This document shows, piece after piece, positions 1 through 64,000 of a DNA stretch of 64,000 nt; positions within the stretch are counted from its first letter, which is position 1, and every line of letters begins with the position of its first letter. The notes below the pieces were generated by a model. The model was not told where the DNA came from and did no database searches. It worked only from the letters and a program-made list of their open reading frames with translations. The position numbers and the translations under genes were made by a program. This stretch comes from a virus, in IMG/VR virus record IMGVR_UViG_3300027801_002650, positions 16,840 through 80,839 of that record; one strand, written 5' to 3'.

Positions 1-2
1 AT

Positions 3-209
3 CACTTAGCTGAGTCAAACTCATCCTACTGGCACCACTTCAAATACTCAGGGTTGTGTACAATGTGTGCTGGTGCAGTATTTTTGCTAGGAATAGTTCA
101 TACATTTTTTCCGTTTATCGGTGACTGGTGGACAATTAGACTGTCAGAGAAAATATCAAAAATAACATATGAACAATTTGGATATAAGAAACTACAAAAA
201 AGAGACTGA
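3..209 (+). CDS. DUF6356-like small membrane protein, 3' part
   Basis: An open frame enters from the left edge and stops at 207-209, giving 68 residues. It has an HLAE..SSYWHHF opening, then a hydrophobic stretch (AGAVFLLGIVHTFFPFIG) and a short charged tail. This layout (His-x2-Glu, SYxxHF, one hydrophobic hairpin with HxxxPF) is that of the DUF6356 family, small proteins often labelled capsule biosynthesis in proteobacteria. The role is unknown. The C-terminal coding overlaps the next gene by 41 bases. The true start lies outside the window or just at its edge. The family call rests on remembered pattern, not a search; the reading frame itself is fairly secure. Confidence 0.55.
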   Translation, partial: HLAESNSSYWHHFKYSGLCTMCAGAVFLLGIVHTFFPFIGDWWTIRLSEKISKITYEQFGYKKLQKRD

Positions 210-1125
210 GGAAATCATTCGTAAGTGGGAAAGAAAAGAGGATTTCACTTATTATACGTCAGGGTCAACAGGGGTGCCCAAGAAAATAACACATTCCTGG
301 AAATTGATGACAGCTGTTGCTGAGGAGAATTGCCTCTATAATAACTATACAAAGAATGATGTAATAGTAAACGCATGCCTTCCAGCATCCTCAATCGGAT
401 ATCCAGTTCTTTCTGTTTTACCTGCTTTGCTGACAGGATGCAGGTTGCAAACAATTGAGTTTAATCCTTATTCATATCTTGATGTGGTAAAGGAAGCAAC
501 TCATATGTTTATTCTTCCAGCAGTGTATAGAGTTATTAAAAAAACTGATAAATGGAAAAAATTTGATTGTACTGGGAAAATAGTATCTTGTGGTGCTGAC
601 ATTGTACCCGAGGGAATCAAGGAAGACGTTTTATCAAAAGGTGCTAAGAAGTTCCATCATTTATATGGATCGACAGAAGTGCCTCCTGCGATTTCCGACT
701 CAGAAGATGAAAGACAGATCGGCCAAAACCTTTCGCCTTTGATTGATTACTATGTCGAGAATGATGAACTGTTTATCAAATGGAAAAGTCAGGAATCATA
801 TTGGCAATCTGGGGACTTGGTCGATGAGAACATGAGAGTAACAGGCAGAAAGAAAAATATCCTAGCATTGAACTGTTCTCGCATACAACCTGAGACCATT
901 GAGAGATACGTACTGGATAACACCAACGTAAATAAATGCCTGCTTACAACCAAAAAAGACAAGGTATGGATGTATTTTGATGGTGACGAAGAAAATGATG
1001 TTGTTAAAGAAAGGGTACAGGAGTGGTATAAAGATTCTCCTGTCACAGTAAAAAAAGTTGGCAAAATATTAGTCAACAAAATGAATAAACTAATAAGAAC
1101 CGCACAGTACGAAGGAGTTTCATGA
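169..1125 (+). CDS. Minimal ANL-superfamily adenylate-forming enzyme (acyl-CoA synthetase-like)
   Basis: The protein has 318 residues. The ATP-binding P-loop TSGSTGVPKK is at about residues 30-39, the A5 motif LYGSTE at about 165, the GD of A7 at about 217, the hinge TGRKKN at about 226, and a C-terminal NKMNKLIR that fits the A10 motif with its catalytic lysine. ANL enzymes activate a carboxylate with ATP to an acyl-adenylate and usually pass it to a thiol. Most have about 500 residues; this one lacks much of the N-terminal lobe and resembles the short MenE-like type. All core motifs are present, so it is probably active. It starts with ATG and its stop overlaps the next start as ATGA. It could supply an activated acyl or amino acid to the downstream pathway; substrate unknown. 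Confidence 0.85.
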   Translation: MNNLDIRNYKKETEEIIRKWERKEDFTYYTSGSTGVPKKITHSWKLMTAVAEENCLYNNYTKNDVIVNACLPASSIGYPVLSVLPALLTGCRLQTIEFNPYSYLDVVKEATHMFILPAVYRVIKKTDKWKKFDCTGKIVSCGADIVPEGIKEDVLSKGAKKFHHLYGSTEVPPAISDSEDERQIGQNLSPLIDYYVENDELFIKWKSQESYWQSGDLVDENMRVTGRKKNILALNCSRIQPETIERYVLDNTNVNKCLLTTKKDKVWMYFDGDEENDVVKERVQEWYKDSPVTVKKVGKILVNKMNKLIRTAQYEGVS

Positions 1126-1886
1126 TCGGTTTTATCAATATAGTCAAATGTCTTATTGAAGATTATAAGGTGGATAACGCATTTGATCTAGAACAGCTGA
1201 TTCTCTTAAAACGAGAACATAATATGCAATTCTCGAATATGGGGGAGCCACCTACAAAGTTCGTTTATTATGACGAAGACCTAAAAGAATATAATATGAT
1301 ATTCATGTATCTCAGAGAAGCAGATATGATTGAGCAATATGTTGATTCCGTTAAGGATTCAGGGCAAACCAAATTTCCAGAAGAGTATATTGTTTCAAGA
1401 TATGGCTCAATGTCAGACCTGAATGTTGCGATTAGACCTATCGACATTCCTGACACTCTTATTTCAAAGATGAGGGCAACTTTAGAGTTAGGGCACATTA
1501 GATGGTCTGACAAAAAGAGATTTGCTAGCATTGATATTTCTACCGAAGATAAGTTTGTTAAGTGGATAAATACTAATGAGATAGATAAGATTTGGACAAC
1601 CATACCAGAGGAATTGGATGGTGAAAACAAAGCAGAGCAATTTGAAATCTGGATTAGTCAAAAAGGAATAGCACTCAACGTTGAGTATCAAGTGAATGCT
1701 GATAACGATAACGTGAGATATTCTAAAGACCAAGAACAAATATCAGATGTGGTTCCTGCTGGTCTTAGTTTATACCAGGACGAACTCAAACAAGTTATTG
1801 ATCAAGCAAAAACTGCTAAATTTTCTGATGAATTCTTTTCAGCATTAACTGGCGCAGGTGCAACAGTAGACAAAACACAATTTTGA
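1122..1886 (+). CDS. Protein of unknown function within the radical-SAM cluster
   Basis: The 254-residue protein starts at the ATGA overlap with the adenylating enzyme, so the two are likely translationally coupled. It is acidic, has no cysteines, no signal peptide and no membrane segment. The C-terminal 50 residues (PAGLSLYQDELKQVIDQAKT and a Gly/Ala-rich end) look helical. No catalytic motif was recognised. Its position between an adenylating enzyme and the first radical-SAM gene suggests a partner or substrate of one of them, but that is inference only. Confidence 0.7.
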   Translation: MIGFINIVKCLIEDYKVDNAFDLEQLILLKREHNMQFSNMGEPPTKFVYYDEDLKEYNMIFMYLREADMIEQYVDSVKDSGQTKFPEEYIVSRYGSMSDLNVAIRPIDIPDTLISKMRATLELGHIRWSDKKRFASIDISTEDKFVKWINTNEIDKIWTTIPEELDGENKAEQFEIWISQKGIALNVEYQVNADNDNVRYSKDQEQISDVVPAGLSLYQDELKQVIDQAKTAKFSDEFFSALTGAGATVDKTQF

Positions 1887-2962
1887 GCAAATATTTTTGT
1901 GCATCACCTTTTACCAGAATGACCAGGTCTCCGAATGGTGACCTGAGAACCTGCGTGTATTCCCCACCTTTAGAGGGAGAATACACAAACATTCTTAGTG
2001 CTTTCAAGTCTGACGAAATGGAGACAATTCGCCAAGAGATGAGAGACGGTAAACGAAGACCTGAATGTGAGTGGTGTTATTTTTATGATGAATCCAACCA
2101 ATATTCCTGCCGACAAGACATAAACGAACGATACCCAGAACCACCATCTACACAGTTACGAGAATTAGATTTTGCTGCCTCAAACAAGTGCAACTACATT
2201 TGCGTAACTTGTGACGAGTCTGCTTCATCTGGATGGGAACAGAGAAACAAAGAATTTAGATTTGCTGCTAATGAAATCAAACATAAATTACCTGCTGACC
2301 TATCAGGGATTAGCAATCTAAAACAATTAACAATCATGGGTGGTGAGCCAACTATTGAACCTTACTACACTAATGAGTTCTGGGATTTGATCGAGAGTAA
2401 GACAGACAAGAACTTGTGGTTCCAGATGGTCACAAACTGCTCAGCATTCCCCAGCAAAAGATGGATGGATTTTCTCTCGGGTCTTGAGCATGTCAGCATA
2501 GGAATATCGTTAGACGGCATAGGAGAAGTCGGAGAGTTCTGCCGACTAGGTTGGAAAGAACGACCTTGGCGCAAAAACTTTTTGAAATGGATGAAGTTTT
2601 TTGATAGAGGATATGAGCTTGGGTCAAGGCATGACGGACCTTGGATAAATATTGTACTTAGCAATTATAATATATTATTCAGTGCTAAGACTTTGAAATA
2701 CGTTTCAGAGTTTGGTATGAGGCATCGAGTCATGCTCACAACTGCCTTTGAACCTGACTACCTCTGTCCTGCATATCTTCCCGATAAATTTAAAGAAGAA
2801 ATAGAGTTAATGGAGTATTTTGACGACAATCATCGAGACTTTGTTATTGACGTGTTAAAAACAGGTGAGTACAGCGAACCTGTGTATAAGAAGTTCCAAG
2901 ACTACACTAAATATTTAAACGCATTTGTGAAAGTACCAGAACCATGTCTACATTTTGTATGA
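1883..2962 (+). CDS. Radical-SAM protein with N-terminal twitch-like domain (rSAM 1)
   Basis: The 359-residue protein starts with TTG inside the TTGA stop overlap of the previous gene. An N-terminal twitch-like cysteine domain has FCASPF (C6), C24, and a CxxC pair at C62/C65 in the context MxxGxxxPxCxxC. The radical-SAM cluster motif CX3CX2C follows at C103, C107 and C110, then MGGEPT at about 152-157, which contacts SAM. The C-terminus has the conserved SxDGIGEVGEFCR stretch. The pattern matches the family called twitch domain-containing radical SAM protein (N_twi_rSAM). Such enzymes cleave SAM with a 4Fe-4S cluster to start radical chemistry; the substrate is not known. It is closely similar to the genes at 2944 and 5874. 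Confidence 0.92.
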   Translation: MSKYFCASPFTRMTRSPNGDLRTCVYSPPLEGEYTNILSAFKSDEMETIRQEMRDGKRRPECEWCYFYDESNQYSCRQDINERYPEPPSTQLRELDFAASNKCNYICVTCDESASSGWEQRNKEFRFAANEIKHKLPADLSGISNLKQLTIMGGEPTIEPYYTNEFWDLIESKTDKNLWFQMVTNCSAFPSKRWMDFLSGLEHVSIGISLDGIGEVGEFCRLGWKERPWRKNFLKWMKFFDRGYELGSRHDGPWINIVLSNYNILFSAKTLKYVSEFGMRHRVMLTTAFEPDYLCPAYLPDKFKEEIELMEYFDDNHRDFVIDVLKTGEYSEPVYKKFQDYTKYLNAFVKVPEPCLHFV

Positions 2963-4092
2963 GTCCATTCGTAAGAATGACGCAATGGTGGAATGGTAAT
3001 CTTAATACCTGCACTCATTATGGTGAAATGTCTGGTGACGGGACTGACATTGAGAAACAGGTGTTCATACCCGATGGTAAATATGATAGCCTCGCAGAAG
3101 CATTCGAGGGTGAAGAGATGGAAGACCTCAGACAGAAAATGCTGAACGGCAAGAAGCTCGAGGGATGCCGTTACTGTTATCATTTAGAATCTTTAGGACT
3201 CATGAGTTTGAGGGAGAGCATCAACTCCTGCTATGATGTTTCTGCAAGAAAAAAAGAGTTGAAGGAAATAGAGATTTATCCTTCAAACAAATGCAACTTT
3301 AGATGTACTATCTGTAACTCAGAAGCAAGCAGTGTATGGGGGAATACCACAATGCAAACTCCTGGAAGAATTCCTTCAAATCCATATATGCTTGACGGAC
3401 TTGGTGATATGAATTTGATTACTATCTCAGGTGGTGAGCCAATTATCATGCCAGATTATGATGGAGACTTCTTTGAGGGCAGGTCTACGAAAATGTTCAC
3501 GATGGCAACCAATAACTCAGTATTTCCTAGTGACCAGTTCTTTGAGTTCTTGGAAAGGTGTGAGGATATTTTAATATATCTTAGTTTGGACGGTATAGGG
3601 GAAGTTGGAGAATGGTGTCGCAAGGGTTTGAAGATGTCGAGATTTGAGAGGAATATGTACAAATGGCAACACTGGTTTGAGAATAGTAAGTTTGAGAGAA
3701 AGGGTAATCCTGATTACAAACTGCGACCACCTTACCTTACTGGTCTGAGAATAATGTATGTGATGCAACCATATAATATTCTAAATATGTATGAGACTCT
3801 AGAATGGGCAGAAGAACACGACATTATTTTAGATATGAGAAATTGCTACTCGCCAGAAAAATTGAATGTTGCCTACTTGCCCGATAGTATTAAGAATGAT
3901 ATTATGCAGGAAACAAAATTCTACAACGACGACCATAGAGAGTTCGTTGAGAAAATACTTGCATCTGCTAAATATGATGAGAGCAGGACAAGAGACTTTA
4001 TAGAGTATACAAAATACTTGATGGTGCTTGACGAAATACCTAGTCAATCATTGGAGATTTATAAAAAATGTTTGGATATAATCTCAGATTGA
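2944..4092 (+). CDS. Radical-SAM protein with N-terminal twitch-like domain (rSAM 2)
   Basis: The protein has 382 residues and overlaps the previous gene by 19 bases. The N-terminal domain has FCMSPF (C5), C23 and the pair C75/C78 in MLNGKKLEGCRYC. The radical-SAM motif is at C117, C121 and C124, followed by SGGEPI. It shares the DGIGEVGEWCRKGLK stretch and the C-terminal YLPDxxK and EYTKYL segments with rSAM 1 and rSAM 3, which marks the three as recent paralogs. Substrate unknown. Confidence 0.92.
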   Translation: MSTFCMSPFVRMTQWWNGNLNTCTHYGEMSGDGTDIEKQVFIPDGKYDSLAEAFEGEEMEDLRQKMLNGKKLEGCRYCYHLESLGLMSLRESINSCYDVSARKKELKEIEIYPSNKCNFRCTICNSEASSVWGNTTMQTPGRIPSNPYMLDGLGDMNLITISGGEPIIMPDYDGDFFEGRSTKMFTMATNNSVFPSDQFFEFLERCEDILIYLSLDGIGEVGEWCRKGLKMSRFERNMYKWQHWFENSKFERKGNPDYKLRPPYLTGLRIMYVMQPYNILNMYETLEWAEEHDIILDMRNCYSPEKLNVAYLPDSIKNDIMQETKFYNDDHREFVEKILASAKYDESRTRDFIEYTKYLMVLDEIPSQSLEIYKKCLDIISD

Positions 4093-4673
4093 ATGTCGAT
4101 GATCATGTCTGGACTAACTCCAAAGAACTGTACAGTCCAGAAAGGCATGTCATCATTGACAAATACAGAGACGGGTGCACAAGAGTTCCTTGTTGCCGGA
4201 ATGACAATATAGGATTAGAAAACTCTAGTTGGCCATTGCCTGTATTTATTATTTGGGCAAATGGTATTTATGTCAACCATCTCATGTGTTTTATGACTGA
4301 GGATGAAGCATTACGTTGGGTGCAACAGTGGATTAGAGAGGAAAAGGGTAAAAACTGTGGGAGATGGAACTTCCCCCACATCCACGCACATAACGTATTC
4401 GGCAATGATGTTTCATCTTTTTTACATCCTGTCTTTGATGGAGGCAAATTTATCGAGACAGTGACAGATGGACAGATAACAAATGAAAACTTCTGGAATG
4501 GTGGAACAATGGAAACATATCAAAATCACACCATTTTTAAAACAGATGCGGTAAACTCCTTTGATGTTATGGATCATTGGTTTGGTGTAGAAACCTACGC
4601 CAATGAGTTTATCGAATCCTTTTATGATGAACCCTGGCCAAGCGATTGGGATCTTGATTTGGTAATGAGTTAA
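4068..4673 (+). CDS. Protein of unknown function in the radical-SAM cluster
   Basis: The 201-residue protein overlaps the preceding gene by 25 bases. It is rich in Trp, His and aromatic residues. It has a DGCTRVPCC cluster near residue 36 that faintly recalls the DGxxxxCC turn of twitch domains, but there is no CX3CX2C, so it is not a radical-SAM enzyme. It also has FPHIHAH and an acidic end. No family recognised. It could be a partner or a substrate-binding protein. Confidence 0.7.
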   Translation: MFGYNLRLNVDDHVWTNSKELYSPERHVIIDKYRDGCTRVPCCRNDNIGLENSSWPLPVFIIWANGIYVNHLMCFMTEDEALRWVQQWIREEKGKNCGRWNFPHIHAHNVFGNDVSSFLHPVFDGGKFIETVTDGQITNENFWNGGTMETYQNHTIFKTDAVNSFDVMDHWFGVETYANEFIESFYDEPWPSDWDLDLVMS

Positions 4674-4680
4674 AAAAATT

Positions 4681-5166
4681 ATGGAATTTCAGTTTGAAGT
4701 AAGAAGCAAAATATACCCAAGCAAAACCTGGGACACCACCGACCAGTTCTGTATCGATCATGATCATTCTATACCAATGCATTATCAAAAACGCATACTT
4801 GAAATAGCATCGGAGTATGGCGTTTACAGAAAAATAGAAATGCTAAACGACGGCAAGGGCATGAAGTTGTATGCTCGTCTACCTTCCCCAACAATGTTTT
4901 CTGAATGGCTAGCCAAAAGAATAGACTATTTCTATGAGGCAAAGAACTCAGAAACAGAAGAAGACATGGAGGGAGAGATCCCTTATTTTCCAAACTCTTT
5001 TCAAAAACGATGCTGGCATTTGTCAAACTTCTCTCCCTTGATTCCCTACGATATTTTTTGGGAGAATGTGCATAAAGCATTTGACCTCGCAGAACACGAA
5101 TGCAAACTCAACTTAGACACTTTCAATGTTACAGCAAAAAAGGCATATCATGACCTTTATTCCTAA
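4681..5166 (+). CDS. Protein of unknown function in the radical-SAM cluster
   Basis: The 161-residue protein starts with ATG seven bases after the previous stop, the widest gap in the plus block. It has IDHDHSIPMHYQKRILE near the N-terminus and a WHLSNFSPLIPYDIFWENVHKAF helix-like stretch later. No cluster-binding motif, membrane segment or known catalytic motif was seen. It ends inside the next gene, so translation is probably coupled. Function unknown. Confidence 0.65.
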   Translation: MEFQFEVRSKIYPSKTWDTTDQFCIDHDHSIPMHYQKRILEIASEYGVYRKIEMLNDGKGMKLYARLPSPTMFSEWLAKRIDYFYEAKNSETEEDMEGEIPYFPNSFQKRCWHLSNFSPLIPYDIFWENVHKAFDLAEHECKLNLDTFNVTAKKAYHDLYS

Positions 5167-5902
5167 AGAAGATTTTGAAAGACTGCATCATCAAAACATC
5201 ATACCAACAGATATGAAAATAAATGTAGAAGATTTTAAGTCTGAGATCAAAAATTATGACCAACACTTTTCCCAATGGGGAGACAAGTTCACAGACCTGG
5301 CTAGACTTGGATTGCCGTTGGTCAATAAAAATGGTAAACTTGGCAACAATCCCGAACCTGCTTGTTGGCCATTGGACAGATGGAACTTTGTTAACTTGGG
5401 ATACGAAGATACGGACGAAGGATTTACAGAGTTCTATAAAAATATACAGGAAAATATATTGTCTGACAAACTTGAACTTGAAATAGATTTTACTGAACCA
5501 ACAAAAGCATTGGATATGAAATCCCTTGATCCTCTGAATGACATCAAAGAATACATGGTTCGTAGTTGTATTCTTAAATGGGACACCCGTGCCCACTTCA
5601 AACCTCACTATGATACGTGGCACCCTGTTAGATGGCTGAGACTTTGGGGTACAACAGATCCCGACAGCATGTATTTAAGATTTAGAGCAGAAGACGATAA
5701 TACAGATGGCTTTTGTATGTGGAATGAAACCAACCAAGAGCATGAAATTTATAAAGCAGAAGAGAACATTGAAGCAGGTAGACTGTACCTGATGAATACG
5801 TTGAAATGGCATGACGCATTTGCCTTCAACGATAATGTACACCAGTTCTTTATAGCATTAAATATTGATTCTTATGAACACATTTTGCATGGCACCATTT
5901 AG
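5150..5902 (+). CDS. 2OG/Fe(II)-oxygenase-like protein (Asp/Asn beta-hydroxylase-like)
   Basis: With the ATG at 5150 the protein has 250 residues and a 17-base overlap with the gene before; an in-frame ATG at 5126 would add eight residues. A facial-triad-like HxD is at H153 and D155 in HFKPHYDTWH, with a basic RWLRLW following, and a distal His at H231 in NVHQFFIALN. This order, and W/R-rich text between, fits the cupin-fold aspartyl/asparaginyl beta-hydroxylase-like oxygenases, which hydroxylate a substrate using Fe(II), O2 and 2-oxoglutarate. A substrate cannot be named. It sits between two unknown genes and rSAM 3, so it may oxidise the same molecule. Confidence 0.6.
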   Translation: MTFIPKEDFERLHHQNIIPTDMKINVEDFKSEIKNYDQHFSQWGDKFTDLARLGLPLVNKNGKLGNNPEPACWPLDRWNFVNLGYEDTDEGFTEFYKNIQENILSDKLELEIDFTEPTKALDMKSLDPLNDIKEYMVRSCILKWDTRAHFKPHYDTWHPVRWLRLWGTTDPDSMYLRFRAEDDNTDGFCMWNETNQEHEIYKAEENIEAGRLYLMNTLKWHDAFAFNDNVHQFFIALNIDSYEHILHGTI

Positions 5903-6941
5903 CAGGATGACTGGCGGTCCCGAAGGGACTTACCGTACCTGTTGCTATCACCCTCCTATCGAAAAAAGATACACTAATGTCCTTGATGCATTTGAGGGTG
6001 GGGAGATGCAAATCCTGAGGCAGAGAATGCTGGATGGTGAGCACATCAAAGAATGTGAATCTTGCTACTATTATGAATCCATAGGCGAACTGTCCCAGAG
6101 ACAGGTCATCAACCAAGAGCATACGTACATAAAAGAATATCATTTAGAAGGTCTTGAAATTTCCTTCAACAACAAATGTAACTTTGCATGTGTCACCTGT
6201 AAACCTGAGTCGAGTAGTATATGGGAAGATCGTGTGGGCAAGATAGACAAAATCACACCTGATTATTCCGGAGTTGATTTTAGCAAACTGAAACATCTGT
6301 CGTTTACGGGAGGTGAACCAACTATACAAAGGGAGTTCTCTCCTAAGTTTTTTGCGATGCTCGATGAGCAAGTAAAATACGATACATTATTTTTTTCAAT
6401 GAACACAAACTGCTCCAAGTTTGTTCATAGACCTTGGGTAGAGTTTATTAATAAGTTGAAGAGAGTAATGATAATGACAAGCATCGATGGGATAGGAGCT
6501 GTCGGAGAATGGGTCAGGTTAGGATTGAAGATGGATATCTGGGAAAAGAATGCTCTAAGGTGGAAAGACCTCTTGAAAGACAATAAAGAATATACTTACG
6601 GAGACATGACAAGTGGTGTCTGGTCAAATTTTGTAATGACAAACTATAACGTGTTCAACGTAGATGAAACTGAAAAATACCTTGCGTCACTTGGTATTCG
6701 GATGAGGAAAACAAATTGTTTTAGTCCAGAGTATCTTAGTCCAGAATATTTGCCTGACGAAATCAAAAAGGAATTACCTGCTAACGATTTTGTGCAGAAC
6801 ATTTTGAATGCAAATGAATATAATGAAAAACACTGCAAGGAATTCATGGTGTATACAAAATACCTTGAGACATTTGCTCCTGCACCTGAAGAAGCAAAAT
6901 TTGTCTATCGAAAATTAGAAGAATACTATGTGGCCAATTAG
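5874..6941 (+). CDS. Radical-SAM protein with N-terminal twitch-like domain (rSAM 3)
   Basis: The ATG at 5874 gives 355 residues beginning MNTFCMAPF, matching the paralog at 2944, so it is preferred to an upstream TTG at 5865. The twitch-like cysteines are C5, C23/C24 and C61/C64. The radical-SAM motif is at C102, C106 and C109, and TGGEPT follows. The DGIGAVGEWVRLGLK stretch and YLPDEIK end are shared with rSAM 1 and 2. It overlaps the gene before by 29 bases and the SPASM enzyme after it by 14 bases, forming a twitch/SPASM pair. Confidence 0.92.
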   Translation: MNTFCMAPFSRMTGGPEGTYRTCCYHPPIEKRYTNVLDAFEGGEMQILRQRMLDGEHIKECESCYYYESIGELSQRQVINQEHTYIKEYHLEGLEISFNNKCNFACVTCKPESSSIWEDRVGKIDKITPDYSGVDFSKLKHLSFTGGEPTIQREFSPKFFAMLDEQVKYDTLFFSMNTNCSKFVHRPWVEFINKLKRVMIMTSIDGIGAVGEWVRLGLKMDIWEKNALRWKDLLKDNKEYTYGDMTSGVWSNFVMTNYNVFNVDETEKYLASLGIRMRKTNCFSPEYLSPEYLPDEIKKELPANDFVQNILNANEYNEKHCKEFMVYTKYLETFAPAPEEAKFVYRKLEEYYVAN

Positions 6942-7881
6942 CATTGAAAAAGCAAAAAGATTGCAGATAGAAATAACAACATTCTGTAATGCTGCGTGTC
7001 CTTCGTGTGAGCGAGCCAACTATAAAGTGGGGACTATTTACAAGAGGCACCTGAACTCCATACACGTAAGTCTAAAACAACTGCAGAAATGGCTACCTTT
7101 GGAAGAAATGAAATCAATGGAAGTCTTCCATTTATGCGGTAACATAGATGAGCCAACGTTAAATCCTGAGATTTTTGAAATTTGTGAATGGCTAGAGCAG
7201 TATGCTCGAGTACATATTTCGACTAACGGAGGAACAAAGAACAAGGAATTTTGGAAAAAACTGGCGACTCTAAAAAACACGTCAGTTATCTTTGGTATCG
7301 ATGGTCTCGAAGACACGAACCATATCTATCGCAAGAATGTACGATGGGTAAAACTGCACGACAACTATAGTACTTATATAAAACACGGTGGACTAGCCTT
7401 CTGGCAGTTTATTATATTTGAACACAACAAGCACCAATTAGAGGATGCCAGAGAAAAATCTATAGAAGAAGGATTTGCATCTTTCAATACTATTCACTCT
7501 ATGCGAGAAAACCATGAGGTGGAAGCAGTTGCAAATGAAAGAGTCAAAGAAACATGCGTCAAATGTAAAGCAACATACGATAATGATGATTTGGGCGATG
7601 TAGGTTTTTATATAGACGTGAGGGGAACTGTTTGGCCTTGTTGTTGGATGGCAACAAGTTGGGTATCCAATAACGATATTGCACCAAAAACAAAACACTT
7701 TGGGCACTTCTTAGCTCATAATTTAAACTACGATACGTTGCAAGACATTATCAGTGGTGACCTGTTTACATACTTATGGGAGAACCTGGGTCAGTTCGAT
7801 ATATGTAACCAAAAATGTAAAGAAAACATAACCGATACCATTGTCTGGAATGCAGACTGGGAAAATATTATGAAAAGGTAA
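6928..7881 (+). CDS. Radical-SAM/SPASM protein (rSAM 4)
   Basis: The 317-residue protein has the radical-SAM motif CNAACPSC at C20, C24 and C27. In place of GGE it has CGNIDEPTLNP. STNGG and FGIDGLEDTNHIYR follow, with WQFIIFEHN in the middle. The C-terminal SPASM region has ETCVKC, DVRGTVWPCCW at about 231-239 and a final CNQKC. SPASM domains bind auxiliary Fe-S clusters and are typical of enzymes that modify peptides, proteins or small scaffolds. The gene is closely related to those at 14830, 17791 and 20307. Substrate unknown. Confidence 0.9.
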   Translation: MWPISIEKAKRLQIEITTFCNAACPSCERANYKVGTIYKRHLNSIHVSLKQLQKWLPLEEMKSMEVFHLCGNIDEPTLNPEIFEICEWLEQYARVHISTNGGTKNKEFWKKLATLKNTSVIFGIDGLEDTNHIYRKNVRWVKLHDNYSTYIKHGGLAFWQFIIFEHNKHQLEDAREKSIEEGFASFNTIHSMRENHEVEAVANERVKETCVKCKATYDNDDLGDVGFYIDVRGTVWPCCWMATSWVSNNDIAPKTKHFGHFLAHNLNYDTLQDIISGDLFTYLWENLGQFDICNQKCKENITDTIVWNADWENIMKR

Positions 7882-7883
7882 AT

Positions 7884-8843
7884 ATGATTTATGATGAATG
7901 GAATAATTTAGGCGAGGTCATAGTTGGTACCTCATATGAGGATTGCACTCTTGCTGGACTCGAGCAAATCGTCGATGAGACCAATGAAGATCTGGATACT
8001 CTTGCTAAAATGCTCGAGAATGAATGGTGCACTGTTCACAGACCTAAACAACCTGAGTTTGCTCAAACTAAAGAAGGTGGCGTGGAAATCCATCACCCCA
8101 TCATGCCGAGAGATTCCTTTGGATTTTTCGGGGACAAAATGATACAAACTCAAAACCTTAAAGAATCCAAGCAAGCAGAACTTGGCCTCTACGAACCTAT
8201 TGTGAACTCACATATGTTGAGTCGTAGATATGGATTATGGAGAATGCCGCACCCCTCAATCGATCCTGATCATGGGGTAGATGTATTATGGAGTGCGTCT
8301 AATCTTATGAAATGCGGGTATGATATATTGTACACCCAACCTGTGGAAAGAGATGAAACTAACGGGATTGGAACTCAAGCAGGACTGGACTGGATTGCTA
8401 CCAGACTTGGTACATATAATTTTATTGAAGTGCCGACGGGTGGTCATGTAAACAGCAAACTAACTCTTCTCAAGCCAGGTCTTCTAATGACACACAACGA
8501 AAAGTTTATTCCTAAAGAACTCAGAAAGTGGGATAAGATAATCGTTGAACAAATCAAAAAACCAAGATTCTCTGATACGTACACTCAAACATATTTGAAG
8601 AACTTTAAAAATTGGAAAGATTGGACTGGAAAACGGGACTCGATTCTAGAAATAAACTGCCTTGTTATCCGTCCTGATAAGATTATCACTACTGCCCAGA
8701 GTAAAGATAATATTAAGAAAATGGAAGACAAAGGAATTGAAGTGGTTATATGGGATCATAGACACAGATACTTTTGGGATGGTGGCGCACATGATTGCAC
8801 ACAAGATACTGCTCGCGGAGGCGAAAGAAAGAAATGGCGTTAA
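7884..8843 (+). CDS. Glycine-amidinotransferase-like enzyme (guanidino-modifying superfamily)
   Basis: The protein has 319 residues. It opens with EWNNLGEVIVGT, as amidinotransferases do, then PRDSFGFFGD (PRD at 75-77), GGHVNSKLTLLKPG with H188, and a C-terminal GGAHDCTQDTARGG with C305. These correspond to the Asp/His/Cys active site of the superfamily that includes glycine amidinotransferase (amidino transfer from arginine), arginine deiminase and DDAH. The HVN and GGxHxCT details look closest to the amidinotransferase branch. It has an AAGG sequence upstream of its ATG as a ribosome site. It suggests the pathway product carries a guanidino group or consumes arginine. Transferase versus hydrolase activity cannot be told here. 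Confidence 0.82.
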   Translation: MIYDEWNNLGEVIVGTSYEDCTLAGLEQIVDETNEDLDTLAKMLENEWCTVHRPKQPEFAQTKEGGVEIHHPIMPRDSFGFFGDKMIQTQNLKESKQAELGLYEPIVNSHMLSRRYGLWRMPHPSIDPDHGVDVLWSASNLMKCGYDILYTQPVERDETNGIGTQAGLDWIATRLGTYNFIEVPTGGHVNSKLTLLKPGLLMTHNEKFIPKELRKWDKIIVEQIKKPRFSDTYTQTYLKNFKNWKDWTGKRDSILEINCLVIRPDKIITTAQSKDNIKKMEDKGIEVVIWDHRHRYFWDGGAHDCTQDTARGGERKKWR

Positions 8844-9559
8844 CTGTCGATATTTATGGCGATAGTTTCTCCTGTCCCTGCTGCAAAACTGACGAAAAAG
8901 ACACCTACCTCGATATACTATCCGATCAATTTTTATTGGACAATACATCAAAGCATGGTGTTGGTGCACAATGGTGCGTTGAGAAGTTTATGGCAAGACA
9001 GTCTCATGGTGATTTTCTTTTATTCTGTCTGCCAGATGCACAAAGACTGTGGTTACAATATTTACCGGACTACATGGCTAGCCAGTCAAACAAAATATAT
9101 GCCATGATGAAGGCAAATAACATGGACTTTCCTGAAGAACTGGAAGAGTTGGCAGTTGAAGAAGCACCTAAAATATTTAAGGACTATGAAGGATACTACA
9201 ACACAGGCATGCACAGAATTTTTGAGGTCTTGGCTTCGAGTTTTATTTTGTCAAAGGCGAAACATTACAAGAAGGTTTTGATATGGCCATCGTCTGGCTC
9301 AGGTTTTCCTTTTCGTAACTATAACCACGCATTAGAAATACCTTCTAATGTACTCATGGTTCCGAAGTCCTTGACATTCATATCCCAATTCGAAATAAAT
9401 AATAAAACAAATCAGCCACATTTTGATTTTGATACTAGAAGCAATCACTTGTCACATGCAAATCACATTGTCCTTGCTAAGCAGATATCACAGTTTTTCT
9501 TGACAAACAAACACCCTGACATTATGGAATTTAAAAGATATATCTATGGAATGCAATAG
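8834..9559 (+). CDS. SGNH/GDSL-hydrolase-like protein
   Basis: The ATG at 8834 overlaps the previous stop by 10 bases and gives 241 residues; upstream in-frame codons would read through the end of the amidinotransferase gene and are less likely. The N-terminus is LTVDIYGDSFS, block I of the SGNH fold with the nucleophilic Ser in GDSF. Near the C-terminus SNHLSHANHIVLAKQI fits block V, where a His is catalytic. Such proteins are esterases, lipases or carbohydrate O-acyl transfer/deacylation enzymes. A CPCC cluster at about 14-17 just after block I is unusual. The middle is not recognised. Confidence 0.55.
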   Translation: MALTVDIYGDSFSCPCCKTDEKDTYLDILSDQFLLDNTSKHGVGAQWCVEKFMARQSHGDFLLFCLPDAQRLWLQYLPDYMASQSNKIYAMMKANNMDFPEELEELAVEEAPKIFKDYEGYYNTGMHRIFEVLASSFILSKAKHYKKVLIWPSSGSGFPFRNYNHALEIPSNVLMVPKSLTFISQFEINNKTNQPHFDFDTRSNHLSHANHIVLAKQISQFFLTNKHPDIMEFKRYIYGMQ

Positions 9560-10583
9560 ACTAAAGGGATACTTAGATCTTAGTCAAGCAGATGGCAGAG
9601 TCACACCATGCTGTTTGTTTGATATAGCTACAGGATGGAACTCAAACATTTATACAGGTGTCGATTTTTCTGAATGGTCAAATCCTGTCAAAAAAGGTTG
9701 CTGGCCTTGTGTAGAAAATGAATCTAATGGCCATGAGTCAATGCGACAGACTGCCGTTGCAGAAGGCATACAAATTGCCCTTGACTTTACGTGTAACTTC
9801 ATGTGCCGTATTTGTCGACCTGCCTTGTCATCAAAATGGGATTCGGTCGACGAGGACTGGACTCGGTTTGATAAAGACCATTTTTACAAGGATCCAAACA
9901 GAAAACGATTCGCTAATGAGCAAGAACGATTTCTAAACCTTGTAGATCTCTCAGAAATGAAAGAAGTCCGAATCGTGGGCGGAGAACCTTTCCTTTCAAA
10001 AAAATTAGTACCATTTCTTAAAAGACTGCCCAAGTCTGCCAAAGTTGATATAAATACTAATGCTAGCATTTTCCCAGATGATGCAACAATCAAAGAACTG
10101 GAAAAGTTTGATTCTGTTCAAATAGACGCAAGCATTGATGCCGTCGGGGAGCTAGCCGAGTGTATTAGGTTTGGTACTATCTGGTCTGAGGTAGAGAAAA
10201 ATATTAACAGACACATATCACTTTGGGATACTTACATTTATACTACTATCTCAGTTTTGAATGTGAACAATCTAAATGAAGTATATGACTTTGCTGGTGG
10301 AGATGAATACCACGGAGGCAAAAGCAGAATGAATCCCTTGATTACACCAACCTTCCTACGACTTGAACAGATACCACAAAACATAAGAAAATCATGGGGC
10401 ATAAAATCACTGAGAGGCATGGGTGATTTTAACAATATTATTTGTAATGAAACTGAAGTAAAACCTGAGCATAAGAAATGTATAGACTTTATACAAACTT
10501 GCGATAAACATCAGGGAATACTTTTTCAAAATGTAAATAAAGAAATGTGGGAAATATTATGGACATTAGCATACCCAAAGTAA
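9546..10583 (+). CDS. Radical-SAM protein with N-terminal twitch-like domain (rSAM 5)
   Basis: The 345-residue protein has a shorter twitch-like region: C3, C22/C23 after DGRVTP, and C52/C55 in KKGCWPC with NGHESMRQ following. The radical-SAM motif is at C83, C87 and C90 and is followed by RPALSSKW, then VGGEPF. The SIDAVGELAECIRFGTIW stretch is the family's conserved C-terminal segment. The cysteine spacing to the cluster motif is the same as in the gene at 13904. It lies between an SGNH-like and a QueC-like gene. Confidence 0.9.
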   Translation: MECNRLKGYLDLSQADGRVTPCCLFDIATGWNSNIYTGVDFSEWSNPVKKGCWPCVENESNGHESMRQTAVAEGIQIALDFTCNFMCRICRPALSSKWDSVDEDWTRFDKDHFYKDPNRKRFANEQERFLNLVDLSEMKEVRIVGGEPFLSKKLVPFLKRLPKSAKVDINTNASIFPDDATIKELEKFDSVQIDASIDAVGELAECIRFGTIWSEVEKNINRHISLWDTYIYTTISVLNVNNLNEVYDFAGGDEYHGGKSRMNPLITPTFLRLEQIPQNIRKSWGIKSLRGMGDFNNIICNETEVKPEHKKCIDFIQTCDKHQGILFQNVNKEMWEILWTLAYPK

Positions 10584-11359
10584 CAACCCGTTATACTGAT
10601 AAAATAATGCAGGAGTTGCATGATATAAGATTTTTCGATGATTCCGATGAGATGAAGAAACGTCAATCGACACTCAAAATCAAAGAAGAGTTTGTTGAAA
10701 TTCCTGTAAAAACAATCGGCATGTGGATGTCAGGTGGTGCCGACAGTTCCCTCTGTGCCTGGATGATAAACAAAAAGATTCGCGATGAAAATCTTGATAT
10801 AAAATTCCAACCAATGTCTGTTCGTAGAGGAAGACCATCAAATCCTATCTATGCTGGCAACGTTATCGATTTTATAGAGGGTGACCTAAATATTACAATG
10901 AATGATCACATCATTTATTATCCAGACATTGCAGATGAGTACCAAAGAGAAATAAAGGAGTTTAGAGACAGAGACGTTGAGAACTTCAACTCTGGATTAA
11001 TCGAGATTATGTATTCAGGAATAACCTCAAATCCCCCTGATAATGATATGAGTATTTTTGTAGACAAAAAATGTGAACCTACGAGAAACGAGTCGGCTGA
11101 GAAACCTCTAGAATCAGTTAGTGGACTAGCTCATTATATAAATCCCTTTTTTCAAATAAACAAAAAAGATATTAAAACTCTTTATGATGATTTCAAATTG
11201 ACCTACACATTATTTCCTATCACCAGAAGTTGCGAAGGTGATCCAGAAGATACTGGAAATCTTTCATATCATTGCGGAAAATGCTGGTGGTGTGAAGAAA
11301 GAATGTGGGCATTTGGATTTTTAGATAATCCTCCTCCCCAATATATTTATGATAATTGA
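10559..11359 (+). CDS. QueC-like PP-loop ATPase
   Basis: From the ATG at 10559 the protein has 266 residues; a GTG at 10547 is a weaker start. The PP-loop SGGADS at 58-63 binds ATP. The C-terminus has C225 and then CGKCWWCEER with C239, C242, C245 and R248, the four-cysteine zinc site of QueC, the 7-cyano-7-deazaguanine synthase. QueC turns a carboxylate into an amide and then a nitrile using ATP and ammonia. The region between differs from standard QueC, and no QueD, QueE or FolE was seen here, so this may be a relative that activates another carboxylate. Its presence makes a nucleotide or nitrile/amide step in the pathway possible. Confidence 0.75.
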   Translation: MDISIPKVTTRYTDKIMQELHDIRFFDDSDEMKKRQSTLKIKEEFVEIPVKTIGMWMSGGADSSLCAWMINKKIRDENLDIKFQPMSVRRGRPSNPIYAGNVIDFIEGDLNITMNDHIIYYPDIADEYQREIKEFRDRDVENFNSGLIEIMYSGITSNPPDNDMSIFVDKKCEPTRNESAEKPLESVSGLAHYINPFFQINKKDIKTLYDDFKLTYTLFPITRSCEGDPEDTGNLSYHCGKCWWCEERMWAFGFLDNPPPQYIYDN

Positions 11360-12773
11360 TAAAGATCCTACCAATCTACCCTCAAAAACTTTCTGTGCTT
11401 TACCTTGGATGCACGTATCCACACGACCGAATGGCCACATGCGTGTTTGCTGTACAGCAAACGCATCAGGTGTTCAGAATAAAGACTCAACAAAAAAGAC
11501 TCTCTCAGAGGCAGGTGTACTCAGAAGAGATGATGGTCTTCCAGCAAATCTAGCAACGACAAGTTTGCTTGATGCTTGGAACAACGAATACATGAGGTCA
11601 GTTCGCAAAATGATGCTTAATGGTGAAAAACCTCCCTCATGCTTGAAATGCTTTAAGGAAGAAGATGCAGGACACAGAAGCAAACGACAATGGGAAACTG
11701 CCAAGTGGGTAGGAGAACTCGGACTCGACGATATCATCGGAGAAACAAACGAGGATGGCTCCGTACCTCCAAGAGTCAGGTACATTGATTTACGTTTGGG
11801 CAGTAAGTGTCAGTTGGCTTGTGTTATGTGTTCTCCTCATGATTCTTCTAAATGGGTAAAGGAATATAAAGAAATCTACCCTGATCTAAAGAACGAACGA
11901 CTACGCGACTCACAACTCTGGGAAAAAGACTCCGGAAAGTTGGCATGGTCAGGTGGCTCGTATGCTTGGCACAAATCAAATCCTACATTCTGGGATGAGT
12001 TTTGGACTCAGGTTCCTACGCTGAAACAACTGTACTGGGCAGGTGGCGAATCATTGATTATGGATGAGCACTACATGGTGCTTGAGAAGATCATTGAAAT
12101 GGGGCATGCTAAAGATATAGAACTACGATACAACTCAAATGGTCTCGAATGGGAACCACACTTGTTTGATTTATGGAAAGAATTTAGAAATGTAATTTTT
12201 CATTTCAGCATTGACTGTCATGAGGAGAAAAACCATTTCATTCGATACCCATCTAATTGGGAACAAGTCGTGACCCAAATGGAAGCACTTGATGATTACC
12301 CGCACGGCAACTTGAGACTTACTACAGCCACGACAATCATAGCTCTCAATTTGTTTTATCTTCCCGATTTTATCAAATGGAAACTGAGCAAACAATGGAA
12401 GCTGTTAAACAAGTTTCCTGCTGGAGCAGGCATGATAGATTTACATCTTGCCTACTGGCCACCTCAATTAAACTGCAAGGTACTGCCAAAGTGGTTCAAG
12501 ATGGAGGTAACCGAAAAGTTTAATGAGTTCTATCCTTGGCTTGAAGAAAACTGGCAAAAATGCAATGGCGTAGAAAATCTGTCATTTACAGAGTGGCGTG
12601 AACTGCCATACGGCATAAAAAGACTTGAGGGACTTGTTTCATTTATGAACTCGGAGGACTGGTCTGAACGATTGCCCGAAACTGCAGAGTGGTGTTATAC
12701 CATAGCAAAAAGAAGAAAACTTGATTTTTTGAAAATCTTTCCTGACCTCGAATGGCTACAATGGTATGCTTAA
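11349..12773 (+). CDS. Radical-SAM protein with N-terminal twitch-like domain, long form (rSAM 6)
   Basis: At 474 residues this is the longest radical-SAM protein here. The N-terminal domain has FCALPWMHVSTRPNG (C16), C34/C35, and C98/C101 in MLNGEKPPSCLKC with a SKRQ end. The radical-SAM motif is at C154, C158 and C161, followed by SPHDSSKW and AGGESL. HFSIDCHEEKNHFIRYPSNW is the conserved later segment. The extra length lies mostly in the twitch-to-core linker and the C-terminus. This subtype (ALPWxHxxxxPNG) is the best-known form of the family in phages. It overlaps the QueC-like gene by 11 bases. Confidence 0.92.
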   Translation: MIIDKDPTNLPSKTFCALPWMHVSTRPNGHMRVCCTANASGVQNKDSTKKTLSEAGVLRRDDGLPANLATTSLLDAWNNEYMRSVRKMMLNGEKPPSCLKCFKEEDAGHRSKRQWETAKWVGELGLDDIIGETNEDGSVPPRVRYIDLRLGSKCQLACVMCSPHDSSKWVKEYKEIYPDLKNERLRDSQLWEKDSGKLAWSGGSYAWHKSNPTFWDEFWTQVPTLKQLYWAGGESLIMDEHYMVLEKIIEMGHAKDIELRYNSNGLEWEPHLFDLWKEFRNVIFHFSIDCHEEKNHFIRYPSNWEQVVTQMEALDDYPHGNLRLTTATTIIALNLFYLPDFIKWKLSKQWKLLNKFPAGAGMIDLHLAYWPPQLNCKVLPKWFKMEVTEKFNEFYPWLEENWQKCNGVENLSFTEWRELPYGIKRLEGLVSFMNSEDWSERLPETAEWCYTIAKRRKLDFLKIFPDLEWLQWYA

Positions 12774-13914
12774 TATAGAAAATATAGAAGACAAATCAAA
12801 TCGTTATCAGATCATATGGGACCTCGGACGCAGGTGCTCATATGCCTGCTCATATTGCCCTCCTCACAGAAACAATAAGTGGTCTACATTTATTGACTAT
12901 GAAAAACTATGCGACACCGTAGACAAGGTTGCTCAATATGCGTTACTGTATGATCAGTTTCGTAAAGTGCCTGCTATGAAAAAACTTAGTTTTACTGGCG
13001 GTGAGCCAACTGTTCATCCGGACTTTTTTAAATTCCTAAGATACGTAAAGACTACTTACCCCTTTTTCAGTAGAGGTCTGACTACAAATGGGTGGTTTTC
13101 GAATAGTGTTTTAGATAAAGTGATGTCCCTGACAACTGGTGGTACTCTGTCATATCATTGTGAATCAACAGATAAACAGAAAAAACAAGTAATAAGCAAT
13201 GCTATCGTATTACGAGAAAAGTACAAGGTAAACGTAATGTTTCACAAAGATTACTTTTGGGAATGCGTAGATGTTTGCGAGACAATGGAGAAAAATGGTG
13301 TAGACTACGTACCACGAATCATAGGAGATGATCATCCCGATGATAAAAAGTCCATAGAGTTAGGTTATACACAGGTGTACGAAGAAGATCAAATGAAATG
13401 GTTTAGAGATTACTGGAAACAGAAAGGACAAAATGTTGCAGAATCAGGAAACACCCAAAAAGGATTGGGACGTCCCTGTTGCGGAGGCAGATGCTTTAAG
13501 GCAGACGGCAAGGATTCTTACTTTCTCCCTGATACAAACTTTCAGGGTTGGAGCTGTATGGTTAACTGGTATTTTCTTTTCATAAACTCAGAGGCAGATC
13601 GTGTATGGACTCATCAAACTTGTGGCGTAAATCTTGATGGAAAAGTTGCTCCTCTTGGAAAGATATCCGAGTTTGACGATATACTTGACAAACTCGGCGA
13701 TTCATTGTATACTAGAAGGGTGCCAATGATTACGTGTCCGAAAACATTTTGTGGATGTGGTATGTGCATCACAAAATCAAAAGACAATGTGAAAGAGATG
13801 TTTGACAGGCATACTGTCGATGAGTTGGACTTTGAGAAAGTATCACAAAAGAAAAGCAACTGGTTCACAGACGAAACAACGAAAAGGGTTTTTGAGAAGT
13901 TAGATGCTGTGTAA
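12766..13914 (+). CDS. Radical-SAM protein with C-terminal GWxC cysteine module (rSAM 7)
   Basis: The 382-residue protein has the radical-SAM motif CSYACSYC at C24, C28 and C31, then FTGGEPT at 76-82. After the core comes RPCCGGRC, then a cysteine module: FQGWSC at about 259-264, TCG near 285, a GK.SEF stretch, and ITCPKTFCGCGMC at about 321-333. This is a SPASM-like auxiliary-cluster domain. The same module is found C-terminally in the gene at 21350 and N-terminally in the gene at 19423. Substrate unknown. Confidence 0.9.
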   Translation: MLNIENIEDKSNRYQIIWDLGRRCSYACSYCPPHRNNKWSTFIDYEKLCDTVDKVAQYALLYDQFRKVPAMKKLSFTGGEPTVHPDFFKFLRYVKTTYPFFSRGLTTNGWFSNSVLDKVMSLTTGGTLSYHCESTDKQKKQVISNAIVLREKYKVNVMFHKDYFWECVDVCETMEKNGVDYVPRIIGDDHPDDKKSIELGYTQVYEEDQMKWFRDYWKQKGQNVAESGNTQKGLGRPCCGGRCFKADGKDSYFLPDTNFQGWSCMVNWYFLFINSEADRVWTHQTCGVNLDGKVAPLGKISEFDDILDKLGDSLYTRRVPMITCPKTFCGCGMCITKSKDNVKEMFDRHTVDELDFEKVSQKKSNWFTDETTKRVFEKLDAV

Positions 13915-14857
13915 AATGCCTTTCACCCATTCTTTTATAGATGGGGAAACTATGAAACCTTGCTGTATGTTTGAAGGCGAGGGAGACGTACGGGAACAGT
14001 TTCTAGCAGGCATAAAACCTGAAGGATGCAAACCTTGTTTCGACAAAGAGGAACGTGGAGGAACCAGTTCGAGACAGTATTACAATCAACGATATGACTT
14101 TTTGCCTCTGGACAAAGTCAGAACCTTTGACCTGAGAATCGATGATGTATGTAATCTAAAGTGTGTTATGTGTGGACCTGATCAGTCTACCAAATGGAGA
14201 GAAGACATTGAGATATTCGATGAGTTTGTTGGTAGACCACTGTGGAACAGGAAAATACCACTGCCAGATTTATCTGATGCATTAGAAATAAGCATCCTTG
14301 GTGGAGAACCATTCTATATGAGAACTGCTGAGAACATATTGAAAAAGCAGTCCCGAGACACCCGCATTATTTTGAACACAAATGCTTGCATCGATGCAGA
14401 CAACAAACTGCTGGGCATATTAAAAGAGTTTGATGTTGTTGAAATCGTAATATCGATTGACGGGTACAAGCAAGTAAACGATTATATTCGTTTCCCATCA
14501 GAGTGGGATAAGTTTGAGTCTGGTATAGATATTATTTTTTCCCTCGACAATATTGAATATAAACCATTTAACACAACAGTCAGTTGCCTAAACCTGCCAG
14601 ACCTTGATAATATCAAAAACTACACAAAGCAATACTCAGACTACAAACACTACATAAATTATCTTACCGACCCAGACTTTTTGAGTATAAATGCTTTGCC
14701 ACCGAAAGTCATAGAATACTGTGATGTTGACGTAGACTATGAGTTCGACAAAAAGTTGAATCAAAAGATGAGAGCATACTTGAGTAAGTTAGACAAGAAA
14801 AGAAATACAAATAGCAAAAGGACATTACCATGGTGCTGGATCGACCATTCAGAATAG
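13904..14857 (+). CDS. Radical-SAM protein with N-terminal twitch-like domain (rSAM 8)
   Basis: The 317-residue protein begins MLCKMPF (C3), with DGETMKPCC (C20/C21), and C42/C45 in FLAGIKPEGCKPC followed by GGTSSRQ. The radical-SAM motif is at C83, C87 and C90, then GPDQSTKW and LGGEPF. ISIDGYKQVNDYIRFPSEW is the conserved later segment. It is compact, with little sequence past the core. It overlaps the following SPASM enzyme by 28 bases, the second twitch/SPASM pair. Confidence 0.91.
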   Translation: MLCKMPFTHSFIDGETMKPCCMFEGEGDVREQFLAGIKPEGCKPCFDKEERGGTSSRQYYNQRYDFLPLDKVRTFDLRIDDVCNLKCVMCGPDQSTKWREDIEIFDEFVGRPLWNRKIPLPDLSDALEISILGGEPFYMRTAENILKKQSRDTRIILNTNACIDADNKLLGILKEFDVVEIVISIDGYKQVNDYIRFPSEWDKFESGIDIIFSLDNIEYKPFNTTVSCLNLPDLDNIKNYTKQYSDYKHYINYLTDPDFLSINALPPKVIEYCDVDVDYEFDKKLNQKMRAYLSKLDKKRNTNSKRTLPWCWIDHSE

Positions 14858-15795
14858 AGTTTGAGATAAGTTCTCTATGTAATGCTCTCTGCTCAGGTTG
14901 TCAACGAACAATGATGGACAACAGGGGAAAGTACTACTACAAAGGAAATATTACCATAGACCAAATGACAGATTGGTTTGATGAGGTTGACTTGACTAAT
15001 GCCAAAATTAAACTGTGTGGTGTGTTAGGTGACCCGATTGTCAACCCTGACTGCTATGAAATATGTTCCTATTTGATGCTAGAGAAGAAAGTCAAAAGCA
15101 TAGAAATATCTACCAATGGTGGTATGAGATCATCAAAGTTTTGGACTCAGTTAGGCGAGTTATCAGCGATGAGCGGCAATCGTTTATATGTACATTGGTC
15201 AATAGACGGAGTTACCAAAAATGATTACAGAGAAAACGTAAACATCGACAAGGTCTGGGAAAACTTTCATACTTACTATAATGCTGGTGGTAAATGCATT
15301 TGGCAGTATATACATTTTGATTACAACGCAGACGAAATCCCTCTGGCAAAACAAAAAGCAAAAGAGTTAGGTGTTGAGTTAAAGATACGTGTCAGTTGGA
15401 GAAATACTGCTGATGCAGCAAAGTTTAAATCAAGCGAAGCACTAAAGATCGACGAAGACATATACGAGACAGTTGAGACTCGAGCACGCACGGGTGACTA
15501 TGAGGCAGCAAATATTGTTTGTCGACATCAGTTAGAAAATGAGCTGTTCGTTACATCAGAAGGCAGAATATGGCCTTGCTGTCATTTACAAGATGAACAG
15601 GTTGCAGGCAAAACTGACATACTAACAAAAGTTGGTTTAAAAAATGATCTACAGCAGTCAAAATTTTACGACATTATTCAGTCTGAGTGGTATGAAAAAA
15701 CACTGGCCGAGTCGTGGGAAAAATCACACCCTCTTCACCTACCCAGGTGCTATTTATCCTGTGGAGATTTTGCGAAAAGAAAAGTTATTAAATGA
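14830..15795 (+). CDS. Radical-SAM/SPASM protein (rSAM 9)
   Basis: The 321-residue protein has the cluster motif CNALCSGC at C17, C21 and C24, CGVLGDPIVNP in the GGE position, STNGG and HWSIDGVTKNDYR. The SPASM region has a lone C before a 15-residue spacer, SEGRIWPCCHL at about 243-252, and a final CYLSC. It is closely related to rSAM 4, 11 and 13. Its last codons overlap the next ATG as ATGA, so it is probably coupled to the PLP-enzyme gene. Confidence 0.9.
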   Translation: MVLDRPFRIEFEISSLCNALCSGCQRTMMDNRGKYYYKGNITIDQMTDWFDEVDLTNAKIKLCGVLGDPIVNPDCYEICSYLMLEKKVKSIEISTNGGMRSSKFWTQLGELSAMSGNRLYVHWSIDGVTKNDYRENVNIDKVWENFHTYYNAGGKCIWQYIHFDYNADEIPLAKQKAKELGVELKIRVSWRNTADAAKFKSSEALKIDEDIYETVETRARTGDYEAANIVCRHQLENELFVTSEGRIWPCCHLQDEQVAGKTDILTKVGLKNDLQQSKFYDIIQSEWYEKTLAESWEKSHPLHLPRCYLSCGDFAKRKVIK

Positions 15796-16625
15796 TAGAT
15801 AGTCCCGAAAGAGAATACACATTAGACTGGTTGCAGTATGAAAGACAGCAACCAATGTACGATGAGAGCATCAATGATTTTTATGCTCGTATTTTTAAGG
15901 AAACTCCAGTTCACGCAAAAACTATTGACGTAGATTTTTTACATGCCTTTGACGAATGGTTGAGAAATCATCAGTTCAGCAGTTTTACAGGAATGGATGC
16001 ATTCCCTGTCAGGCATGTCATACAGGGTGTCACACATTACATCGACGACCTGTATCAGACATATGGTTCTTTGCAGATATTCAAAAATGATTATAAATAC
16101 CACTGGCGACTGAACAATGAAATAGAGTATGCTACTATCGATACCCTGGATAAAAGGCACCTACTTATATCAATGCCGTTTCCTTACTACGGTGATATAC
16201 ATCCTGGCATGTACACAATACTCGATGCGTGTTATGAAAAGGGAATCCCTGTGCATGTTGATGCTGCTTGGATTAGTTGCATACGCAATATTGATTTCAA
16301 TTTTGACCACCCTGCTATTCAGACTTTTGCTATCAGTTTAAGTAAAGGAGGCATAGGTGGTTGTCGAATCGGTGTGAGATATGCACGATGGACAACTGAA
16401 GGACCTATCACATTAATGAATAAGTTTAACATGAATCAACAACCACTGATGTGGATTGGAACACGTTTCATGAAGGAGTTTGGTCCAGAGTATTTTTGGA
16501 AAAAATATGAAAACAAATATAATCAAGTTCTTAAGGATTTCAAACTGCAACCATCAAAAGCAATACACCTTGCTATGAGCAACGGTAAACCTGTTGGTGT
16601 TCGATCACTGCTGAGGGCATTATGA
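15792..16625 (+). CDS. Short PLP-dependent fold-type-I enzyme (aminotransferase-like)
   Basis: The protein has 277 residues. IPVHVDAAW at 152-160 supplies D157, which fits the Asp that pairs with the pyridine nitrogen of PLP. FAISLSKGGIGGCRIG at 179-194 supplies K185 as the likely Schiff-base lysine and R192 as the phosphate-binding arginine. These three in this order and spacing are the signature of aspartate-aminotransferase-like enzymes. The usual length is about 400 residues, so much of the N-terminal arm and small domain is missing. Both ends overlap neighbours as ATGA. A transamination or lyase step is likely; the substrate is unknown. Confidence 0.72.
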   Translation: MIDSPEREYTLDWLQYERQQPMYDESINDFYARIFKETPVHAKTIDVDFLHAFDEWLRNHQFSSFTGMDAFPVRHVIQGVTHYIDDLYQTYGSLQIFKNDYKYHWRLNNEIEYATIDTLDKRHLLISMPFPYYGDIHPGMYTILDACYEKGIPVHVDAAWISCIRNIDFNFDHPAIQTFAISLSKGGIGGCRIGVRYARWTTEGPITLMNKFNMNQQPLMWIGTRFMKEFGPEYFWKKYENKYNQVLKDFKLQPSKAIHLAMSNGKPVGVRSLLRAL

Positions 16626-17833
16626 GTTGTATTCTACCTTGGATCAATTTTGGTACAAATATTTACGGGCGACCGAGAGTCTGTGGTTACTCTAACATAA
16701 ATGCACAATGGAAGCATATGTTTGAGAAAAGAGGTTTACCATGGCCACCTACTAAAATTGAAGACACCCCAAAGGAAATCCTTGAAAGTGACTTTGCCAA
16801 AGAGTTCCAGACTTGGAATGGTAAGTTAGAAAAGCATGGTGTAAAAGAGCAGTGGAACAACATTTATTTTAGAGAGATTCGTGAAACATTTTTGAATGGT
16901 GAGTGGCCAGCAAACTGTGGCAGATGTAAGCATGTTGAAGAGTTGGGTGGCAAGTCAAAACGCATAGACGAAAATGATATGTGGCATGACGAAAATCTGA
17001 TCGTAGAAACAGAATATCCAAAGCACATCGATGTAAGAACTGGTACAGTCTGCAACTTTAAATGTATTCATTGTAGTCCAAATGTTAGCTCGAAATGGGT
17101 TGAGGACAAGGAAGTCGCCATAAAATATGGAACCGAATACGTAGAAAATGATAATACTTGGATAGCAAAAGATAATGACTTTTGGAATCAACTTGACATT
17201 TCTCAAATAAAAAGGTATAATTTCTTAGGTGGTGAATCGTTTTATAATAAAAGACATAACGAGTTTATCAAAAAACTGAATGAAAGCGAGTATGCGAATG
17301 AAATAGAAATCGCTTACGTCACCAATGGTTCGTTCAGATTTGAGAATATGGAAAACTTCAAAAAGGTAAGACTGAGATTGTCTGTTGACTGTGTAGAAAC
17401 AGCAGGGGAATATTTTCGTTATGGATTAAAATGGGATGATTGGTGTGAAAACATTAAAAAATTTCCGTCAAACTTTGACACATCCTTTCAATGGACTTGC
17501 AGTAATGTAAGCATGTTCTACTTAGTAGATACCTACAAGTTATTGCGCAAACAGTTTCCTGACATTAGATTTTTGTTTGAGAATCATGTAACAGAACCCT
17601 ACTATATGTCAGCACAAAATCTGCCCAGTAGCATCAAAGAAAAAATCAGTGACGAAATTGATTTTGAAATAGATCCTTTTTACGTTAATTATATGTTTAA
17701 AAAAGATGGATGGTCAGAAAAAGGTGAAACTTTTATTAACTATCTAAACGATTTAGATAAAGCAAGAAAAACCAATTGGAGAAAAAGTCTGTGTGGTCTA
17801 GAGAAAGCATTGAGTGGATTGACGTTGAGCTAA
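16622..17833 (+). CDS. Radical-SAM protein with N-terminal twitch-like domain (rSAM 10)
   Basis: The 403-residue protein begins MSCILPWINFG (C3), with C21, and C99/C102 in FLNGEWPANCGRC followed by GGKSKR. The radical-SAM motif is at C144, C148 and C151, then SPNVSSKW and LGGESF. LSVDCVETAGEYFRYGLKW is the conserved later segment. It starts at an ATGA overlap with the PLP-enzyme gene and overlaps the following SPASM gene by 43 bases, a third twitch/SPASM pair. Confidence 0.91.
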   Translation: MSCILPWINFGTNIYGRPRVCGYSNINAQWKHMFEKRGLPWPPTKIEDTPKEILESDFAKEFQTWNGKLEKHGVKEQWNNIYFREIRETFLNGEWPANCGRCKHVEELGGKSKRIDENDMWHDENLIVETEYPKHIDVRTGTVCNFKCIHCSPNVSSKWVEDKEVAIKYGTEYVENDNTWIAKDNDFWNQLDISQIKRYNFLGGESFYNKRHNEFIKKLNESEYANEIEIAYVTNGSFRFENMENFKKVRLRLSVDCVETAGEYFRYGLKWDDWCENIKKFPSNFDTSFQWTCSNVSMFYLVDTYKLLRKQFPDIRFLFENHVTEPYYMSAQNLPSSIKEKISDEIDFEIDPFYVNYMFKKDGWSEKGETFINYLNDLDKARKTNWRKSLCGLEKALSGLTLS

Positions 17834-18714
17834 CGTCATTTTGTAATATAGACTGCCCAGGTTGTTTCCGGCAAGTCAAAAGGGATAAGGTTGATCATCT
17901 TCTAAACAAAAGCATGATTACTTTAGATCAGATTAAAACATGGCTGACATACAAGAACTTTCCTAACGCAAAACTGGTCAACTTTTGTGGATCGATTGAC
18001 GAACCTACCTTACATCCTGATATGTTGGCAATCTTAGACCACCTTGACGGCATAGACATTAACATATCATCGAATGGCTCAACTAAGACAGAAAAGTTTT
18101 GGGGCGAGTTAGGAAAAAGAAAAATATCTGTTTTCTTTGGTCTTGACGGCATAGACCAGGAGTCACTTGAAAAATACAGGATAGGTGCAAACTTCAAAAA
18201 AGTGCAGGCAAATTGGAGAGCATTCATTAAGGCAGGTGGCAAAGCAACGTGGCAGTTTATAGCATTTGATCACAATGAGCACTTGATGGATGACGCCAAA
18301 CGCATGGCAAAAAAAGAAGGATTTACTGACTTCAGATTGATTTATTCTCATAGAAATGAGAACCAAGAGTCTAAGAAACTACAAAGAAAAGAAGAACAGA
18401 CCATTGTATGTAAATATGGGGAGCAAAATAGAATCTTTATTAGTCACACAGGTGTGATGCTCCCTTGTTGCTTTTTGAACTCAGAGTTCCTACAGTCTTA
18501 TGCTACAAAAGAATACCATACTGACTTTCAACAACTGTTCAAAAATACAGGTGACGTGCTGAACAACAGTTTGAAATATGCTGAGCCAGACGAAATCATT
18601 GACGGGGAATTGTGGAAAGAAATCGTTTCGTCGTGGGATCACAAACCAATATCAAGGTGTGAAACTACGTGCAAGCAAGCAAAGCAAGATGTATTTCTTG
18701 GAGAGACATTATGA
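17791..18714 (+). CDS. Radical-SAM/SPASM protein (rSAM 11)
   Basis: A GTG at 17791 is chosen because GGAG lies nine bases upstream and because the resulting VWSRESIEWIDVEL aligns with the start of rSAM 4; a TTG at 17776 would add five residues. The 307-residue protein has CNIDCPGC at C18, C22 and C25, CGSIDEPTLHP in the GGE position, SSNGS and FFGLDGIDQESLEKYR. The SPASM part has a lone Cys, SHTGVMLPCCFL at about 218-228 and a final CETTC. It is the third of four close SPASM paralogs. Confidence 0.89.
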   Translation: MWSRESIEWIDVELTSFCNIDCPGCFRQVKRDKVDHLLNKSMITLDQIKTWLTYKNFPNAKLVNFCGSIDEPTLHPDMLAILDHLDGIDINISSNGSTKTEKFWGELGKRKISVFFGLDGIDQESLEKYRIGANFKKVQANWRAFIKAGGKATWQFIAFDHNEHLMDDAKRMAKKEGFTDFRLIYSHRNENQESKKLQRKEEQTIVCKYGEQNRIFISHTGVMLPCCFLNSEFLQSYATKEYHTDFQQLFKNTGDVLNNSLKYAEPDEIIDGELWKEIVSSWDHKPISRCETTCKQAKQDVFLGETL

Positions 18715-19442
18715 AGATAAGTGATTATCGTGAATATGCTAATCGTCTATCTGCATTACGAGAGAAATTGGCCGACATTGAAAAGGTCTTTTACAATGTT
18801 GAAAAAGAACAACGGGCGACGAAGTATGCTCAGGTAGGCAGGTGGATAGAGGGCAATCTGTCACAAGATTATTCACAGTCCTGGGAAGACTCAATGTCTG
18901 CTCAACAGTACGAATCTAAAAAATGGATGGTCGATGAAATAGCAAATCTTAAACCAAAGTTTGAATACTCCGAACCCTGCCACATTGAGGTTGTTGGTTC
19001 TTGGTTCGGGTGGCCATTGATGGAATACATTGATCATGCCTTTCCCAATATAAAACAGGTAGACCTGTATGATAAGGATGAACTGTGCCATCCTGTCATG
19101 GCTCAATACAAAAATCACTTTGCCCCTAAATATTCAGTCCACCAATTTGGTGATTGGTTTGAAAGAACTGATAAAAGAAGAAGGCAGGTGATCATTAATA
19201 CTTCTGGTGAACACATGTCTAACATTTCTGCGAACAAAGAAATGTTCAAAGGAAATCCTCTTATTATCATAATGTCAAATGATTATTTTGATGGAGATGG
19301 CCACACTCACTGTGTCCCTGACGTAGAGGAACTTGTGCGTCAACAAAATCTCGGGGAAACCTATTACACTGGTACACGATCAATGCAGACTTATAACAGA
19401 TTCATGGTGATTGGGAGAATGCATGCTGAAAGTACTGACTGA
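18711..19442 (+). CDS. Class I SAM-dependent methyltransferase-fold protein
   Basis: The ATG at 18711 forms an ATGA overlap and gives 243 residues. HIEVVGSWFGW at about 91-101 fits motif I of the class I fold, and VDLYDKDE about 17 residues later supplies the acidic end of strand 2. Later VIINTSGEHMSN, then IIIMSNDYF and RFMVIGR, fit strands 4 to 7 of a family of small bacterial methyltransferases. The helical first 80 residues may be a cap. It would methylate a pathway intermediate; the target is unknown. The gene at 23102 resembles its C-terminal half. Confidence 0.6.
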   Translation: MKISDYREYANRLSALREKLADIEKVFYNVEKEQRATKYAQVGRWIEGNLSQDYSQSWEDSMSAQQYESKKWMVDEIANLKPKFEYSEPCHIEVVGSWFGWPLMEYIDHAFPNIKQVDLYDKDELCHPVMAQYKNHFAPKYSVHQFGDWFERTDKRRRQVIINTSGEHMSNISANKEMFKGNPLIIIMSNDYFDGDGHTHCVPDVEELVRQQNLGETYYTGTRSMQTYNRFMVIGRMHAESTD

Positions 19443-20325
19443 CAAGGGACTGAAGACAGCAACAGTCAGTCAATTAAAACAGAATACAAACTTTAAGGGA
19501 TGGGTTTGCCAACCAAATCAATACGTTATTGACGTAGAGAAATGGACAGTTAGGCAAACAGTTTGCGGACACCCTGACGAACAATCTATTGGAGAGTTTG
19601 TCCCTATCAAAGAAACCATCTGCCCCAACGACAACTGTTTTTGTGGCAATGATATAGAAATGAGAAAAGGAAAGACACACGATTTTCTTAAACTAATCAA
19701 ACATGCCCCCGATAAGATTGACCCGTACAGAGGTGAGAAGATACTCGCCATCGATAATAAAAACAGAGTCAACGTCAACTTTTATACTGAAAAGAAATGC
19801 AATTATAGTTGCTCATACTGTGAACCTGAGAATCATTCATCTACTAAATCCATTGACATCGAAAAATACAAAGAGGCATGGAATACTGTAAATCCAAAAA
19901 ATGTCTCTACCATAAATATATCTGGTGGCGAGCCAACACTCAACAAAAAATATATTGACTTTGTAAAATGGTTGAGCGAACACAATCCTTACGCACACAT
20001 ATCGACATCTACAAATGGATCTAAGTCTGCCGATTATCTTAGGCATCTTAATACATACTCTCACCTAGCGATAAGCATACATTTTGAATTTATTACAGAA
20101 TCCTACATAAAAAAGTTACATAGGTTTCTTTCACACAGAAACGAAAACAAAAAGTCAGTAAGATTAAAATGCATGTTGCATCCAGAAAAAATCCAACAAG
20201 TAAAAAGTTTTATGGACGGATTCAAGGGATATCCGGACATCCAAGTTTCGGTCACTCCTTTGTGGACACCTGGTACAAAAGATATTATGGAATATGAGGA
20301 AGAAGTATGGAATTTAGTGACATAA
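19423..20325 (+). CDS. Radical-SAM protein with N-terminal GWxC cysteine module (rSAM 12)
   Basis: From the ATG at 19423, preceded by GGGAG, the protein has 300 residues; a TTG at 19411 would add four. The N-terminal module has FKGWVC (C29), TVCG (C48) and ICPNDNCFCG (C67, C72, C74). The radical-SAM motif follows at C126, C130 and C133, then SGGEPT. The protein ends soon after the core. The module aligns with the C-terminal one in rSAM 7 (GWxC, N-x-Y, TxCG, CPxxxCxCG), so the domain order is swapped. It overlaps the methyltransferase gene by 20 bases and the next SPASM gene by 19. Confidence 0.88.
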   Translation: MLKVLTDKGLKTATVSQLKQNTNFKGWVCQPNQYVIDVEKWTVRQTVCGHPDEQSIGEFVPIKETICPNDNCFCGNDIEMRKGKTHDFLKLIKHAPDKIDPYRGEKILAIDNKNRVNVNFYTEKKCNYSCSYCEPENHSSTKSIDIEKYKEAWNTVNPKNVSTINISGGEPTLNKKYIDFVKWLSEHNPYAHISTSTNGSKSADYLRHLNTYSHLAISIHFEFITESYIKKLHRFLSHRNENKKSVRLKCMLHPEKIQQVKSFMDGFKGYPDIQVSVTPLWTPGTKDIMEYEEEVWNLVT

Positions 20326-21359
20326 GGCAAGTACATTTTGAACCATCACAGGGATGCAATGCTTCTTGTCCTATGTGTGACAGGAATCAAAATGGTGGGG
20401 CAGTTAATCATCACCTTACAAATGCTACGTGGACTGCTGAAGAGTTCATGAACAAGATAGACTTTGAGTTTATCAAGAAAACCAACTTCTGGTATTTTTG
20501 TGGGAACCACGGGGATCCACATATGTGTGAGGACCTACCCAGAATTTGTGCGTGGATGAAACAGAAAAATCCAGGGATTCGTTTACTTACCACAACAAAT
20601 GGTGGAGCACGTGATGTGTCTTGGTGGGAAGAACTTGCACAATACTCAGAGGTCAACTTCTCCGTCGACGGACTAGAGGACACAAATCATCTCTATCGTC
20701 AAGGTGTGAGGTGGCAAAGGGTTGAGGAAAATATGGTAGCATTTTGTGAGGCAGGTGGTTTCGCGAAATGGACATTCCTTGTCTTTCGTCACAACGAGCA
20801 TCAGGTTGAGGATGCTAGAAGATGGGCTACGGCACTTGGCGTAAAAGATTTTATTGTTAAAAAGTCAGGCAGGTATATCAACACTGCTACCCTGACTGAG
20901 AAGGATGGCCACCAAGCAGTCAACAAAAAGGGTGAAACGAAACAATACCTCGAGCAACCTTTGAATCCCAAATATCAGAACAAGGCACTGCCCCAGTACA
21001 AGGTGCTAGAGAAAAAGTATGGAACTTTTGATAAATACCTTGAGGTGTGTAAAATAGACTGTAAAGCAGAAGACAAAAAAGAAATCTATATCTCAGCAGA
21101 GGGATACACTTTTCCTTGTTGCTGGTTGGGTGGGCAACCTCTTAAGTGGTGGCGTAAACAAAAATCTGGTGATGTACATGATATGATTGGTGACTACGAC
21201 CTGATAAACATAAAGAAGACACCCCTGAAAGAGATCATAACGGGTGGGTTCTTTAACCGAGTACAGGAATCTTGGACTGGTGACAGACTCAAGACCTGTG
21301 CGTTAAAGTGTAACTCCGGACAAGATAACTACGATCCTTTTTCAGCACAATGGCAGTAA
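20307..21359 (+). CDS. Radical-SAM/SPASM protein (rSAM 13)
   Basis: The 350-residue protein has CNASCPMC at C17, C21 and C24, CGNHGDPHMCED in the GGE position, TTNGG and FSVDGLEDTNHLYRQGVRW, which is nearly identical to the same stretch of rSAM 4. It has an extra charged insert before the SPASM region. The SPASM part has EVCKIDC, SAEGYTFPCCWL at about 263-272, and CALKC. Substrate unknown. It is flanked by two GWxC-module radical-SAM genes. Confidence 0.9.
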   Translation: MEFSDIRQVHFEPSQGCNASCPMCDRNQNGGAVNHHLTNATWTAEEFMNKIDFEFIKKTNFWYFCGNHGDPHMCEDLPRICAWMKQKNPGIRLLTTTNGGARDVSWWEELAQYSEVNFSVDGLEDTNHLYRQGVRWQRVEENMVAFCEAGGFAKWTFLVFRHNEHQVEDARRWATALGVKDFIVKKSGRYINTATLTEKDGHQAVNKKGETKQYLEQPLNPKYQNKALPQYKVLEKKYGTFDKYLEVCKIDCKAEDKKEIYISAEGYTFPCCWLGGQPLKWWRKQKSGDVHDMIGDYDLINIKKTPLKEIITGGFFNRVQESWTGDRLKTCALKCNSGQDNYDPFSAQWQ

Positions 21360-22459
21360 AATTCTCACAAACTGACTTTACCAAAATCCCTTGGGACGAT
21401 ATTGAGATGGTGGGGCAATGGACGATGCTCCATCGCGACCTATTCAATGTGTCGTGGTTGCTTGGTAGATACTGTAACTACTCCTGCAGTTATTGCTGGC
21501 CGTATGCTTCAACCAAAAAGAAAGATTGGAGATCGGAAGACCTCGTACTGCTTACTATTGAAGAAATCAAACGACAGGCAAGAGAACGAGGATTTAACTC
21601 GTTCCACTTCTCATTCTCTGGTGGAGAACCCACCGTAGTTCCTACTCTTATTCCTCTCCTAGACAACCTCCGTGAAGATATTGGAAACTGTAACTGGCTG
21701 TCTACACACCTTACCTCTAACATTTCACGGAAAATGAAATGGTGGGAGGAATATTGCCAACTAACTAAGGACTTTCATCGAGTATCAATCACAGCATCCT
21801 ACCATAAAGAGCATATCAATACTCCTGAAAAGAGAGCAGACTTTGCTGATAAACTTGAATATCTTCAGTCACAGGATGTGCAGGTAACGGTCAACTCAGT
21901 AATGATACCCGAGAGATTTGATCACCTCTGGGAAGACGCCAACTACTTCCATGAGAGGAAAATCAACGTGACGTTGAAACCTCAGTCAGATCCCACAGCA
22001 AGTTTTGTGGTTGATGGATACACTGATGAGATGATGAATATACTTCACAATGGTTTACCTCAGCAAGATTTCACTGAAAGAAAAAGGCAGGTTGTCAGAC
22101 CTACGTCAAAGTTCCCTCGCATGAAAGCGATTGACGGCCAACATTATCAGATTGAAATGCAGGACAAGGACGGGAAAACATGGCGACTTGACCAGGCAGA
22201 GAGGTTCAACTCCTTTGGTTTTAATAAGTTCAAAGGTTGGGACTGCTCATCAGGGTATCGTAGCATAATCATACGGGAACCTGACGGGTCGATCAAAAGA
22301 AGTTATAGCTGCTCGGACGAACCTTTGGGTTATATTAACAAAGGATTTAGATTATTTGATTCTCCTATGCCTTGCATCACTGATTCGTGTGTATCGAGTG
22401 CTGACTCTAAAATACCAAAACGGAAACCCTCGTCAAACGCAGATCTATGGTCCAGCTGA
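21350..22459 (+). CDS. Radical-SAM protein with C-terminal GWxC cysteine module (rSAM 14)
   Basis: The 369-residue protein has CNYSCSYC at C42, C46 and C49 in GRYCNYSCSYCWP, then FSGGEPT. After the core, FKGWDC at about 294-299, REPDGSIKRSYSC, and PCITDSC make the auxiliary cysteine module, with a degenerate final CxCG. The core resembles rSAM 7 (LGRxCxYxCSYC). It is the last radical-SAM gene of the run and overlaps the first glycosyltransferase-like gene by 13 bases. Confidence 0.9.
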   Translation: MAVKFSQTDFTKIPWDDIEMVGQWTMLHRDLFNVSWLLGRYCNYSCSYCWPYASTKKKDWRSEDLVLLTIEEIKRQARERGFNSFHFSFSGGEPTVVPTLIPLLDNLREDIGNCNWLSTHLTSNISRKMKWWEEYCQLTKDFHRVSITASYHKEHINTPEKRADFADKLEYLQSQDVQVTVNSVMIPERFDHLWEDANYFHERKINVTLKPQSDPTASFVVDGYTDEMMNILHNGLPQQDFTERKRQVVRPTSKFPRMKAIDGQHYQIEMQDKDGKTWRLDQAERFNSFGFNKFKGWDCSSGYRSIIIREPDGSIKRSYSCSDEPLGYINKGFRLFDSPMPCITDSCVSSADSKIPKRKPSSNADLWSS

Positions 22460-23139
22460 ACACCCTGAAGTGGGGAGATAAATACGACAATCAATATGTC
22501 AATCGACTGTACAGTCTACTTGGCAAGCACCTTGATCTGCCATTTGTCCTGAGAGTGTGGACAGACAATAAGAAAGGTATTACCAATGAGTGCGAGTTTC
22601 GTGATATCCAAGATCTACGTCCATACGACACAGAACGAATGTTCACGTATGAAAAGTTAATGCTAATAAATAATGATGAAGCAGATGTTAATGGTTGGCT
22701 AGACTTGGACATACATATCAACAAAAACATAACACATTTGGTATCTCGACCTCATCCTAACATTACTTTTATCTGGAACTATTGGAACAATTTTGCTGAT
22801 ATGAGTCTAGGACCTTATGGTAAAGGATCATCCTGTCACGTCAATAGTTCATTTGTATTTTGGGACAGGAACAAAGCGACGTGGTTACGTGAGTACACTG
22901 ATCAAAACTGGGAGAAAATTGCTTGGACATACAAAAGTCTGGATAAGTATTTGTTCTATCAGCATGTAAGAAATAATAGATTGAGTTTTTGGGGTGATAA
23001 TATATTCTCCAATTACAACGTGAATGGGGTAGAAGGATGCGTGACGTTGTTCAACACCTCCCACCTTTATAATAACAATATATCTGTAATGAAAAAACAT
23101 TATGAACTCCACGAAACAGATTTATTCATGGTTAGTTAA
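22447..23139 (+). CDS. GT-A-fold glycosyltransferase-like protein
   Basis: The 230-residue protein opens with LNTLKWGDKYDNQYVNRLYSLL, typical of small GT8-like transferases in phages and bacteria, then VLRVWTDN and GWLDLDIHI. D86 and D88 form the DxD site that binds metal and sugar nucleotide. HVNSSFVFWD later is the acceptor-side segment and recurs as LNSSIMTW in the gene at 23506. It probably transfers a sugar in the cytosol onto an unknown acceptor. Confidence 0.72.
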   Translation: MVQLNTLKWGDKYDNQYVNRLYSLLGKHLDLPFVLRVWTDNKKGITNECEFRDIQDLRPYDTERMFTYEKLMLINNDEADVNGWLDLDIHINKNITHLVSRPHPNITFIWNYWNNFADMSLGPYGKGSSCHVNSSFVFWDRNKATWLREYTDQNWEKIAWTYKSLDKYLFYQHVRNNRLSFWGDNIFSNYNVNGVEGCVTLFNTSHLYNNNISVMKKHYELHETDLFMVS

Positions 23140-23509
23140 ACACGACGAACTAACCTTTGTCGCATGCAACGAGCTGGAACTGATGAGACAACTTGAAACC
23201 ATGGGTGTAGAGGTCTGGAATATCAACTATGACATAAACTATAACACCGATGATAAAGTAATCTGTAAAGATGCTATCTTTGATGACGTAGAGTTCCACG
23301 GATGCGTGGTTCATTGGAACTGCGAAAAGACCTACCCAATAGGCAGAATCCATAGTGGCGAGTTTATCCTCAGAGGAGACAACCAAAATCACAATGGTGA
23401 CTGTAGTCCAATTAAAAACTGTGAACAACTGATTTCTCAGAATCAACTGAGTGAAGTTTATGATATGTACCAGGATGGTGCTCACACATATGTATATGGA
23501 AGAACATGA
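23102..23509 (+). CDS. Short methyltransferase-fold-like protein
   Basis: The 135-residue protein overlaps the previous gene by 38 bases. VVHWNCEKTYPIG, a GDNQN turn, and a C-terminal EQLISQNQLSEVY followed by YVYGR line up in order with NTSGEHMSN, SNDYF, EELVRQQNLGETY and RFMVIGR of the methyltransferase-like protein encoded at 18711. The motif-I region is missing or reduced, so it may be an inactive or regulatory partner. The link is by eye and uncertain. Confidence 0.5.
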   Translation: MNSTKQIYSWLVKHDELTFVACNELELMRQLETMGVEVWNINYDINYNTDDKVICKDAIFDDVEFHGCVVHWNCEKTYPIGRIHSGEFILRGDNQNHNGDCSPIKNCEQLISQNQLSEVYDMYQDGAHTYVYGRT

Positions 23510-24024
23510 CAATAGTCGTAATGGTTTGCACTGGCGATAAATACAATAAGAATGATGTTGCCAATATAGAATATCAATTGCACAACGTAGGGTTTGATTA
23601 TGATCGTGCTCATGTAATCACAAGAGGCGAAGGATCAGTCTACGATAAACTCAAAATGTTTGAGCAATGTAAGAAAGACGAGAACTACGTCTACTTTGAT
23701 TTAGACTTAATAATCAAAGATCCAATAGACGTGGTTAGAGATGAGTTTACTTTATTGTTTGCTTGGTGGAGACCGCCATTTCACACGCCACTTAACTCCT
23801 CAATAATGACATGGCGTGGTGACCGAAGTGATATAGCAAAAAACTTTAAACGAGAAAAATATGACAAGGGAATAGACGAATATTTTTACAAAGAAGTCGA
23901 ATATAAAATCTATGATAGAATAGCATGGTCTTGGTACTGGGACAAAAGAATGCACGATTTTCCTGTTTGTTTATTGAACCATAACGTAGAAACACCTGAA
24001 TGGACTACAGAGTATATGCCGTAA
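23506..24024 (+). CDS. Small GT-A-like glycosyltransferase
   Basis: The 172-residue protein starts at an ATGA overlap. VVMVCTGDKYN is a Rossmann-like first strand, and YVYFDLDLII gives a DxD at D65 and D67. LLFAWWRPP and LNSSIMTWRG follow, as in the glycosyltransferase-like protein at 22447. It is short for the fold but has its core. The acceptor is unknown. Confidence 0.6.
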   Translation: MTIVVMVCTGDKYNKNDVANIEYQLHNVGFDYDRAHVITRGEGSVYDKLKMFEQCKKDENYVYFDLDLIIKDPIDVVRDEFTLLFAWWRPPFHTPLNSSIMTWRGDRSDIAKNFKREKYDKGIDEYFYKEVEYKIYDRIAWSWYWDKRMHDFPVCLLNHNVETPEWTTEYMP

Positions 24025-24662
24025 GAATCGGGGAAGGGTACGGTCTCGAACACGAAACAAGACTCGAAAAGCAGTTAGATATTAATTGGATTCGAGACGA
24101 AGAGGAAGGAGTTGCACTCCAATGGAACAAGCTAAGAGCATTCGAGGGCGAGGATTGCCCCGTGGTGCTAATCGACATTGACTTAGAGTTCATGAACGAC
24201 TACAAAGATTTGTTTGAGTTGCCTGTTAAGAGGGGCGAGTTCCTGACTACAAAAAACTGGTACGGGCAAGATAATCCTACAGCAATACATTACAAAATCG
24301 CAGGAGGATTTTACAAGTTTTGGCCAGAAGACACCAAATATATTTTAGATACGTTCAGAAAAGATAAACAATATTGGCAAAATCACTACATCGCTGAGGG
24401 AATAACCTGCGGACCTGTCAATGGGGAAATGAATTTTGTTGAAGATTGTGTCAGAGGGAGAATCGGTGCCACCCCTCTGAAAATGAAATTTGTTCCAGAT
24501 GCGTGGCATACTAAATGGAAAGATAAACCTGAAAAGGAATATATTTACCATATGTCAAAATTATATGATAATGAATATTTATGGTTGGGAGATTTCCACC
24601 CCGATATTAAGCTGGTACACTACCAGCAGGGGAAAGATTTGCCTCATCATCAGGAACCTTAG
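24000..24662 (+). CDS. GT-A-like glycosyltransferase, last gene of the plus block
   Basis: The 220-residue protein has LQWNKLRAF before VVLIDIDLEF, whose D59 and D61 fit a DxD site, then YKIAGGFYKFWP and a C-terminal YHMSKLYD. This matches the layout of small glycosyltransferase-like proteins. It overlaps the previous gene by 25 bases. Its last 56 bases overlap the end of the convergent minus-strand gene, so both C-termini are encoded on opposite strands of the same DNA. Confidence 0.6.
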   Translation: MDYRVYAVRIGEGYGLEHETRLEKQLDINWIRDEEEGVALQWNKLRAFEGEDCPVVLIDIDLEFMNDYKDLFELPVKRGEFLTTKNWYGQDNPTAIHYKIAGGFYKFWPEDTKYILDTFRKDKQYWQNHYIAEGITCGPVNGEMNFVEDCVRGRIGATPLKMKFVPDAWHTKWKDKPEKEYIYHMSKLYDNEYLWLGDFHPDIKLVHYQQGKDLPHHQEP

Positions 24663-25188
24663 TCATGACAGAATAATAAAGACTAAAAATCTCAAAGGGA
24701 TCCTTGGACATGCGTATCCGTGATTTGATCTTTTTATCAGCATTCTGAACTTCCTCTTTCTCAAATATGTCCAACTTGAGTTTGAAGATATCCTCGCTTG
24801 TTGCTTGCTCTATAGTACTAAGAAAGACCTTCTCAACTACTTCTTTTATAACCACCTCTTTTACTGCTTGAGGAACTGCTGCTTCCTTGTTATTTGCTTT
24901 CCATTCTTTATACTCAGTGAATTCTTGGGCAGTTTCTGCCTCCATCACGTTCCATTCTTCAGTGGAAAGAGTTATCTTTCTTTCAAGTTCAGCATCACTA
25001 CCATTTCCCCATTCCGGATCCATAAGGATTTCCTTAAAGGATTCCGAAGCATGGTCGACAATAAAAATATCATGTTCATATTCACCGTATTCATTATGGC
25101 GAACGACCTCAATCGTGCTTGGGCGATCTAACTGTTTGTCTTCTTCTGGATTCGTTACCCAGTTTACCCATCTTGGTGTGTTTTTCAT
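24607..25188 (-). CDS. Hypothetical protein at the end of the structural block
   Basis: The 193-residue acidic protein starts at an ATGA overlap with the gene upstream. It has a central Ala/Glu/Lys-rich, probably helical stretch and a DPFEIFSLYYSVMTKV segment near the C-terminus. No signal or membrane segment. Small charged proteins after fibre genes are often assembly factors, but nothing shows that here. Its 3' end overlaps the convergent glycosyltransferase-like gene. Confidence 0.65.
   Translation of the reverse strand: MKNTPRWVNWVTNPEEDKQLDRPSTIEVVRHNEYGEYEHDIFIVDHASESFKEILMDPEWGNGSDAELERKITLSTEEWNVMEAETAQEFTEYKEWKANNKEAAVPQAVKEVVIKEVVEKVFLSTIEQATSEDIFKLKLDIFEKEEVQNADKKIKSRIRMSKDPFEIFSLYYSVMTKVPDDEANLSPAGSVPA
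24611..24627. other. Perfect inverted repeat in the convergent overlap
   Basis: A 7-base stem GCTGGTA, a 3-base loop and TACCAGC lie inside the overlap of the two convergent genes, just before the stop codon of the minus-strand gene. No T-run follows on the plus strand and only a weak TTAATAT on the minus strand. It could help end transcription from both sides, but it also encodes protein on both strands. Confidence 0.4.
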
Positions 25189-26141
25189 ATTAGCTTAAAG
25201 TAATAGTTTGTTATATTTGAAGCACCACCACTTGGGGTTCGATGCGAAAAATAGTTTGGATTCGAATAATTTTGTGACGTAGACGATGATTCCTGGCGTC
25301 TGTCACTCATAGAACCTCTGTTGGTTCCATTGTTCGTACCACCCATCCTATATTGTAATCTACCACCTCCCGAAATATTTCTTTTGAGAATGGGTAGCAG
25401 TACATTTTGGATGAGACTCGAGCCAGTTGAAATATCCTGAGGATGGAAACCTTGTGATGCTCCTCCGACTGTCCATCGATGTGAAGTAGGAGAGGAAGGG
25501 GCATAAGGAGAAGGATCGCTCAAATTCCGTTTAAGATACAACCTGTATGTGGTTGATCCTGCAGAATATGTAGTATCGGTAAAAACAACTCCTTTGTCAG
25601 TCCACGTTCCCGAGCCACCATTGCTTGGTGTTCCAGTTCCTACTCTGTAAGTTCCTACCTCATGTCCAGTTCTCATTATTGAAATAGCATCATTAACGAT
25701 AGTATCTAAAAAATCTGTTTCGGTATTGATGTATTGGAACTGGTATCCACTTCCTTTATAATAAAGAAATGATTGATCAGTAATAGTAGCAGCACTTGGC
25801 ATACCAACGGCATCTAAGTTTTGTTGCCAACGACTACTTGATATTGTAGAAGTTGTAGTACTGGGATATCCTGGATAATCTGTTCCAGTTCCACCACCTG
25901 CTGTGTTCGAGTTTGATGCAGCATTTCTTCTTGTATCGGTAGTAGATCCTCCAGCAGGGTTAAATATATCTGCTTTCCCTGTTCCTGTTGAAACTCCTCC
26001 AACTGCGCCAATTCCGCCACCATTCAAATAGTTACCGAATGCTACTGCCAAATTATATTTCAGGGCACCTATCTCTGAATCCGACCACTCCTTGAATCCG
26101 TTAAGTGTGTAATCCCATTTTATTGGTCTTCGTGTCGCCAT
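25185..26141 (-). CDS. Gly/Ser/Thr-rich virion structural protein
   Basis: The 318-residue protein begins MATRRPIKWDYT and is rich in Gly, Ser, Thr, Asn and Tyr, with little charge, as in distal fibre or decoration proteins. FLDTIVNDAISIMRTGHEVGTYRVGTGTP in the middle looks like the β-rich part of a receptor-binding or fibre-tip domain. It sits three bases after a repeat-built fibre-like gene, so a fibre-tip or fibre-associated role is plausible. Confidence 0.6.
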   Translation of the reverse strand: MATRRPIKWDYTLNGFKEWSDSEIGALKYNLAVAFGNYLNGGGIGAVGGVSTGTGKADIFNPAGGSTTDTRRNAASNSNTAGGGTGTDYPGYPSTTTSTISSSRWQQNLDAVGMPSAATITDQSFLYYKGSGYQFQYINTETDFLDTIVNDAISIMRTGHEVGTYRVGTGTPSNGGSGTWTDKGVVFTDTTYSAGSTTYRLYLKRNLSDPSPYAPSSPTSHRWTVGGASQGFHPQDISTGSSLIQNVLLPILKRNISGGGRLQYRMGGTNNGTNRGSMSDRRQESSSTSQNYSNPNYFSHRTPSGGASNITNYYFKLI

Positions 26142-26144
26142 ACA

Positions 26145-29100
26145 TTAAATTAGTCGATTGCCAGATGCGTCAAATACTCCGAAATCAATCCAGGTAGAGT
26201 TCCCGTCGCCATCTGTACATTGTAAAATTTTATTGGATGCTGCACTGGTTCCTGGACGAATTCTGATTGCATCGTTTGAATCATCACCAATATCAATTCT
26301 TGTTCCTGTCAGAATTATAGCAGTATCAGTCATATCAAAATTTGATGCGCCAGTATCTAAATTAATCTGCGTCGCACCATTTATTTGAAGAGAACCTGAA
26401 GTCCCGTTGATTATTGGGACAGTTATCGATGTAGTTACTCCAAGAGTATTATCTATCGTGGTAGCACCATCAATATTCATTGTGGAGTTGTGCTCAGAAT
26501 GACCATCAACATCAAGGGTAGAGTTAAGAGTCGTTGCTCCGTCTACATCAAGTGTAGAGTTAAGAGTCGTTCCTCCGTCTACATCCATTGTACTATTAAA
26601 TGTAACGGCTCCATCAGTATTTAGGGTGGAATCAAAATCAACTGATCCGTTTACCGTGAAGGAACTGTTAAAGACAACTGCACCTGTAACATTGGCAGTA
26701 CCTCTGACTTTGAACTTGGCGTCGGGAGCATTACTTATATGAGTACCAACATCGCCCAAATCATATGAATCACCGATGTATACGTTACCCGAGACACCCG
26801 AAGAACCTTTGTCGATTGTCATTATATGGTTTGAGTTCGAAACAAAAACCATATCATTTTCTGTATGCACAGAATCAGAAGCTACGCTAGCAGCATCAGT
26901 AGAAGAACCATACGGGTTAATAAAAGTATCGCCACCATTTTGTATATCCGACAAAACACCGAAACCAGCCCAGGTAGTTCCATCAGTCATCACACCTTCA
27001 AAGGCATTAATGTCTGTGTTAAATCTTACCGAACCTGCCCTGAGGCCATTTCCTGTAGTAGAAGGTCTTTGTGCAGTTGTACCTGTCGGCAACCTTACTA
27101 CACTATTAGCACTTGTATGTAATGAAATCCAACTATTCGCTGAAATCAACATTTCTTCTGTGCCATCGGTAACAAAAGTCAAATCATTGAAGACGTGACT
27201 TGCGGCATTGATTACACTTGTTGCGTTTGTGGGATTACCATAAGGATTAATAAACGTATCTGAACCATCAGACGAGTCAACAAGACCACCAGTTCCTGAC
27301 CACGTAGTTCCGTCGCCCAGTACAACTTCCATTGCATTGGTATCCATGTTGAAACGTAAGGATCCTGCGTCATAACCTCCAGCAATAGCGGAAGGTCTTT
27401 CAGCAGTTGTGCCTCGTGGAATCTGAAGTACCCCATTCGAAGTAAATGATGCCCAACCAGTCGAATCGATGATAAATCTCTTATCCCCTGCAACAGTAAC
27501 AATCACGTCGTCCAGAGTATGGACAGCATTCCCCTGTATCCCTACATGCGTTCCAGCAGGATCATGCGAAAATGGATTGACATCATTGCCATAAACACTC
27601 AAAAATGTATTATTACCTGAACCAGATCCAGTATCAACTGTACCTGACCCGAGAGGCATAAAACGTAGACTGTCTGTACTTGAATCATCCTCAAATACAC
27701 CTTCGTACACATTGAGTTCAGTATTAAATCGGATCATTCCGACTTGCATACCATCGCCCTGAGCATCAAGAGGATTTGTTGTGTCTCCACCTGCATCTGT
27801 TGATGGGAATCTTGGTTGCTCGGCAGTAGTACCCTTTGGTATTACTATACCACCATTAGAAGTGAAGTGGGCGTATCCAAGATTATCAATAAAGAATCTC
27901 TCAACTCCGTCAGTTACAAATACAATATCGTTGAGTGTATGCCCTGCAGCAGATACAACTGCTGTTGGGACTGATGGATTCCCGTATACATTTATGAAGG
28001 TATCAGATCCGTCATCGGAGTCAATCATAGAATGGAAAAGTGCCCAGTGTTTTGTAGTACCTCCACCTGCACTGGTCATTATTGATTCTAGACAGTTCAG
28101 CTCGCTGTTATATCGGAGTGATCCTTTGTAATCATCGATGTGAGGATTATCCCCTGATCCACCACTTAGATTTGGTCTCTGTCCACTATTTCCTACAGGA
28201 AGTCCGAAAGCAGCAGTATTGTCTATTCTCATGTTATCAGAGAACGAAAAATACTGATCAGAATCTGTCCATTTTAAACTATGCTCTGTATTTCCTGGCA
28301 GTACAAGACCACCCGATGAAACAGCAGCATCAGACTGTGGACCTGCCCAAGAAAGAGTTGGGGAAAAAGTACCTACGATTGCACCGATAGGAGTTCCATC
28401 TGCGTTATTAATCGAAAACTCATAGATATCGTGGATTGCCTCGACTGCGTAGAGACCTTCTAGAGTGTTTTGAATATCGTTAACATTAGTAATCCAAAGC
28501 AACTCACCTACATTTAATCCATGCGGAACCTGTGCCCCTGTTCCAGTTGTAGTCTGGATGTTTGGCATTCTAATTCTAAGATTTGCTCCGTCGGATAGAC
28601 ATACGCATTCATTTCTTAAACCATTGACCATTCCAATATTAATTAACCTGTCTTCAATAGCAAGTGAGGTCGCATCGACTGAGGACTGTTGTCCGAGTAT
28701 TGTCAGGTTACCGGAAATGGTAATATCTTTTTCAAATAATACATAGTCTTTAAAAACAGCATTAACAACTGTGTTCGTTGTAGCAGCATTGATTGTAAAT
28801 ACAGGAAAGGCAGTTCCAGTGTTACCGACGTACATCTGAATAGTATCTTCATCAGTTCCTGGAGCATTTTCCACTTTGATTACAGTATCAACGTCTCTGT
28901 CGCCAAGTTCTCCACCACCCAATGTCTTCCAACTTATCGTGTTTTCGTTCCAGTATGTAAGAGTTCCTAAAGTAAGATCATATCGAAGCATTCCTGCTTC
29001 TGGATTTATCGGTGCTTCACCTGCTGTACCACGTGGTAATAATATAGCATCTGTAGTACGACATATTAAGGATCGTATTCCTGACGGGTCGGTTATTGGA

Positions 29101-29453
29101 TCGACAAGAACATCATTAGCAGTACCATAAGTATTGGATGCCTTATCCCAAGAACCAGCGTAGAACCCTGAAGTAGTTACGGCAGTGTTCGTATTTGTTT
29201 GTTCGCCATTTGCTAAGAAAAAGTATGATACATTTGAGGTGAAATTATTACCGGTAATGTCATTGGCAACAAACGAAGCGAATTCGTCTCTAACTACCAG
29301 ACGTGAAATGAGATCTGAATAATCGACATTCGTGTTTGACGATGTCGCATTATTTACACGTGAGATAGTTTGGTTGGTTAGCACCCTCCAGTCATCAAAT
29401 GTGCTGATAGTATCTACTGTTGTTATTGGCTCTAAAGGTGTATATCCTGACAT
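26145..29453 (-). CDS. Repeat-built tail-fibre-like protein, 1,102 aa
   Basis: The first 450 residues are mixed β-rich sequence with GEAPINPEAGMLRYD and YKGSLRYNSEL units. Residues of about 475-880 hold several copies of a composite repeat: DGSDTFINPYGNP, then FVTDG, then GTTAxRP, then AGSxRFNTxxNAxEGV, then DGTTW. Residues of about 920-1010 hold 12-residue repeats of the type NSTLDVDGATTL, which fit a trimeric β-helical shaft. A TDGDGNSTWIDFGVFD end closes it. Such proteins form side or short tail fibres that bind the host. The family is known from T4-like marine phages in general form; the exact fibre cannot be named. Confidence 0.75.
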   Translation of the reverse strand: MSGYTPLEPITTVDTISTFDDWRVLTNQTISRVNNATSSNTNVDYSDLISRLVVRDEFASFVANDITGNNFTSNVSYFFLANGEQTNTNTAVTTSGFYAGSWDKASNTYGTANDVLVDPITDPSGIRSLICRTTDAILLPRGTAGEAPINPEAGMLRYDLTLGTLTYWNENTISWKTLGGGELGDRDVDTVIKVENAPGTDEDTIQMYVGNTGTAFPVFTINAATTNTVVNAVFKDYVLFEKDITISGNLTILGQQSSVDATSLAIEDRLINIGMVNGLRNECVCLSDGANLRIRMPNIQTTTGTGAQVPHGLNVGELLWITNVNDIQNTLEGLYAVEAIHDIYEFSINNADGTPIGAIVGTFSPTLSWAGPQSDAAVSSGGLVLPGNTEHSLKWTDSDQYFSFSDNMRIDNTAAFGLPVGNSGQRPNLSGGSGDNPHIDDYKGSLRYNSELNCLESIMTSAGGGTTKHWALFHSMIDSDDGSDTFINVYGNPSVPTAVVSAAGHTLNDIVFVTDGVERFFIDNLGYAHFTSNGGIVIPKGTTAEQPRFPSTDAGGDTTNPLDAQGDGMQVGMIRFNTELNVYEGVFEDDSSTDSLRFMPLGSGTVDTGSGSGNNTFLSVYGNDVNPFSHDPAGTHVGIQGNAVHTLDDVIVTVAGDKRFIIDSTGWASFTSNGVLQIPRGTTAERPSAIAGGYDAGSLRFNMDTNAMEVVLGDGTTWSGTGGLVDSSDGSDTFINPYGNPTNATSVINAASHVFNDLTFVTDGTEEMLISANSWISLHTSANSVVRLPTGTTAQRPSTTGNGLRAGSVRFNTDINAFEGVMTDGTTWAGFGVLSDIQNGGDTFINPYGSSTDAASVASDSVHTENDMVFVSNSNHIMTIDKGSSGVSGNVYIGDSYDLGDVGTHISNAPDAKFKVRGTANVTGAVVFNSSFTVNGSVDFDSTLNTDGAVTFNSTMDVDGGTTLNSTLDVDGATTLNSTLDVDGHSEHNSTMNIDGATTIDNTLGVTTSITVPIINGTSGSLQINGATQINLDTGASNFDMTDTAIILTGTRIDIGDDSNDAIRIRPGTSAASNKILQCTDGDGNSTWIDFGVFDASGNRLI
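26509..26580 (-). repeat. Two tandem 36-base direct repeats in the fibre-like gene
   Basis: Units at 26509-26544 and 26545-26580 differ at two bases and encode the 12-residue NSTLDVDGATTL-type repeat. More diverged copies flank them from about 26440 to 26690. The near identity at DNA level suggests recent duplication or unequal exchange. Confidence 0.85.
26820..28030 (-). repeat. Composite fibre repeats, about 90-130 aa each
   Basis: Four to five copies of a unit combining DGSDTFINxYGNP, FVTDGxxxF, GTTAxRP and RFNTxxNAxEGV run through this part of the fibre-like gene. Boundaries are approximate. The copies are diverged at DNA level, unlike the short repeats further downstream. Confidence 0.7.
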
Positions 29454-29460
29454 TTAATCC

Positions 29461-32298
29461 TTACCATGTTTCGTCGGTGAATGCAATTCTTCTCCAAATG
29501 TTTGTAGCTCCGTCATAGTCTGCTATGCAGTAGTAAAAATAACTTGCATCGGCAGAAATCATTCCTTCCTTGTCTGAGGAAGACCCAACTGAAGTACTGA
29601 CGCTATCTGTTCTTGCTCTTGTCAGTGATTTTACCGTCGTTGGAATATATTTAGCTGACGTCGAATCGTACGCCAGTACGTTATCCTCATTTGGGCTAGT
29701 GTTTTGGTCCACGTCAGAATGATTACTAATACTACCAATCACTTGATCTAGATCCCTGGCTTCCCATAACAAACCATTACCCTTTACGAGCACGTCACCC
29801 TCAGTGGAACCATTCAAAGCATCTACATCACCGAGATCTTGTAGATAATGATTTCCTAATTCGAGTTGTGCATCTGTAGCAGGTGCCCATAGACTTCCGT
29901 CCCATTTTAATACATTTCCTACACTTGGAGGACCTGGTGAAACATTCGTTAAATCCTCAAGTTCGTGCGTATTTTCTACAAGGGATGTTGGTTCAAAAGC
30001 AAGACCAGTCCATTGAAGAACTGCCCCTGACACTAAACCACCACCCATTGAAACATCGGATAGATCCATAATGCTGGAAGACGAAAGATCTAAGGTGTAA
30101 ATGTATTCATCTGCTGGACCCCATTTAGAGGAAGCAGTATCATATTTTAATATTTGTCCATCAGTTGCGACAGTCGTCGACACATCAGGTATGTCAGCAA
30201 GAACGTTTGGTGCTAAAGGCAAGGAATATGAAGTCCATTCCGTCCCATCGTATCTTAGAACATCGCCTACCAACTTCCCTGCTGTTATAGTATCAACGTC
30301 GTTCATAGCATCGATAGTTATCGTGCTCAGAATCTGTAAGTAGGAAGTATCGTCTGCTGGTATAAAGTTGCCTGTAGCAGTCTCATATTTTAAGAGTTGG
30401 CCGTCAGTCGGTGCATTCGTAATAATATCTATATCTGAGAGTCTGTTTAATCCGAAAGAACCAATCTCCGTCATTACGTCATTGCCTGGTTTCCATTTAT
30501 TGTCGCTTGTATCAAACCTCAGGATTTGATCATGCAAAGGTTTATCGACTAAAGGATACGGATACTCAACATCAACAAGGTCACTAAGCTCTGGCATATC
30601 GTTTGCTGCCCAAGTGCCGGCATACCATTCTTCTGCCGTCTGATCCCACCGTAAATACAGTGACTTAGAAGGCGTCGAAGACGCATTTGACGTATTTACG
30701 TCCGAAAAGACCCCCAGCTGGTAAAGGGACGGGTCATTGACATCAACCTCCGCACCCCATCTTTGTGATGCTGTATCCCATTTTAGAACGTAATTATCTG
30801 TGAGGGTAGTAGCATCTACGGGTAAATCTATGTCCGCGAGCTCATGCAGTTTGTTCGTTGATAGATCAACAAAGGTTGCTTCCACATCTCCTGGAATCCA
30901 TTGAGAAATACTTGACTCCCAACGAAGAACCTGATGATGAGATGGAGGATAAACAGAAGTATTAACATCTGCCATTTTATCAACAGTCCCAAACATCGGT
31001 GTATAATTACAGTCAAAAAACGTTCCATCATCTCTAGTAAATGTAACTGTATTTGCTTTAGCACTTGTTTGTGGATTTACGACTGCGTGGGCAGTAGAAG
31101 TATTTGCTGCTGAAGTATCTTGACCTGCCTCCCAACGATTGTTGGTAACACTCCACTGAAGTACTGATTTTTCTATGAGTCCTGCCGTATGTATATCGGC
31201 GAATCTGGTAATAGAATCAAAAAGTGGAGCAACGTTCATTGTTGATTCAGAGTTATTTTCTCTGGTAACGACAACTGTATTTGCTGGTTCGTTCAGTACG
31301 ATGCTTCTTATAGAGGTATTAGAAACTGTATTTGGTGTCCATTTATTTACTGAGGCATTATAATGTAAAAGTTGCCCATCCACTGGAGTCAAATCAGTGT
31401 TAAAATCAATCAACTCAGTAATCGAAAGGTTTTGTGCTTTCCAGACTGAGCCATCCCAGTACAATCTATCACCTGCTACTGGAGCACCAAGATTTACATC
31501 AGCAAGATCATCGATCCCTGAAGTACCGACTGGTGTAACTACCTGAGAAATCCATTTTGTTCCGTTCCAAGTAAGTACGTCATTTACGGAAGCACCTGTA
31601 AGATCAATTCCATCTAAATCCTGAAGTGTTCCTGCGGCATTCACCCATCCGTCATCTATGTCATAAAACTGAAGAAGGTTTAATTCTGTATTTAAACGAA
31701 ATTGCCCTTCGAGACCTGCGGTGTTTGATGTAATGCCCTGTGGTATTTTTATTGGTCCTATAAACTCAGTATTCCCGTATGTAAAACCATCACCATTTAA
31801 ATAAAATTGTCCTTCGACATTAGCATTTGCTTCTGCCGTAAAGTTCGTGAAAATTCTTGTTCTATCAACTTGCATAGTGGCCACGTAATTTTGAGTGCCT
31901 CCAGCATAAAATTTTATTGTCTCGTCATCGATGGTCTCATCTGTTCCATCTAATTTGATCATTGTAGAATTGTCATCGTCAGCGATATAATTGATCGTAC
32001 CTGAGATATCGCCTGTCAATATAATATTGTTACAGGTTATATCACCAGCAGCAAACTGCCCGTCCGGACCTCTCATCACAATAGTATTACCAAAGAAAAG
32101 ATTACCACCTGCTGTTCTGTGGTCAAGGTTCACCGTATTCTGATCAGTAATAGAATTATTGAACAGTTTTACTATTTGATTGAAACCTTGCCTGAACCCA
32201 TCAAGTGTATCTGCTTGGGTAATCTCGACCATAGGATCAAGAGTATTCGCTATTGCGTTATCAGCATTAGTTACTGCGTTATTTGCGTCTTCTGCCAT
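29461..32298 (-). CDS. Repeat-built tail-fibre-like protein, 945 aa
   Basis: The N-terminal 230 residues have NTLDPMVEITQADTLDGFRQGFNQI and a β-rich segment with GLEGQFRLNTELN, shared in style with the neighbouring fibre. From about residue 235 the protein is built from some 15 units of the type LxDLxDVxxxxPxDGQxLxYDxxxxxWxP. The C-terminus is a SADASYFYYCIADYDGATNIWRRI domain of the kind that caps fibre or baseplate-attached proteins. It probably forms a long trimeric fibre. It lies seven bases after the DUF4815 gene. Confidence 0.75.
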   Translation of the reverse strand: MAEDANNAVTNADNAIANTLDPMVEITQADTLDGFRQGFNQIVKLFNNSITDQNTVNLDHRTAGGNLFFGNTIVMRGPDGQFAAGDITCNNIILTGDISGTINYIADDDNSTMIKLDGTDETIDDETIKFYAGGTQNYVATMQVDRTRIFTNFTAEANANVEGQFYLNGDGFTYGNTEFIGPIKIPQGITSNTAGLEGQFRLNTELNLLQFYDIDDGWVNAAGTLQDLDGIDLTGASVNDVLTWNGTKWISQVVTPVGTSGIDDLADVNLGAPVAGDRLYWDGSVWKAQNLSITELIDFNTDLTPVDGQLLHYNASVNKWTPNTVSNTSIRSIVLNEPANTVVVTRENNSESTMNVAPLFDSITRFADIHTAGLIEKSVLQWSVTNNRWEAGQDTSAANTSTAHAVVNPQTSAKANTVTFTRDDGTFFDCNYTPMFGTVDKMADVNTSVYPPSHHQVLRWESSISQWIPGDVEATFVDLSTNKLHELADIDLPVDATTLTDNYVLKWDTASQRWGAEVDVNDPSLYQLGVFSDVNTSNASSTPSKSLYLRWDQTAEEWYAGTWAANDMPELSDLVDVEYPYPLVDKPLHDQILRFDTSDNKWKPGNDVMTEIGSFGLNRLSDIDIITNAPTDGQLLKYETATGNFIPADDTSYLQILSTITIDAMNDVDTITAGKLVGDVLRYDGTEWTSYSLPLAPNVLADIPDVSTTVATDGQILKYDTASSKWGPADEYIYTLDLSSSSIMDLSDVSMGGGLVSGAVLQWTGLAFEPTSLVENTHELEDLTNVSPGPPSVGNVLKWDGSLWAPATDAQLELGNHYLQDLGDVDALNGSTEGDVLVKGNGLLWEARDLDQVIGSISNHSDVDQNTSPNEDNVLAYDSTSAKYIPTTVKSLTRARTDSVSTSVGSSSDKEGMISADASYFYYCIADYDGATNIWRRIAFTDETW
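29600..31600 (-). repeat. About 15 tandem DGQxLxYDxxxxxW repeats
   Basis: Units of 35 to 50 residues recur, each with an L.DV turn, a D/G-rich turn, VLxW or ILxY, and a closing W.P or W.A. Examples are DGQLLKYETATGNFIPA, DGQILKYDTASSKWGPA and HDQILRFDTSDNKWKPG. Limits are approximate. Confidence 0.8.
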
Positions 32299-32305
32299 TT
32301 ATACC

Positions 32306-35300
32306 TTATGAGAATGCAAAAAATCTTAATGATTTCAAATATGGAACGGTAGTAGAGTCAGCAGATGTAAAGACAACCTTAACCTGAAAAGTAGAATAGG
32401 TGTCATAGACTATCTCATCTTTGTCTCGTATAATAAAATCCTTTGGTGTTTCCCAACCAAAGGTCGTAATTCCGTCCCCATAAACATATTTATTTTGTGT
32501 ACCTTCGAGTTTATGATACATTGCATCATAAATCTTTTCTTTACTGAATCCTGAGACTGCTCTGAAATACACATGCACGTCAGTGCCTCCTGGTCGAACT
32601 CCCTCTGCCATAACCCGTAATCCTTTAGCAGGTATGTTCGCCCCTGTAGCAAAAATCTTTGAAATGTATCTTGCCTGACAGTTACCTTTATAAGGATCAA
32701 GCTCGCTTTTTGCTCGAATAATAGCGACAGTTGAAGGAGGTGTGGAACCTGACTTCTGTAATACTGTTGCAGTTACATTTCCTGTGTATCCTGTGCCTTG
32801 ATTTGTTACGTTTACTCCAAGAACACGTCCACCTGGCCCAACGACGAGTTCGGCGACTGTAATCTCGAGTCCGTTTGCATATGTTCCACCACCCGTCAGA
32901 GCGATTGTAGCATTTGTATTTCCTGAAGCAGTTGTATCGTAATCATATCCTAGACCTGGCTCTTCAACAATAAAGTCTGAACCAACCATTGTAGCATCGT
33001 TAATAATGTTTTCAGTCGTTACCAATTTCATCTGATCCTTATCGAGGACAGGTGAAACTCTATCATCCCATGTCTGCATGCTTACGTTGATCACGAAAGT
33101 ATTAGAATCATTTGCCATAACTCTTTGCTGACCTTCTCGACCGAAAACATTAAAATTATAGTTTTCGTTTACTCTAAAGGTTGTGTACGACAGATCAGTA
33201 CCAGTTGCTACTGAGGTTGATCGGTATGTAAATCCTGGTTCAGCAATATTCCCGAAAGTCATGTATGGCGACCTGACATAAAAATTATCGTATGCCGCAT
33301 TGACAGTTGGGAAATCCTTGACGTTGAAAAATGCCGCAGAGTTAGGAGTATTATAAAACTTCGCTCTATGTAAATCTATTGTCAAAGTAGTATTATTGTC
33401 CCTGTCCCAGCGACCATGGTTGTTCGTTCTCCAGAGTCCTAGGAAGTGTTTAAATCGTGGAACTCTGTGTTCTTCGTTCAGTAGAGTCTCTCCGACTCGT
33501 GACATGTGCAGTCTGTACTCAGGATTATCCGAGTCAAAACATAAAGCATATGCCTTTCCTGGCTTACAAAAAACAGGATTGAGAAAGGTAAATGCCGTTT
33601 GAGTATCATCATTTGCACTGTCAGGAATTATTACTTGAGTAATCTCAGTTGCCTGAATCAGTACTTCTGAAAAAGGAAGTGTCTCACTCGGAGACGGAAA
33701 TCCATCAACCATAGGACGCATTGAAATTTTCAATGGTAATCCAGTATTGGCGAAAGAATCGCTATTAGCAACATAGCAGAATCCACCTGTTAGAAATAAT
33801 CCTCTTGGATAGTCCGACGGATCAACATAAAGCTCTTGAGCAAAGCACCTCTTAAAATTCGAGGAAGTCTTTTGCCTTTCGACTTCAGTATAATAAACAT
33901 TAGCATCGTTATTGTCTGCTCGTCTCTTGAGAGTTTCCCTTGTCGTAGAATTGTTCGGCAAGAAAGGTTTACCATAAAAGGTTGTTTCCGCGAACGTAGT
34001 CTCTGTTGCAGTTGCATCGGTATCATCAGCATTTGTGATACGAAATACCTTGTCAGTAGCGGTAAATCTACCTGCTGGCAGGTCATATGCTCCAGCAACG
34101 ATCCCAAATTGATCAACAGCAAGCGATGTAGGTGCTGGTTCGAACGTAAGGATCTGACCTCTTGCTCCAGAATCCTGCCCGTCAACCGTATCCACCGAAG
34201 TAGTACTAAAATCCTGATCAGAAGTTTGGATTACGTAGAGTGAAGTCTGATTTGCACTTGGTTTTGCTATAGCAACTACGATACCTACTGCAGTTTCAAG
34301 TGATACTGCTTGTCGTACCTCTTCACCTGTATTGTACAGGGCAGTCGCGATATTTTCGTCATCAAACTTGATTACCTTAGCAAATCGTATGAAGTCTTTA
34401 TCTATTCTTTCGTTATCAAAATAAACAAAAAGATTAGCATGTGCTTTCATTCCCTCAGCAGAAAAATAAACAGTTTGCTTTGGCATGTAAAAGGCAGTCG
34501 TCAAATCTCTTTCGTATGCACCGCCACCTATGCTTTCAGTAAACTGAACAGGTGCAACAGGTTGCATAATATCATCAGAAAGCAAACCGTATTGGCGAGA
34601 AGTCTTTGGTCTTTGTGTCAATCGTATAGAATGTACCCCGTACCAGTGGAACTGGTGCAAGTTCATTACAGCATTTTTATACGGCACGATCGACTTTTCA
34701 AATGCATCGTTCTCACCTACTGTATTAATAATAGTAGAAGGTCTGACAGTATCGTCCATCCAGTTGTTAAACTGAGGAGTAATACTTATCTGACCTCTGA
34801 AAGCAGATCGACCAAAAGGATTCAATGGAACCGTATTAGTATAATATGGATTCGTGAATACAGTATTGTCGTTAATTGCCTCAGCCACTATGAGAGAAGG
34901 GTAACTATCTACGTTCTTAGAAGCGATTGATGAATACTCAAGGTCGTATGTGTTAAGTATTATTTTCGGGTGTACTGTTTTCTCGTACGTATCGACACTT
35001 GCTGCGAAATCAATATTGTCTATGTCACTCTTCCCGTGCCCCTCAAAGTTATCAAAGGCAGAGAATACCGTATTTGGATGCCCGTCATTCATATTCTGGT
35101 TGGCAAAGTTTACAGCCAAATCGTAGAATGGATTTATCTCAGCATCAGCAGGCATCAACCGTATATCAGAAGGATCGGCTGAAAATGGAACTGTAGTAAC
35201 GTCTGTCAGTTCGTAATGGGATTTCCTTGGAATTGGAGCATAAGGTTTTGCAGAATCACTGCCCTCAAGTTTTTCTATGTCAAGTTCGCTGTCAATCTTT

Positions 35301-38300
35301 ATAGTATCGTTTCGCGCAGTATAATATGCTACACTAGTAGAAATACCGTACTCAATACTCGGAAACTTCTTAAACTCGCTTGTCCATATTTGTCCAGTAT
35401 TATCGATTGTCTCAGAAGCAATTGGATCAGTATTTTGTGCCGCACTTGAAATACCAAGATTATTTCTCTGTGGTCTAAAGTCAAGGCAGTTGGACATTGA
35501 ATACTGTTTACCTGTTGCAGACACATGTACTGGTAAATCGTTTCTCGCTATATTATTAGGATATGAATCAATGCAGAAGTAAGAACCACCCGAATCAACG
35601 TGACGAAAGTAATCAAAAATGATACCGATTTGACCCGTTGGTGGTTCACCAATAAGTTTTATCCCACCCCATTCGTAATAGTTATCTTCCATACCAGAAT
35701 ACATCTCGTAGTTCTGGGTTGCATACACCGTATTTGCTCCTGACAAGGATGACCCCGTAGCAGCAGCACTAAGATCCGAAGGATTCAATGCATTTGGCGT
35801 TCCACTTGCATCAACTTGGCTGTCAAGAATCGCCCGTATTCTAAAAACATCTATTGTCTGTAGACTATCAATCAATCCCACAGTTTTATTAGGATCGGTA
35901 ACTATTACAGACTGCCCTTCGAATAAGGTTTTTTGTTTTGGTACTACGGCAGTCTCAGTTTCTGCTGCGAAATACACGTCCACGTTCGATGCTGATCCAG
36001 CATCCTGTATTGTAAATGTAACTTCTTTTGCCTTTGTAGCAGAACCACCCCCCGATAACGAAACCGTATCGTACGATGATGAGAAGTTTAGAGAGTTACC
36101 GACTGGTGTCGACAAAGTATCAGATGTACCTGTGACAAATATTGCGAATAACTCCCTTGCTTTCTTTGCGTCCACATCGGCATTGTCATATTCCGTAAAT
36201 GTAAATCCAGCAGGGGCAGAAACAGAAAGCGACTTTGTTAAGCCAACTCCCCCAGTTACGTTAGTATTCGTTACCTTCCTACTTACGTACTTGGTGTTAA
36301 TAACACCATTCTCATCCCTGATTGAACTTACTTCAAACGGAAGTTCATACAAAAATTGTGATTCTTGACTCTGAGAAAGTAAAACAGAACCACCCTGTGA
36401 ATCCACTCCATTATTCGCCGAAATCTGTAATCGAGTGGGAACTGAAAGTCCGTCATGGACGCAAATTGCTTTAACATCTTTCGCCTGATAGATAAACCTG
36501 TAACCATCACCAGGTAATGGTTCGTTAGGCATCTCTGATACAACGCAAGATGTATTCTGATAATAAGTTTCAATCTTTGTTCTCTGACCTTTTAATGCTC
36601 CCGAAGTAAATTCAACAGTAACTCCGTTGTAGGCATCGTCCAGAGAAGCAGTAGGACCATTGAGCGAAATAAACGTAAGATTCGCTACAGATCCGATAGT
36701 ATTTGCTAAAGTTTGTGGTTTAATATTCCATAGTACTGTCGCATATTCGTTTTTACCTTGATCCACATTTTCTATGTTGTATGGAATAAAGTCTCTCATT
36801 CTTGCTGTCGCCATGACAGTAGAACCCAATTGAGTTTGCGATGCTGTATTTGGTGATATACAGGTATGGAGGTAGAGAACCTGGTCTAGATTCTCTGCGT
36901 CGATCGAGTTTGGTGCCCCAATACCAGAACATAAAAAGTAATTCTGTACAGGTAATCCAACTGAAATCTTATCTAAGTACTGTAACTCTCTTGGAGCACG
37001 AATAGGAAGTGTTTCTGTTCTTTGGTAATTTATAACTGTATTACCTAACTGTAATATTCCTGGCTCAATATGTAATGAGTAAGTATTTGAGTTTACAATA
37101 TTTTGAGTTGTACCATCACCGACAAGAGCATTCAATGTCATCTGTGTATCATTCGCGACTGCTACAACATTGGCACCTGCTGTTGGTGAAACAATATAAG
37201 GTTGGCCACTTAAATATTTCTCAGTTTGCTTTTCGACATATAATTGTGTGTCATTAGAAACTGCGACAATCTCGTAATCTTTATTAGATATGGAAATTTT
37301 CTTTCCAATATCAAAGTCGGCCAGAAACTGTGTATTTGTGCCAGTGATAAAACCTGTACCATTAGTTGATACGGTCCCGTTTCCGTAGTATCTCTGGTTG
37401 CTCAAATAAACAATGTCCCCGACTTTGAAATCGGACGTAAAACTTGTACCTTCACCTGAAATGACAGCTACCGACTGGGCATTTGTTGTGCCTTTAACCC
37501 CAAAGTTTTGAGATATGCTAAGAGTTTGCCGTTTAATAGATTTTCTCTCATATTCTTTCGTGTCATGCCAAATATTTACCGGATCTTCGCTAGCCCATGA
37601 CGACGCAACCACTCCATTCGCTATTCTGAATAACTCAAGGAACTTAGTATTTGCATCTCGGTCAAACGTATTTCCGACAAAGGATGATCCTCGATACTCA
37701 CGTTTGGACAGAACAAGTTTTTGTCTGAACCTTGTGGCACCAGGAGCATTGAAGTTGTATGACCCGTTAGCAGGGTCAAGGAGGGTTCTTCCTAAATCTA
37801 CACCCGACTGAGAAGGACTTGTATTTGCGTCATTCTCATCTACAATGATTTCATCAATGTAAAACCCAACAGAGTAGTCAGGGGCAGAAGAGTATTTTTC
37901 AAGGACCAAATACTGCTCAGGTACGTAGTTCAGAAACCCAGACATATAATAGACGGATTCCTGAACTGATACCAATGAAGCAACATTTGAAGCATTTGGA
38001 ATCTTGGATGGGCCAGTAGCAGAGGTTGTAGTCGCCTGCTCGCCGTCATCATCTGTTGAAACCGTAATACCATCACCAAACTGTTTGTCTGTAAAATATC
38101 TAACTATAAGAGTGTTCATGTCTGCAGCATCGCGAGGAACAACGCCAACGACATATGCTCTGGCCGTACCAGTGGTGTCAGACGCACCAGATATCACTGT
38201 ATTTTGAAATGCACTCGCAACCAAGTCGACGGAGTCGAACTGGTTTTCTAATTTAATGGATGCCAAACCTGTATCAATTACGATACCTCCTCCCGAGACT

Positions 38301-38491
38301 AGGTCTCCGTCAGAGTAAGAGGTGTTGGCTAACTTCGTGATTTGATCCTGTAAAATTGTCTGCGACTGCGTAAGTTCTCTGGCCTGTACTGCATACGATG
38401 GTCTGAATAAAACTCTGTAAAAATTATCGAGCTCTGAAAAATCGTCGTAGTAAGGACCTGAGGTAAAATTTAATGAATCTTGTACTGGCAT
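32306..38491 (-). CDS. DUF4815-family virion structural protein, 2,061 aa
   Basis: The N-terminus (SGPYYDDFSELDNFYRVLFRPSYAVQARELTQSQTILQDQITKLAN) has the signature of DUF4815, a large virion protein family of T4-like marine phages. Long β-rich regions follow, with a GxGY module near residues 1845-1910 (GLGYDYD, GGRVLGVNVTNQGTGYTG) and a C-terminal VPYLKSLRFFAFS. It occupies the position of the T4 gp9/gp10 genes after gp8, so a baseplate-periphery or fibre-attachment role is likely. A start at 38491 follows an AAGAG about eight bases upstream. Confidence 0.8.
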   Translation of the reverse strand: MPVQDSLNFTSGPYYDDFSELDNFYRVLFRPSYAVQARELTQSQTILQDQITKLANTSYSDGDLVSGGGIVIDTGLASIKLENQFDSVDLVASAFQNTVISGASDTTGTARAYVVGVVPRDAADMNTLIVRYFTDKQFGDGITVSTDDDGEQATTTSATGPSKIPNASNVASLVSVQESVYYMSGFLNYVPEQYLVLEKYSSAPDYSVGFYIDEIIVDENDANTSPSQSGVDLGRTLLDPANGSYNFNAPGATRFRQKLVLSKREYRGSSFVGNTFDRDANTKFLELFRIANGVVASSWASEDPVNIWHDTKEYERKSIKRQTLSISQNFGVKGTTNAQSVAVISGEGTSFTSDFKVGDIVYLSNQRYYGNGTVSTNGTGFITGTNTQFLADFDIGKKISISNKDYEIVAVSNDTQLYVEKQTEKYLSGQPYIVSPTAGANVVAVANDTQMTLNALVGDGTTQNIVNSNTYSLHIEPGILQLGNTVINYQRTETLPIRAPRELQYLDKISVGLPVQNYFLCSGIGAPNSIDAENLDQVLYLHTCISPNTASQTQLGSTVMATARMRDFIPYNIENVDQGKNEYATVLWNIKPQTLANTIGSVANLTFISLNGPTASLDDAYNGVTVEFTSGALKGQRTKIETYYQNTSCVVSEMPNEPLPGDGYRFIYQAKDVKAICVHDGLSVPTRLQISANNGVDSQGGSVLLSQSQESQFLYELPFEVSSIRDENGVINTKYVSRKVTNTNVTGGVGLTKSLSVSAPAGFTFTEYDNADVDAKKARELFAIFVTGTSDTLSTPVGNSLNFSSSYDTVSLSGGGSATKAKEVTFTIQDAGSASNVDVYFAAETETAVVPKQKTLFEGQSVIVTDPNKTVGLIDSLQTIDVFRIRAILDSQVDASGTPNALNPSDLSAAATGSSLSGANTVYATQNYEMYSGMEDNYYEWGGIKLIGEPPTGQIGIIFDYFRHVDSGGSYFCIDSYPNNIARNDLPVHVSATGKQYSMSNCLDFRPQRNNLGISSAAQNTDPIASETIDNTGQIWTSEFKKFPSIEYGISTSVAYYTARNDTIKIDSELDIEKLEGSDSAKPYAPIPRKSHYELTDVTTVPFSADPSDIRLMPADAEINPFYDLAVNFANQNMNDGHPNTVFSAFDNFEGHGKSDIDNIDFAASVDTYEKTVHPKIILNTYDLEYSSIASKNVDSYPSLIVAEAINDNTVFTNPYYTNTVPLNPFGRSAFRGQISITPQFNNWMDDTVRPSTIINTVGENDAFEKSIVPYKNAVMNLHQFHWYGVHSIRLTQRPKTSRQYGLLSDDIMQPVAPVQFTESIGGGAYERDLTTAFYMPKQTVYFSAEGMKAHANLFVYFDNERIDKDFIRFAKVIKFDDENIATALYNTGEEVRQAVSLETAVGIVVAIAKPSANQTSLYVIQTSDQDFSTTSVDTVDGQDSGARGQILTFEPAPTSLAVDQFGIVAGAYDLPAGRFTATDKVFRITNADDTDATATETTFAETTFYGKPFLPNNSTTRETLKRRADNNDANVYYTEVERQKTSSNFKRCFAQELYVDPSDYPRGLFLTGGFCYVANSDSFANTGLPLKISMRPMVDGFPSPSETLPFSEVLIQATEITQVIIPDSANDDTQTAFTFLNPVFCKPGKAYALCFDSDNPEYRLHMSRVGETLLNEEHRVPRFKHFLGLWRTNNHGRWDRDNNTTLTIDLHRAKFYNTPNSAAFFNVKDFPTVNAAYDNFYVRSPYMTFGNIAEPGFTYRSTSVATGTDLSYTTFRVNENYNFNVFGREGQQRVMANDSNTFVINVSMQTWDDRVSPVLDKDQMKLVTTENIINDATMVGSDFIVEEPGLGYDYDTTASGNTNATIALTGGGTYANGLEITVAELVVGPGGRVLGVNVTNQGTGYTGNVTATVLQKSGSTPPSTVAIIRAKSELDPYKGNCQARYISKIFATGANIPAKGLRVMAEGVRPGGTDVHVYFRAVSGFSKEKIYDAMYHKLEGTQNKYVYGDGITTFGWETPKDFIIRDKDEIVYDTYSTFQVKVVFTSADSTTVPYLKSLRFFAFS

Positions 38492-38532
38492 ATCCGTAAC
38501 TCTTATTCTGGGGCAGTCACCTGCCCCATTGA
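38492..38532 (-). other. Intergenic hairpin with GNRA loop
   Basis: In this 41-base gap, just after the gp8 stop, the minus strand reads GGGGCAG, GTGA, CTGCCCC (38510-38527): a perfect 7-bp GC-rich stem closed by a GNRA tetraloop. AGAATAAGAG follows, so there is no T-run. It could be a processing or stability element or a rho-type pause between the gp8 and DUF4815 genes. Confidence 0.6.
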
Positions 38533-40368
38533 TTAGAACTGAACAATTAGCTTGATATCTTCAACTTGGTCACTCGCACGTGAAACAGGCGAACGATTTT
38601 CTACATAAAGAATGTCCCCACGATACTTCAACATGTCAGGTGGATCCATGACCACACTTGAGGAAGTAGCATCATTTGCTGCGGTAACTGGGTCGGTAGC
38701 AACACCTGTAGGATCGGTAGTAGTGATACGCATGATTCGCTCTCCAACTTGGAAAGAACCAGCAACACTATCCCAACCTGTAGTGGCATTAGCACCTCGC
38801 GTAATTTCAGTAACACGGAGCATTGGGTAAATTTGAGGATCAGTTCCTGATCCAAGAGTTCCCGCAGTATTTGCATCTGCAGTATTGTTATAATCAACGA
38901 CAAACCCTTTAGCACCCGAAAGTGATCCAATGACCTGCTGGTCAGGAAGGTAATAATCGGAGGACGCACCAATTTGTGAACCAATCTTAATCTTGATGGT
39001 TTGATCAGCAAGAGTAGATGTGAACAGAGCAGCAGCATCTGCGTGCTGTATTGGATCGCGAACAAGTCCGATTTTCCGGAAGTCGTTTGAAACTGTAAAG
39101 GTGTTAGACTCAGAACCTTCGAGTCTTACGTTCAACATGACGTTGTAACCAAACAGTTCTTCTACCATATTATAACCTTGACCACCAACAGGACTTACGA
39201 GAGGTCGGAAGTCAGCAGCAGTAGTAACGGTAGCAGAAGCATTCTGTGTGATTGTCAAATCAGCTGTGTGATAACCAGATCCCACCTCTGCGATGCTGAT
39301 ATCGGTAATACTTGCAGTATTATCACCCGTAGCGTAAGCTAAGGCACCTGTTCCATCACCATTAATAGTGACAGTTGGGCCGATTTTAACATCATCACCT
39401 GCTGTAAGTGCAGCAGTAAGGTCATATGTGTATGCGGCATCAGCAACTTGTGAGCCGAGGTTTCCAGTATTCGCCTCTAATGTAAATGTAGTTCCGTTAT
39501 GAGCATCGATCTTAGCCAGGAGTCCTGGGGCAGAAGATGACTGCGAAACATAGATAGAGGAATCGACGAACGCATCCTGTGTAGGATTGGCACCACCATG
39601 ATTGGTGAAGTCAAGTACTACGTCAGGAGTTGCACCACCGAGAGTTGATGAAGAAACATCAGCACCGGAAAAGAGATAACCAGCACCATTACCGCTTGCG
39701 TTTCTCAACACAACGTCAATAGCACCATTAACTGCGTTATTCTCAATTTCCCACTGGTTTGTTCCGTCGTCAGGAATATATGTTTTCCCGTCTAAAGCAT
39801 CAACACCAAGAAGGGCGAAGTCGTCTGTTCTAACACGTCTAACTGGGACGAACGAAGTAGTAATAAACTTCAGTGCGTCGGCAGCTGTAATTGTGTAGAG
39901 GTATTTCCACTTATATCCATCAGAAGTTGTTTCTGACACACCAGCACTTGTATTAATACTGGAAGGCATAACGGTGGATTGTACCCCATGATTGTTGTAC
40001 ATACATTTGTAGACATTAAAGTCCTCAGTAACAACAAAGAAGGGTTTGCTATAAAGTGTAGCATCCTGGGAGTCAAATTGGTCATAGACTGTGCCAGTTG
40101 TCCAGTTGTAGCGATTAACTACGTGGGACACATCACCTGATATACATCTCTTTGCGAGAATCATATCATCCCAATGGCCATATTCTGTATTTTCTACAGT
40201 GTCCGTTGGGGAAGGTGGGGCAGAGTCAATATTGACACTACTTGCATCTAACCAGGGAGACACCTTACCGATGAATATGTACTGGTTAGTTCCCGAAGTC
40301 TCCGAGAATGCTTCCAGAAATTGTTCCGAGTTATGAATACGGAACTTATTCGTTACGATAGCAGGCAT
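38533..40368 (-). CDS. 8: Baseplate wedge protein gp8-like
   Basis: The 611-residue protein aligns with T4 gp8 at both ends: AIVTNKFRIHNSEQF at the start, SPWLDAS with APPSPTD soon after, TSDGYKWKYLYTI near residue 155, and RGDILYVENRSPVSRASDQVEDIKLIVQF at the end, matching the gp8 MIYMENRPP end. T4 gp8 has 334 residues; the extra length is a β-rich insert after about residue 200 with ITDISIAEVGSGYHT. gp8 forms part of the baseplate wedge. An AGGAG lies seven bases before the ATG. Confidence 0.88.
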   Translation of the reverse strand: MPAIVTNKFRIHNSEQFLEAFSETSGTNQYIFIGKVSPWLDASSVNIDSAPPSPTDTVENTEYGHWDDMILAKRCISGDVSHVVNRYNWTTGTVYDQFDSQDATLYSKPFFVVTEDFNVYKCMYNNHGVQSTVMPSSINTSAGVSETTSDGYKWKYLYTITAADALKFITTSFVPVRRVRTDDFALLGVDALDGKTYIPDDGTNQWEIENNAVNGAIDVVLRNASGNGAGYLFSGADVSSSTLGGATPDVVLDFTNHGGANPTQDAFVDSSIYVSQSSSAPGLLAKIDAHNGTTFTLEANTGNLGSQVADAAYTYDLTAALTAGDDVKIGPTVTINGDGTGALAYATGDNTASITDISIAEVGSGYHTADLTITQNASATVTTAADFRPLVSPVGGQGYNMVEELFGYNVMLNVRLEGSESNTFTVSNDFRKIGLVRDPIQHADAAALFTSTLADQTIKIKIGSQIGASSDYYLPDQQVIGSLSGAKGFVVDYNNTADANTAGTLGSGTDPQIYPMLRVTEITRGANATTGWDSVAGSFQVGERIMRITTTDPTGVATDPVTAANDATSSSVVMDPPDMLKYRGDILYVENRSPVSRASDQVEDIKLIVQF

Positions 40369-40398
40369 TTTATTCTCCTGTAAGTTTTAAAAAGTAAT

Positions 40399-40428
40399 AA
40401 AGCATCAATAGCTTTTTTATTTAGGTTT
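40399..40428 (-). promoter_or_regulatory. Possible late-promoter motif and leader hairpin upstream of gp8
   Basis: The gap between the giant gp7-like gene and gp8 holds AAACCTAAATA on the minus strand (40418-40428), about 50 bases before the gp8 ATG. It resembles T4-type late promoters (core TATAAATA) but is not exact. A weak AAAGC/GCTTT hairpin lies at 40399-40415 in the putative leader. The same 11 bases occur upstream of gp25 at 53357-53367. Confidence 0.4.
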
Positions 40429-40429
40429 A

Positions 40430-43400
40430 TCAATCAAGAGTCGAAACTCCGTCATGGGTATCAAACCTGATAAAGTCTTCAAAAACAATATCAGCAATCG
40501 TACGTGGATTACTAAGACTGTCTAAAATAATCTCAGATTTTGTGGCACGAATCGGTTCATCACTAAGAATGGTATGACCCTGTTGAGTCAATAACCAATC
40601 ATCTTGTTGAACCATATCGTACTTTTCTGTCAGCACAAAGTCATGCAAGGAATCATATCCCGCAATGATCGAATCACCATATCCGGTGAATAATTCCAGA
40701 TCTAAGTCAAATCCCGTTTCTGTAGTAATAAAGAAAGGAGATCCGCCCAATTCTGCGTCAAGGATCAATGTGTTGTATGTTCCCTCAGCAAGTATAAACT
40801 CATCCAGTTCTGTAGCAAGACCTCCTTCACCATCATAAACTTCTGTTATGATTGGGGTGTCGTCTTCCTCAGCTAAAATGAACTGCAGGGGTTCTTCTAT
40901 TAATAGGCCATGAAGTTGAACATCATCACCTTGGATGAATATTCTTCCCTGCCCATATTGTATTACGGCGTAAGACGTCTCAATGTGTCTCGTACCTTCT
41001 GTCGTGGCATCAACTAGAAAACTAAGATTTGCTATATCCCCTGTATCTGGGGGAATACCTACGTCAGAGAGTATACTTCCACCAAGGTCTGCGGTGATAG
41101 TGTTTGCGTATAGCTCAAAAATCTCAGTTGTGAGAGGTATCTCGTTAAGTTGGAGCACATGCTTTTCGACGTCTATAACATGACTTCGAATGTCTGTAGA
41201 ATGGATACTCCAATCGTAATCTATACTCGTTATTATCTGCGAGTTAGAGTTATTTAGGGCTGACGTTCCTCCGTTGAATTGGTCCCCTGTCGCAGTTATA
41301 TTGAACTGAATGACGGGTGTTATTTCAAAAGGAGCGAATTGAAACGGAACAAGATTCGTTACGTCAATCGTTACACCAGCATATGTAAAATCATACTCAG
41401 TTTTTAGCGATGTCGTATTTCCAGCAAAGGTATACGCTCCATTAACACTGATTGGTTGTGGAGGCACTAAAAATGGATCTATGTAATCAATTTCAATAGT
41501 CGATACATCACCAGCAAACAATGCAAATTGGTTGCTAAAGTCTGGCGTATCTTTTCCTAGACCCGAAGGTTTCCCTACGGTGAAATGGGTAGTATTAGCC
41601 CCACTCAAAAACAATGCATGAGAATTCATGATGGTGCTATCTACCAGAAAATTATTGGGCACACTTGAATATATACCTTTAATAGATTGCTGCATAAATC
41701 CATCATTTCGTCCGTTACCGAACGTCCAGATCTGAGTTGTATTCGCTGTGACACGTTTTAGATTCGGATCACGCACTCCTTCGATTGCTATGTTATTGGC
41801 ATCATCAACATACACAAAGGAACTTTCTTCTAAAGATTTCCAACCCATTGGATCAAGGCCAAATCCACTTCTATTATCATAACTGTTTCCTCCGATTTCT
41901 CTACCGGAAAGGGTTCGATTATGGGTTGCAACCAAAGCAACTTTCATACCATGCTCATAGAAAGTTGAAAACGATCCAGTATTAGATGAGGATCGCAATG
42001 TCTCTGGACCAGAGGCACCAACAGTAAATCCTTCAGGAACAGCTGTCGTGACCGTATTTACGGTCAACGGATGTGCTGAACTACTCAGTTCTGTTGTCTC
42101 TCCTGACTCGAGTTCGGAAAGATAGAAACGGAACTGGTTATTCAAAGGATCGTCGGTGCCTTCAATCCAACCTGTTTCAGGATCATCTGTTCTGAATTCG
42201 TTGATCCCTGCTCCACAATGTCTACCATTATAAGATATAGTTATTGAGTACCATTTATCGAGTCTTGTTCTATATCGATTTGGCCAATTATAAGGTACCG
42301 TGTCCGTTGGATCTATCTCTAGTCGCGTAATAAAAGTATTTGCACCATCGGGATCACCGTAAGTAAAAACCATGAATCGGTTGTTGATACCAAATCGAAA
42401 TCCAGGACCTTCATTGTCATTTGCCTGTGACCAAATCCACATTGGATCCCAATTATTACTATCTTGATTCCCTCTGTTATGTCCATCTAGGGATTGAAAG
42501 GTTTCAATATTAAACATAGCAGTTACTGTCCACTCATTATTAGCAGCAGAAATGTCACTGTCTTGTTGTTTAGCAAGTGGGTAACTGTCGTAGGTGTTTA
42601 TCCTTAGACCATTGGTATCATTTCTTCTGTGTACAAGTGCTGTATCTCCGATCGGTGTCCAGATTGTTTCATACGGGGTAACTCCATAATAGTTTGGTCC
42701 TCGATCTGTAACAGAGTATGGAAATACATCAGCGCATCCGACAATATCATAATCAAAGATTAATGACTCGAAACTCAGATCCAATGATACTGTAATTTGT
42801 GGAGTTATGAACGAGGTTAAATCCCAATGAATCACGTTTTCACCCAAATCGGATGTAGCAATTGTCCAGGCGTATACTATTCCCAAATGGAATTCATGTT
42901 CAGGTTCGGCAAATTCTGAGCCACCGATCAAGTTCCCAACAAGTATTGGATCATGTACTTCATGTATTGGAAGAACGATCGTGGATGCATCTATTGGAAG
43001 TTGGACATCCAATTCAAATTCATTTTGTCTATGGTACTGCGAATGTGTAATAATCTGTTGCCGTGGAACAAAGAGATAAAATTCTTCTTCCCACTCATGG
43101 GATTCTCTTACGATCAAGTCCTGCTCAGGCATATAGAGAATAGGTTCGTAGTATGAGTAAATGGTCGCAGTATTATATTCTACAATAAACTCAAAAGTCA
43201 ATGACCTTTCGTGCAGAGACGTTACAACACAGGCACCGATATCCTTTGGAGCAAATCCATCAACATCAGCAGGTGTGCCTCCATCCAGTATTTCTCTTAA
43301 ATCTGAGTCTTTAGAATAGGAACGATAGACAGGTGACTGAGGAAAGTTCCACCAGATTGTTCCAGCATTGAAAGGAACAAGGTGGTTATGAATTTCTCGA

Positions 43401-46400
43401 GATACTGTAACAGAAGCATCGTAGAAAATCGGATCAGACATTTCTAGTTGAGGTTCGCTATAGACTACTATAGATGTTAAATCAATTAAAAGAACATCTG
43501 CTCTGTCAGGTGGAGCAATATATGGTGGAGGAACCTCCAAATACAATTCTATTTCAATATGCCTTGGGAAAGTCTGAGGCATCCACCAGCGTGCTTGCTC
43601 GTCATTGATATGGTCACCATCTTCGTAAACCAAAAAGTTTCCGTCCTCAGTATAGAAATAGTAAGGAACGTTTTGTGCAGGTTTACGATTTGGCTCCCAC
43701 ATAACTGGAGTCAAATTCATAGGTTGAATGTCCCCAAAATCCAACTCGTAAGCAGGATAATCCTGGATAACACTCCATCCACGAGTATCTCGCCGGAGGT
43801 CACTTCCTTCTTGATTATACTCAGAGAACTGTCTGTCAACTAAATCCCAATTGTATACAAGATTTCTGATTGACTCTGGGATTTCTTCGTTTAGAATGTA
43901 ACCATTGTCCTCAAACGTAACAGCACTATTAGGATTATCATCTAACAAACAATGCCACCCACCAGATTCTGTTTCTAATCCGTAAGGGATGAGAGTATGA
44001 TCAATAACCCTTTGTTCTCCAGCAACGTATGCTAACGTGTCGGGCATTGATTGGGAATGATGATATTCTATTTCTACTGCCTCAGGATGCACGGAAAACT
44101 GTACATTGGCCTGCATATTATACTCTAACTGAGGACTATGAGTAGGGGTAAAGACACTAAAGGTCGTCGACGCATCATAGAAGCAGTAAATCTCTTTGTG
44201 ATACTCTACTGGAATATCACCGCATTCATCCTCTATTGCCAAGTACTCAAGTTGAAATCCTTGTGATTCTGTTACCATCCTTGAAGAAAAGTTACCAATA
44301 ACGTCTGTGTTTGCTACCTTCTGTTCGCTTGATTCTGTTATTAGTAGTTCCCCTGTAGTATTATACCCTATGTCAATTCCAATTTTTTCTGCTGAAGTGG
44401 TTACAAAGTCTGGGTAGTATGTTGAATGGTATTCGGGAGGTGTCATTATCAGTCTCTCGTACAACATCTGACTACTTGCTACGCTAGCAGTTTCCTGAAT
44501 CAAAAGTCCACACTGTCTTCCAAGTGGCAATTTAACAGCAGTACTGGTAGCACTGATAACCATTAATATGTCTATTTCAACAGCCGTAGGAATGGCAATG
44601 ATTTCCCCAATTTCAACATTAAAATCACCCAAGTCATTGAGAATAAACATTTCCATATTGATTGGTTTTACCACCTCAGGATTCAGCCAACCTTCGTCTG
44701 CCGCAACATGGACAGGCAAGTAATGATACTCAGTTGGTACTAATGGATTTCCGTGGCCACGTATTTCTATTTCGACATTCATCGAAGGAGTGGCATAAAG
44801 ATTCAGTGTTGGATAAATCTCTGGCTGAGTGGATCCTGATATGTGTAGTACGCTAGGTATTTGAGTATTGATGAAATCGTTATTGTGGTAAACAATAGTT
44901 GGTTCGGAAAAAGCAAACCAGTCTCTGTGAGTATGGACTGACCCGTTAGCACCTGCTTGCTGCCAATCAGCACTAAACTCTTCCGATAACATATTTCCAT
45001 CGTCTTCAAAGACTATCTGAAGATTTCCAGTTGGATCTTGATTCTGTTGCTCAGCGAAGAATACGAAACTATTGAAATCTGGCAAATCGGCTATGACTCT
45101 ATCATACCTAACCCTGTAAGGTTCTGGGATTGTAGTTGGATTGTCTCTCCAGTCCCTGTAGACTGTTCCGTCGTAATCAGATGGATGGCGTTCCTTATCA
45201 AAAAGAGGATTGTAAAAATTTTGAGTCGTTACGTCTATGGGGAGATCGAAGTCTATCTCGTTTTGCATCTCTGCATAAATCCTACCATCCAGTGCCCAGT
45301 AAGGATAATCAAAATTAATCGGATTCCAAACTGCCCCAGGAGTTGTATCTTCAATCTTGAGATAGAATGGAGCAGAAATCTCACCACCGAAAGTCATCTG
45401 TATTTCTTGTCTATAGAAACTTGCATTTCGTGTGATAAATGACCCAGATAATTCCTCTTCTATATGAAACTGAGGAGGATTAGTATCGGTCATTGTTGCT
45501 TCAAATGGCCCATAATGTGTGAAGTTGTACGTTGCTACATTTGCATCTCCATCAAGGTAGATGGCATTGCCCACGAACTGATCATAAACATTGTTGTCAC
45601 CACCGAAATTAAGAACTGCCCCACCGAGGTGAGTCACTGTGTATTCGTTGTTTGTGCCTGTAGGCGTAACCTTGTACTCGGAATAAACAAAATCTGTATT
45701 TAGGTGATCGAGAGAACCTGTATTAGCAGGTTGAATAGCAAAAAGTGATGCTGTAACATTTCTGTATTGGTGATCACCTGAGAAAATGCCTCCGGGGATA
45801 AATGTAGTCTCAGGAAGTTTTACTGTTAAACTGCCAAGAGAAGAAATCTCTGCTTTAAAATCTAACTGTTTCCCGTCGATCAATGTACCCTTGATACAGA
45901 CAATCTCTCCGATGTTAAAACCTGCTCCGTTCATATTATCAAAACGATAGAAGTTTCCAGGACCATCAATATTTGAACTGACAGTCATAATTCCATTAGA
46001 GGTGCCTGTAAATTTATGAGGTACGATGTCTGAGATAATAATTTTTTCAATCTCAGGACCTGTGTAATCAACTCCAGCATTATCCTTGATTCGAACAGTC
46101 TTAGCTGCTTCTGCTCCCTCGTAATATGAAATAGTAGTTTCAAATCCTGAGTTAAATCTATCAGTCGGGCCACCGAAATCAATCTTATGACCAGCAACAT
46201 ATACTGCCTCGTGTCTATTTAAACCCAAAGGTGTCATCGAATAGACAGCAGGATTTGCCAATGGAACTGATTCTATAGGGGAATCCTCGACCGTATACAC
46301 GTAAGTAGGACTTGAGCCACTTCCAATATTGAAGTTTGTATCGCCCCAAGGTGTAGTAGCAAATCCCATGTTCTTAATGAAAATAGTATCAGCAGTTTTG

Positions 46401-49400
46401 CCAAGATACATACCAAAACCAACACCATACATACTGCTAGAATCTGACAACCCAACCCGTAACCATTGACCAGGAGATATGCTGTTAAAATCAACAAACA
46501 TCATTATTCCCGGTGTTGAGATACTGGTAACATCTCTTAAACGTACATCAGCAATATGAGTCACACCATCAATAGTAAACTCCCCGTAGTTGTATCCTGG
46601 GAAAACATCAACTGTCATTAATGGGGCAGAGGGAGTTTGGGGAATGAACCAATTTTGTGGATATGACAGTGCTGAAGCAGTTGTATTTGAAGTCTGTATC
46701 GTTATAAGTGTTTCGGCAAGGAAATCAAATCCGTCGAACTCAAGAACCTGTGGTACTGTCTGTCGGATAATCGCGTTATGTATGCCTCCTCCGTAGATAT
46801 CCGATGGGCCACCCCAATCTAATACGGGACCTGATACACGAGCAACATTATAATTACTAGAACCTTCGTGAGTAAAGGTATAAACTGAAGGAACCTCAAA
46901 ACTCGGATTTCCACCTGACACAACTGTGAGGTTTTCGATCGAAGGATTTACAAGTCCTATCTCATTAATTTCTGCAGTAAAGTTTGCTCTGTTCAATAGA
47001 TTATTGGAAGCATCCTTGAGATTTACCCGTCCTTCAAAAGTATTAATGTCCCCACGTCGGAGACTTCCGCCATTGATTATATCACCGGAAATGTATGTGA
47101 CAACGAACCTGTCAGGTGTTAACATGTAATCAAGTCGATAAATACCGATCTCACCCGTATCTTTTTCTATGTAATAATTCACACCACTTGGTGTTGCAGG
47201 ATTAAATCCTGCTGCATCAGCTGATGCATATCCGTTTTGAAACCACAGGTAAGAGAAAGGAAGAGGAGGAGAAAAGACGAACACTTCATGGCTGAAGGGA
47301 CTTGAGAACACTGCGGCAGGAAGCATCTGACCACGAAACTCTTCGTAAGCAGATTCAACTGCCACTGCCAAATCATCGACACCATCGTCAATTAAGAAAC
47401 TGTAACCACTATGTTGATAATGTGGTTCAAATGCGTCGAACTCAATGTCAAATTTTTGCCCTACTGAAACACCCGTTATAGGATCTGAACTAAAATCTCC
47501 TCCGTTTACTATGAGGTCTGAAGAGTTGGATTGAGTTGCTACAATAGTAACACTATTGGCTGTCAGACCATAGTATGTCTCTGGAAGAAATGTCAAATCC
47601 TGAGCAGAATCTTCTGTGATCAAATCGTGTTTGTCTTCTTCTGTCAGAAGGTTGTTACCTTCTAGATCTATTCTATACCACGCACCCTCTGCTGAATCAT
47701 CGGGCACTTGATAGTAGTACCCACCTCTATAATCGTTTAGAGACTCATCGATCCATTTGATTTCTCCCAAGTCACGCAGGTATCTAAACTCTTTCCAATC
47801 AACTCTGGCACCATGCTGAAACTGTTTGTATGCAATAGCATCAGGGAACTCACCGTAAATGTAATCAGGTCCTGTAGTCTGGAACTGGTCTTCCATCAAC
47901 AATCCCTCAGGTCTCAGAATTGCATTCTCCGTAATAAATCGGGGCATCTGAGCGGTAAGTTCAGGATTATTGTATGTTTTTCCTGGTGTAATTACCCAAG
48001 TAACTGGCTGACCATTGGCGTAAAATAATCCGTCATGTAGTATTGGCTCATGAAGAATTTGAAGATTATAAAGTCTAGCATCCAAATCAGCATACTGATC
48101 TTCAGTATTTGCTTGCCAAGGAGAAATTGCGAAAGGAGCAACAGCACCATTTGCTGCTGTGTATAAGAACTCTTTCTCAAGATTAAAGAATGGTCGATCC
48201 AGAAATGGACCACCGAATGGCCCATTTGTATGTGAGTTAGCATCGAGGAGATAGTTGATATCGTGCTTAGCACCGTAATCACCACCCGAAAACATCTGAG
48301 CATTCACGTTTATGGTGATAATCATTTCACCGAAGAGTTGCTCACCAGCAACATGGAGAAGACGTTTTACCAGATCCCGATAGGTTGATAGCTCGAACCC
48401 TGACCGAATACTGTAGGAGAAATCCTGCCAGTAATAGGAGTCTTGAAGAACCTGCGGTGACGATAAGATACCGTTATACCCCTTCCACTCACCCTCGTAT
48501 TTAATAGTACCTGAAAGGATTGGAATAAGGTTCGCATTTAGTGCACCGAATGTTATGACATCGGATGCTGGTAAAAAGTCCTGACTAAAATCAGATCCTG
48601 GATCTCTTACCAGCATCTGGAAAATGGAATTGGTTGCGAGGTATGGAACATTAATAACCCCATCCGTTCCTTGCTTTCTGAAATCTTCGATCAATATACC
48701 ATCAAAACTCAACAGCAGGGTACCATTCGCATCTATAACTCGTAATGTTTGGTTAGCTAAGAATGGATCAGCGACGTCTTCCTCAAATAAAACCTTGAGA
48801 ACAAGAGAATCACCTTCTGCGAGCATCCTGTCTTCCTCATCAGGATCGTCTTCCATCATAACATAAAAGGTATCGTCGGCAGCAAGTGTCCAATCTTCTT
48901 GAGTAAAATACGATATGGATGATCTATCAAGCACACCAACAAGTTCTGCTCTTATTTCGCCGAATGCTGCGTTTCCATGAACATATGTCTTTAGTCCTCC
49001 AGGAATACTGGTCGTTCGGACTGTTTCCATTGCAGCAACCCTCGAGATCGGATAATCCGGATCCGTGGGTGACCAGCCATTAGCAAACACCATTGTGGAT
49101 TCGTCAGTAGTAATCTGCATTGTATTGTATGCAGAAACAGTGTACTTACCACCATCGCCACCGTAATCAACTTCTTCCTGAGTATTTGCTGTCCACGTAG
49201 GATAAACAGCTGTATTTGACCGTCCCTTAACTAAAGCAGAAGGAAGGTCAAAAAATTCAACACCCGTAGATATAACTGTAATTGACTGAATACCACCAAA
49301 GATTTCGTCTGTATAAACAGCAGCATCTTCGATTCTCATATCCTTGAACTGTACGTTTGCTGTAACAGAACCACCGTAGGTTGTATCATCTACCCTCTCA

Positions 49401-51067
49401 ACAACCGTACCATCTTCTAACGTAAAGGAGTTGATCGAATGGATTGGGTGAAGGGACTTGATTCCTGAAGGATCTGCGTGGGTTGTATCGTACATCCTAA
49501 CACGGAGCATCGAGTTCTTGCCCTCTTCCTGTGCAAGGACAAATGCATTCTCAGTACCACCCGAGTGAGTAAAGGAAATATTCTGCCCTTTTATAAGAGG
49601 ATAATCTGGGAATGAAGTTCCGTTTTGATAATTACTATCACCATTAGCAAATACCTGCGGTATGGTAATAGTAAAGTAAAGTGCCGTGGCTAATGCTTCT
49701 CGAGTATTGTACTGAAAAATTGAGTTGGCATTTAAATTAAATCCAATGTACGGATAAATCTGTTGGTATGAATGGTACATAACGTATTCATCAGCCAACA
49801 CACCAACGATTGCTTTCTGATTCTTACCACCAGTATATGCTGGAAAAACCTCTACTTCATCGCCGACTTGATAACCCGTCCCTTGCTTCTCAACTCCCAT
49901 AAAGTCAATAGCAAAGTTATTTGATACTCTTATAATATCTGCTGTAGAAGTTACCCCTCCAGCACTCTCAAATGTAACTGTTTGGCCAGGAGAGTAATGG
50001 GAACCAGCAGCATATATCTCAACCTCAGAAACACCACCTCTAACTTCTGCTGTAAGATTTCTCTCAGGTCGGTCTGCAAAATCCTCATCCTCGATAAAGG
50101 TCGCGGGAAGAACTTCGATTGTTTCACCAACTAGAAAATCGAAGAGAGTTGGATTACCGGGAACTCCAGGAGAAGTTTCATCTACCCAATCTGGTAAACC
50201 CGACAGCTCTAAAACGTTGACTTCTTTGTTTTTTACTTGGTTTTTGTAGGAGTTGATTACGAGTGCTTCCACTCCGGAAGTCTTACCCCTGATACGCAAG
50301 CCAGTAAAATCAGATAAGGTAAATCCGTTTGGTATTCCAGCAAGGAAGGTAACAATTGGTGCTCTCCATCGACCATCAGAAGCACGAAGCAACAGAGTTC
50401 CAGGGAAGAATACATCAATATCCTCTCCATACACTAACTTGAATAACCATTGCAAGGTCTTATCAACACCCTTACGGTTGTTGAATGTACGAATCATCTT
50501 GGCAAGTTGCCGTTCGTTTACGTACCTAGCATTCTCCAACTCCGGAAAGTTGGCAAGTAAGGTATCTCTATATGTTTCGTTGAAGAATTTGAGGTCGGTG
50601 GTATCTACGTCCTGTAGATCCATCATGTAGGATGCCGCAAGAATGGCATTATAGGAGACGTCCTTTATACCAGCAGTATAATCTGCCCCTGGGGACTTAG
50701 ACCAAAATCCAACATCAAAGCGATCTTTGTGTTGTTCGACTAGGTCGTCCCATGAAAGACCTTCAGTGAAGATTCTTTCATCATACAGCATTTTCTGACG
50801 AGACTTGTACTGTACATAAATAGTACGACCCTCGTTAATTATTGCTTTGATCAACCCTTTAGCAGCAGATCTTTCCCCGAAGACCAATTGGTCAACGAAA
50901 AATAGTTCTGAAACATCCCTGTCGAGGTCGATACGTACGAGTTCTAACCACTCATAATATGCCTCGAGGAATCCCTGGAAATTTTGTCCAGAGTCTGCAC
51001 GAATAAATTCGGGCAGTTGTTCCTTGATCTGTGCTGAAACGTCTACGTCGTGTATTAATCCTGGCAC
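40430..51067 (-). CDS. Giant gp7-like baseplate wedge protein with long C-terminal extension, 3,545 aa
   Basis: The N-terminal 250 residues (NFQGFLEAYYEWLE, TYRDTLLANFPELEN, NRKGVDKTLQWLFKLVYGEDIDVFFPG) match the C-terminal region of T4 gp7, the wedge initiator. YSIRSGFELSTYRDLVKRLLHVAGEQLFGE near 890-920 matches the gp7 end. A GxGY module lies at about 335-410. Beyond residue 950 the protein is an enormous β-rich extension: three repeats around 1400, 1610 and 1790 (VYxxTxxG, LDxGGPxDxY), further IEIE-type repeats to about 2800, a LamG-like domain at about 2840-3050 and an acidic tail with FILAEE and LTQQGHTILSDE. T4 gp7 has about 1,030 residues. Its place between gp6 and gp8 supports the call. 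Confidence 0.82.
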   Translation of the reverse strand: MPGLIHDVDVSAQIKEQLPEFIRADSGQNFQGFLEAYYEWLELVRIDLDRDVSELFFVDQLVFGERSAAKGLIKAIINEGRTIYVQYKSRQKMLYDERIFTEGLSWDDLVEQHKDRFDVGFWSKSPGADYTAGIKDVSYNAILAASYMMDLQDVDTTDLKFFNETYRDTLLANFPELENARYVNERQLAKMIRTFNNRKGVDKTLQWLFKLVYGEDIDVFFPGTLLLRASDGRWRAPIVTFLAGIPNGFTLSDFTGLRIRGKTSGVEALVINSYKNQVKNKEVNVLELSGLPDWVDETSPGVPGNPTLFDFLVGETIEVLPATFIEDEDFADRPERNLTAEVRGGVSEVEIYAAGSHYSPGQTVTFESAGGVTSTADIIRVSNNFAIDFMGVEKQGTGYQVGDEVEVFPAYTGGKNQKAIVGVLADEYVMYHSYQQIYPYIGFNLNANSIFQYNTREALATALYFTITIPQVFANGDSNYQNGTSFPDYPLIKGQNISFTHSGGTENAFVLAQEEGKNSMLRVRMYDTTHADPSGIKSLHPIHSINSFTLEDGTVVERVDDTTYGGSVTANVQFKDMRIEDAAVYTDEIFGGIQSITVISTGVEFFDLPSALVKGRSNTAVYPTWTANTQEEVDYGGDGGKYTVSAYNTMQITTDESTMVFANGWSPTDPDYPISRVAAMETVRTTSIPGGLKTYVHGNAAFGEIRAELVGVLDRSSISYFTQEDWTLAADDTFYVMMEDDPDEEDRMLAEGDSLVLKVLFEEDVADPFLANQTLRVIDANGTLLLSFDGILIEDFRKQGTDGVINVPYLATNSIFQMLVRDPGSDFSQDFLPASDVITFGALNANLIPILSGTIKYEGEWKGYNGILSSPQVLQDSYYWQDFSYSIRSGFELSTYRDLVKRLLHVAGEQLFGEMIITINVNAQMFSGGDYGAKHDINYLLDANSHTNGPFGGPFLDRPFFNLEKEFLYTAANGAVAPFAISPWQANTEDQYADLDARLYNLQILHEPILHDGLFYANGQPVTWVITPGKTYNNPELTAQMPRFITENAILRPEGLLMEDQFQTTGPDYIYGEFPDAIAYKQFQHGARVDWKEFRYLRDLGEIKWIDESLNDYRGGYYYQVPDDSAEGAWYRIDLEGNNLLTEEDKHDLITEDSAQDLTFLPETYYGLTANSVTIVATQSNSSDLIVNGGDFSSDPITGVSVGQKFDIEFDAFEPHYQHSGYSFLIDDGVDDLAVAVESAYEEFRGQMLPAAVFSSPFSHEVFVFSPPLPFSYLWFQNGYASADAAGFNPATPSGVNYYIEKDTGEIGIYRLDYMLTPDRFVVTYISGDIINGGSLRRGDINTFEGRVNLKDASNNLLNRANFTAEINEIGLVNPSIENLTVVSGGNPSFEVPSVYTFTHEGSSNYNVARVSGPVLDWGGPSDIYGGGIHNAIIRQTVPQVLEFDGFDFLAETLITIQTSNTTASALSYPQNWFIPQTPSAPLMTVDVFPGYNYGEFTIDGVTHIADVRLRDVTSISTPGIMMFVDFNSISPGQWLRVGLSDSSSMYGVGFGMYLGKTADTIFIKNMGFATTPWGDTNFNIGSGSSPTYVYTVEDSPIESVPLANPAVYSMTPLGLNRHEAVYVAGHKIDFGGPTDRFNSGFETTISYYEGAEAAKTVRIKDNAGVDYTGPEIEKIIISDIVPHKFTGTSNGIMTVSSNIDGPGNFYRFDNMNGAGFNIGEIVCIKGTLIDGKQLDFKAEISSLGSLTVKLPETTFIPGGIFSGDHQYRNVTASLFAIQPANTGSLDHLNTDFVYSEYKVTPTGTNNEYTVTHLGGAVLNFGGDNNVYDQFVGNAIYLDGDANVATYNFTHYGPFEATMTDTNPPQFHIEEELSGSFITRNASFYRQEIQMTFGGEISAPFYLKIEDTTPGAVWNPINFDYPYWALDGRIYAEMQNEIDFDLPIDVTTQNFYNPLFDKERHPSDYDGTVYRDWRDNPTTIPEPYRVRYDRVIADLPDFNSFVFFAEQQNQDPTGNLQIVFEDDGNMLSEEFSADWQQAGANGSVHTHRDWFAFSEPTIVYHNNDFINTQIPSVLHISGSTQPEIYPTLNLYATPSMNVEIEIRGHGNPLVPTEYHYLPVHVAADEGWLNPEVVKPINMEMFILNDLGDFNVEIGEIIAIPTAVEIDILMVISATSTAVKLPLGRQCGLLIQETASVASSQMLYERLIMTPPEYHSTYYPDFVTTSAEKIGIDIGYNTTGELLITESSEQKVANTDVIGNFSSRMVTESQGFQLEYLAIEDECGDIPVEYHKEIYCFYDASTTFSVFTPTHSPQLEYNMQANVQFSVHPEAVEIEYHHSQSMPDTLAYVAGEQRVIDHTLIPYGLETESGGWHCLLDDNPNSAVTFEDNGYILNEEIPESIRNLVYNWDLVDRQFSEYNQEGSDLRRDTRGWSVIQDYPAYELDFGDIQPMNLTPVMWEPNRKPAQNVPYYFYTEDGNFLVYEDGDHINDEQARWWMPQTFPRHIEIELYLEVPPPYIAPPDRADVLLIDLTSIVVYSEPQLEMSDPIFYDASVTVSREIHNHLVPFNAGTIWWNFPQSPVYRSYSKDSDLREILDGGTPADVDGFAPKDIGACVVTSLHERSLTFEFIVEYNTATIYSYYEPILYMPEQDLIVRESHEWEEEFYLFVPRQQIITHSQYHRQNEFELDVQLPIDASTIVLPIHEVHDPILVGNLIGGSEFAEPEHEFHLGIVYAWTIATSDLGENVIHWDLTSFITPQITVSLDLSFESLIFDYDIVGCADVFPYSVTDRGPNYYGVTPYETIWTPIGDTALVHRRNDTNGLRINTYDSYPLAKQQDSDISAANNEWTVTAMFNIETFQSLDGHNRGNQDSNNWDPMWIWSQANDNEGPGFRFGINNRFMVFTYGDPDGANTFITRLEIDPTDTVPYNWPNRYRTRLDKWYSITISYNGRHCGAGINEFRTDDPETGWIEGTDDPLNNQFRFYLSELESGETTELSSSAHPLTVNTVTTAVPEGFTVGASGPETLRSSSNTGSFSTFYEHGMKVALVATHNRTLSGREIGGNSYDNRSGFGLDPMGWKSLEESSFVYVDDANNIAIEGVRDPNLKRVTANTTQIWTFGNGRNDGFMQQSIKGIYSSVPNNFLVDSTIMNSHALFLSGANTTHFTVGKPSGLGKDTPDFSNQFALFAGDVSTIEIDYIDPFLVPPQPISVNGAYTFAGNTTSLKTEYDFTYAGVTIDVTNLVPFQFAPFEITPVIQFNITATGDQFNGGTSALNNSNSQIITSIDYDWSIHSTDIRSHVIDVEKHVLQLNEIPLTTEIFELYANTITADLGGSILSDVGIPPDTGDIANLSFLVDATTEGTRHIETSYAVIQYGQGRIFIQGDDVQLHGLLIEEPLQFILAEEDDTPIITEVYDGEGGLATELDEFILAEGTYNTLILDAELGGSPFFITTETGFDLDLELFTGYGDSIIAGYDSLHDFVLTEKYDMVQQDDWLLTQQGHTILSDEPIRATKSEIILDSLSNPRTIADIVFEDFIRFDTHDGVSTLD
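41905..42545 (-). other. LamG/concanavalin-like domain within the giant protein
   Basis: The segment from WTVTAMFNIETFQSL to KVALVATHNRTLSGREI has the WYSITISYNG centre, FRFGINNRF and repeated β-strands of a laminin-G or lectin-like jelly roll. Such domains often bind carbohydrate. This places a possible glycan-binding function in a baseplate protein. Limits are approximate. Confidence 0.6.
45550..46880 (-). repeat. Three long repeats in the giant protein
   Basis: Segments VYTFTHEGSSNYNVARVSG, VYSMTPLGLNRHEAVYVAG and YKVTPTGTNNEYTVTHLGG each lead into a VLDWGGPSDIY-like turn and recur with a period of about 180-210 residues. They are probably stacked β domains. Limits are approximate. Confidence 0.65.
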
Positions 51068-51079
51068 ACCAGATATATC

Positions 51080-52954
51080 CTATGAATTTTGTGACGATGA
51101 TACTGTTGAAGTGTTCCGTGTTGGGTCATTCCCATCCCGATCAACTACAGCATGCATAGTTATTTTTATGTCCTCGTCCAAGATGGCGAGGATCTGGTCA
51201 CGCACTGGGGTAATATCGTTAATTGCAGGACGAACAAAGACATCCAGTTTATCATTATCAAAAGAAAGAGGGCTAAACCCCTGTATCTCTATCTTACCTG
51301 AATCATAATGAACCTTACCTACGTTGGATTTTACAATAGTTTTTTCCAAAGAATTTGGATCGACATAAATAACTCTCAGTCTACCTTGTACAGTATTTTC
51401 AAGATGTAGATCCTCAAATTGACAATTAGCAACTTCAGATCCTGCATCGTTTTCGTGCGAGAATTTTGTTGAGGTTAGTGTGCCGACGTAAGATTGATTA
51501 GGTAAATATAAAGTATTATTCGTTTTCAAATCTAAGTTGTTCTCAGATACGATTGAAGGTATGAATGTTTTTCTAAGTCTGACCGACGTCAAGTTATTTC
51601 TAATGGAAAGGTCTTGTCCGTCTATTTCTGCAATCAAACTTGAATACCTGAATATTCGATCGAAAGTTAACAACTCACCTTTGCTGAAATTCTTAATATA
51701 GGTTGCTACATTCTGAGCTATAATTTCTTGTGGAGTAGGAGTAGCATCAGGATTATAGTACATGTCTATTGTAAGTTCAACAAAGGTATAATCTGGATCA
51801 ATGACGTTTATCCTTATAGCAACAAGATTCCTCTCAGTTAGTTGAAGTCGAATATTTGTTTTTTCGACGTATGAATAGAATGCTCTATTCTGAGGTTTGA
51901 CTGCTATGTAAACATCACCGTATTTTGGAGGGTCATTGTCTTCCCCTCCCCATCCTGTTAGGGAATCTAAGTTCGGTACGAGGACTCTGGTGTATGCCAA
52001 GTAATCCTGGAGAGTAACGCACCTGCCTTGAGCAGCAAAATATTTAGGTGCATTGTATTTTATTTCAGCAACTGCTTCGCGAGGTTTGCCTCCACTCGAT
52101 GCCTGTACTGTTGTAATGATTGCTTCGCTCTGTCCTCCTATTGTGCCTGTGGGAACAAAGTCAAATGCTTTATTGGATGCTTCGCCATTCGTAGAAATGT
52201 AATCAAACAAAACGACGTTGCCGTCTTCGATTTTACGTCCGAGGGTATTATTACCAAATGTGACTTCGTATCTTGCACCATCTATCTCGTCAAGATAATA
52301 GACATTTGATGTGCCAAAGAGCTCAGTTACGTTGTTAGCAATGTGCCAGGTGGATGAGGTATCGTCTAATTGGCTTGACTGAATAACCACGTCAAGAGTA
52401 TTTACGTCTGCCGTTATGTTTTTAACAAGAAACTGTTGATCGGGATTCGTCTCATCATTAATATATGAATGACGAATCGGAGTTCCTTCACGGATTTCTA
52501 TGTTGTTGGCAAAATAGTCACCAGTCCTACTTGGTTTTACAGTAATTGTCTCAGTGGTAACGTAGAAATAAGATTCTCCGTTAACTGTTGTAGAAAATTC
52601 TGTGTACTCTTCTAGGATTAATGGATCAGCAGTTGGTGTATCGGGAATGATCTGAACATTAATAACTGCCATCGGGGCAACCGCAGATCTAGGGGTATAG
52701 CCTATTGCCTTTGCTTTTGAGACAACGTTGTTTCTTAACTGAGCAGATTGCAAAAAGGATTCGTTAGATAGTTGATTGACATAGTACGCATTGTAAAATG
52801 TGTTATACGCCAACATATCTGCCATCAAACTGAGGTTTGATCCCTCAAAGTCAAAATCGGCAAATTGATTCTTGGATTTAACGAATTGCATTAGATTCGA
52901 TTTAATATTATCGAAATCTAAATCGGAAACCTGTAAAGCAGTGTTTACTGCCAT
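51080..52954 (-). CDS. 6: Baseplate wedge protein gp6-like
   Basis: The 624-residue protein opens with LDFDNIKSNLMQFVKSKNQFADFDFEGSNLSLMADMLAYNTFYNAYYVNQLSNESF, the conserved gp6 start (FxxIKxNLxxx, DYDFEGSxLxxLxDLLAYNT in T4). LRNNVVSKAKAIGYTPRS follows. The middle has EAVAEIKYNAPKYFAAQGRCVTLQDYLAYTR, the baseplate-J-like core shared with gpJ. gp6 joins wedges into the inner ring. The start overlaps the gp25 stop by one base, and the last part is Ser/Asn rich. Confidence 0.9.
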   Translation of the reverse strand: MAVNTALQVSDLDFDNIKSNLMQFVKSKNQFADFDFEGSNLSLMADMLAYNTFYNAYYVNQLSNESFLQSAQLRNNVVSKAKAIGYTPRSAVAPMAVINVQIIPDTPTADPLILEEYTEFSTTVNGESYFYVTTETITVKPSRTGDYFANNIEIREGTPIRHSYINDETNPDQQFLVKNITADVNTLDVVIQSSQLDDTSSTWHIANNVTELFGTSNVYYLDEIDGARYEVTFGNNTLGRKIEDGNVVLFDYISTNGEASNKAFDFVPTGTIGGQSEAIITTVQASSGGKPREAVAEIKYNAPKYFAAQGRCVTLQDYLAYTRVLVPNLDSLTGWGGEDNDPPKYGDVYIAVKPQNRAFYSYVEKTNIRLQLTERNLVAIRINVIDPDYTFVELTIDMYYNPDATPTPQEIIAQNVATYIKNFSKGELLTFDRIFRYSSLIAEIDGQDLSIRNNLTSVRLRKTFIPSIVSENNLDLKTNNTLYLPNQSYVGTLTSTKFSHENDAGSEVANCQFEDLHLENTVQGRLRVIYVDPNSLEKTIVKSNVGKVHYDSGKIEIQGFSPLSFDNDKLDVFVRPAINDITPVRDQILAILDEDIKITMHAVVDRDGNDPTRNTSTVSSSQNS

Positions 52955-53352
52955 TATCTACCTCTCTGCAAAACTTGTGAAACTTCAACTTCCTGTGTAG
53001 TATCTAGTATTACGCACGTCACAAAAATATCATAACGATGCTTTTCTTCGTCAGGAATGACCTGGACGGACTTAACACTTACCCGTGGTTCTTGCGTCGC
53101 AACAGCAGAACGAATACGGTTTTCCATTCTACTGGCCGTAAGGTTCGTCATTGGTTCAAACAGCATTTCCTTTAAACCAGCACCAAGATCAGGTCTAAAC
53201 AACCTTTCATAAGGACCAGTTGATAATATATTTAAGATCGATGCTTGAACTGCCTGCTCGTTTGTTATTTCGTCGACATCCTTAGTTACAGGATTCCTTT
53301 TCATAGACAAGGAAATATCAGAAAACGTCGTGGGTATTGGTTCAGTAGCCAT
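52954..53352 (-). CDS. 25: Baseplate wedge protein gp25-like
   Basis: The 132-residue protein has the layout of the GPW/gp25 family: FSDISLSMKRNPVTKDV, NEQAVQASILNILSTGPYERLFRPDLGAGLKEMLFEP, MENRIRSAVATQEPRV and a YDIFVTCVILDTTQEV strand. Family members have an EPR motif in a loop, here as TQEPRV. gp25 lies at the wedge and contacts the sheath. Its length is that of T4 gp25. Confidence 0.93.
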   Translation of the reverse strand: MATEPIPTTFSDISLSMKRNPVTKDVDEITNEQAVQASILNILSTGPYERLFRPDLGAGLKEMLFEPMTNLTASRMENRIRSAVATQEPRVSVKSVQVIPDEEKHRYDIFVTCVILDTTQEVEVSQVLQRGR

Positions 53353-53356
53353 ACAG

Positions 53357-53367
53357 TATTTAGGTTT
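53357..53367 (-). promoter_or_regulatory. 11-base motif shared with the gp8 leader
   Basis: Minus-strand AAACCTAAATA lies in the 18-base gap between the 1,554-aa gene and gp25. It ends four bases before the gp25 ATG, so any transcript started from it would have almost no leader. It is identical to the motif at 40418-40428. It may be a late promoter or chance. Confidence 0.3.
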
Positions 53368-53370
53368 CGT

Positions 53371-56300
53371 CTATGCTACGTCTTCCACTAAAGGAATATT
53401 TTTAGTAATAGCAACAATCTCTCCTGAACTTGCCGGCACCAAAGGATCTGTGACATCAAGGAAAGCAAAGTTTCGACTCTCGCCAGCACCATTTTTAGAG
53501 AACACCATGTAGTACATTGCCTCAATTGGAAGGGCAACATCGGCGACAGGTCTTGAAATCTCTCCAAGATCATCGTCGGATATTGGGGTAACTCCATGAT
53601 TTATTATTCCTGTGTTGGCCGCATGTGCAGTAAAAGCACTTGAGTCTAGTGGAACTGCCAATGCTGTATCCGTAAATAAATCTATTATTTGAGCATTTGC
53701 TGTGCTAACTGAAGCATAATAATCATTATTATTTAGTTCCGTTGTTCCTGCCACAGCAGAGAAGGATATCAATTCCCCTGTCTTAACACCATGTACCTCT
53801 TCTTCCATTGAGATTTGTGTAGAGGTTCCAAGAGAAACAGCACCAACAAACCCCTGTGCATTTGATTTTCTGCCAGTAACATCCACTCTTGTAAAATCCT
53901 CAGTACCATAGTAGATTGTATAATTATCAACAAAGGATTCATCTAACGCAGGAGTAATATCAAATGTACCTGTAATAAAGTTTGGCGTATTCGTAATATC
54001 CTCGAAATGTATTCCCTCAGGTGCGAATCGTGGAAAATATCCATTATCATTAATCGCAATGTTGTAGGAAGTTCGTTGTACTACCTTTTGCCCTGGGACA
54101 TTCTGTTTATCACGAGCAGAGTAAATCATGAAGTGAGTTACCGTCTTATCGAGGTCTGTCAATGGAACTGATGTCGTGAGTAAACCATTCTGGTCAATGG
54201 AACGATAGTTTACGTCTGTCCCAATCTGCGCACCGACTTGCGAGACGGTATTGGTTGCCAGATTGTACTCGCCAAAGAAAACTCTATAAACATCATCGAT
54301 ACCAAACTGAGACACGTGCCCATCACCTCTTTCAATTTTAATATCACCTGCGATCTTATATCTATCTGGTTCTGAATCTGTAAACGCAGCAGACTTAGCA
54401 CCCACCCTTGGTGCTGTAATCTTCCCAAGATCATATTGAACAACAGGAGACAAACCATTTTGGTTCTCAGAATATACCAGCATAGTTTCCATCCTACCGA
54501 AGTCATCAATATCAAGTTGCTCACCAGTAATTGAGACAGTCTGTATTCCTCCACCAGCAGGCAAAATCACAGACCTCCAAGGATCTGTAGTCAAGTCACT
54601 ACCATTTGAATCCCCAAAGAATATTCTATATCCTAATACCGATGAGGTATCCTCAGGTCCAGACTGATCTTTATCCTCAATAGTAAATGATAGATTAGTA
54701 AGAAATGCCTCGTTGATAGAAACAGAGGAAACAACCTCATCTACGATTACTTCAGGTTGTGCAGGCAACGTTGTCGAAATAGGAATGACATGCTCAGCAT
54801 CGGATTCTCTTGACGTATAAAAAGTAACATTCCCAAATTTATTTAAAATACTACAGAATGAAACAAGTAATACGTGAGTAGTACCCTTAGGTATTGTATT
54901 TGCTCCGACTTCAACATCCTTGGCAAGTGGAATATCATTTGTTACTGATTGTTCAAAATCTAATCCCTTTGCCAACCATGAATGTATTTCTTGTGATCGA
55001 ATGTATGTAATATTTTCAAACTCATCTTTTTCTGCCTTTGCCCAATAAAGAGTGTATCCTATTACTTCCCCATTTCTTTCTTCTTCGGCAGTCAACCTCT
55101 CGACCTCAAATTTCCAGAAAAACTTTAGCTTATCTGATCCTGCTCTCATTTGATTAGAGTTAAATCCTAATGCTGCAGCATCTAGCAAGTTGTCAGTTAC
55201 TACTCCTGTTTGGGTTGAGTTTGGATCACGAAGTGCTTGATTAGCATCTAGAGCAGCATTTTCGGCATCAGTTTCTGATACATAACCACCACTTCCCTGT
55301 AAACCTGTTCCAGCATTTTCAAACTTATCAGTTCCGCCTTCAGATAAATCCAAAGTAGTAACCAATCCATCATCTATATCATTTGGAAGCACCATTAAAT
55401 CTTTGGAAATATCACTATTTCGATTCATATCTTCAGAGAACATTGAATCAAAATGACCACCTCTTCGAAGGGTTTCAGACAACTGTTCTTTAATTTCACT
55501 CTGGAACCCAGTTAGGGATTTCTCCAACAACCCACCATATTTTTGTCTGGCATCCTCGAAATTCTTAAATGCTTGGTTGGTGTTTAGGAACTTCATAAAT
55601 GCCCCGAAGTCTGATTCAGCACCAAGCAGCATAACTGCGAATGAATACTTCAAGTGTTTTGGTGGTGCTCCATCTGCTGTCTTCAGTTCGTTCAATTTTT
55701 GCTGGAGACCTGCCTTTCCATTAGCACTAAAAGTCACTCCGTAGATACCGGAGTCTGCAAGTTTCGCCAGTGCCTTTAGCCACTCGAGAAAGTTTACTAT
55801 TCCCGTCTCGAGGTCTTTTAAAAACCCTATCACATCATCAAGTAACTGCACTATCTCAGAAAGGGCATTCGCTCCACCTTTTGCTAATCCTCGTAAGAAC
55901 TGAGTAAACCCCAAAATGGTATTTCTAACAGCGAAGGCAAAGTCTGGGAAGAACTCGGCGACTGTAATCTTTTGAGCAAAGTCTGGAGCCACCGAAGGTG
56001 GAAAATCATATCCACTAAAATCACCCAACTCAGTATTAAATGTACCGAGAACACATGCCTTAGAATCTGCCCCAGTCATTTGTCGATTAACATCAATATT
56101 TCCTTCTCCATCCTCAACTGCTACATAAACCAATTCACCTAGCTGAAAAGGTTGTCCCTCGATTGGTTCGTATTTACCCTGACCCTGTGAATTTGTATAA
56201 GGCATTACTTGAAGTCGTTGAGCACTGTACGCTGATTTTGTATTCGATGAAAATTCTAATTCTCCTGTGCCCGAAGCAGTAGGAACATTATAAGCACTTT

Positions 56301-58035
56301 GGGTGTCTTGTCCTATGATCTTTTCGTTCTTCGCCATTGTGTCAGTCAAAGTTGAATAAGGATTGTAAACATTTCCTCTGTCGTCGACAGCAACTACGTC
56401 TTCCCTTTCAGTTCTTTCGTTCTTTAACACGATGACTGTATTTTTACTTTGCTCACCAATCAGCAAAGTTCCATCTTCAATCTTGTAAAAGGTTTCCTGT
56501 ACCTGTGATTTTGGAAAGAAAGGATTATTGAGTGCTGCTGCTGAGAGTGGTTTTGATGCTACAACCTGACATATGTTTCTTATATGTATCGACCTTACTT
56601 TTGTATGTTCGTTAAATGCCATTGTCAATCGAGCAGTCAGGTCTCCGAAATATTTGTCGAATCCATTAAACACGCGACCCAAAAGTTCTAGAGTCTCAAT
56701 AGGTATGCCATCGATGGTTGCTGCACCAGCATAGAAAATAGCACCTGAGTATTTTGAAAATCCACTATCTAACTCAGCATCGAGCGATGATTCATAATCA
56801 ACTGATTTAAAGAAACCAAAGTCATCGCCTTGGAATGGAGCACCCTTTGTGTCTCCAGCATTAAATCCGAACAGTTTTGGACGACCGAATTTATCTCTCT
56901 TTGGTCTTCCTGGCTCGCCATAAACTTCTTCTACATCGCTTTCTATTGACGCCAGAGAAGCATTTACAGCATCAAGTTTTGCCTGTATAGCACCTTTGTT
57001 CTGGGCAGCAGCATTACTTAAGATTGCTTCGAACTGTAATTTCTGTGAATGGGCAAAGAAGTAATTTTGGGGATTTTTTATTCTCTCTTCTTTTCTATCT
57101 TGTTTAGTCTCACCAGTATGAAGTTCAAAAAGTGGTGCACCAGGTCTGTTGAAATCCCCCTTGTCATCAAAGGCAGACGCCATTGCGTCAAGTGTATCAC
57201 TAGGGGATAACTGTGTTAATCCAAGTGACTCTGATCTTTTGCCAATGTACGCTAAACCAGTATCCATAAGGTAACGTGCCGATCTGGCAGTCGTGCCCAG
57301 AACTCCATCATCGTTTCCGCTATCGTCGTCTGTGATATTTCCTAGATCTGATTTGCCTGATCTTTCTGCAATGATCCTGGATGCTTTAGATCCATACTTT
57401 GCTACAAATCCTTCGACGATAAAAACATCATCCTTGATCTCATTGTATATGTATCGCAATAGAATATTTTTCTTTTCAGCAGGAGTAATTTTAAGAGCTG
57501 TCTTTGTGCTAATTTTTGCTACGTATTCTGTTGCTGCGATTTCATAAGGTTTTAGAAACTGCTCACTTATATACTTCGGTCTTCGAGCACGTTCTGCGTC
57601 TCTTACCTTTTGTGAATCTGGAAGGGCACTATTAATTTTGTATGCCATCTGAAGCATTTCATATGCTACCGATGTATCTTCTATTTCCATCACGTCTTGT
57701 AACAACTGCCCAGGATAACGGAACTCAGCATCTGCCTTAAACTTAGCAACCTTTTCCAGATCAGTGTTACCTGAGTGAATCACCATGTAATAAATCCCTA
57801 CGTTGAATAGGGAGTTGACATAGTCTTCGATCGCCTGACACAAAACCTGAATAGCAATGAAAAAAGGATTTGCCAAACCTGTGAGCAGAAGTTGCAGGAA
57901 GGCAACATTAGATTGTGCCAACTGCGCAAGTTGCTTTACAACCTTAATACAGCTATCTATATCTTTTAGAAAACTGTTTACTGCCTTTTTGTTGTTCGTC
58001 GCAAAGGTAAGACTACTCCATTTATCATCAGCCAC
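53371..58035 (-). CDS. Large virion structural protein with Fn3-like domains, 1,554 aa
   Basis: The first 150 residues are helical: FLKDIDSCIKVVKQLAQLAQSNVAFLQLLLTGLANPFFIAIQVLCQAIEDY, then FNVGIYYMVIH. Charged and disordered parts follow. From about residue 1080 there are several β-rich units with a YRIFFGDSN, YRVFFGEYN and YTIYYGTED strand, resembling fibronectin type III domains. It ends TKNIPLVEDVA. It overlaps the small gene upstream by eight bases. Position between the spike group and gp25 suggests a baseplate or tail component; I do not recognise a T4 counterpart. Confidence 0.65.
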   Translation of the reverse strand: MADDKWSSLTFATNNKKAVNSFLKDIDSCIKVVKQLAQLAQSNVAFLQLLLTGLANPFFIAIQVLCQAIEDYVNSLFNVGIYYMVIHSGNTDLEKVAKFKADAEFRYPGQLLQDVMEIEDTSVAYEMLQMAYKINSALPDSQKVRDAERARRPKYISEQFLKPYEIAATEYVAKISTKTALKITPAEKKNILLRYIYNEIKDDVFIVEGFVAKYGSKASRIIAERSGKSDLGNITDDDSGNDDGVLGTTARSARYLMDTGLAYIGKRSESLGLTQLSPSDTLDAMASAFDDKGDFNRPGAPLFELHTGETKQDRKEERIKNPQNYFFAHSQKLQFEAILSNAAAQNKGAIQAKLDAVNASLASIESDVEEVYGEPGRPKRDKFGRPKLFGFNAGDTKGAPFQGDDFGFFKSVDYESSLDAELDSGFSKYSGAIFYAGAATIDGIPIETLELLGRVFNGFDKYFGDLTARLTMAFNEHTKVRSIHIRNICQVVASKPLSAAALNNPFFPKSQVQETFYKIEDGTLLIGEQSKNTVIVLKNERTEREDVVAVDDRGNVYNPYSTLTDTMAKNEKIIGQDTQSAYNVPTASGTGELEFSSNTKSAYSAQRLQVMPYTNSQGQGKYEPIEGQPFQLGELVYVAVEDGEGNIDVNRQMTGADSKACVLGTFNTELGDFSGYDFPPSVAPDFAQKITVAEFFPDFAFAVRNTILGFTQFLRGLAKGGANALSEIVQLLDDVIGFLKDLETGIVNFLEWLKALAKLADSGIYGVTFSANGKAGLQQKLNELKTADGAPPKHLKYSFAVMLLGAESDFGAFMKFLNTNQAFKNFEDARQKYGGLLEKSLTGFQSEIKEQLSETLRRGGHFDSMFSEDMNRNSDISKDLMVLPNDIDDGLVTTLDLSEGGTDKFENAGTGLQGSGGYVSETDAENAALDANQALRDPNSTQTGVVTDNLLDAAALGFNSNQMRAGSDKLKFFWKFEVERLTAEEERNGEVIGYTLYWAKAEKDEFENITYIRSQEIHSWLAKGLDFEQSVTNDIPLAKDVEVGANTIPKGTTHVLLVSFCSILNKFGNVTFYTSRESDAEHVIPISTTLPAQPEVIVDEVVSSVSINEAFLTNLSFTIEDKDQSGPEDTSSVLGYRIFFGDSNGSDLTTDPWRSVILPAGGGIQTVSITGEQLDIDDFGRMETMLVYSENQNGLSPVVQYDLGKITAPRVGAKSAAFTDSEPDRYKIAGDIKIERGDGHVSQFGIDDVYRVFFGEYNLATNTVSQVGAQIGTDVNYRSIDQNGLLTTSVPLTDLDKTVTHFMIYSARDKQNVPGQKVVQRTSYNIAINDNGYFPRFAPEGIHFEDITNTPNFITGTFDITPALDESFVDNYTIYYGTEDFTRVDVTGRKSNAQGFVGAVSLGTSTQISMEEEVHGVKTGELISFSAVAGTTELNNNDYYASVSTANAQIIDLFTDTALAVPLDSSAFTAHAANTGIINHGVTPISDDDLGEISRPVADVALPIEAMYYMVFSKNGAGESRNFAFLDVTDPLVPASSGEIVAITKNIPLVEDVA

Positions 58036-58264
58036 TGTGTTTTTCTTTCTGTATTTCTTTTAATTGTTCAAGTTCTTCTATGCTGTCGCGCAAAGAAGTT
58101 GCAGTTTCTTGAAGTAATTCTGCACTCTCCTGATGCATTTTCCAATGCTCAGGGTGAATCCAGTTATTTTCTTTGAAAGGTTTATCGTCTACGTCTTTGA
58201 GTGCTTGAGGGTATTCCCGCTCAACTGGCGTAGAGTTTATATTTCTTTCTGTTTCTTCTGACAT
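58028..58264 (-). CDS. Small charged protein of unknown function
   Basis: From the ATG at 58264 (MSEETERN) the protein has 78 residues; another ATG is one codon earlier and an upstream CTC/ATG frame could extend it to 58297. It is rich in Glu, Lys and Gln with NNWIHPEHWKMHQESAELL and a long helix that may be a coiled coil. It overlaps the genes on both sides (44 and 8 bases). Similar small proteins in baseplate clusters may be assembly factors. Confidence 0.6.
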   Translation of the reverse strand: MSEETERNINSTPVEREYPQALKDVDDKPFKENNWIHPEHWKMHQESAELLQETATSLRDSIEELEQLKEIQKEKHSG

Positions 58265-61208
58265 CATCGTAGATGAGGCCAAGATTCTTAATCGCATTGC
58301 TTGCCTGTTTGAGAGTTCCTATAGCATCACCAGTCAATACCTCTGAAAAGTTATACAGTTCTTCTGAATAACCTTGAGCAGACTGTCCGTGTCCTATAGG
58401 AAAGTTATCTGTGTTTGACGTTGGGTAACCTATACGATTATGGACTGAAAGTTTCCATTCGTCTGTTGCTTGTTTTAGCTGACTTATTGTATCATATAAA
58501 GTTGCCGTGTCATCAGCAAAGGTAAAGGTGAATCCATTTTTATTAGCAAGGGTGTTAGTAAAAGAACTCATTTGGTTCTTAAAATCAGTCTCCCATGCTC
58601 TTAAAATTACCATCTTATCAAATACAAATCTATAGATTGCCCTGTCTTGATCTATACTGGAATCACCAGCATAATGTCCATAGTTATACGTAGTAAGTCC
58701 AACTTTATTATTAGATGAACCAGGTCCCGATGTTTCAGTGTAATATAAATCCCAATGACCATCGGCATGTATATCATAAACAGTAGAACCACCTGCCGAT
58801 TCAACAAACTGTGCTTGTAAAATCCATCTGCCATAAAGTGTCTGCGCAGCTGCTTCAAAATCGTTACTATCAAAAACCTTCGCTAGACCATTCACCTCAC
58901 TTCTCCACTCTTCAGCATTCCAAAGAAGTTTATGCAAATAGTTTCCTGTTGCTACATTATTTACGTCAACCTCTGCGTCGACGACGTAGCTTCCTACGAC
59001 TTCCCAAACTCTTTCTCCATAGAAATTGGTCATCTTGATGTAGTAGGTTCCTGGCTCATGGGTGAATGTGGTCGGATAAGTTGTCCCATTAGTATTAATA
59101 ATCGTCTGCGAAATTGTATCAGTGTAATCATTATATGCTCCGTTGCCAATATTAAAATAAGGCAACTTCGTAGGACTTCCGCCTCCTGCTATTGCATCTC
59201 TTGTCCAAGCAGGTGTCGTGACCGTAGTTGTTCCTGGAGAGCCCCAAGACATATACGAGTTAACCAACGTAGTTCCGTTGTCATTATCAGGACTTGATAG
59301 AAATCTCATGTCTCCCGTGTTTGCCCCATTTAAATCGTACTTCAAATTTCTCAGCCTATCCAAGCCATGTTGAAGGGCATCATTTGCTGTAGAAGTTTTG
59401 ACGTTCTGTATATCAAGCAACTTAGAACCATTCGCGGGATCCGTGGCATATCCAGGCAACGTTAGGTGTGAAAATGTGTCTCCTGGATCTGCTGTGTTGT
59501 ATCCACCGAGAAGTGGGTTCGGTACATATCTCCATCTTGCTTCTGCGAAGACGCAAAACTCAACAGCACCTATTCCGTTGTTAATAGACTCATCCCAGTA
59601 AGCACTCGTGCCTGCGTAAGGAGCACTATCACGAGGAAAATCTTCTACGCCAGCAGGTTGAAATGGATTAAATTCAATGTACGGATATTGATCATCTGGT
59701 CTTCCTGGAGAACCAGCAGTTACATCATCAAAAAATTGTTCCTGTTCATTGCCGGACTTTTGAGTGTTAGATCTAAACTCATCAGGTCGAGTCGCTGCTA
59801 CAATAGACAACTCTGTATTCGCTGCCCATCCTAAAAATGGTAGGAACGAATCATTGTCCATTTTAGTAATTGACTGTGATGGCAGTCCATCCATGTGTCT
59901 GTTGTTTGCCACGAACCAATCAAAATTCATCTGTAGTCCACGACCTGTAATGATAGCAAGTAACCCTGTTGTATGAGCAGGATTAGCATCGTCGTGGTCA
60001 CGCCATCGTCTCAATGGCAGGGTCTTCCCGAATGTAGGTGGGTATATTTTTGTTACATCACCGACCACATAATTTTTTCCGTCTCTTGTATTTGCTGTTC
60101 CACCGATCGAACTATGATGTAATGTTAATTGTGCCGGAAACTCTGTTCCTTCGGCCACGGAATAACTTGATAGGTTCATAGTCCCGTATTGTTGTGACCA
60201 AGAATTTTGCTCATATCCAGCAATGGTATCGACAACTTCATCTGTGAGAATGGCACCAGCTTCAGTTACTGTCCAACGAAATTGCGAGTTAACAACCCCG
60301 ACAGATCCAAAAGCACCCGATGATAGACCCTGAACCTTATTCGATATTTCAAACCCTGTGTCTCCTCTTTCAATTTTTTCCCTACCAACAATATCAACTG
60401 TCATTGTAGTAGTATTGACTGCTGTGACTGAGTCAAGCACCATTGTCATATCACCACTCAAAATAGTTTCAGTGGTTGTGAATGTGGCATCATTTGAAAC
60501 TGAGTTGACCTTAATATTATGTATCAGTTCTGGCGCATAAATATCACAGACAGTAACTCCATTGTTAGACATGCGAAAATCAAATCTAGTATCGGTCGCA
60601 GAATCAGGTCCCAGATAATCTCCATCCTCTGGCTTAAATGCTATATCACCATTAATAAGATTTTGGGGTAAGTATGATGAAGGATCCACGAATACACTTA
60701 TATCCTCATCTATATTGAAAAACTTGTGAGTGTCATAGTCTTGGGCGAGGTAGTAATCTCCTACGTAGTTAGAGAATGTATTCCCGCTGATCACTGCTTT
60801 CGATCCTACGTTGTTACTTAGTTCAACTTCTGACGTGCCATCTAAGGTTACAAGAAGGACTGAAAACCTTGAGGTCGTAGACGGTGCTACATTAGAATAA
60901 GTAATAAAATCATTGAATGTTCCTAGTTCATATTGCATCGTCCAGAGAGGATCATATCCCATCAGTATAGTTCTCAAATCACCCAACTTTTTACATGTTG
61001 AATGTAAGTTCCCGGCACCATTGGCACCTGGGTGCATGAATGCTTTACCTGAAGTATGCCGATAATTATCCGTGTCCGGATCCATCATAACTTCACGTAT
61101 TGATTCAACATCCTTCAGTAGTCGAGTTCGTGTGGTGACTGCGTTTTGCGGTGCATCGATGAGAGACTGATCTGACTCCTGTGCACGTTCGTCTTTAATT
61201 GATCCCAT
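58221..61208 (-). CDS. Virion structural protein of unknown type, 995 aa
   Basis: The protein is rich in Asn, Thr, Gly and Tyr and has low charge in its β-rich middle. It opens with a helical, charged segment and a LGDLRTILMGYDPLWTMQYELGTFNDFITYSN stretch. A C-terminal 130-residue region is helical (FDKMVILRAWETDFKNQMSSFTNTLANKNG) and ends RRNRKKYKLYAS. No enzyme motif was seen. It lies between the threefold-repeat gene and the small gene at 58028. Baseplate or tail location is inferred from context only. Confidence 0.65.
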   Translation of the reverse strand: MGSIKDERAQESDQSLIDAPQNAVTTRTRLLKDVESIREVMMDPDTDNYRHTSGKAFMHPGANGAGNLHSTCKKLGDLRTILMGYDPLWTMQYELGTFNDFITYSNVAPSTTSRFSVLLVTLDGTSEVELSNNVGSKAVISGNTFSNYVGDYYLAQDYDTHKFFNIDEDISVFVDPSSYLPQNLINGDIAFKPEDGDYLGPDSATDTRFDFRMSNNGVTVCDIYAPELIHNIKVNSVSNDATFTTTETILSGDMTMVLDSVTAVNTTTMTVDIVGREKIERGDTGFEISNKVQGLSSGAFGSVGVVNSQFRWTVTEAGAILTDEVVDTIAGYEQNSWSQQYGTMNLSSYSVAEGTEFPAQLTLHHSSIGGTANTRDGKNYVVGDVTKIYPPTFGKTLPLRRWRDHDDANPAHTTGLLAIITGRGLQMNFDWFVANNRHMDGLPSQSITKMDNDSFLPFLGWAANTELSIVAATRPDEFRSNTQKSGNEQEQFFDDVTAGSPGRPDDQYPYIEFNPFQPAGVEDFPRDSAPYAGTSAYWDESINNGIGAVEFCVFAEARWRYVPNPLLGGYNTADPGDTFSHLTLPGYATDPANGSKLLDIQNVKTSTANDALQHGLDRLRNLKYDLNGANTGDMRFLSSPDNDNGTTLVNSYMSWGSPGTTTVTTPAWTRDAIAGGGSPTKLPYFNIGNGAYNDYTDTISQTIINTNGTTYPTTFTHEPGTYYIKMTNFYGERVWEVVGSYVVDAEVDVNNVATGNYLHKLLWNAEEWRSEVNGLAKVFDSNDFEAAAQTLYGRWILQAQFVESAGGSTVYDIHADGHWDLYYTETSGPGSSNNKVGLTTYNYGHYAGDSSIDQDRAIYRFVFDKMVILRAWETDFKNQMSSFTNTLANKNGFTFTFADDTATLYDTISQLKQATDEWKLSVHNRIGYPTSNTDNFPIGHGQSAQGYSEELYNFSEVLTGDAIGTLKQASNAIKNLGLIYDDVRRNRKKYKLYAS

Positions 61209-61214
61209 AATATT

Positions 61215-61691
61215 TTATATTGGTGGTCCAGAAAATGGAATTGGGGGAGCACCAGGAATTACCCCAGTGATCACCGTAGTTGCACAATAAACATGTATCG
61301 CATTCGTCAATCCCATAATGAATAAAGATCCTGTTGGAACTGGTACTGCGAATACTGCTTCAAGTGATGATTGTAAAGATCCTATATTTGCTGCTGCCGG
61401 ACCTACCTGAAATGTAGTTTGGACAGACATCCATGCAGTATTTATTGCCGTTGCAACATTCATTGCGGCAATCGAACCTGCTGGAACTGGTACTGCCATC
61501 GATGTCTGTAACTGTGTAAGTCCAGCAGAAAAAGCAGGCATAGCTATGAAAGGCAATCCCATCATATTTTGTACGCCCAAGGCATACGTTTGAAATGCCA
61601 GCATAATCGTTTGTGCTGTTAACGAACCTGAGGGTGATGGAACATTTAGTGGTTGCAAACCACTTTGTAATGCAGAAGGCACTAGTGCCAT
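61215..61691 (-). CDS. Threefold-repeat protein next to the spike gene
   Basis: The 158-residue protein consists of three units, each with a helix, then VPSPSGSL, VPVPAGSI or VPVPTGSL, then a second helix, followed by a Pro-rich end (GVIPGAPPIPFSGPP). It is hydrophobic, Ala/Met/Val rich, and has almost no charge. It shares one base with the spike gene. A small hydrophobic trimeric or pseudo-trimeric cap under the spike is possible. Function unknown. Confidence 0.6.
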   Translation of the reverse strand: MALVPSALQSGLQPLNVPSPSGSLTAQTIMLAFQTYALGVQNMMGLPFIAMPAFSAGLTQLQTSMAVPVPAGSIAAMNVATAINTAWMSVQTTFQVGPAAANIGSLQSSLEAVFAVPVPTGSLFIMGLTNAIHVYCATTVITGVIPGAPPIPFSGPPI

Positions 61692-63637
61692 TATCCTCCG
61701 AATATAACTTTTTTAGATAGCAGTGTCATAACTTTCGCTGCTGTCGTAGGTGGTCCTGTTGGTCCTGCTGGTGATAGATGTATATGTGCAGCATACTCAG
61801 TGGCAAACTGGTCACCAAGTACAGCAGGTGAAGCACCGACTCCACCGATAAATGCCATCTTAGAATCTATCAGCATCAGTTTAGCATTGATCATTGCCAT
61901 TGCTCCGTAATCAAGTATCGCCAACCCTGTTTTATGAAAGGTTGATAGTGTAGCAGTTGTATCTATAAACGTAGGTGTCTGCATCACAATAGCCTGTGTG
62001 GCAACAGGATTCAATTTAAAGAATGTCAATCCATTCATGTTTGTGGGCATATCAACCATATCTGGTATTGGCGCAGGTTTTACGATAAACTCAATAGCAC
62101 CAAGTTTCGGGTTTCCTGTATTCACCTTGAGGACGATGTTACCCATCATCGACTCTATCTCTTTTCCATTCCAGTCAGTGCCAGGAGTTCGGTTATTTCC
62201 TATAAACTCATTCGTATAGAACTCCTTGCTGTATCCACCTTTGATTAGAAATCCACCTTTAGGTGACCAGTTAATATTACCACTCGAGGAACCTGATATA
62301 TCAGAAGCACCTGAGAATAAAATATTCCTGGTATTTAAATAAAACTGACCGATTGTATTTTTAGGTTTATCTGGATCAGGTACAGCAGACCAAAGCAATT
62401 TACCATTCGGGCCAGTTATTGAATACTGATCTGCCTGCGTTCCAAAAAACTTATCACCCTTCATCATTATACCTTTAGAGTTCAACACGGTAAATCCACC
62501 AATATTCATGTGCATGTTACCCGAGGTTGTTTCCATATTAATCTCTGCAGACCCAGTTCCCTTAATAACGACCTCTGACCCCGTAGCATTTAAATGAATA
62601 CCTTGACCCGTTATCGCTTTGAACCCTACCACTCCTTCGTACGAGTTACTGGAGGTTGTCTCAAATCTATCGCCGTGTGTTCGTTCGATTCGTATGCCTG
62701 TTGGGCCAAACTCTGTAAACGTACCTGTGCGATGTTGCCACAAAAGTCTCTCTGCCTGTGGCGTATCATCTCTTTCTATTAAGTGGCCTGATTCCGTCTC
62801 TATTACGTGATTGTAAGGGTAACGTGCTTTGTAGAACTGAGGTGGTTCTTGGAAACTGTTGGGTAAATTTTTACCCATTTGACTTTGTGATTTTGCCAAC
62901 TCAAACTGCCCGAGTACCTTTCGCCCACCTTCACGGAAGTACACCTGAGACTTTTCTACGTTTGATCCATCTGATAATTTCTTTGATTCAAACTCATCCT
63001 GTCTAAACGCATGAGAACCACGTATATCATCATACCCAAGTGCCGTCCTTGGAATCGTGGGCATTTGGATAAGTCGTTTACTGGGATAAGGTGTCGGATC
63101 AAGTTCCCATATTTTGAATGTATTATTCTTCAACGTGACTGTCCCAGCAGCATCTACTGCTTGACCCTTTTGGGCAAAGACAAATGACCCAGGTCGACGA
63201 GGGATAGATCCTTCTATATCAGGTTGTCCTGTCTTGTTATTCTTTGCGAAAGCACCATTCTCTGCACTTAGTTCGTACATTGACGAGACGTTACGCCAAC
63301 GATTGTCCATGAATGGGCCACCTTTTTTATCGCCACCCTTCTTAGGAATACCAGGGAGAGTTCCCATCATTACAGGTTCCTGGCCATCTGATCCATCTCT
63401 AAAGAATCCAACACAGTGAGTTCCTTCTACGGGACCTGTTGGAGACCAACCTACACCTGTTTGAGATGCTGAGTTAATTGGGGACATCGGAATCGCCCAC
63501 GGCAACATTTCTGTTGGCATTTTAACCATGTCGGGGGAATGGTATCCCATAATACGAACCTGACAGCGACCCAACTTCATAGGATCGTGCCGATTTTCAA
63601 CTACTCCTGTCCACCAATTCCATTCAGGATACATCAT
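61691..63637 (-). CDS. 5: Baseplate spike protein gp5-like, without lysozyme domain
   Basis: The 648-residue protein begins MMYPEWNWWTGVVENRHDPMKLGRCQVRIMGYHS, the gp5 OB-fold start. LPWAIPMSPINSAS, GVGWSPTGPVEGTHCVGFFRDG and EPVMMGTLPGIP follow, as in T4 gp5 and VgrG. After about residue 300, GIHLNATGSEVVIKG and METTSGNMHMNIG are repeats of a β-prism spike. The C-terminus has AAHIHLSPAGPTGPP. T4 gp5 has a lysozyme domain between OB fold and spike; none is seen here. The start overlaps the upstream stop as TAATG. Confidence 0.88.
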   Translation of the reverse strand: MMYPEWNWWTGVVENRHDPMKLGRCQVRIMGYHSPDMVKMPTEMLPWAIPMSPINSASQTGVGWSPTGPVEGTHCVGFFRDGSDGQEPVMMGTLPGIPKKGGDKKGGPFMDNRWRNVSSMYELSAENGAFAKNNKTGQPDIEGSIPRRPGSFVFAQKGQAVDAAGTVTLKNNTFKIWELDPTPYPSKRLIQMPTIPRTALGYDDIRGSHAFRQDEFESKKLSDGSNVEKSQVYFREGGRKVLGQFELAKSQSQMGKNLPNSFQEPPQFYKARYPYNHVIETESGHLIERDDTPQAERLLWQHRTGTFTEFGPTGIRIERTHGDRFETTSSNSYEGVVGFKAITGQGIHLNATGSEVVIKGTGSAEINMETTSGNMHMNIGGFTVLNSKGIMMKGDKFFGTQADQYSITGPNGKLLWSAVPDPDKPKNTIGQFYLNTRNILFSGASDISGSSSGNINWSPKGGFLIKGGYSKEFYTNEFIGNNRTPGTDWNGKEIESMMGNIVLKVNTGNPKLGAIEFIVKPAPIPDMVDMPTNMNGLTFFKLNPVATQAIVMQTPTFIDTTATLSTFHKTGLAILDYGAMAMINAKLMLIDSKMAFIGGVGASPAVLGDQFATEYAAHIHLSPAGPTGPPTTAAKVMTLLSKKVIFGG

Positions 63638-64000
63638 TAAAATACCTTTTTCTTGTTGTTAGCATCAGCAAGTTTCTGTGCACTTGATTGTTGTTCTTTG
63701 ACACGAGGACCCGAAGGTGGTTTTGATTGTTCAGCAGCATAAGAAAATATCTTGTACACCATTGGATCTACCCCTGTCTCATCACTAGCAATATTCTTTG
63801 CTCTACCAGGAACTGAACTTGGAGTAAATGATTCGTTAGCAGACAATGGTTTTAGTGTGACAGGATGAAGTTGTTGCATTGTGTTGGGTTCTTCAATAAT
63901 TCGATTCAGAGATAGGTCATAGGAATCCTTCGAACACTCCAACTTCATTTTATAATCCCCTTTGTAAAACTGGTGATGTATTCGAGTAACCAAATATCCA
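63637..64000 (-). CDS. Baseplate hub protein, gp27-like, 3' part
   Basis: The frame is open to the window edge. The visible 120 residues start GYLVTRIHHQFYKGDYKMKLECSKDSYDL, which has the pattern of the last hub domain of gp27-type proteins (VTxxxHxF, YxMxLxxxKDS). A linker with PGRAKN and a charged tail ending KKKVF follows. Its position directly before the spike gene supports a gp27-gp5 pair. A TTG at 63993 is not the true start. Confidence 0.6.
   Translation of the reverse strand, partial: GYLVTRIHHQFYKGDYKMKLECSKDSYDLSLNRIIEEPNTMQQLHPVTLKPLSANESFTPSSVPGRAKNIASDETGVDPMVYKIFSYAAEQSKPPSGPRVKEQQSSAQKLADANNKKKVF

Follow-up and report, generated by a model that had tools for sequence, protein, structure and literature searches.

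The radical-SAM (rSAM) island described here comprises 35 genes on a single strand and spans 29 kb, from −4476 to 24662 in the coordinates of the analyzed window, a 64,000-nucleotide stretch (positions 16,840 to 80,839) of the 80,839-base viral record IMGVR_UViG_3300027801_002650. According to the original prediction, which was based on the window sequence, the block extended from 1883 to 22459; this is indeed the span of the rSAM genes, but the block as a whole reaches from ~4.5 kb upstream of the window to 24662. The first genes of the island, located outside the window, encode a carbamoyltransferase, a β-hydroxylase, a nitroreductase, and a tryptophan-halogenase-like protein, and its left border is a neck gene (profile match to the head–tail adaptor phrog_211). 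Giant structural proteins adjoin the island. The genes within the window are as follows (percentages are identities).

1..209, + strand: ORF21, small hydrophobic 74-aa protein beginning 15 bases before the window; 74% in phage contig G002
169..1125, + strand: ORF22, compact AMP-binding (adenylating) enzyme; PF00501, E 5e-15
1122..1886, + strand: ORF23; no Pfam match
1883..2962, + strand: ORF24, N-twitch rSAM; PF04055; NF033640 186 bits
2944..4092, + strand: ORF25, N-twitch rSAM; PF04055; NF033640 183 bits
4068..4673, + strand: ORF26; 68% in G002; no Pfam match
4681..5166, + strand: ORF27; 66% in G002; no Pfam match
5126..5902, + strand: ORF28, oxygenase-like; 71% in G002; no Pfam match
5865..6941, + strand: ORF29, N-twitch rSAM; PF04055; NF033640 194 bits
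6928..7881, + strand: ORF30, rSAM/SPASM; PF04055; PF13186 above cut-off
7884..8843, + strand: ORF31, amidinotransferase-like, catalytic Cys position altered; StrB1 (1bwd) E 7e-12
8795..9559, + strand: ORF32, SGNH-like protein; GDSF and NHLSxxNH in sequence; 48% in G002
9546..10583, + strand: ORF33, N-twitch rSAM; PF04055 27.2 bits; NF033640 below cut-off
10547..11359, + strand: ORF34, QueC-like PP-loop enzyme; PF06508 above cut-off
11349..12773, + strand: ORF35, N-twitch rSAM, core triad; NF033640 392 bits; 52–88% in five other phage contigs
12766..13914, + strand: ORF36, rSAM with C-terminal GWxC module; PF04055
13904..14857, + strand: ORF37, N-twitch rSAM; PF04055 24.8 bits; NF033640 180.6 bits
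14830..15795, + strand: ORF38, rSAM/SPASM-type; PF04055; PF13186 just below cut-off
15792..16625, + strand: ORF39, PLP aminotransferase-like, SLSKGGIGG lysine motif; NF006967 E 6e-5, far below its cut-off; 55–65% in other phage contigs
16622..17833, + strand: ORF40, N-twitch rSAM; PF04055; NF033640 252 bits
17776..18714, + strand: ORF41, rSAM/SPASM-type; PF04055; PF13186 below cut-off
18669..19442, + strand: ORF42, methyltransferase-fold-like; 31% to Mosig_00090, annotated methyltransferase
19411..20325, + strand: ORF43, rSAM with N-terminal GWxC module (residues 30–78); PF04055 46 bits
20307..21359, + strand: ORF44, rSAM/SPASM, core triad; PF04055; PF13186 above cut-off
21350..22459, + strand: ORF45, rSAM with C-terminal GWxC module, core triad; PF04055 52 bits
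22447..23139, + strand: ORF46, GT-A-like (DLDIH, DxD in sequence); 58–78% in G002/G004; no Pfam match
23102..23509, + strand: ORF47, small protein conserved in phage contigs
23506..24024, + strand: ORF48, GT-A-like (FDLDL, DxD in sequence); relative in Pelagibacter phage Mosig
24000..24662, + strand: ORF49, GT-A-like (IDIDLE, DxD in sequence), island end; relative in Mosig
32306..38491, − strand: VrlC-like structural protein bordering the hypervariable locus on the right; phrog_358, E 3e-172; 35% to part (16% coverage) of the annotated Mosig VrlC
38533..53352, − strand: T4-like baseplate wedge genes; phrog_438, 17744, 219, and 261

The coordinates agree with the predicted co-orientation and frequent overlap of the genes. 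The 80,839-base record contains exactly 14 PF04055 matches, all of which lie within 1883–22459 and are free of internal stops. All 14 proteins predicted to be rSAM enzymes matched PF04055 in hmmscan (E 1e-13 to 3e-5; some matches are significant although they fall short of the 29.5-bit gathering cut-off), and each has a single CX3CX2C motif at the expected place, so the rSAM core is present throughout. The predicted domain split was recovered as well: (i) 7 proteins have an N-terminal twitch domain, 6 of which exceed the 170-bit cut-off of NF033640 (N_Twi_rSAM), with ORF33 below it at 160.6 bits; (ii) 4 have SPASM-type C-termini, with PF13186 scores of 22.6 (ORF30) and 22.3 (ORF44) above the 21.5-bit cut-off and of 20.8 (ORF38) and 19.1 (ORF41) just below it; and (iii) 3 have a GWxC module recognizable in the sequence, and the module of ORF36 also occurs as a stand-alone gene in other phages. 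The 14 paralogs share at most 41% identity with one another, whereas their one-to-one counterparts in other phages are up to 88% identical. By these values, the enzymes look like separately kept steps rather than like products of a recent amplification, a reading that we rejected.

Among the accessory genes, the amidinotransferase-like ORF31 is closest to StrB1 and SxtG, but it has HDCTQD where all other aligned family members have HCxTLD or a close variant, and thus does not have the catalytic Cys at the usual HCxT position. The ORF28 ortholog in G002 (G002:45) weakly resembles Mosig_00081, annotated as Asp_Arg_Hydrox (25%). The cluster had been described as ending in three glycosyltransferase-like genes; the last rSAM gene is in fact followed by 4 small genes, of which 3 show DxD features and none of the 4 (ORF46–ORF49) has a credible Pfam match.

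The island lies between the neck gene and the VrlC-like gene, the position of the host recognition cluster of pelagimyophages, a hypervariable locus between VrlC and neck gp14 that is known for glycosyltransferases and in which rSAM cassettes were reported in some genomes in 2020 (PMC7029224). The gene sets were not analyzed in that study. The phage described here has a GC content of 40%, and its terminase is 52–55% identical to cyanophage and pelagiphage homologs. The T4-like late promoter TATAAATA showed no excess and had zero occurrences in L001, the contig that holds the island start.

A chimeric assembly, or unrelated genes that came together by chance, would be an alternative explanation of the island. 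The right-hand junction is crossed by an identical contig from another sample (G003) and by a syntenic relative (G004), by which a chimera is rejected there. The left junction is without an independent copy, since an identical short contig (L158) ends exactly at the neck/island border; a chimera is unlikely there as well, given the contigs and the GC contents of 39.2% (left flank), 38.9% (island), and 41.2% (right flank). The block from the halogenase gene to ORF35 is also retained in largely unchanged order in G002. We thus give this explanation almost no credence.

The island is a member of a large family of phage clusters that have three enzymes, ORF35, ORF44, and ORF45, as their core. Relatives of ORF45 are present in at least 548 viral stretches. 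Each of 50 counted ORF45-carrying records has 5–24 rSAM genes, and ORF45 co-occurs with ORF35 in 45 and with ORF44 in 44 of these records, many of which are fragments. ORF45 had no match among 50,697 phage records, and no cultured relative of ORF44 or ORF45 was found. The genes around the core vary. In 87 viral loci, relatives of the glycosyltransferase-like ORF46–ORF49 stand beside the triad in 4–5, a halogenase-type gene in 3, and a carbamoyltransferase gene in 10; in freshwater relatives, the triad is located near ThyX- and MoxR-like genes, away from tail genes. The tryptophan-halogenase, carbamoyltransferase, AMP-binding, PLP, and amidinotransferase-like genes, the last with its similarity to StrB1 and SxtG, would suit a diffusible small molecule, for example, one derived from an aminocyclitol or an amino acid, with competitors or host enzymes as its target. 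We consider such a product improbable, because the halogenase-type and carbamoyltransferase genes are rare among the viral loci, the catalytic Cys position of ORF31 is changed, and neither a scaffold-building enzyme nor an exporter was recognized.

The triad is also present on the chromosomes of some Bdellovibrionota, relatives of predatory Bdellovibrio-type bacteria, as a compact set that adjoins housekeeping genes and is free of phage genes (phage contigs binned into MAGs, namely L054, L055, L064, L072, and L079, were left out of the count). GT2-like genes neighbor it in 10 of 21 loci and methyltransferase-like genes in 8 of 21, and in the tree the bacterial and phage copies are separated by one change. 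No family of small, precursor-like ORFs, of the kind expected in a RiPP gene cluster, was found repeatedly next to the bacterial triads. A recurring 63–74-aa protein (G007:60, L064:11) also forms the N-terminal part of a larger one (G002:66) and does not resemble a precursor.

T4-like phages modify their DNA, and rSAM, PLP, carbamoyltransferase, and glycosyltransferase enzymes are known from DNA modification pathways; with the QueC-like ORF34, they would fit hypermodification of the phage genome. The presence of the triad on bacterial chromosomes argues against this reading, which appears very improbable. The thymidylate synthase/hydroxymethylase family was found in 9 (absent from 13) and GTP cyclohydrolase I (FolE) in 14 (absent from 8) of 22 large records, absences of little weight because the records are possibly fragments. 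The closest folds of ORF35 and ORF44 are mostly those of peptide- or protein-modifying enzymes (SkfB, CteB, SuiB, and anSME), which would suit another reading, in which the rSAM enzymes modify many positions of a long, ribosomally synthesized protein (of the tail fibre, the baseplate, or the cell surface), much like SPASM/twitch maturases acting on peptides. The adjoining giant structural proteins are compatible with this possibility, and Asp/Asn β-hydroxylase and halogenase families also modify side chains. However, the fold similarity is biased, since most solved SPASM structures are of peptide enzymes, and the phage-free bacterial triads, the distance from tail genes in freshwater phages, and the absence of a recurring precursor gene from the bacterial loci make protein tailoring rather unlikely.

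We favor, with a probability of roughly 40%, a modular tailoring pathway that a T4-like phage carries in its hypervariable host-recognition locus. ORF35, ORF44, and ORF45 would work as a unit, and decorations would come from a variable set of further rSAM, SDR, PLP, PP-loop, β-hydroxylase, nitroreductase, carbamoyltransferase, and methyltransferase genes, while the glycosyltransferase-like proteins may join or attach the product. The substrate would be a surface polymer of the infected cell or of the virion, more likely a glycan than a protein, whose alteration during infection could change receptor recognition or exclusion. The co-occurrence of the triad in 44–45 of 50 records despite fragmentation, the bacterial set with its GT2-like and methyltransferase-like neighbors, the lack of a recurring precursor-like gene, the low identity among the 14 paralogs compared with that to their counterparts in other phages, and a locus known for glycosyltransferases (PMC7029224) support this reading; the peptide-type structural neighbors, the ThyX-/MoxR-like surroundings of freshwater triads, and the scarcity of ORF46–ORF49 beside the triad argue against it. 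Of the "complete pathway for a complex product" in the original prediction, the conserved multi-enzyme tailoring set holds, but completeness claims too much: no scaffold-building gene (PKS, NRPS, or precursor peptide) was seen in the gene set, which varies around a small core.

The statement that no described system is known with this many rSAM enzymes is not supported, since the literature has contained phages with 11–12 rSAM genes since 2010, with a further one added in 2017. The Campylobacter phages CP220 and CPt10 have 11–12 per genome and an interchangeable module of 5 rSAM genes, a glycine amidinotransferase, and nucleotide-diphospho-sugar transferases (PMC2853527). This resembles the present island as a swappable rSAM module with an amidinotransferase in a T4-like phage, but it has 5 contiguous rSAM genes rather than 14, its relatives are remote and SPASM-type only (22–29% identity), and ORF45 has no match there. 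The marine T4-like phage TARA_ERS488813_N000010 has an A-type Fe-S carrier in addition to its 12 rSAM genes; the 2017 report presents these as Fe-S-related genes, and the text consulted mentions neither a cluster nor a core set nor relatives in bacteria (PMC5332604). The cultured Pelagibacter phage Mosig EXVC030M also has an island between its tail and VrlC genes, with three MoaA-like genes, a nitroreductase, an aminotransferase, a carbamoyltransferase, and a methyltransferase, but three rSAM genes are annotated in the stretch examined and ORF44 and ORF45 have no match at 1e-5. As far as we could find, neither the conserved core nor its counterpart in bacteria has been described before.

Radical-SAM chemistry is beyond the reach of other enzymes, and we know of few phage-encoded rSAM enzymes with an assigned reaction. 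The fixed three-enzyme core offers a small testable set in place of a 35-gene puzzle, and it is found both on chromosomes of predatory-type bacteria and in a phage family with 5–24 rSAM genes around it. We tentatively suggest, although this is doubtful, that many uncultured T4-like phages and predatory-type Bdellovibrionota may share a core pathway of polymer modification directed at Gram-negative victims, which phages have expanded to up to 24 rSAM genes. The substrate of the core, once found, would reveal to what end abundant uncultured phages commit so much of their coding capacity.

The window covers bases 16840–80839 of a viral record of 80,839 bases. A profile search of this whole record with PF04055 gave exactly 14 matches, none with an internal stop, and every one lies within window bases 1883–22459. 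The 14 proteins also matched PF04055 when searched individually, and each carries CX3CX2C once. These results confirm the original prediction of fourteen radical-SAM (rSAM) proteins in this stretch, and the rSAM core is missing from none of them. The predicted division into seven twitch, four SPASM, and three GWxC proteins also holds, with three members under a cut-off: (i) seven proteins fall inside or border the N-terminal twitch family NF033640, six over the cut-off and one at 160.6 bits; (ii) four have SPASM-type C-termini, two over the cut-off and two just under; and (iii) ORF36, ORF43, and ORF45 carry the GWxC module, which is C-terminal in two and N-terminal in one. The rSAM genes belong to an island of 35 genes, which starts upstream of the window (seen in L001, the upstream record). 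The strand switches at both island borders, into T4-like structural genes.

Island features
Left flank: terminase, sheath, and head-tail adaptor genes
Record base 12363 to window base 24662, one strand throughout: the island
Left end of the island, in order, by Pfam: carbamoyltransferase, unknown protein, Asp/Asn beta-hydroxylase, nitroreductase, small protein, Trp-halogenase family protein
Window 7884–8843, island strand: ORF31, amidinotransferase-like
Right flank: VrlC-like gene and baseplate wedge genes

The island shares the position of the pelagimyophage host recognition cluster, which is located between VrlC and neck gp14 (PMC7029224). Terminase homologs from cyanophage and Pelagibacter phage share 52–55% identity with the one encoded here. 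Very long structural proteins were also observed: a baseplate-wedge-like protein of 3,545 aa (window 40430–51067), and proteins of 4,949 aa (G007:57102–71951) and 5,024 aa (G005:5302–20376) in two other contigs.

A chimeric assembly, which the original prediction had named as a possibility, was rejected for the right junction and is unlikely for the left: contig G003, from a different sample, is identical to the record from ORF45 through the baseplate genes, phage contig G004 is syntenic over the same stretch (36–81% identity), both span the right junction, and GC content is uniform; the left junction is without an independent copy. L158 (2134 b) is identical to the left flank and stops within the neck gene beside the island border, perhaps owing to island variation within the population. 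In L159, a near relative by its 84%-identical neck gene, a different island is present there, with a halogenase homolog (L159:1039–2553, 504 aa, 28% identity to halogenase-type ORF20).

With ORF45, a single-sequence search found 15 viral loci and an alignment search at least 548 confirmed viral stretches; ORF45 was not found in phages of the INPHARED collection. The rSAM genes per record reach 19 among the first 18 records and number 5 to 24 among 50 further records selected for carrying ORF45, of which 45 have ORF35 (N-terminal twitch) and 44 have ORF44 (SPASM). Many rSAM genes per T4-like phage have already been published (PMC2853527, PMC5332604, PMC7029224), and the original prediction's statement that it knew of no described system with this many is not supported. 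As far as we found, the conserved triad of ORF35, ORF44, and ORF45, its family-wide co-occurrence, and counts up to 24 are new. Frequent companions within ~10 kb, across 87 viral loci, are SDR (39), QueC-like (38), Asp hydroxylase (35), PLP (32), nitroreductase (27), MTase (16), and B12-rSAM (14) genes. Genes resembling those for A-type Fe-S carriers lie close to rSAM clusters (L141:20647–21030; L054:7045–7356), which recalls the TARA phage of PMC5332604. In records G072, G071, and G034, several rSAM matches read through a single in-frame TAA or TGA, which may reflect pseudogenes, a frame artefact, or recoding.

The GWxC module also occurs as a stand-alone protein of 108–181 aa in 13 loci (L085, L090, L093, L107, L108, L109, L148, L133, L141, and others). 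Its gene adjoins an rSAM gene in most, often directly after a short one (223–260 aa). Split pairs of this kind, alongside fused forms (43% identity to the C-terminal half of ORF36), indicate that the module functions with the rSAM core.

Among the other genes, the halogenase-type protein matches RebH/PrnA and keeps the catalytic Lys, but WxWxIP is replaced by WTFEVN. For ORF31 the closest matches are StrB1 and SxtG; its amidinotransferase activity is doubtful, because its motif, HDCTQD, departs from the HCxTLD found, identically or nearly so, in other family members, including that of Campylobacter phage CP220. ORF46, ORF48, and ORF49 have DxD motifs and no Pfam matches; the latter two are related to proteins of Pelagibacter phage Mosig.

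A scan of 84,980 genomes for bacterial counterparts turned up 26 loci. Bdellovibrionota-type MAGs account for 21, and the remaining five look like binned phage contigs. At several bacterial loci the triad genes lie together amid housekeeping genes (e.g., S49 peptidase, MoxR, HPPD, and HgmA), an occurrence on Bdellovibrionota chromosomes that, as far as we found, is new. Neighbours are GT2-like in 10/21 loci and MTase-like in 8/21. In an even genome draw, ORF45 was present in 12/192 Bdellovibrionota-phylum genomes, some of them seeds, and in 1/299 of the phylum of G020, that one a seed. In a tree of 110 ORF45 sequences, built by a quick method and with a few long branches, one change parts bacteria from phages (SH-aLRT 94).

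Since the paralogs are each conserved separately, the core is fixed, and the accessory set varies, the island fits a sequential tailoring pathway, in which a fixed core would act with variable accessory enzymes. The evidence on the substrate points in more than one direction. The fold neighbours SkfB, CteB, SuiB, and anSME would suit a protein or peptide substrate, but a precursor gene recurring beside the triad was not found in the bacterial loci, and we consider this substrate unlikely. A small-molecule product is less likely still, DNA is quite improbable as the substrate, and other readings share the rest. The locus and the GT-like neighbours point to a glycan or glycan-bearing surface polymer, which we favor as the substrate with a probability of about 0.4.

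Follow-up and report, generated by a model that had tools for sequence, protein, structure and literature searches.

Is the radical-SAM protein encoded at 19423 of this viral DNA a circular permutant of its neighbours, or has it acquired a foreign domain? Within the window, by which we mean the whole stretch of 64,000 nucleotides that was analysed, a cysteine module with a GWxC motif stands behind the core in two proteins, those at 12766 and 21350, and ahead of it in a third, that at 19423; the original prediction had noticed this by sequence inspection and had left domain swapping and circular permutation side by side. We conclude that the protein at 19423 is very probably a circular permutant that arose naturally from a radical-SAM enzyme with an auxiliary [4Fe-4S] domain of the twitch type, likely by head-to-tail tandem fusion. 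As judged from sequence, the order is indeed reversed: the relatives are core-then-module, the protein at 19423 is module-then-core, and both of its parts come from the same family.

The GWxC module in three radical-SAM proteins

The protein at 19423 belongs to the radical-SAM enzymes, with an invariant CxxxCxxC motif, a PF04055 match and fold matches to radical-SAM structures. Its start at the ATG is sound, because GGGAGAA (SD) lies directly upstream, at 19413-19419. In profile searches neither Pfam nor NCBIfam marks its module, which escapes annotation pipelines designed for a SPASM/twitch domain at the C-terminus.

The module reads FQGWSC...HQTCG...CPKTFCGCG after the core of 12766, FKGWDC...SYSC...CITDSCVSS after that of 21350, and FKGWVC...TVCG...CPNDNCFCG before that of 19423. 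Four landmarks had been said to align in all three proteins. What is common to all is F-x-G-W-x-C, the second cysteine and C-x4-C; the other landmarks are incomplete. Namely, N-x-Y occurs in 12766 (NWY) and 19423 (NQY) and is absent from 21350; TxCG appears as TVCG in 19423 and as TCG in 12766, and 21350 lacks it; and CPxxxCxCG is present in 12766 and 19423, with 21350 ending in CITDSC, without CxC. Across relatives, C299, C321, C342 and C347 (21350 numbering) are invariant in 36 collinear proteins, and C29, C48, C67, C72 and C74 in 5/5 permuted proteins aligned; profile-profile comparison finds F, G, W, three cysteines and a terminal lysine conserved in both module sets. We read the module as a twitch/SPASM-type auxiliary-cluster domain, with predicted cluster binding; this has support for the collinear form from fold matches of its model, over the full length, to BlsE, SkfB, MoaA and anSME, and for the module of 19423 from the sequence likeness.

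Profile matches and the class of each half

The order of the parts was read with un1, a 312-position profile built solely from core-then-module relatives, the permuted family being left out. The collinear core-module profile spans 12766 and 21350 end to end, and splits into two pieces in reversed order on 19423 (Table 1). This swapped two-piece match occurs in 10/10 distinct permuted ORFs and in none of the 313 other matching ORFs (4204 ORFs searched), and a further profile, un0, picks out the same ten; the counts leave out identical ORFs as well as L002-L007, duplicates of the window. The collinear GWxC proteins of viruses and Vibrionaceae (12766, 21350, L088, L127, L130-L140) have the same core class and module class as 19423, but in the order core first, module second. 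Among the bacterial members un1 scores 116.5-210.1 bits (best match per locus, 11/11 loci).

Table 1. Features around the permuted gene, in window positions. Residue numbers of un1 matches count from the ORF start at 19411, not from the ATG at 19423.
Feature	Position	Strand	Basis
NF033640 (N_Twi_rSAM) radical-SAM protein with a different N-terminal auxiliary domain; comparison protein	11349..12773	+	392 bits vs cut-off 170; PF13186 at residues 16-101, before core
Collinear radical-SAM/GWxC protein	12766..13914	+	core about 12778-13404, module about 13477-13782
Permuted radical-SAM/twitch protein, 300 aa, module then core	19423..20325	+	ORF; SD; un1 matches in swapped order
N-terminal GWxC (twitch-type) module of permuted protein, residues 1-82	19423..19668	+	un1 236-310 on ORF residues 21-86; C29, C48, C67, C72, C74
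Linker of permuted protein	19669..19752	+	spacing from last module Cys to first core Cys
Radical-SAM core of permuted protein (C126, C130, C133)	19753..20310	+	un1 13-200 on ORF residues 115-300; PF04055 E 6.5e-12
Radical-SAM protein with C-terminal SPASM-type module	20307..21359	+	between permuted gene and 21350
Collinear radical-SAM/GWxC protein	21350..22459	+	core about 21431-22048, module about 22148-22423

A module model built from C-terminal modules only (modU.hmm) and scored on the first 100 residues of ORFs gives 31.0-38.7 bits on the N-termini of 10/10 permuted ORFs, with 14.4 bits as the best of 5000 composition shuffles and 13.5 bits as the best on other radical-SAM N-termini (315 other ORFs listed, those longer than 200 aa scored). 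The profile-profile match expected between the modules of 12766 and 19423 was weak in the direct comparison (hhalign 57.6%, 14 columns) and strong once intermediate families were included (97.5%, E 5.8e-12, 64 columns). In general, small family alignments compared directly gave 10-45 aligned columns at 57-71% and were replaced by deeper profiles; against two other module classes and against the core, the permuted module reaches at most 0.5%.

Each half was also assigned to a class. The core of 19423 scores 104.2 bits with the GWxC core model (coreU) versus 47 and 61 with the cluster's other two core classes, and its module scores 35.1 bits with modU, while two other module models give no match. 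Since core and module alike have their highest score with one and the same family, the module is not foreign, which speaks against the swapping-in of a foreign domain and leaves circular permutation as the supported one of the two readings in the original prediction. In other words, 19423 has the core and the module of the GWxC core-module family, but not its core-first order, the module standing first in 10/10 permuted ORFs.

Conservation and origin of the permuted order

The permuted order is conserved in a family of uncultured viruses. Another 12 viral contigs share the module-then-core arrangement, four compared proteins are 43-76% identical, the last module cysteine and the first core cysteine are 52-53 residues apart in 7/7 members measured, and dN is well below dS in both module and core, indicating purifying selection. 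The permuted proteins form one clade in the core tree (support 100/100), in the module tree (90/88) and in an outgroup-rooted core tree (100/98), from which four long-branch Campylobacter-phage rows had been dropped beforehand. None of these trees resolves a sister gene, and the stem is long; consequently, both the parent gene and the direction of change are assigned by parsimony.

The permutation probably arose where such genes lie in tandem, head to tail: one copy's module would have been fused to its downstream neighbour's core, with loss of the two flanking halves. Collinear genes do stand head to tail, in 14 adjacent pairs in 9 loci. What is more, in Campylobacter phage CP21 the match to the protein at 19423 runs over the boundary between two tandem genes that are in frame, CP21_027 and CP21_028 (query 17-294, one TAA inside, E 1e-16), the upstream gene's module and the downstream gene's core being collinear with 19423 and the cysteine-to-cysteine spacing being 50 codons, versus the 52-53 residues of the permuted proteins. 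That said, a stop separates the two genes in CP21, and the upstream core is broken by a frame change. The next core is out of frame in 12/13 tandem pairs measured, and no core-module-core intermediate occurs among the 4204 ORFs.

One could argue that the module and the core came from two already diverged GWxC paralogues joined by recombination, that is, from domain shuffling within the family, with the same end product but no strict permutation. Adjacent tandem genes are often of different families (L117, L127, L113), the module tree gives moderate support for a single origin, and the two halves lack a shared sister. However, each half of the permuted family is a single clade, and neither half is closer to any particular other family. 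We consider such a hybrid unlikely, albeit a serious alternative to the fusion of tandem copies.

Permuted relatives were also sought elsewhere. By tblastn, 20 of 50,697 phage records match, and both domains are covered in no more than two of them, both CP21, where they fall in two genes; among 24 virus records, chosen and thus non-random, a module-plus-core match is found in 11 and a core-only match in the other 13, the CP21 junction excepted. Two peptide patterns run on genome contigs (73 stretches) gave no relative, and a set of 398 genomes taken around a Vibrio genome, all of a single bacterial phylum, gave one match, to the core only. In the open-licence PMC literature we found nothing combining radical SAM, SPASM and circular permutation; among the papers on radical SAM and circular permutation none is, by its title, on such a rearrangement, and the phrases 'n-terminal twitch' and 'n-terminal spasm' do not occur.

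Predicted structure and other N-terminal auxiliary domains

The model of 21350 matches twitch/SPASM enzymes through its module as well as its core (BlsE, 7vob, residues 29..369, Z 17.1; SkfB, 6efn, residues 25..365, Z 15.7). BlsE, SkfB, BtrN (4m7t) and MoaA (1tv7) all have, like 21350, a partial barrel core and then the auxiliary-cluster domain, while 19423 has that domain before the core; the module here has the signature F-x-G-W-x-C. In the AF2 model of 19423, pLDDT block means of the core are mostly above 90 (78 at the C-terminal end), and the module shows strands 2-6 and 9-13, helix 15-21 and strands 33-37 and 42-46. Around the motif the models of both forms share the succession strand, strand, helix, FxGWxC, strand, strand, the alignment rows for the 19423 module being permuted proteins only. 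Foldseek and VIA-align lists for 19423 are filled by core matches that hardly cover the module, and are therefore no evidence on its fold; a search of a viral structure library likewise gave mostly core-length alignments.

Could the N-terminal cysteines instead belong to a convergent metal-binding or substrate-recognition (RRE-like) domain that merely resembles the GWxC module? Peptide-modifying radical-SAM enzymes often have a different N-terminal domain, as the SkfB paper describes (PMC6231123), and the model of 19423 is weak at residues 68-86, the cluster-binding end, with pLDDT below 50. Against this stand the 64-column profile match, the shared conserved residues and the secondary-structure elements in the same order, and we regard convergence as very improbable.

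The permuted protein would still be a two-cluster radical-SAM enzyme. The CxxxCxxC cluster would cleave SAM and so start hydrogen abstraction, and the module's cluster would lie near the active site, where it may relay electrons or anchor the substrate, as it does in BtrN, BlsE, SkfB and MoaA. In SkfB, according to the same paper, the chain folds back so that the C-terminal domain packs next to strand 1, with which the core begins (PMC6231123); for this reason the permutation should be tolerated, as a module fused before strand 1 could reach the usual docking place. From natural circular permutants one can learn the contacts that an enzyme of several domains cannot do without: if the module's position along the chain is immaterial and the module is nonetheless retained in every case, the auxiliary cluster's place in space would be essential.

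Seven genes of the cluster have N-terminal auxiliary domains, and the cluster holds several members of NF033640 (N_Twi_rSAM), the NCBIfam twitch domain-containing radical SAM proteins, an N-terminal twitch subfamily already named. Like 19423, these proteins have the auxiliary-cluster domain before the core, and NF033640 does match 19423 (E 8.6e-9), so that one might take it for a divergent member in which nothing has moved. The match, however, is to the core only (residues 110-206), at 35 bits versus a curated cut-off of 170. The core class is another one, the permuted cores scoring 81-109 bits with the GWxC core model versus 44-51 with the N-twi core model, and so is the module: there is no profile link between the N-terminal modules, a model of 63 N-twi modules, which replaced a first regex set of only 2 non-redundant sequences, matching 0/10 permuted modules (hhalign 0.2%). 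Membership in NF033640 is thus exceedingly improbable. An artefact, in which a frame error, mis-assembly or gene-call error had joined pieces of two genes, would leave the halves in the order expected of neighbouring tandem genes, but is refuted by the conserved arrangement, together with the constant linker, the selection on both halves and the ribosome-binding site at the start, and its probability is practically nil.

Beyond the single permutant that we favour, this biosynthetic cluster of a phage could hold two separate auxiliary-domain permutations, one of the GWxC twitch module (19423 versus 12766 and 21350) and one of the SPASM/N-twi module (seven N-terminal versus four C-terminal members), with the same docking site and with tandem arrays repeatedly yielding permutants by out-of-register fusion; we offer this tentatively, leaning slightly against it. 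Tandem gene arrays in any case give a view of how permutation may arise. At the locus itself, homologues of 21350 adjoin the permuted gene in 9/12 loci compared and lie one gene away in 2, and the gene at 20307 stands between the two in this window and in L001 only, among the loci compared.

Radical-SAM proteins and the order of their domains

The window (bases 16840-80839 of a virus record of 80,839 bases) carries 14 radical-SAM genes at approximately 1.8-22.5 kb, and their products fall into three core classes, each paired with its own class of module. Namely, an N-terminal auxiliary domain is present in seven of the 14, six of which pass the cut-off (170) of NF033640, the NCBIfam model of radical-SAM proteins with an N-terminal twitch domain (N-twi in the following), the protein starting at 9546 lying slightly below it at 160.6; four have a C-terminal SPASM-type module; and two, starting at 12766 and 21350, have a core followed by the cysteine-rich GWxC module. 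The fourteenth, 19423, combines a GWxC core with a GWxC module. That T4-like marine and Campylobacter phages carry many radical-SAM genes has already been described in passages of PMC5332604 and PMC2853527.

Features of the radical-SAM cluster, in window coordinates
Feature	Position	Remark
NF033640-type, N-terminal auxiliary domain	1883-2962
NF033640-type, N-terminal auxiliary domain	2944-4092
NF033640-type, N-terminal auxiliary domain	5865-6941
NF033640-type, N-terminal auxiliary domain	9546-10583
NF033640-type, N-terminal auxiliary domain	11349-12773
NF033640-type, N-terminal auxiliary domain	13904-14857
NF033640-type, N-terminal auxiliary domain	16622-17833
AMP-binding ligase	169-1125	within radical-SAM cluster (169-24662)
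QueC-like protein (ATP pyrophosphatase)	10562-11359	within radical-SAM cluster
Amidinotransferase-like protein	7884-8843	our own reading, without Pfam match
PLP-enzyme-like protein	15792-16625	our own reading, without Pfam match

As originally predicted, the module opened by F-x-G-W-x-C sits after the radical-SAM core in 12766 and 21350 and ahead of it in 19423. The further landmarks held to be common to all three proteins are so in part: N-x-Y, TxCG and CPxxxCxCG are absent from 21350, and TxCG is reduced to TCG in 12766, the stable signature being F-x-G-W-x-C, a second cysteine and C-x4-C. With the landmarks so corrected, the observation is real. The three core cysteines and the four module signature cysteines are invariant in an alignment of 36 collinear (core-then-module) relatives, and five module cysteines are invariant in all five aligned members of the permuted (module-then-core) family of 19423.

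The permuted order is conserved across viral contigs. Namely, 12 other viral contigs match 19423 from residue 1 to residues 281-300, or to 223 where the contig stops, with identities of 43-76% in the four relatives compared, and the last module cysteine and the first core cysteine are 52-53 residues apart in all seven permuted members measured. In five pairwise comparisons, dN was 0.07-0.15 for the module and 0.10-0.21 for the core, and dS at least 0.88 and at least 0.75, respectively, the pair formed by the window and the related locus L001 being saturated. A Shine-Dalgarno-like GGGAGAA lies just ahead of the ATG of 19423.

One module at either end of the core

The predicted profile match between the modules is suggestive but short when only three small families are compared (probabilities of 57.6%, 67.0% and 70.7% over 14, 45 and 10 columns; module-core controls at most 1.2%), and is confirmed with deeper profiles, hhalign aligning permuted with C-terminal modules at 97.5% probability (E 5.8e-12, 64 columns). 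That permuted and collinear proteins share the same module is settled because intermediate families connect them, the linking C-terminal modules being those of L088:9656-10558, L030:998-2050, L038:1150-2082 and L034:2985-3953 in related loci and of Campylobacter-phage proteins. A profile of eight collinear intermediate proteins (un0, 313 positions), built without any window protein, aligns with both 12766 and 21350 end to end and in collinear order, and gives two matches in swapped order in five of five members of the 19423 family. Another (un1), built from 38 collinear sequences, 12766 and 21350 among them, and without permuted proteins, matches 323 of 4204 distinct ORFs from 124 loci: 85 as core then module, 10 as module then core, all of them relatives of 19423, 225 in the core only and 3 as module fragments; on 19423 itself, it scores 29.3 bits for the module and 104.4 bits for the core. 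Finally, a profile of C-terminal GWxC modules only was run on residues 1-100 of each of the 10 permuted ORFs and scores 31.0-38.7 bits. Sequences shuffled with their composition kept (5000) reach at most 14.4 bits, and N-termini of other radical-SAM ORFs (315 listed, those above 200 aa scored) at most 13.5 bits.

Of the two readings originally put forward, domain swapping or circular permutation, the latter is supported. The core of 19423 scores 104 bits with the GWxC class vs. 47 and 61 with the two other core classes, and its module scores 35 bits with the GWxC model and finds no match to the other two module models; with both parts of GWxC class, 19423 is therefore a member of the same family with its halves exchanged. 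In the core tree, the permuted proteins form one long-stemmed clade placed among collinear families (100/100), and in the module tree they again form a clade (90/88). Rooted with N-twi and SPASM cores, the permuted clade (100/98) groups with the GWxC families (94/86), no particular sister being supported. We infer that the collinear order is the older one, since it is widespread, being present in Vibrio and Photobacterium among others, and is the one usually seen in twitch enzymes of known structure.

AlphaFold2 models were obtained for 19423 (31 input rows; mean pLDDT 80.9, pTM 0.75, residues 68-86 below 50) and for 21350 (36 rows; 91.1 and 0.90). The order of elements round the motif is identical, namely strands 2-6 and 9-13, helix 15-21, motif, strands 33-37 and 42-46 in 19423, and strands 268-272 and 277-280, helix 283-288, motif, strands 305-309 and 314-316 in 21350, the module rows for 19423 coming from permuted proteins only and its core rows from relatives too. 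For the 21350 model, structural alignments that extend through the module are obtained with BlsE (Z 17.1, residues 29..369), SkfB (Z 15.7, residues 25..365), MoaA and anSME, and the module is therefore of the twitch/SPASM kind; matches to the 19423 model are essentially to the core. By analogy with SkfB, whose C-terminal domain wraps back and docks beside core strand 1 according to a passage of PMC6231123, a module ahead of that strand would be expected to be able to occupy the same site.

N-terminal twitch proteins as such are already a named subfamily in NCBIfam. Judged by profile, their modules (63 non-redundant) are homologous to C-terminal SPASM modules (36) despite the different positions: hhalign pairs the two sets at 91.8% (E 7.2e-7), and the N-twi module model matches 22 of the 36 SPASM proteins, always in the C-terminal half and with E <0.01 in five of the 22, at best with 34.4 bits vs. 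9.9 for 3000 shuffles. Conversely, with a permissive domain threshold, a SPASM core-module profile gives swapped-order matches in 42 of the 63 N-twi proteins, its module part being weak on those of the window (1.8-13 bits, in three of seven). A second domain-order change within the same cluster is therefore likely.

Tandem genes and gene neighbourhood

How could the permuted order have arisen? Collinear GWxC genes often occur as same-direction neighbours, namely in 14 adjacent pairs in nine loci, including three consecutive genes in L117. In six viral contigs (L113, L116, L117, L123, L126, L127), up to three overlapping same-strand core-GWxC genes stand in a row. In Campylobacter phage CP21, two tandem GWxC genes share one frame with a stop between them; a tblastn match of 19423 spans the module of the first and runs into the core of the second, and the permuted profile matches the junction over query positions 17-294 with one TAA inside (E 1e-16). 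The cysteine-to-cysteine spacing there is 50 codons vs. 52-53 residues in permuted proteins, the remaining 12 tandem pairs measured having approximately 30-36 codons and being out of frame. If two genes fused across such a junction and the outer halves were then lost, the permuted order would result. That said, this route is a proposal, since no intermediate of it was found among the 4204 ORFs and the upstream CP21 core is broken by a frame change (CP21_028, L008:7304-8219; core start 7304-7462 in one frame, the rest, 7452-8219, in another). While the N-terminal auxiliary domain is already known from NF033640, neither the conserved circular permutant of the GWxC family nor its likely tandem-gene route came up in the literature and database searches made.

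Among 12 loci compared, the permuted gene directly adjoins a 21350 homologue in nine and is separated from it by a single SPASM-type gene in two, the window and L001; the L111 contig stops within the permuted gene. A 257-aa protein without Pfam match above cut-off (window 18669-19442) is encoded directly upstream of the permuted gene, overlapping it, in the window and L001, and has homologues downstream of it in L104, L106, L108 and L109. The sequences show a radical-SAM core bearing two sets of conserved cysteines, in a family with twitch structure; 19423 presumably functions as an active enzyme, has an auxiliary cluster and works alongside 21350 in one phage pathway. Campylobacter phage clusters (L079, L080) hold similar radical-SAM genes together with amidinotransferase, aminotransferase and nucleotide-sugar transferases. 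Collinear GWxC radical-SAM proteins are also found in Vibrio and Photobacterium (L130:4980-5963, L131-L140), and on a Vibrio alginolyticus plasmid genes for HlyD-type and peptidase-domain ABC exporters come after the GWxC gene, a hint that peptides may be modified and exported.
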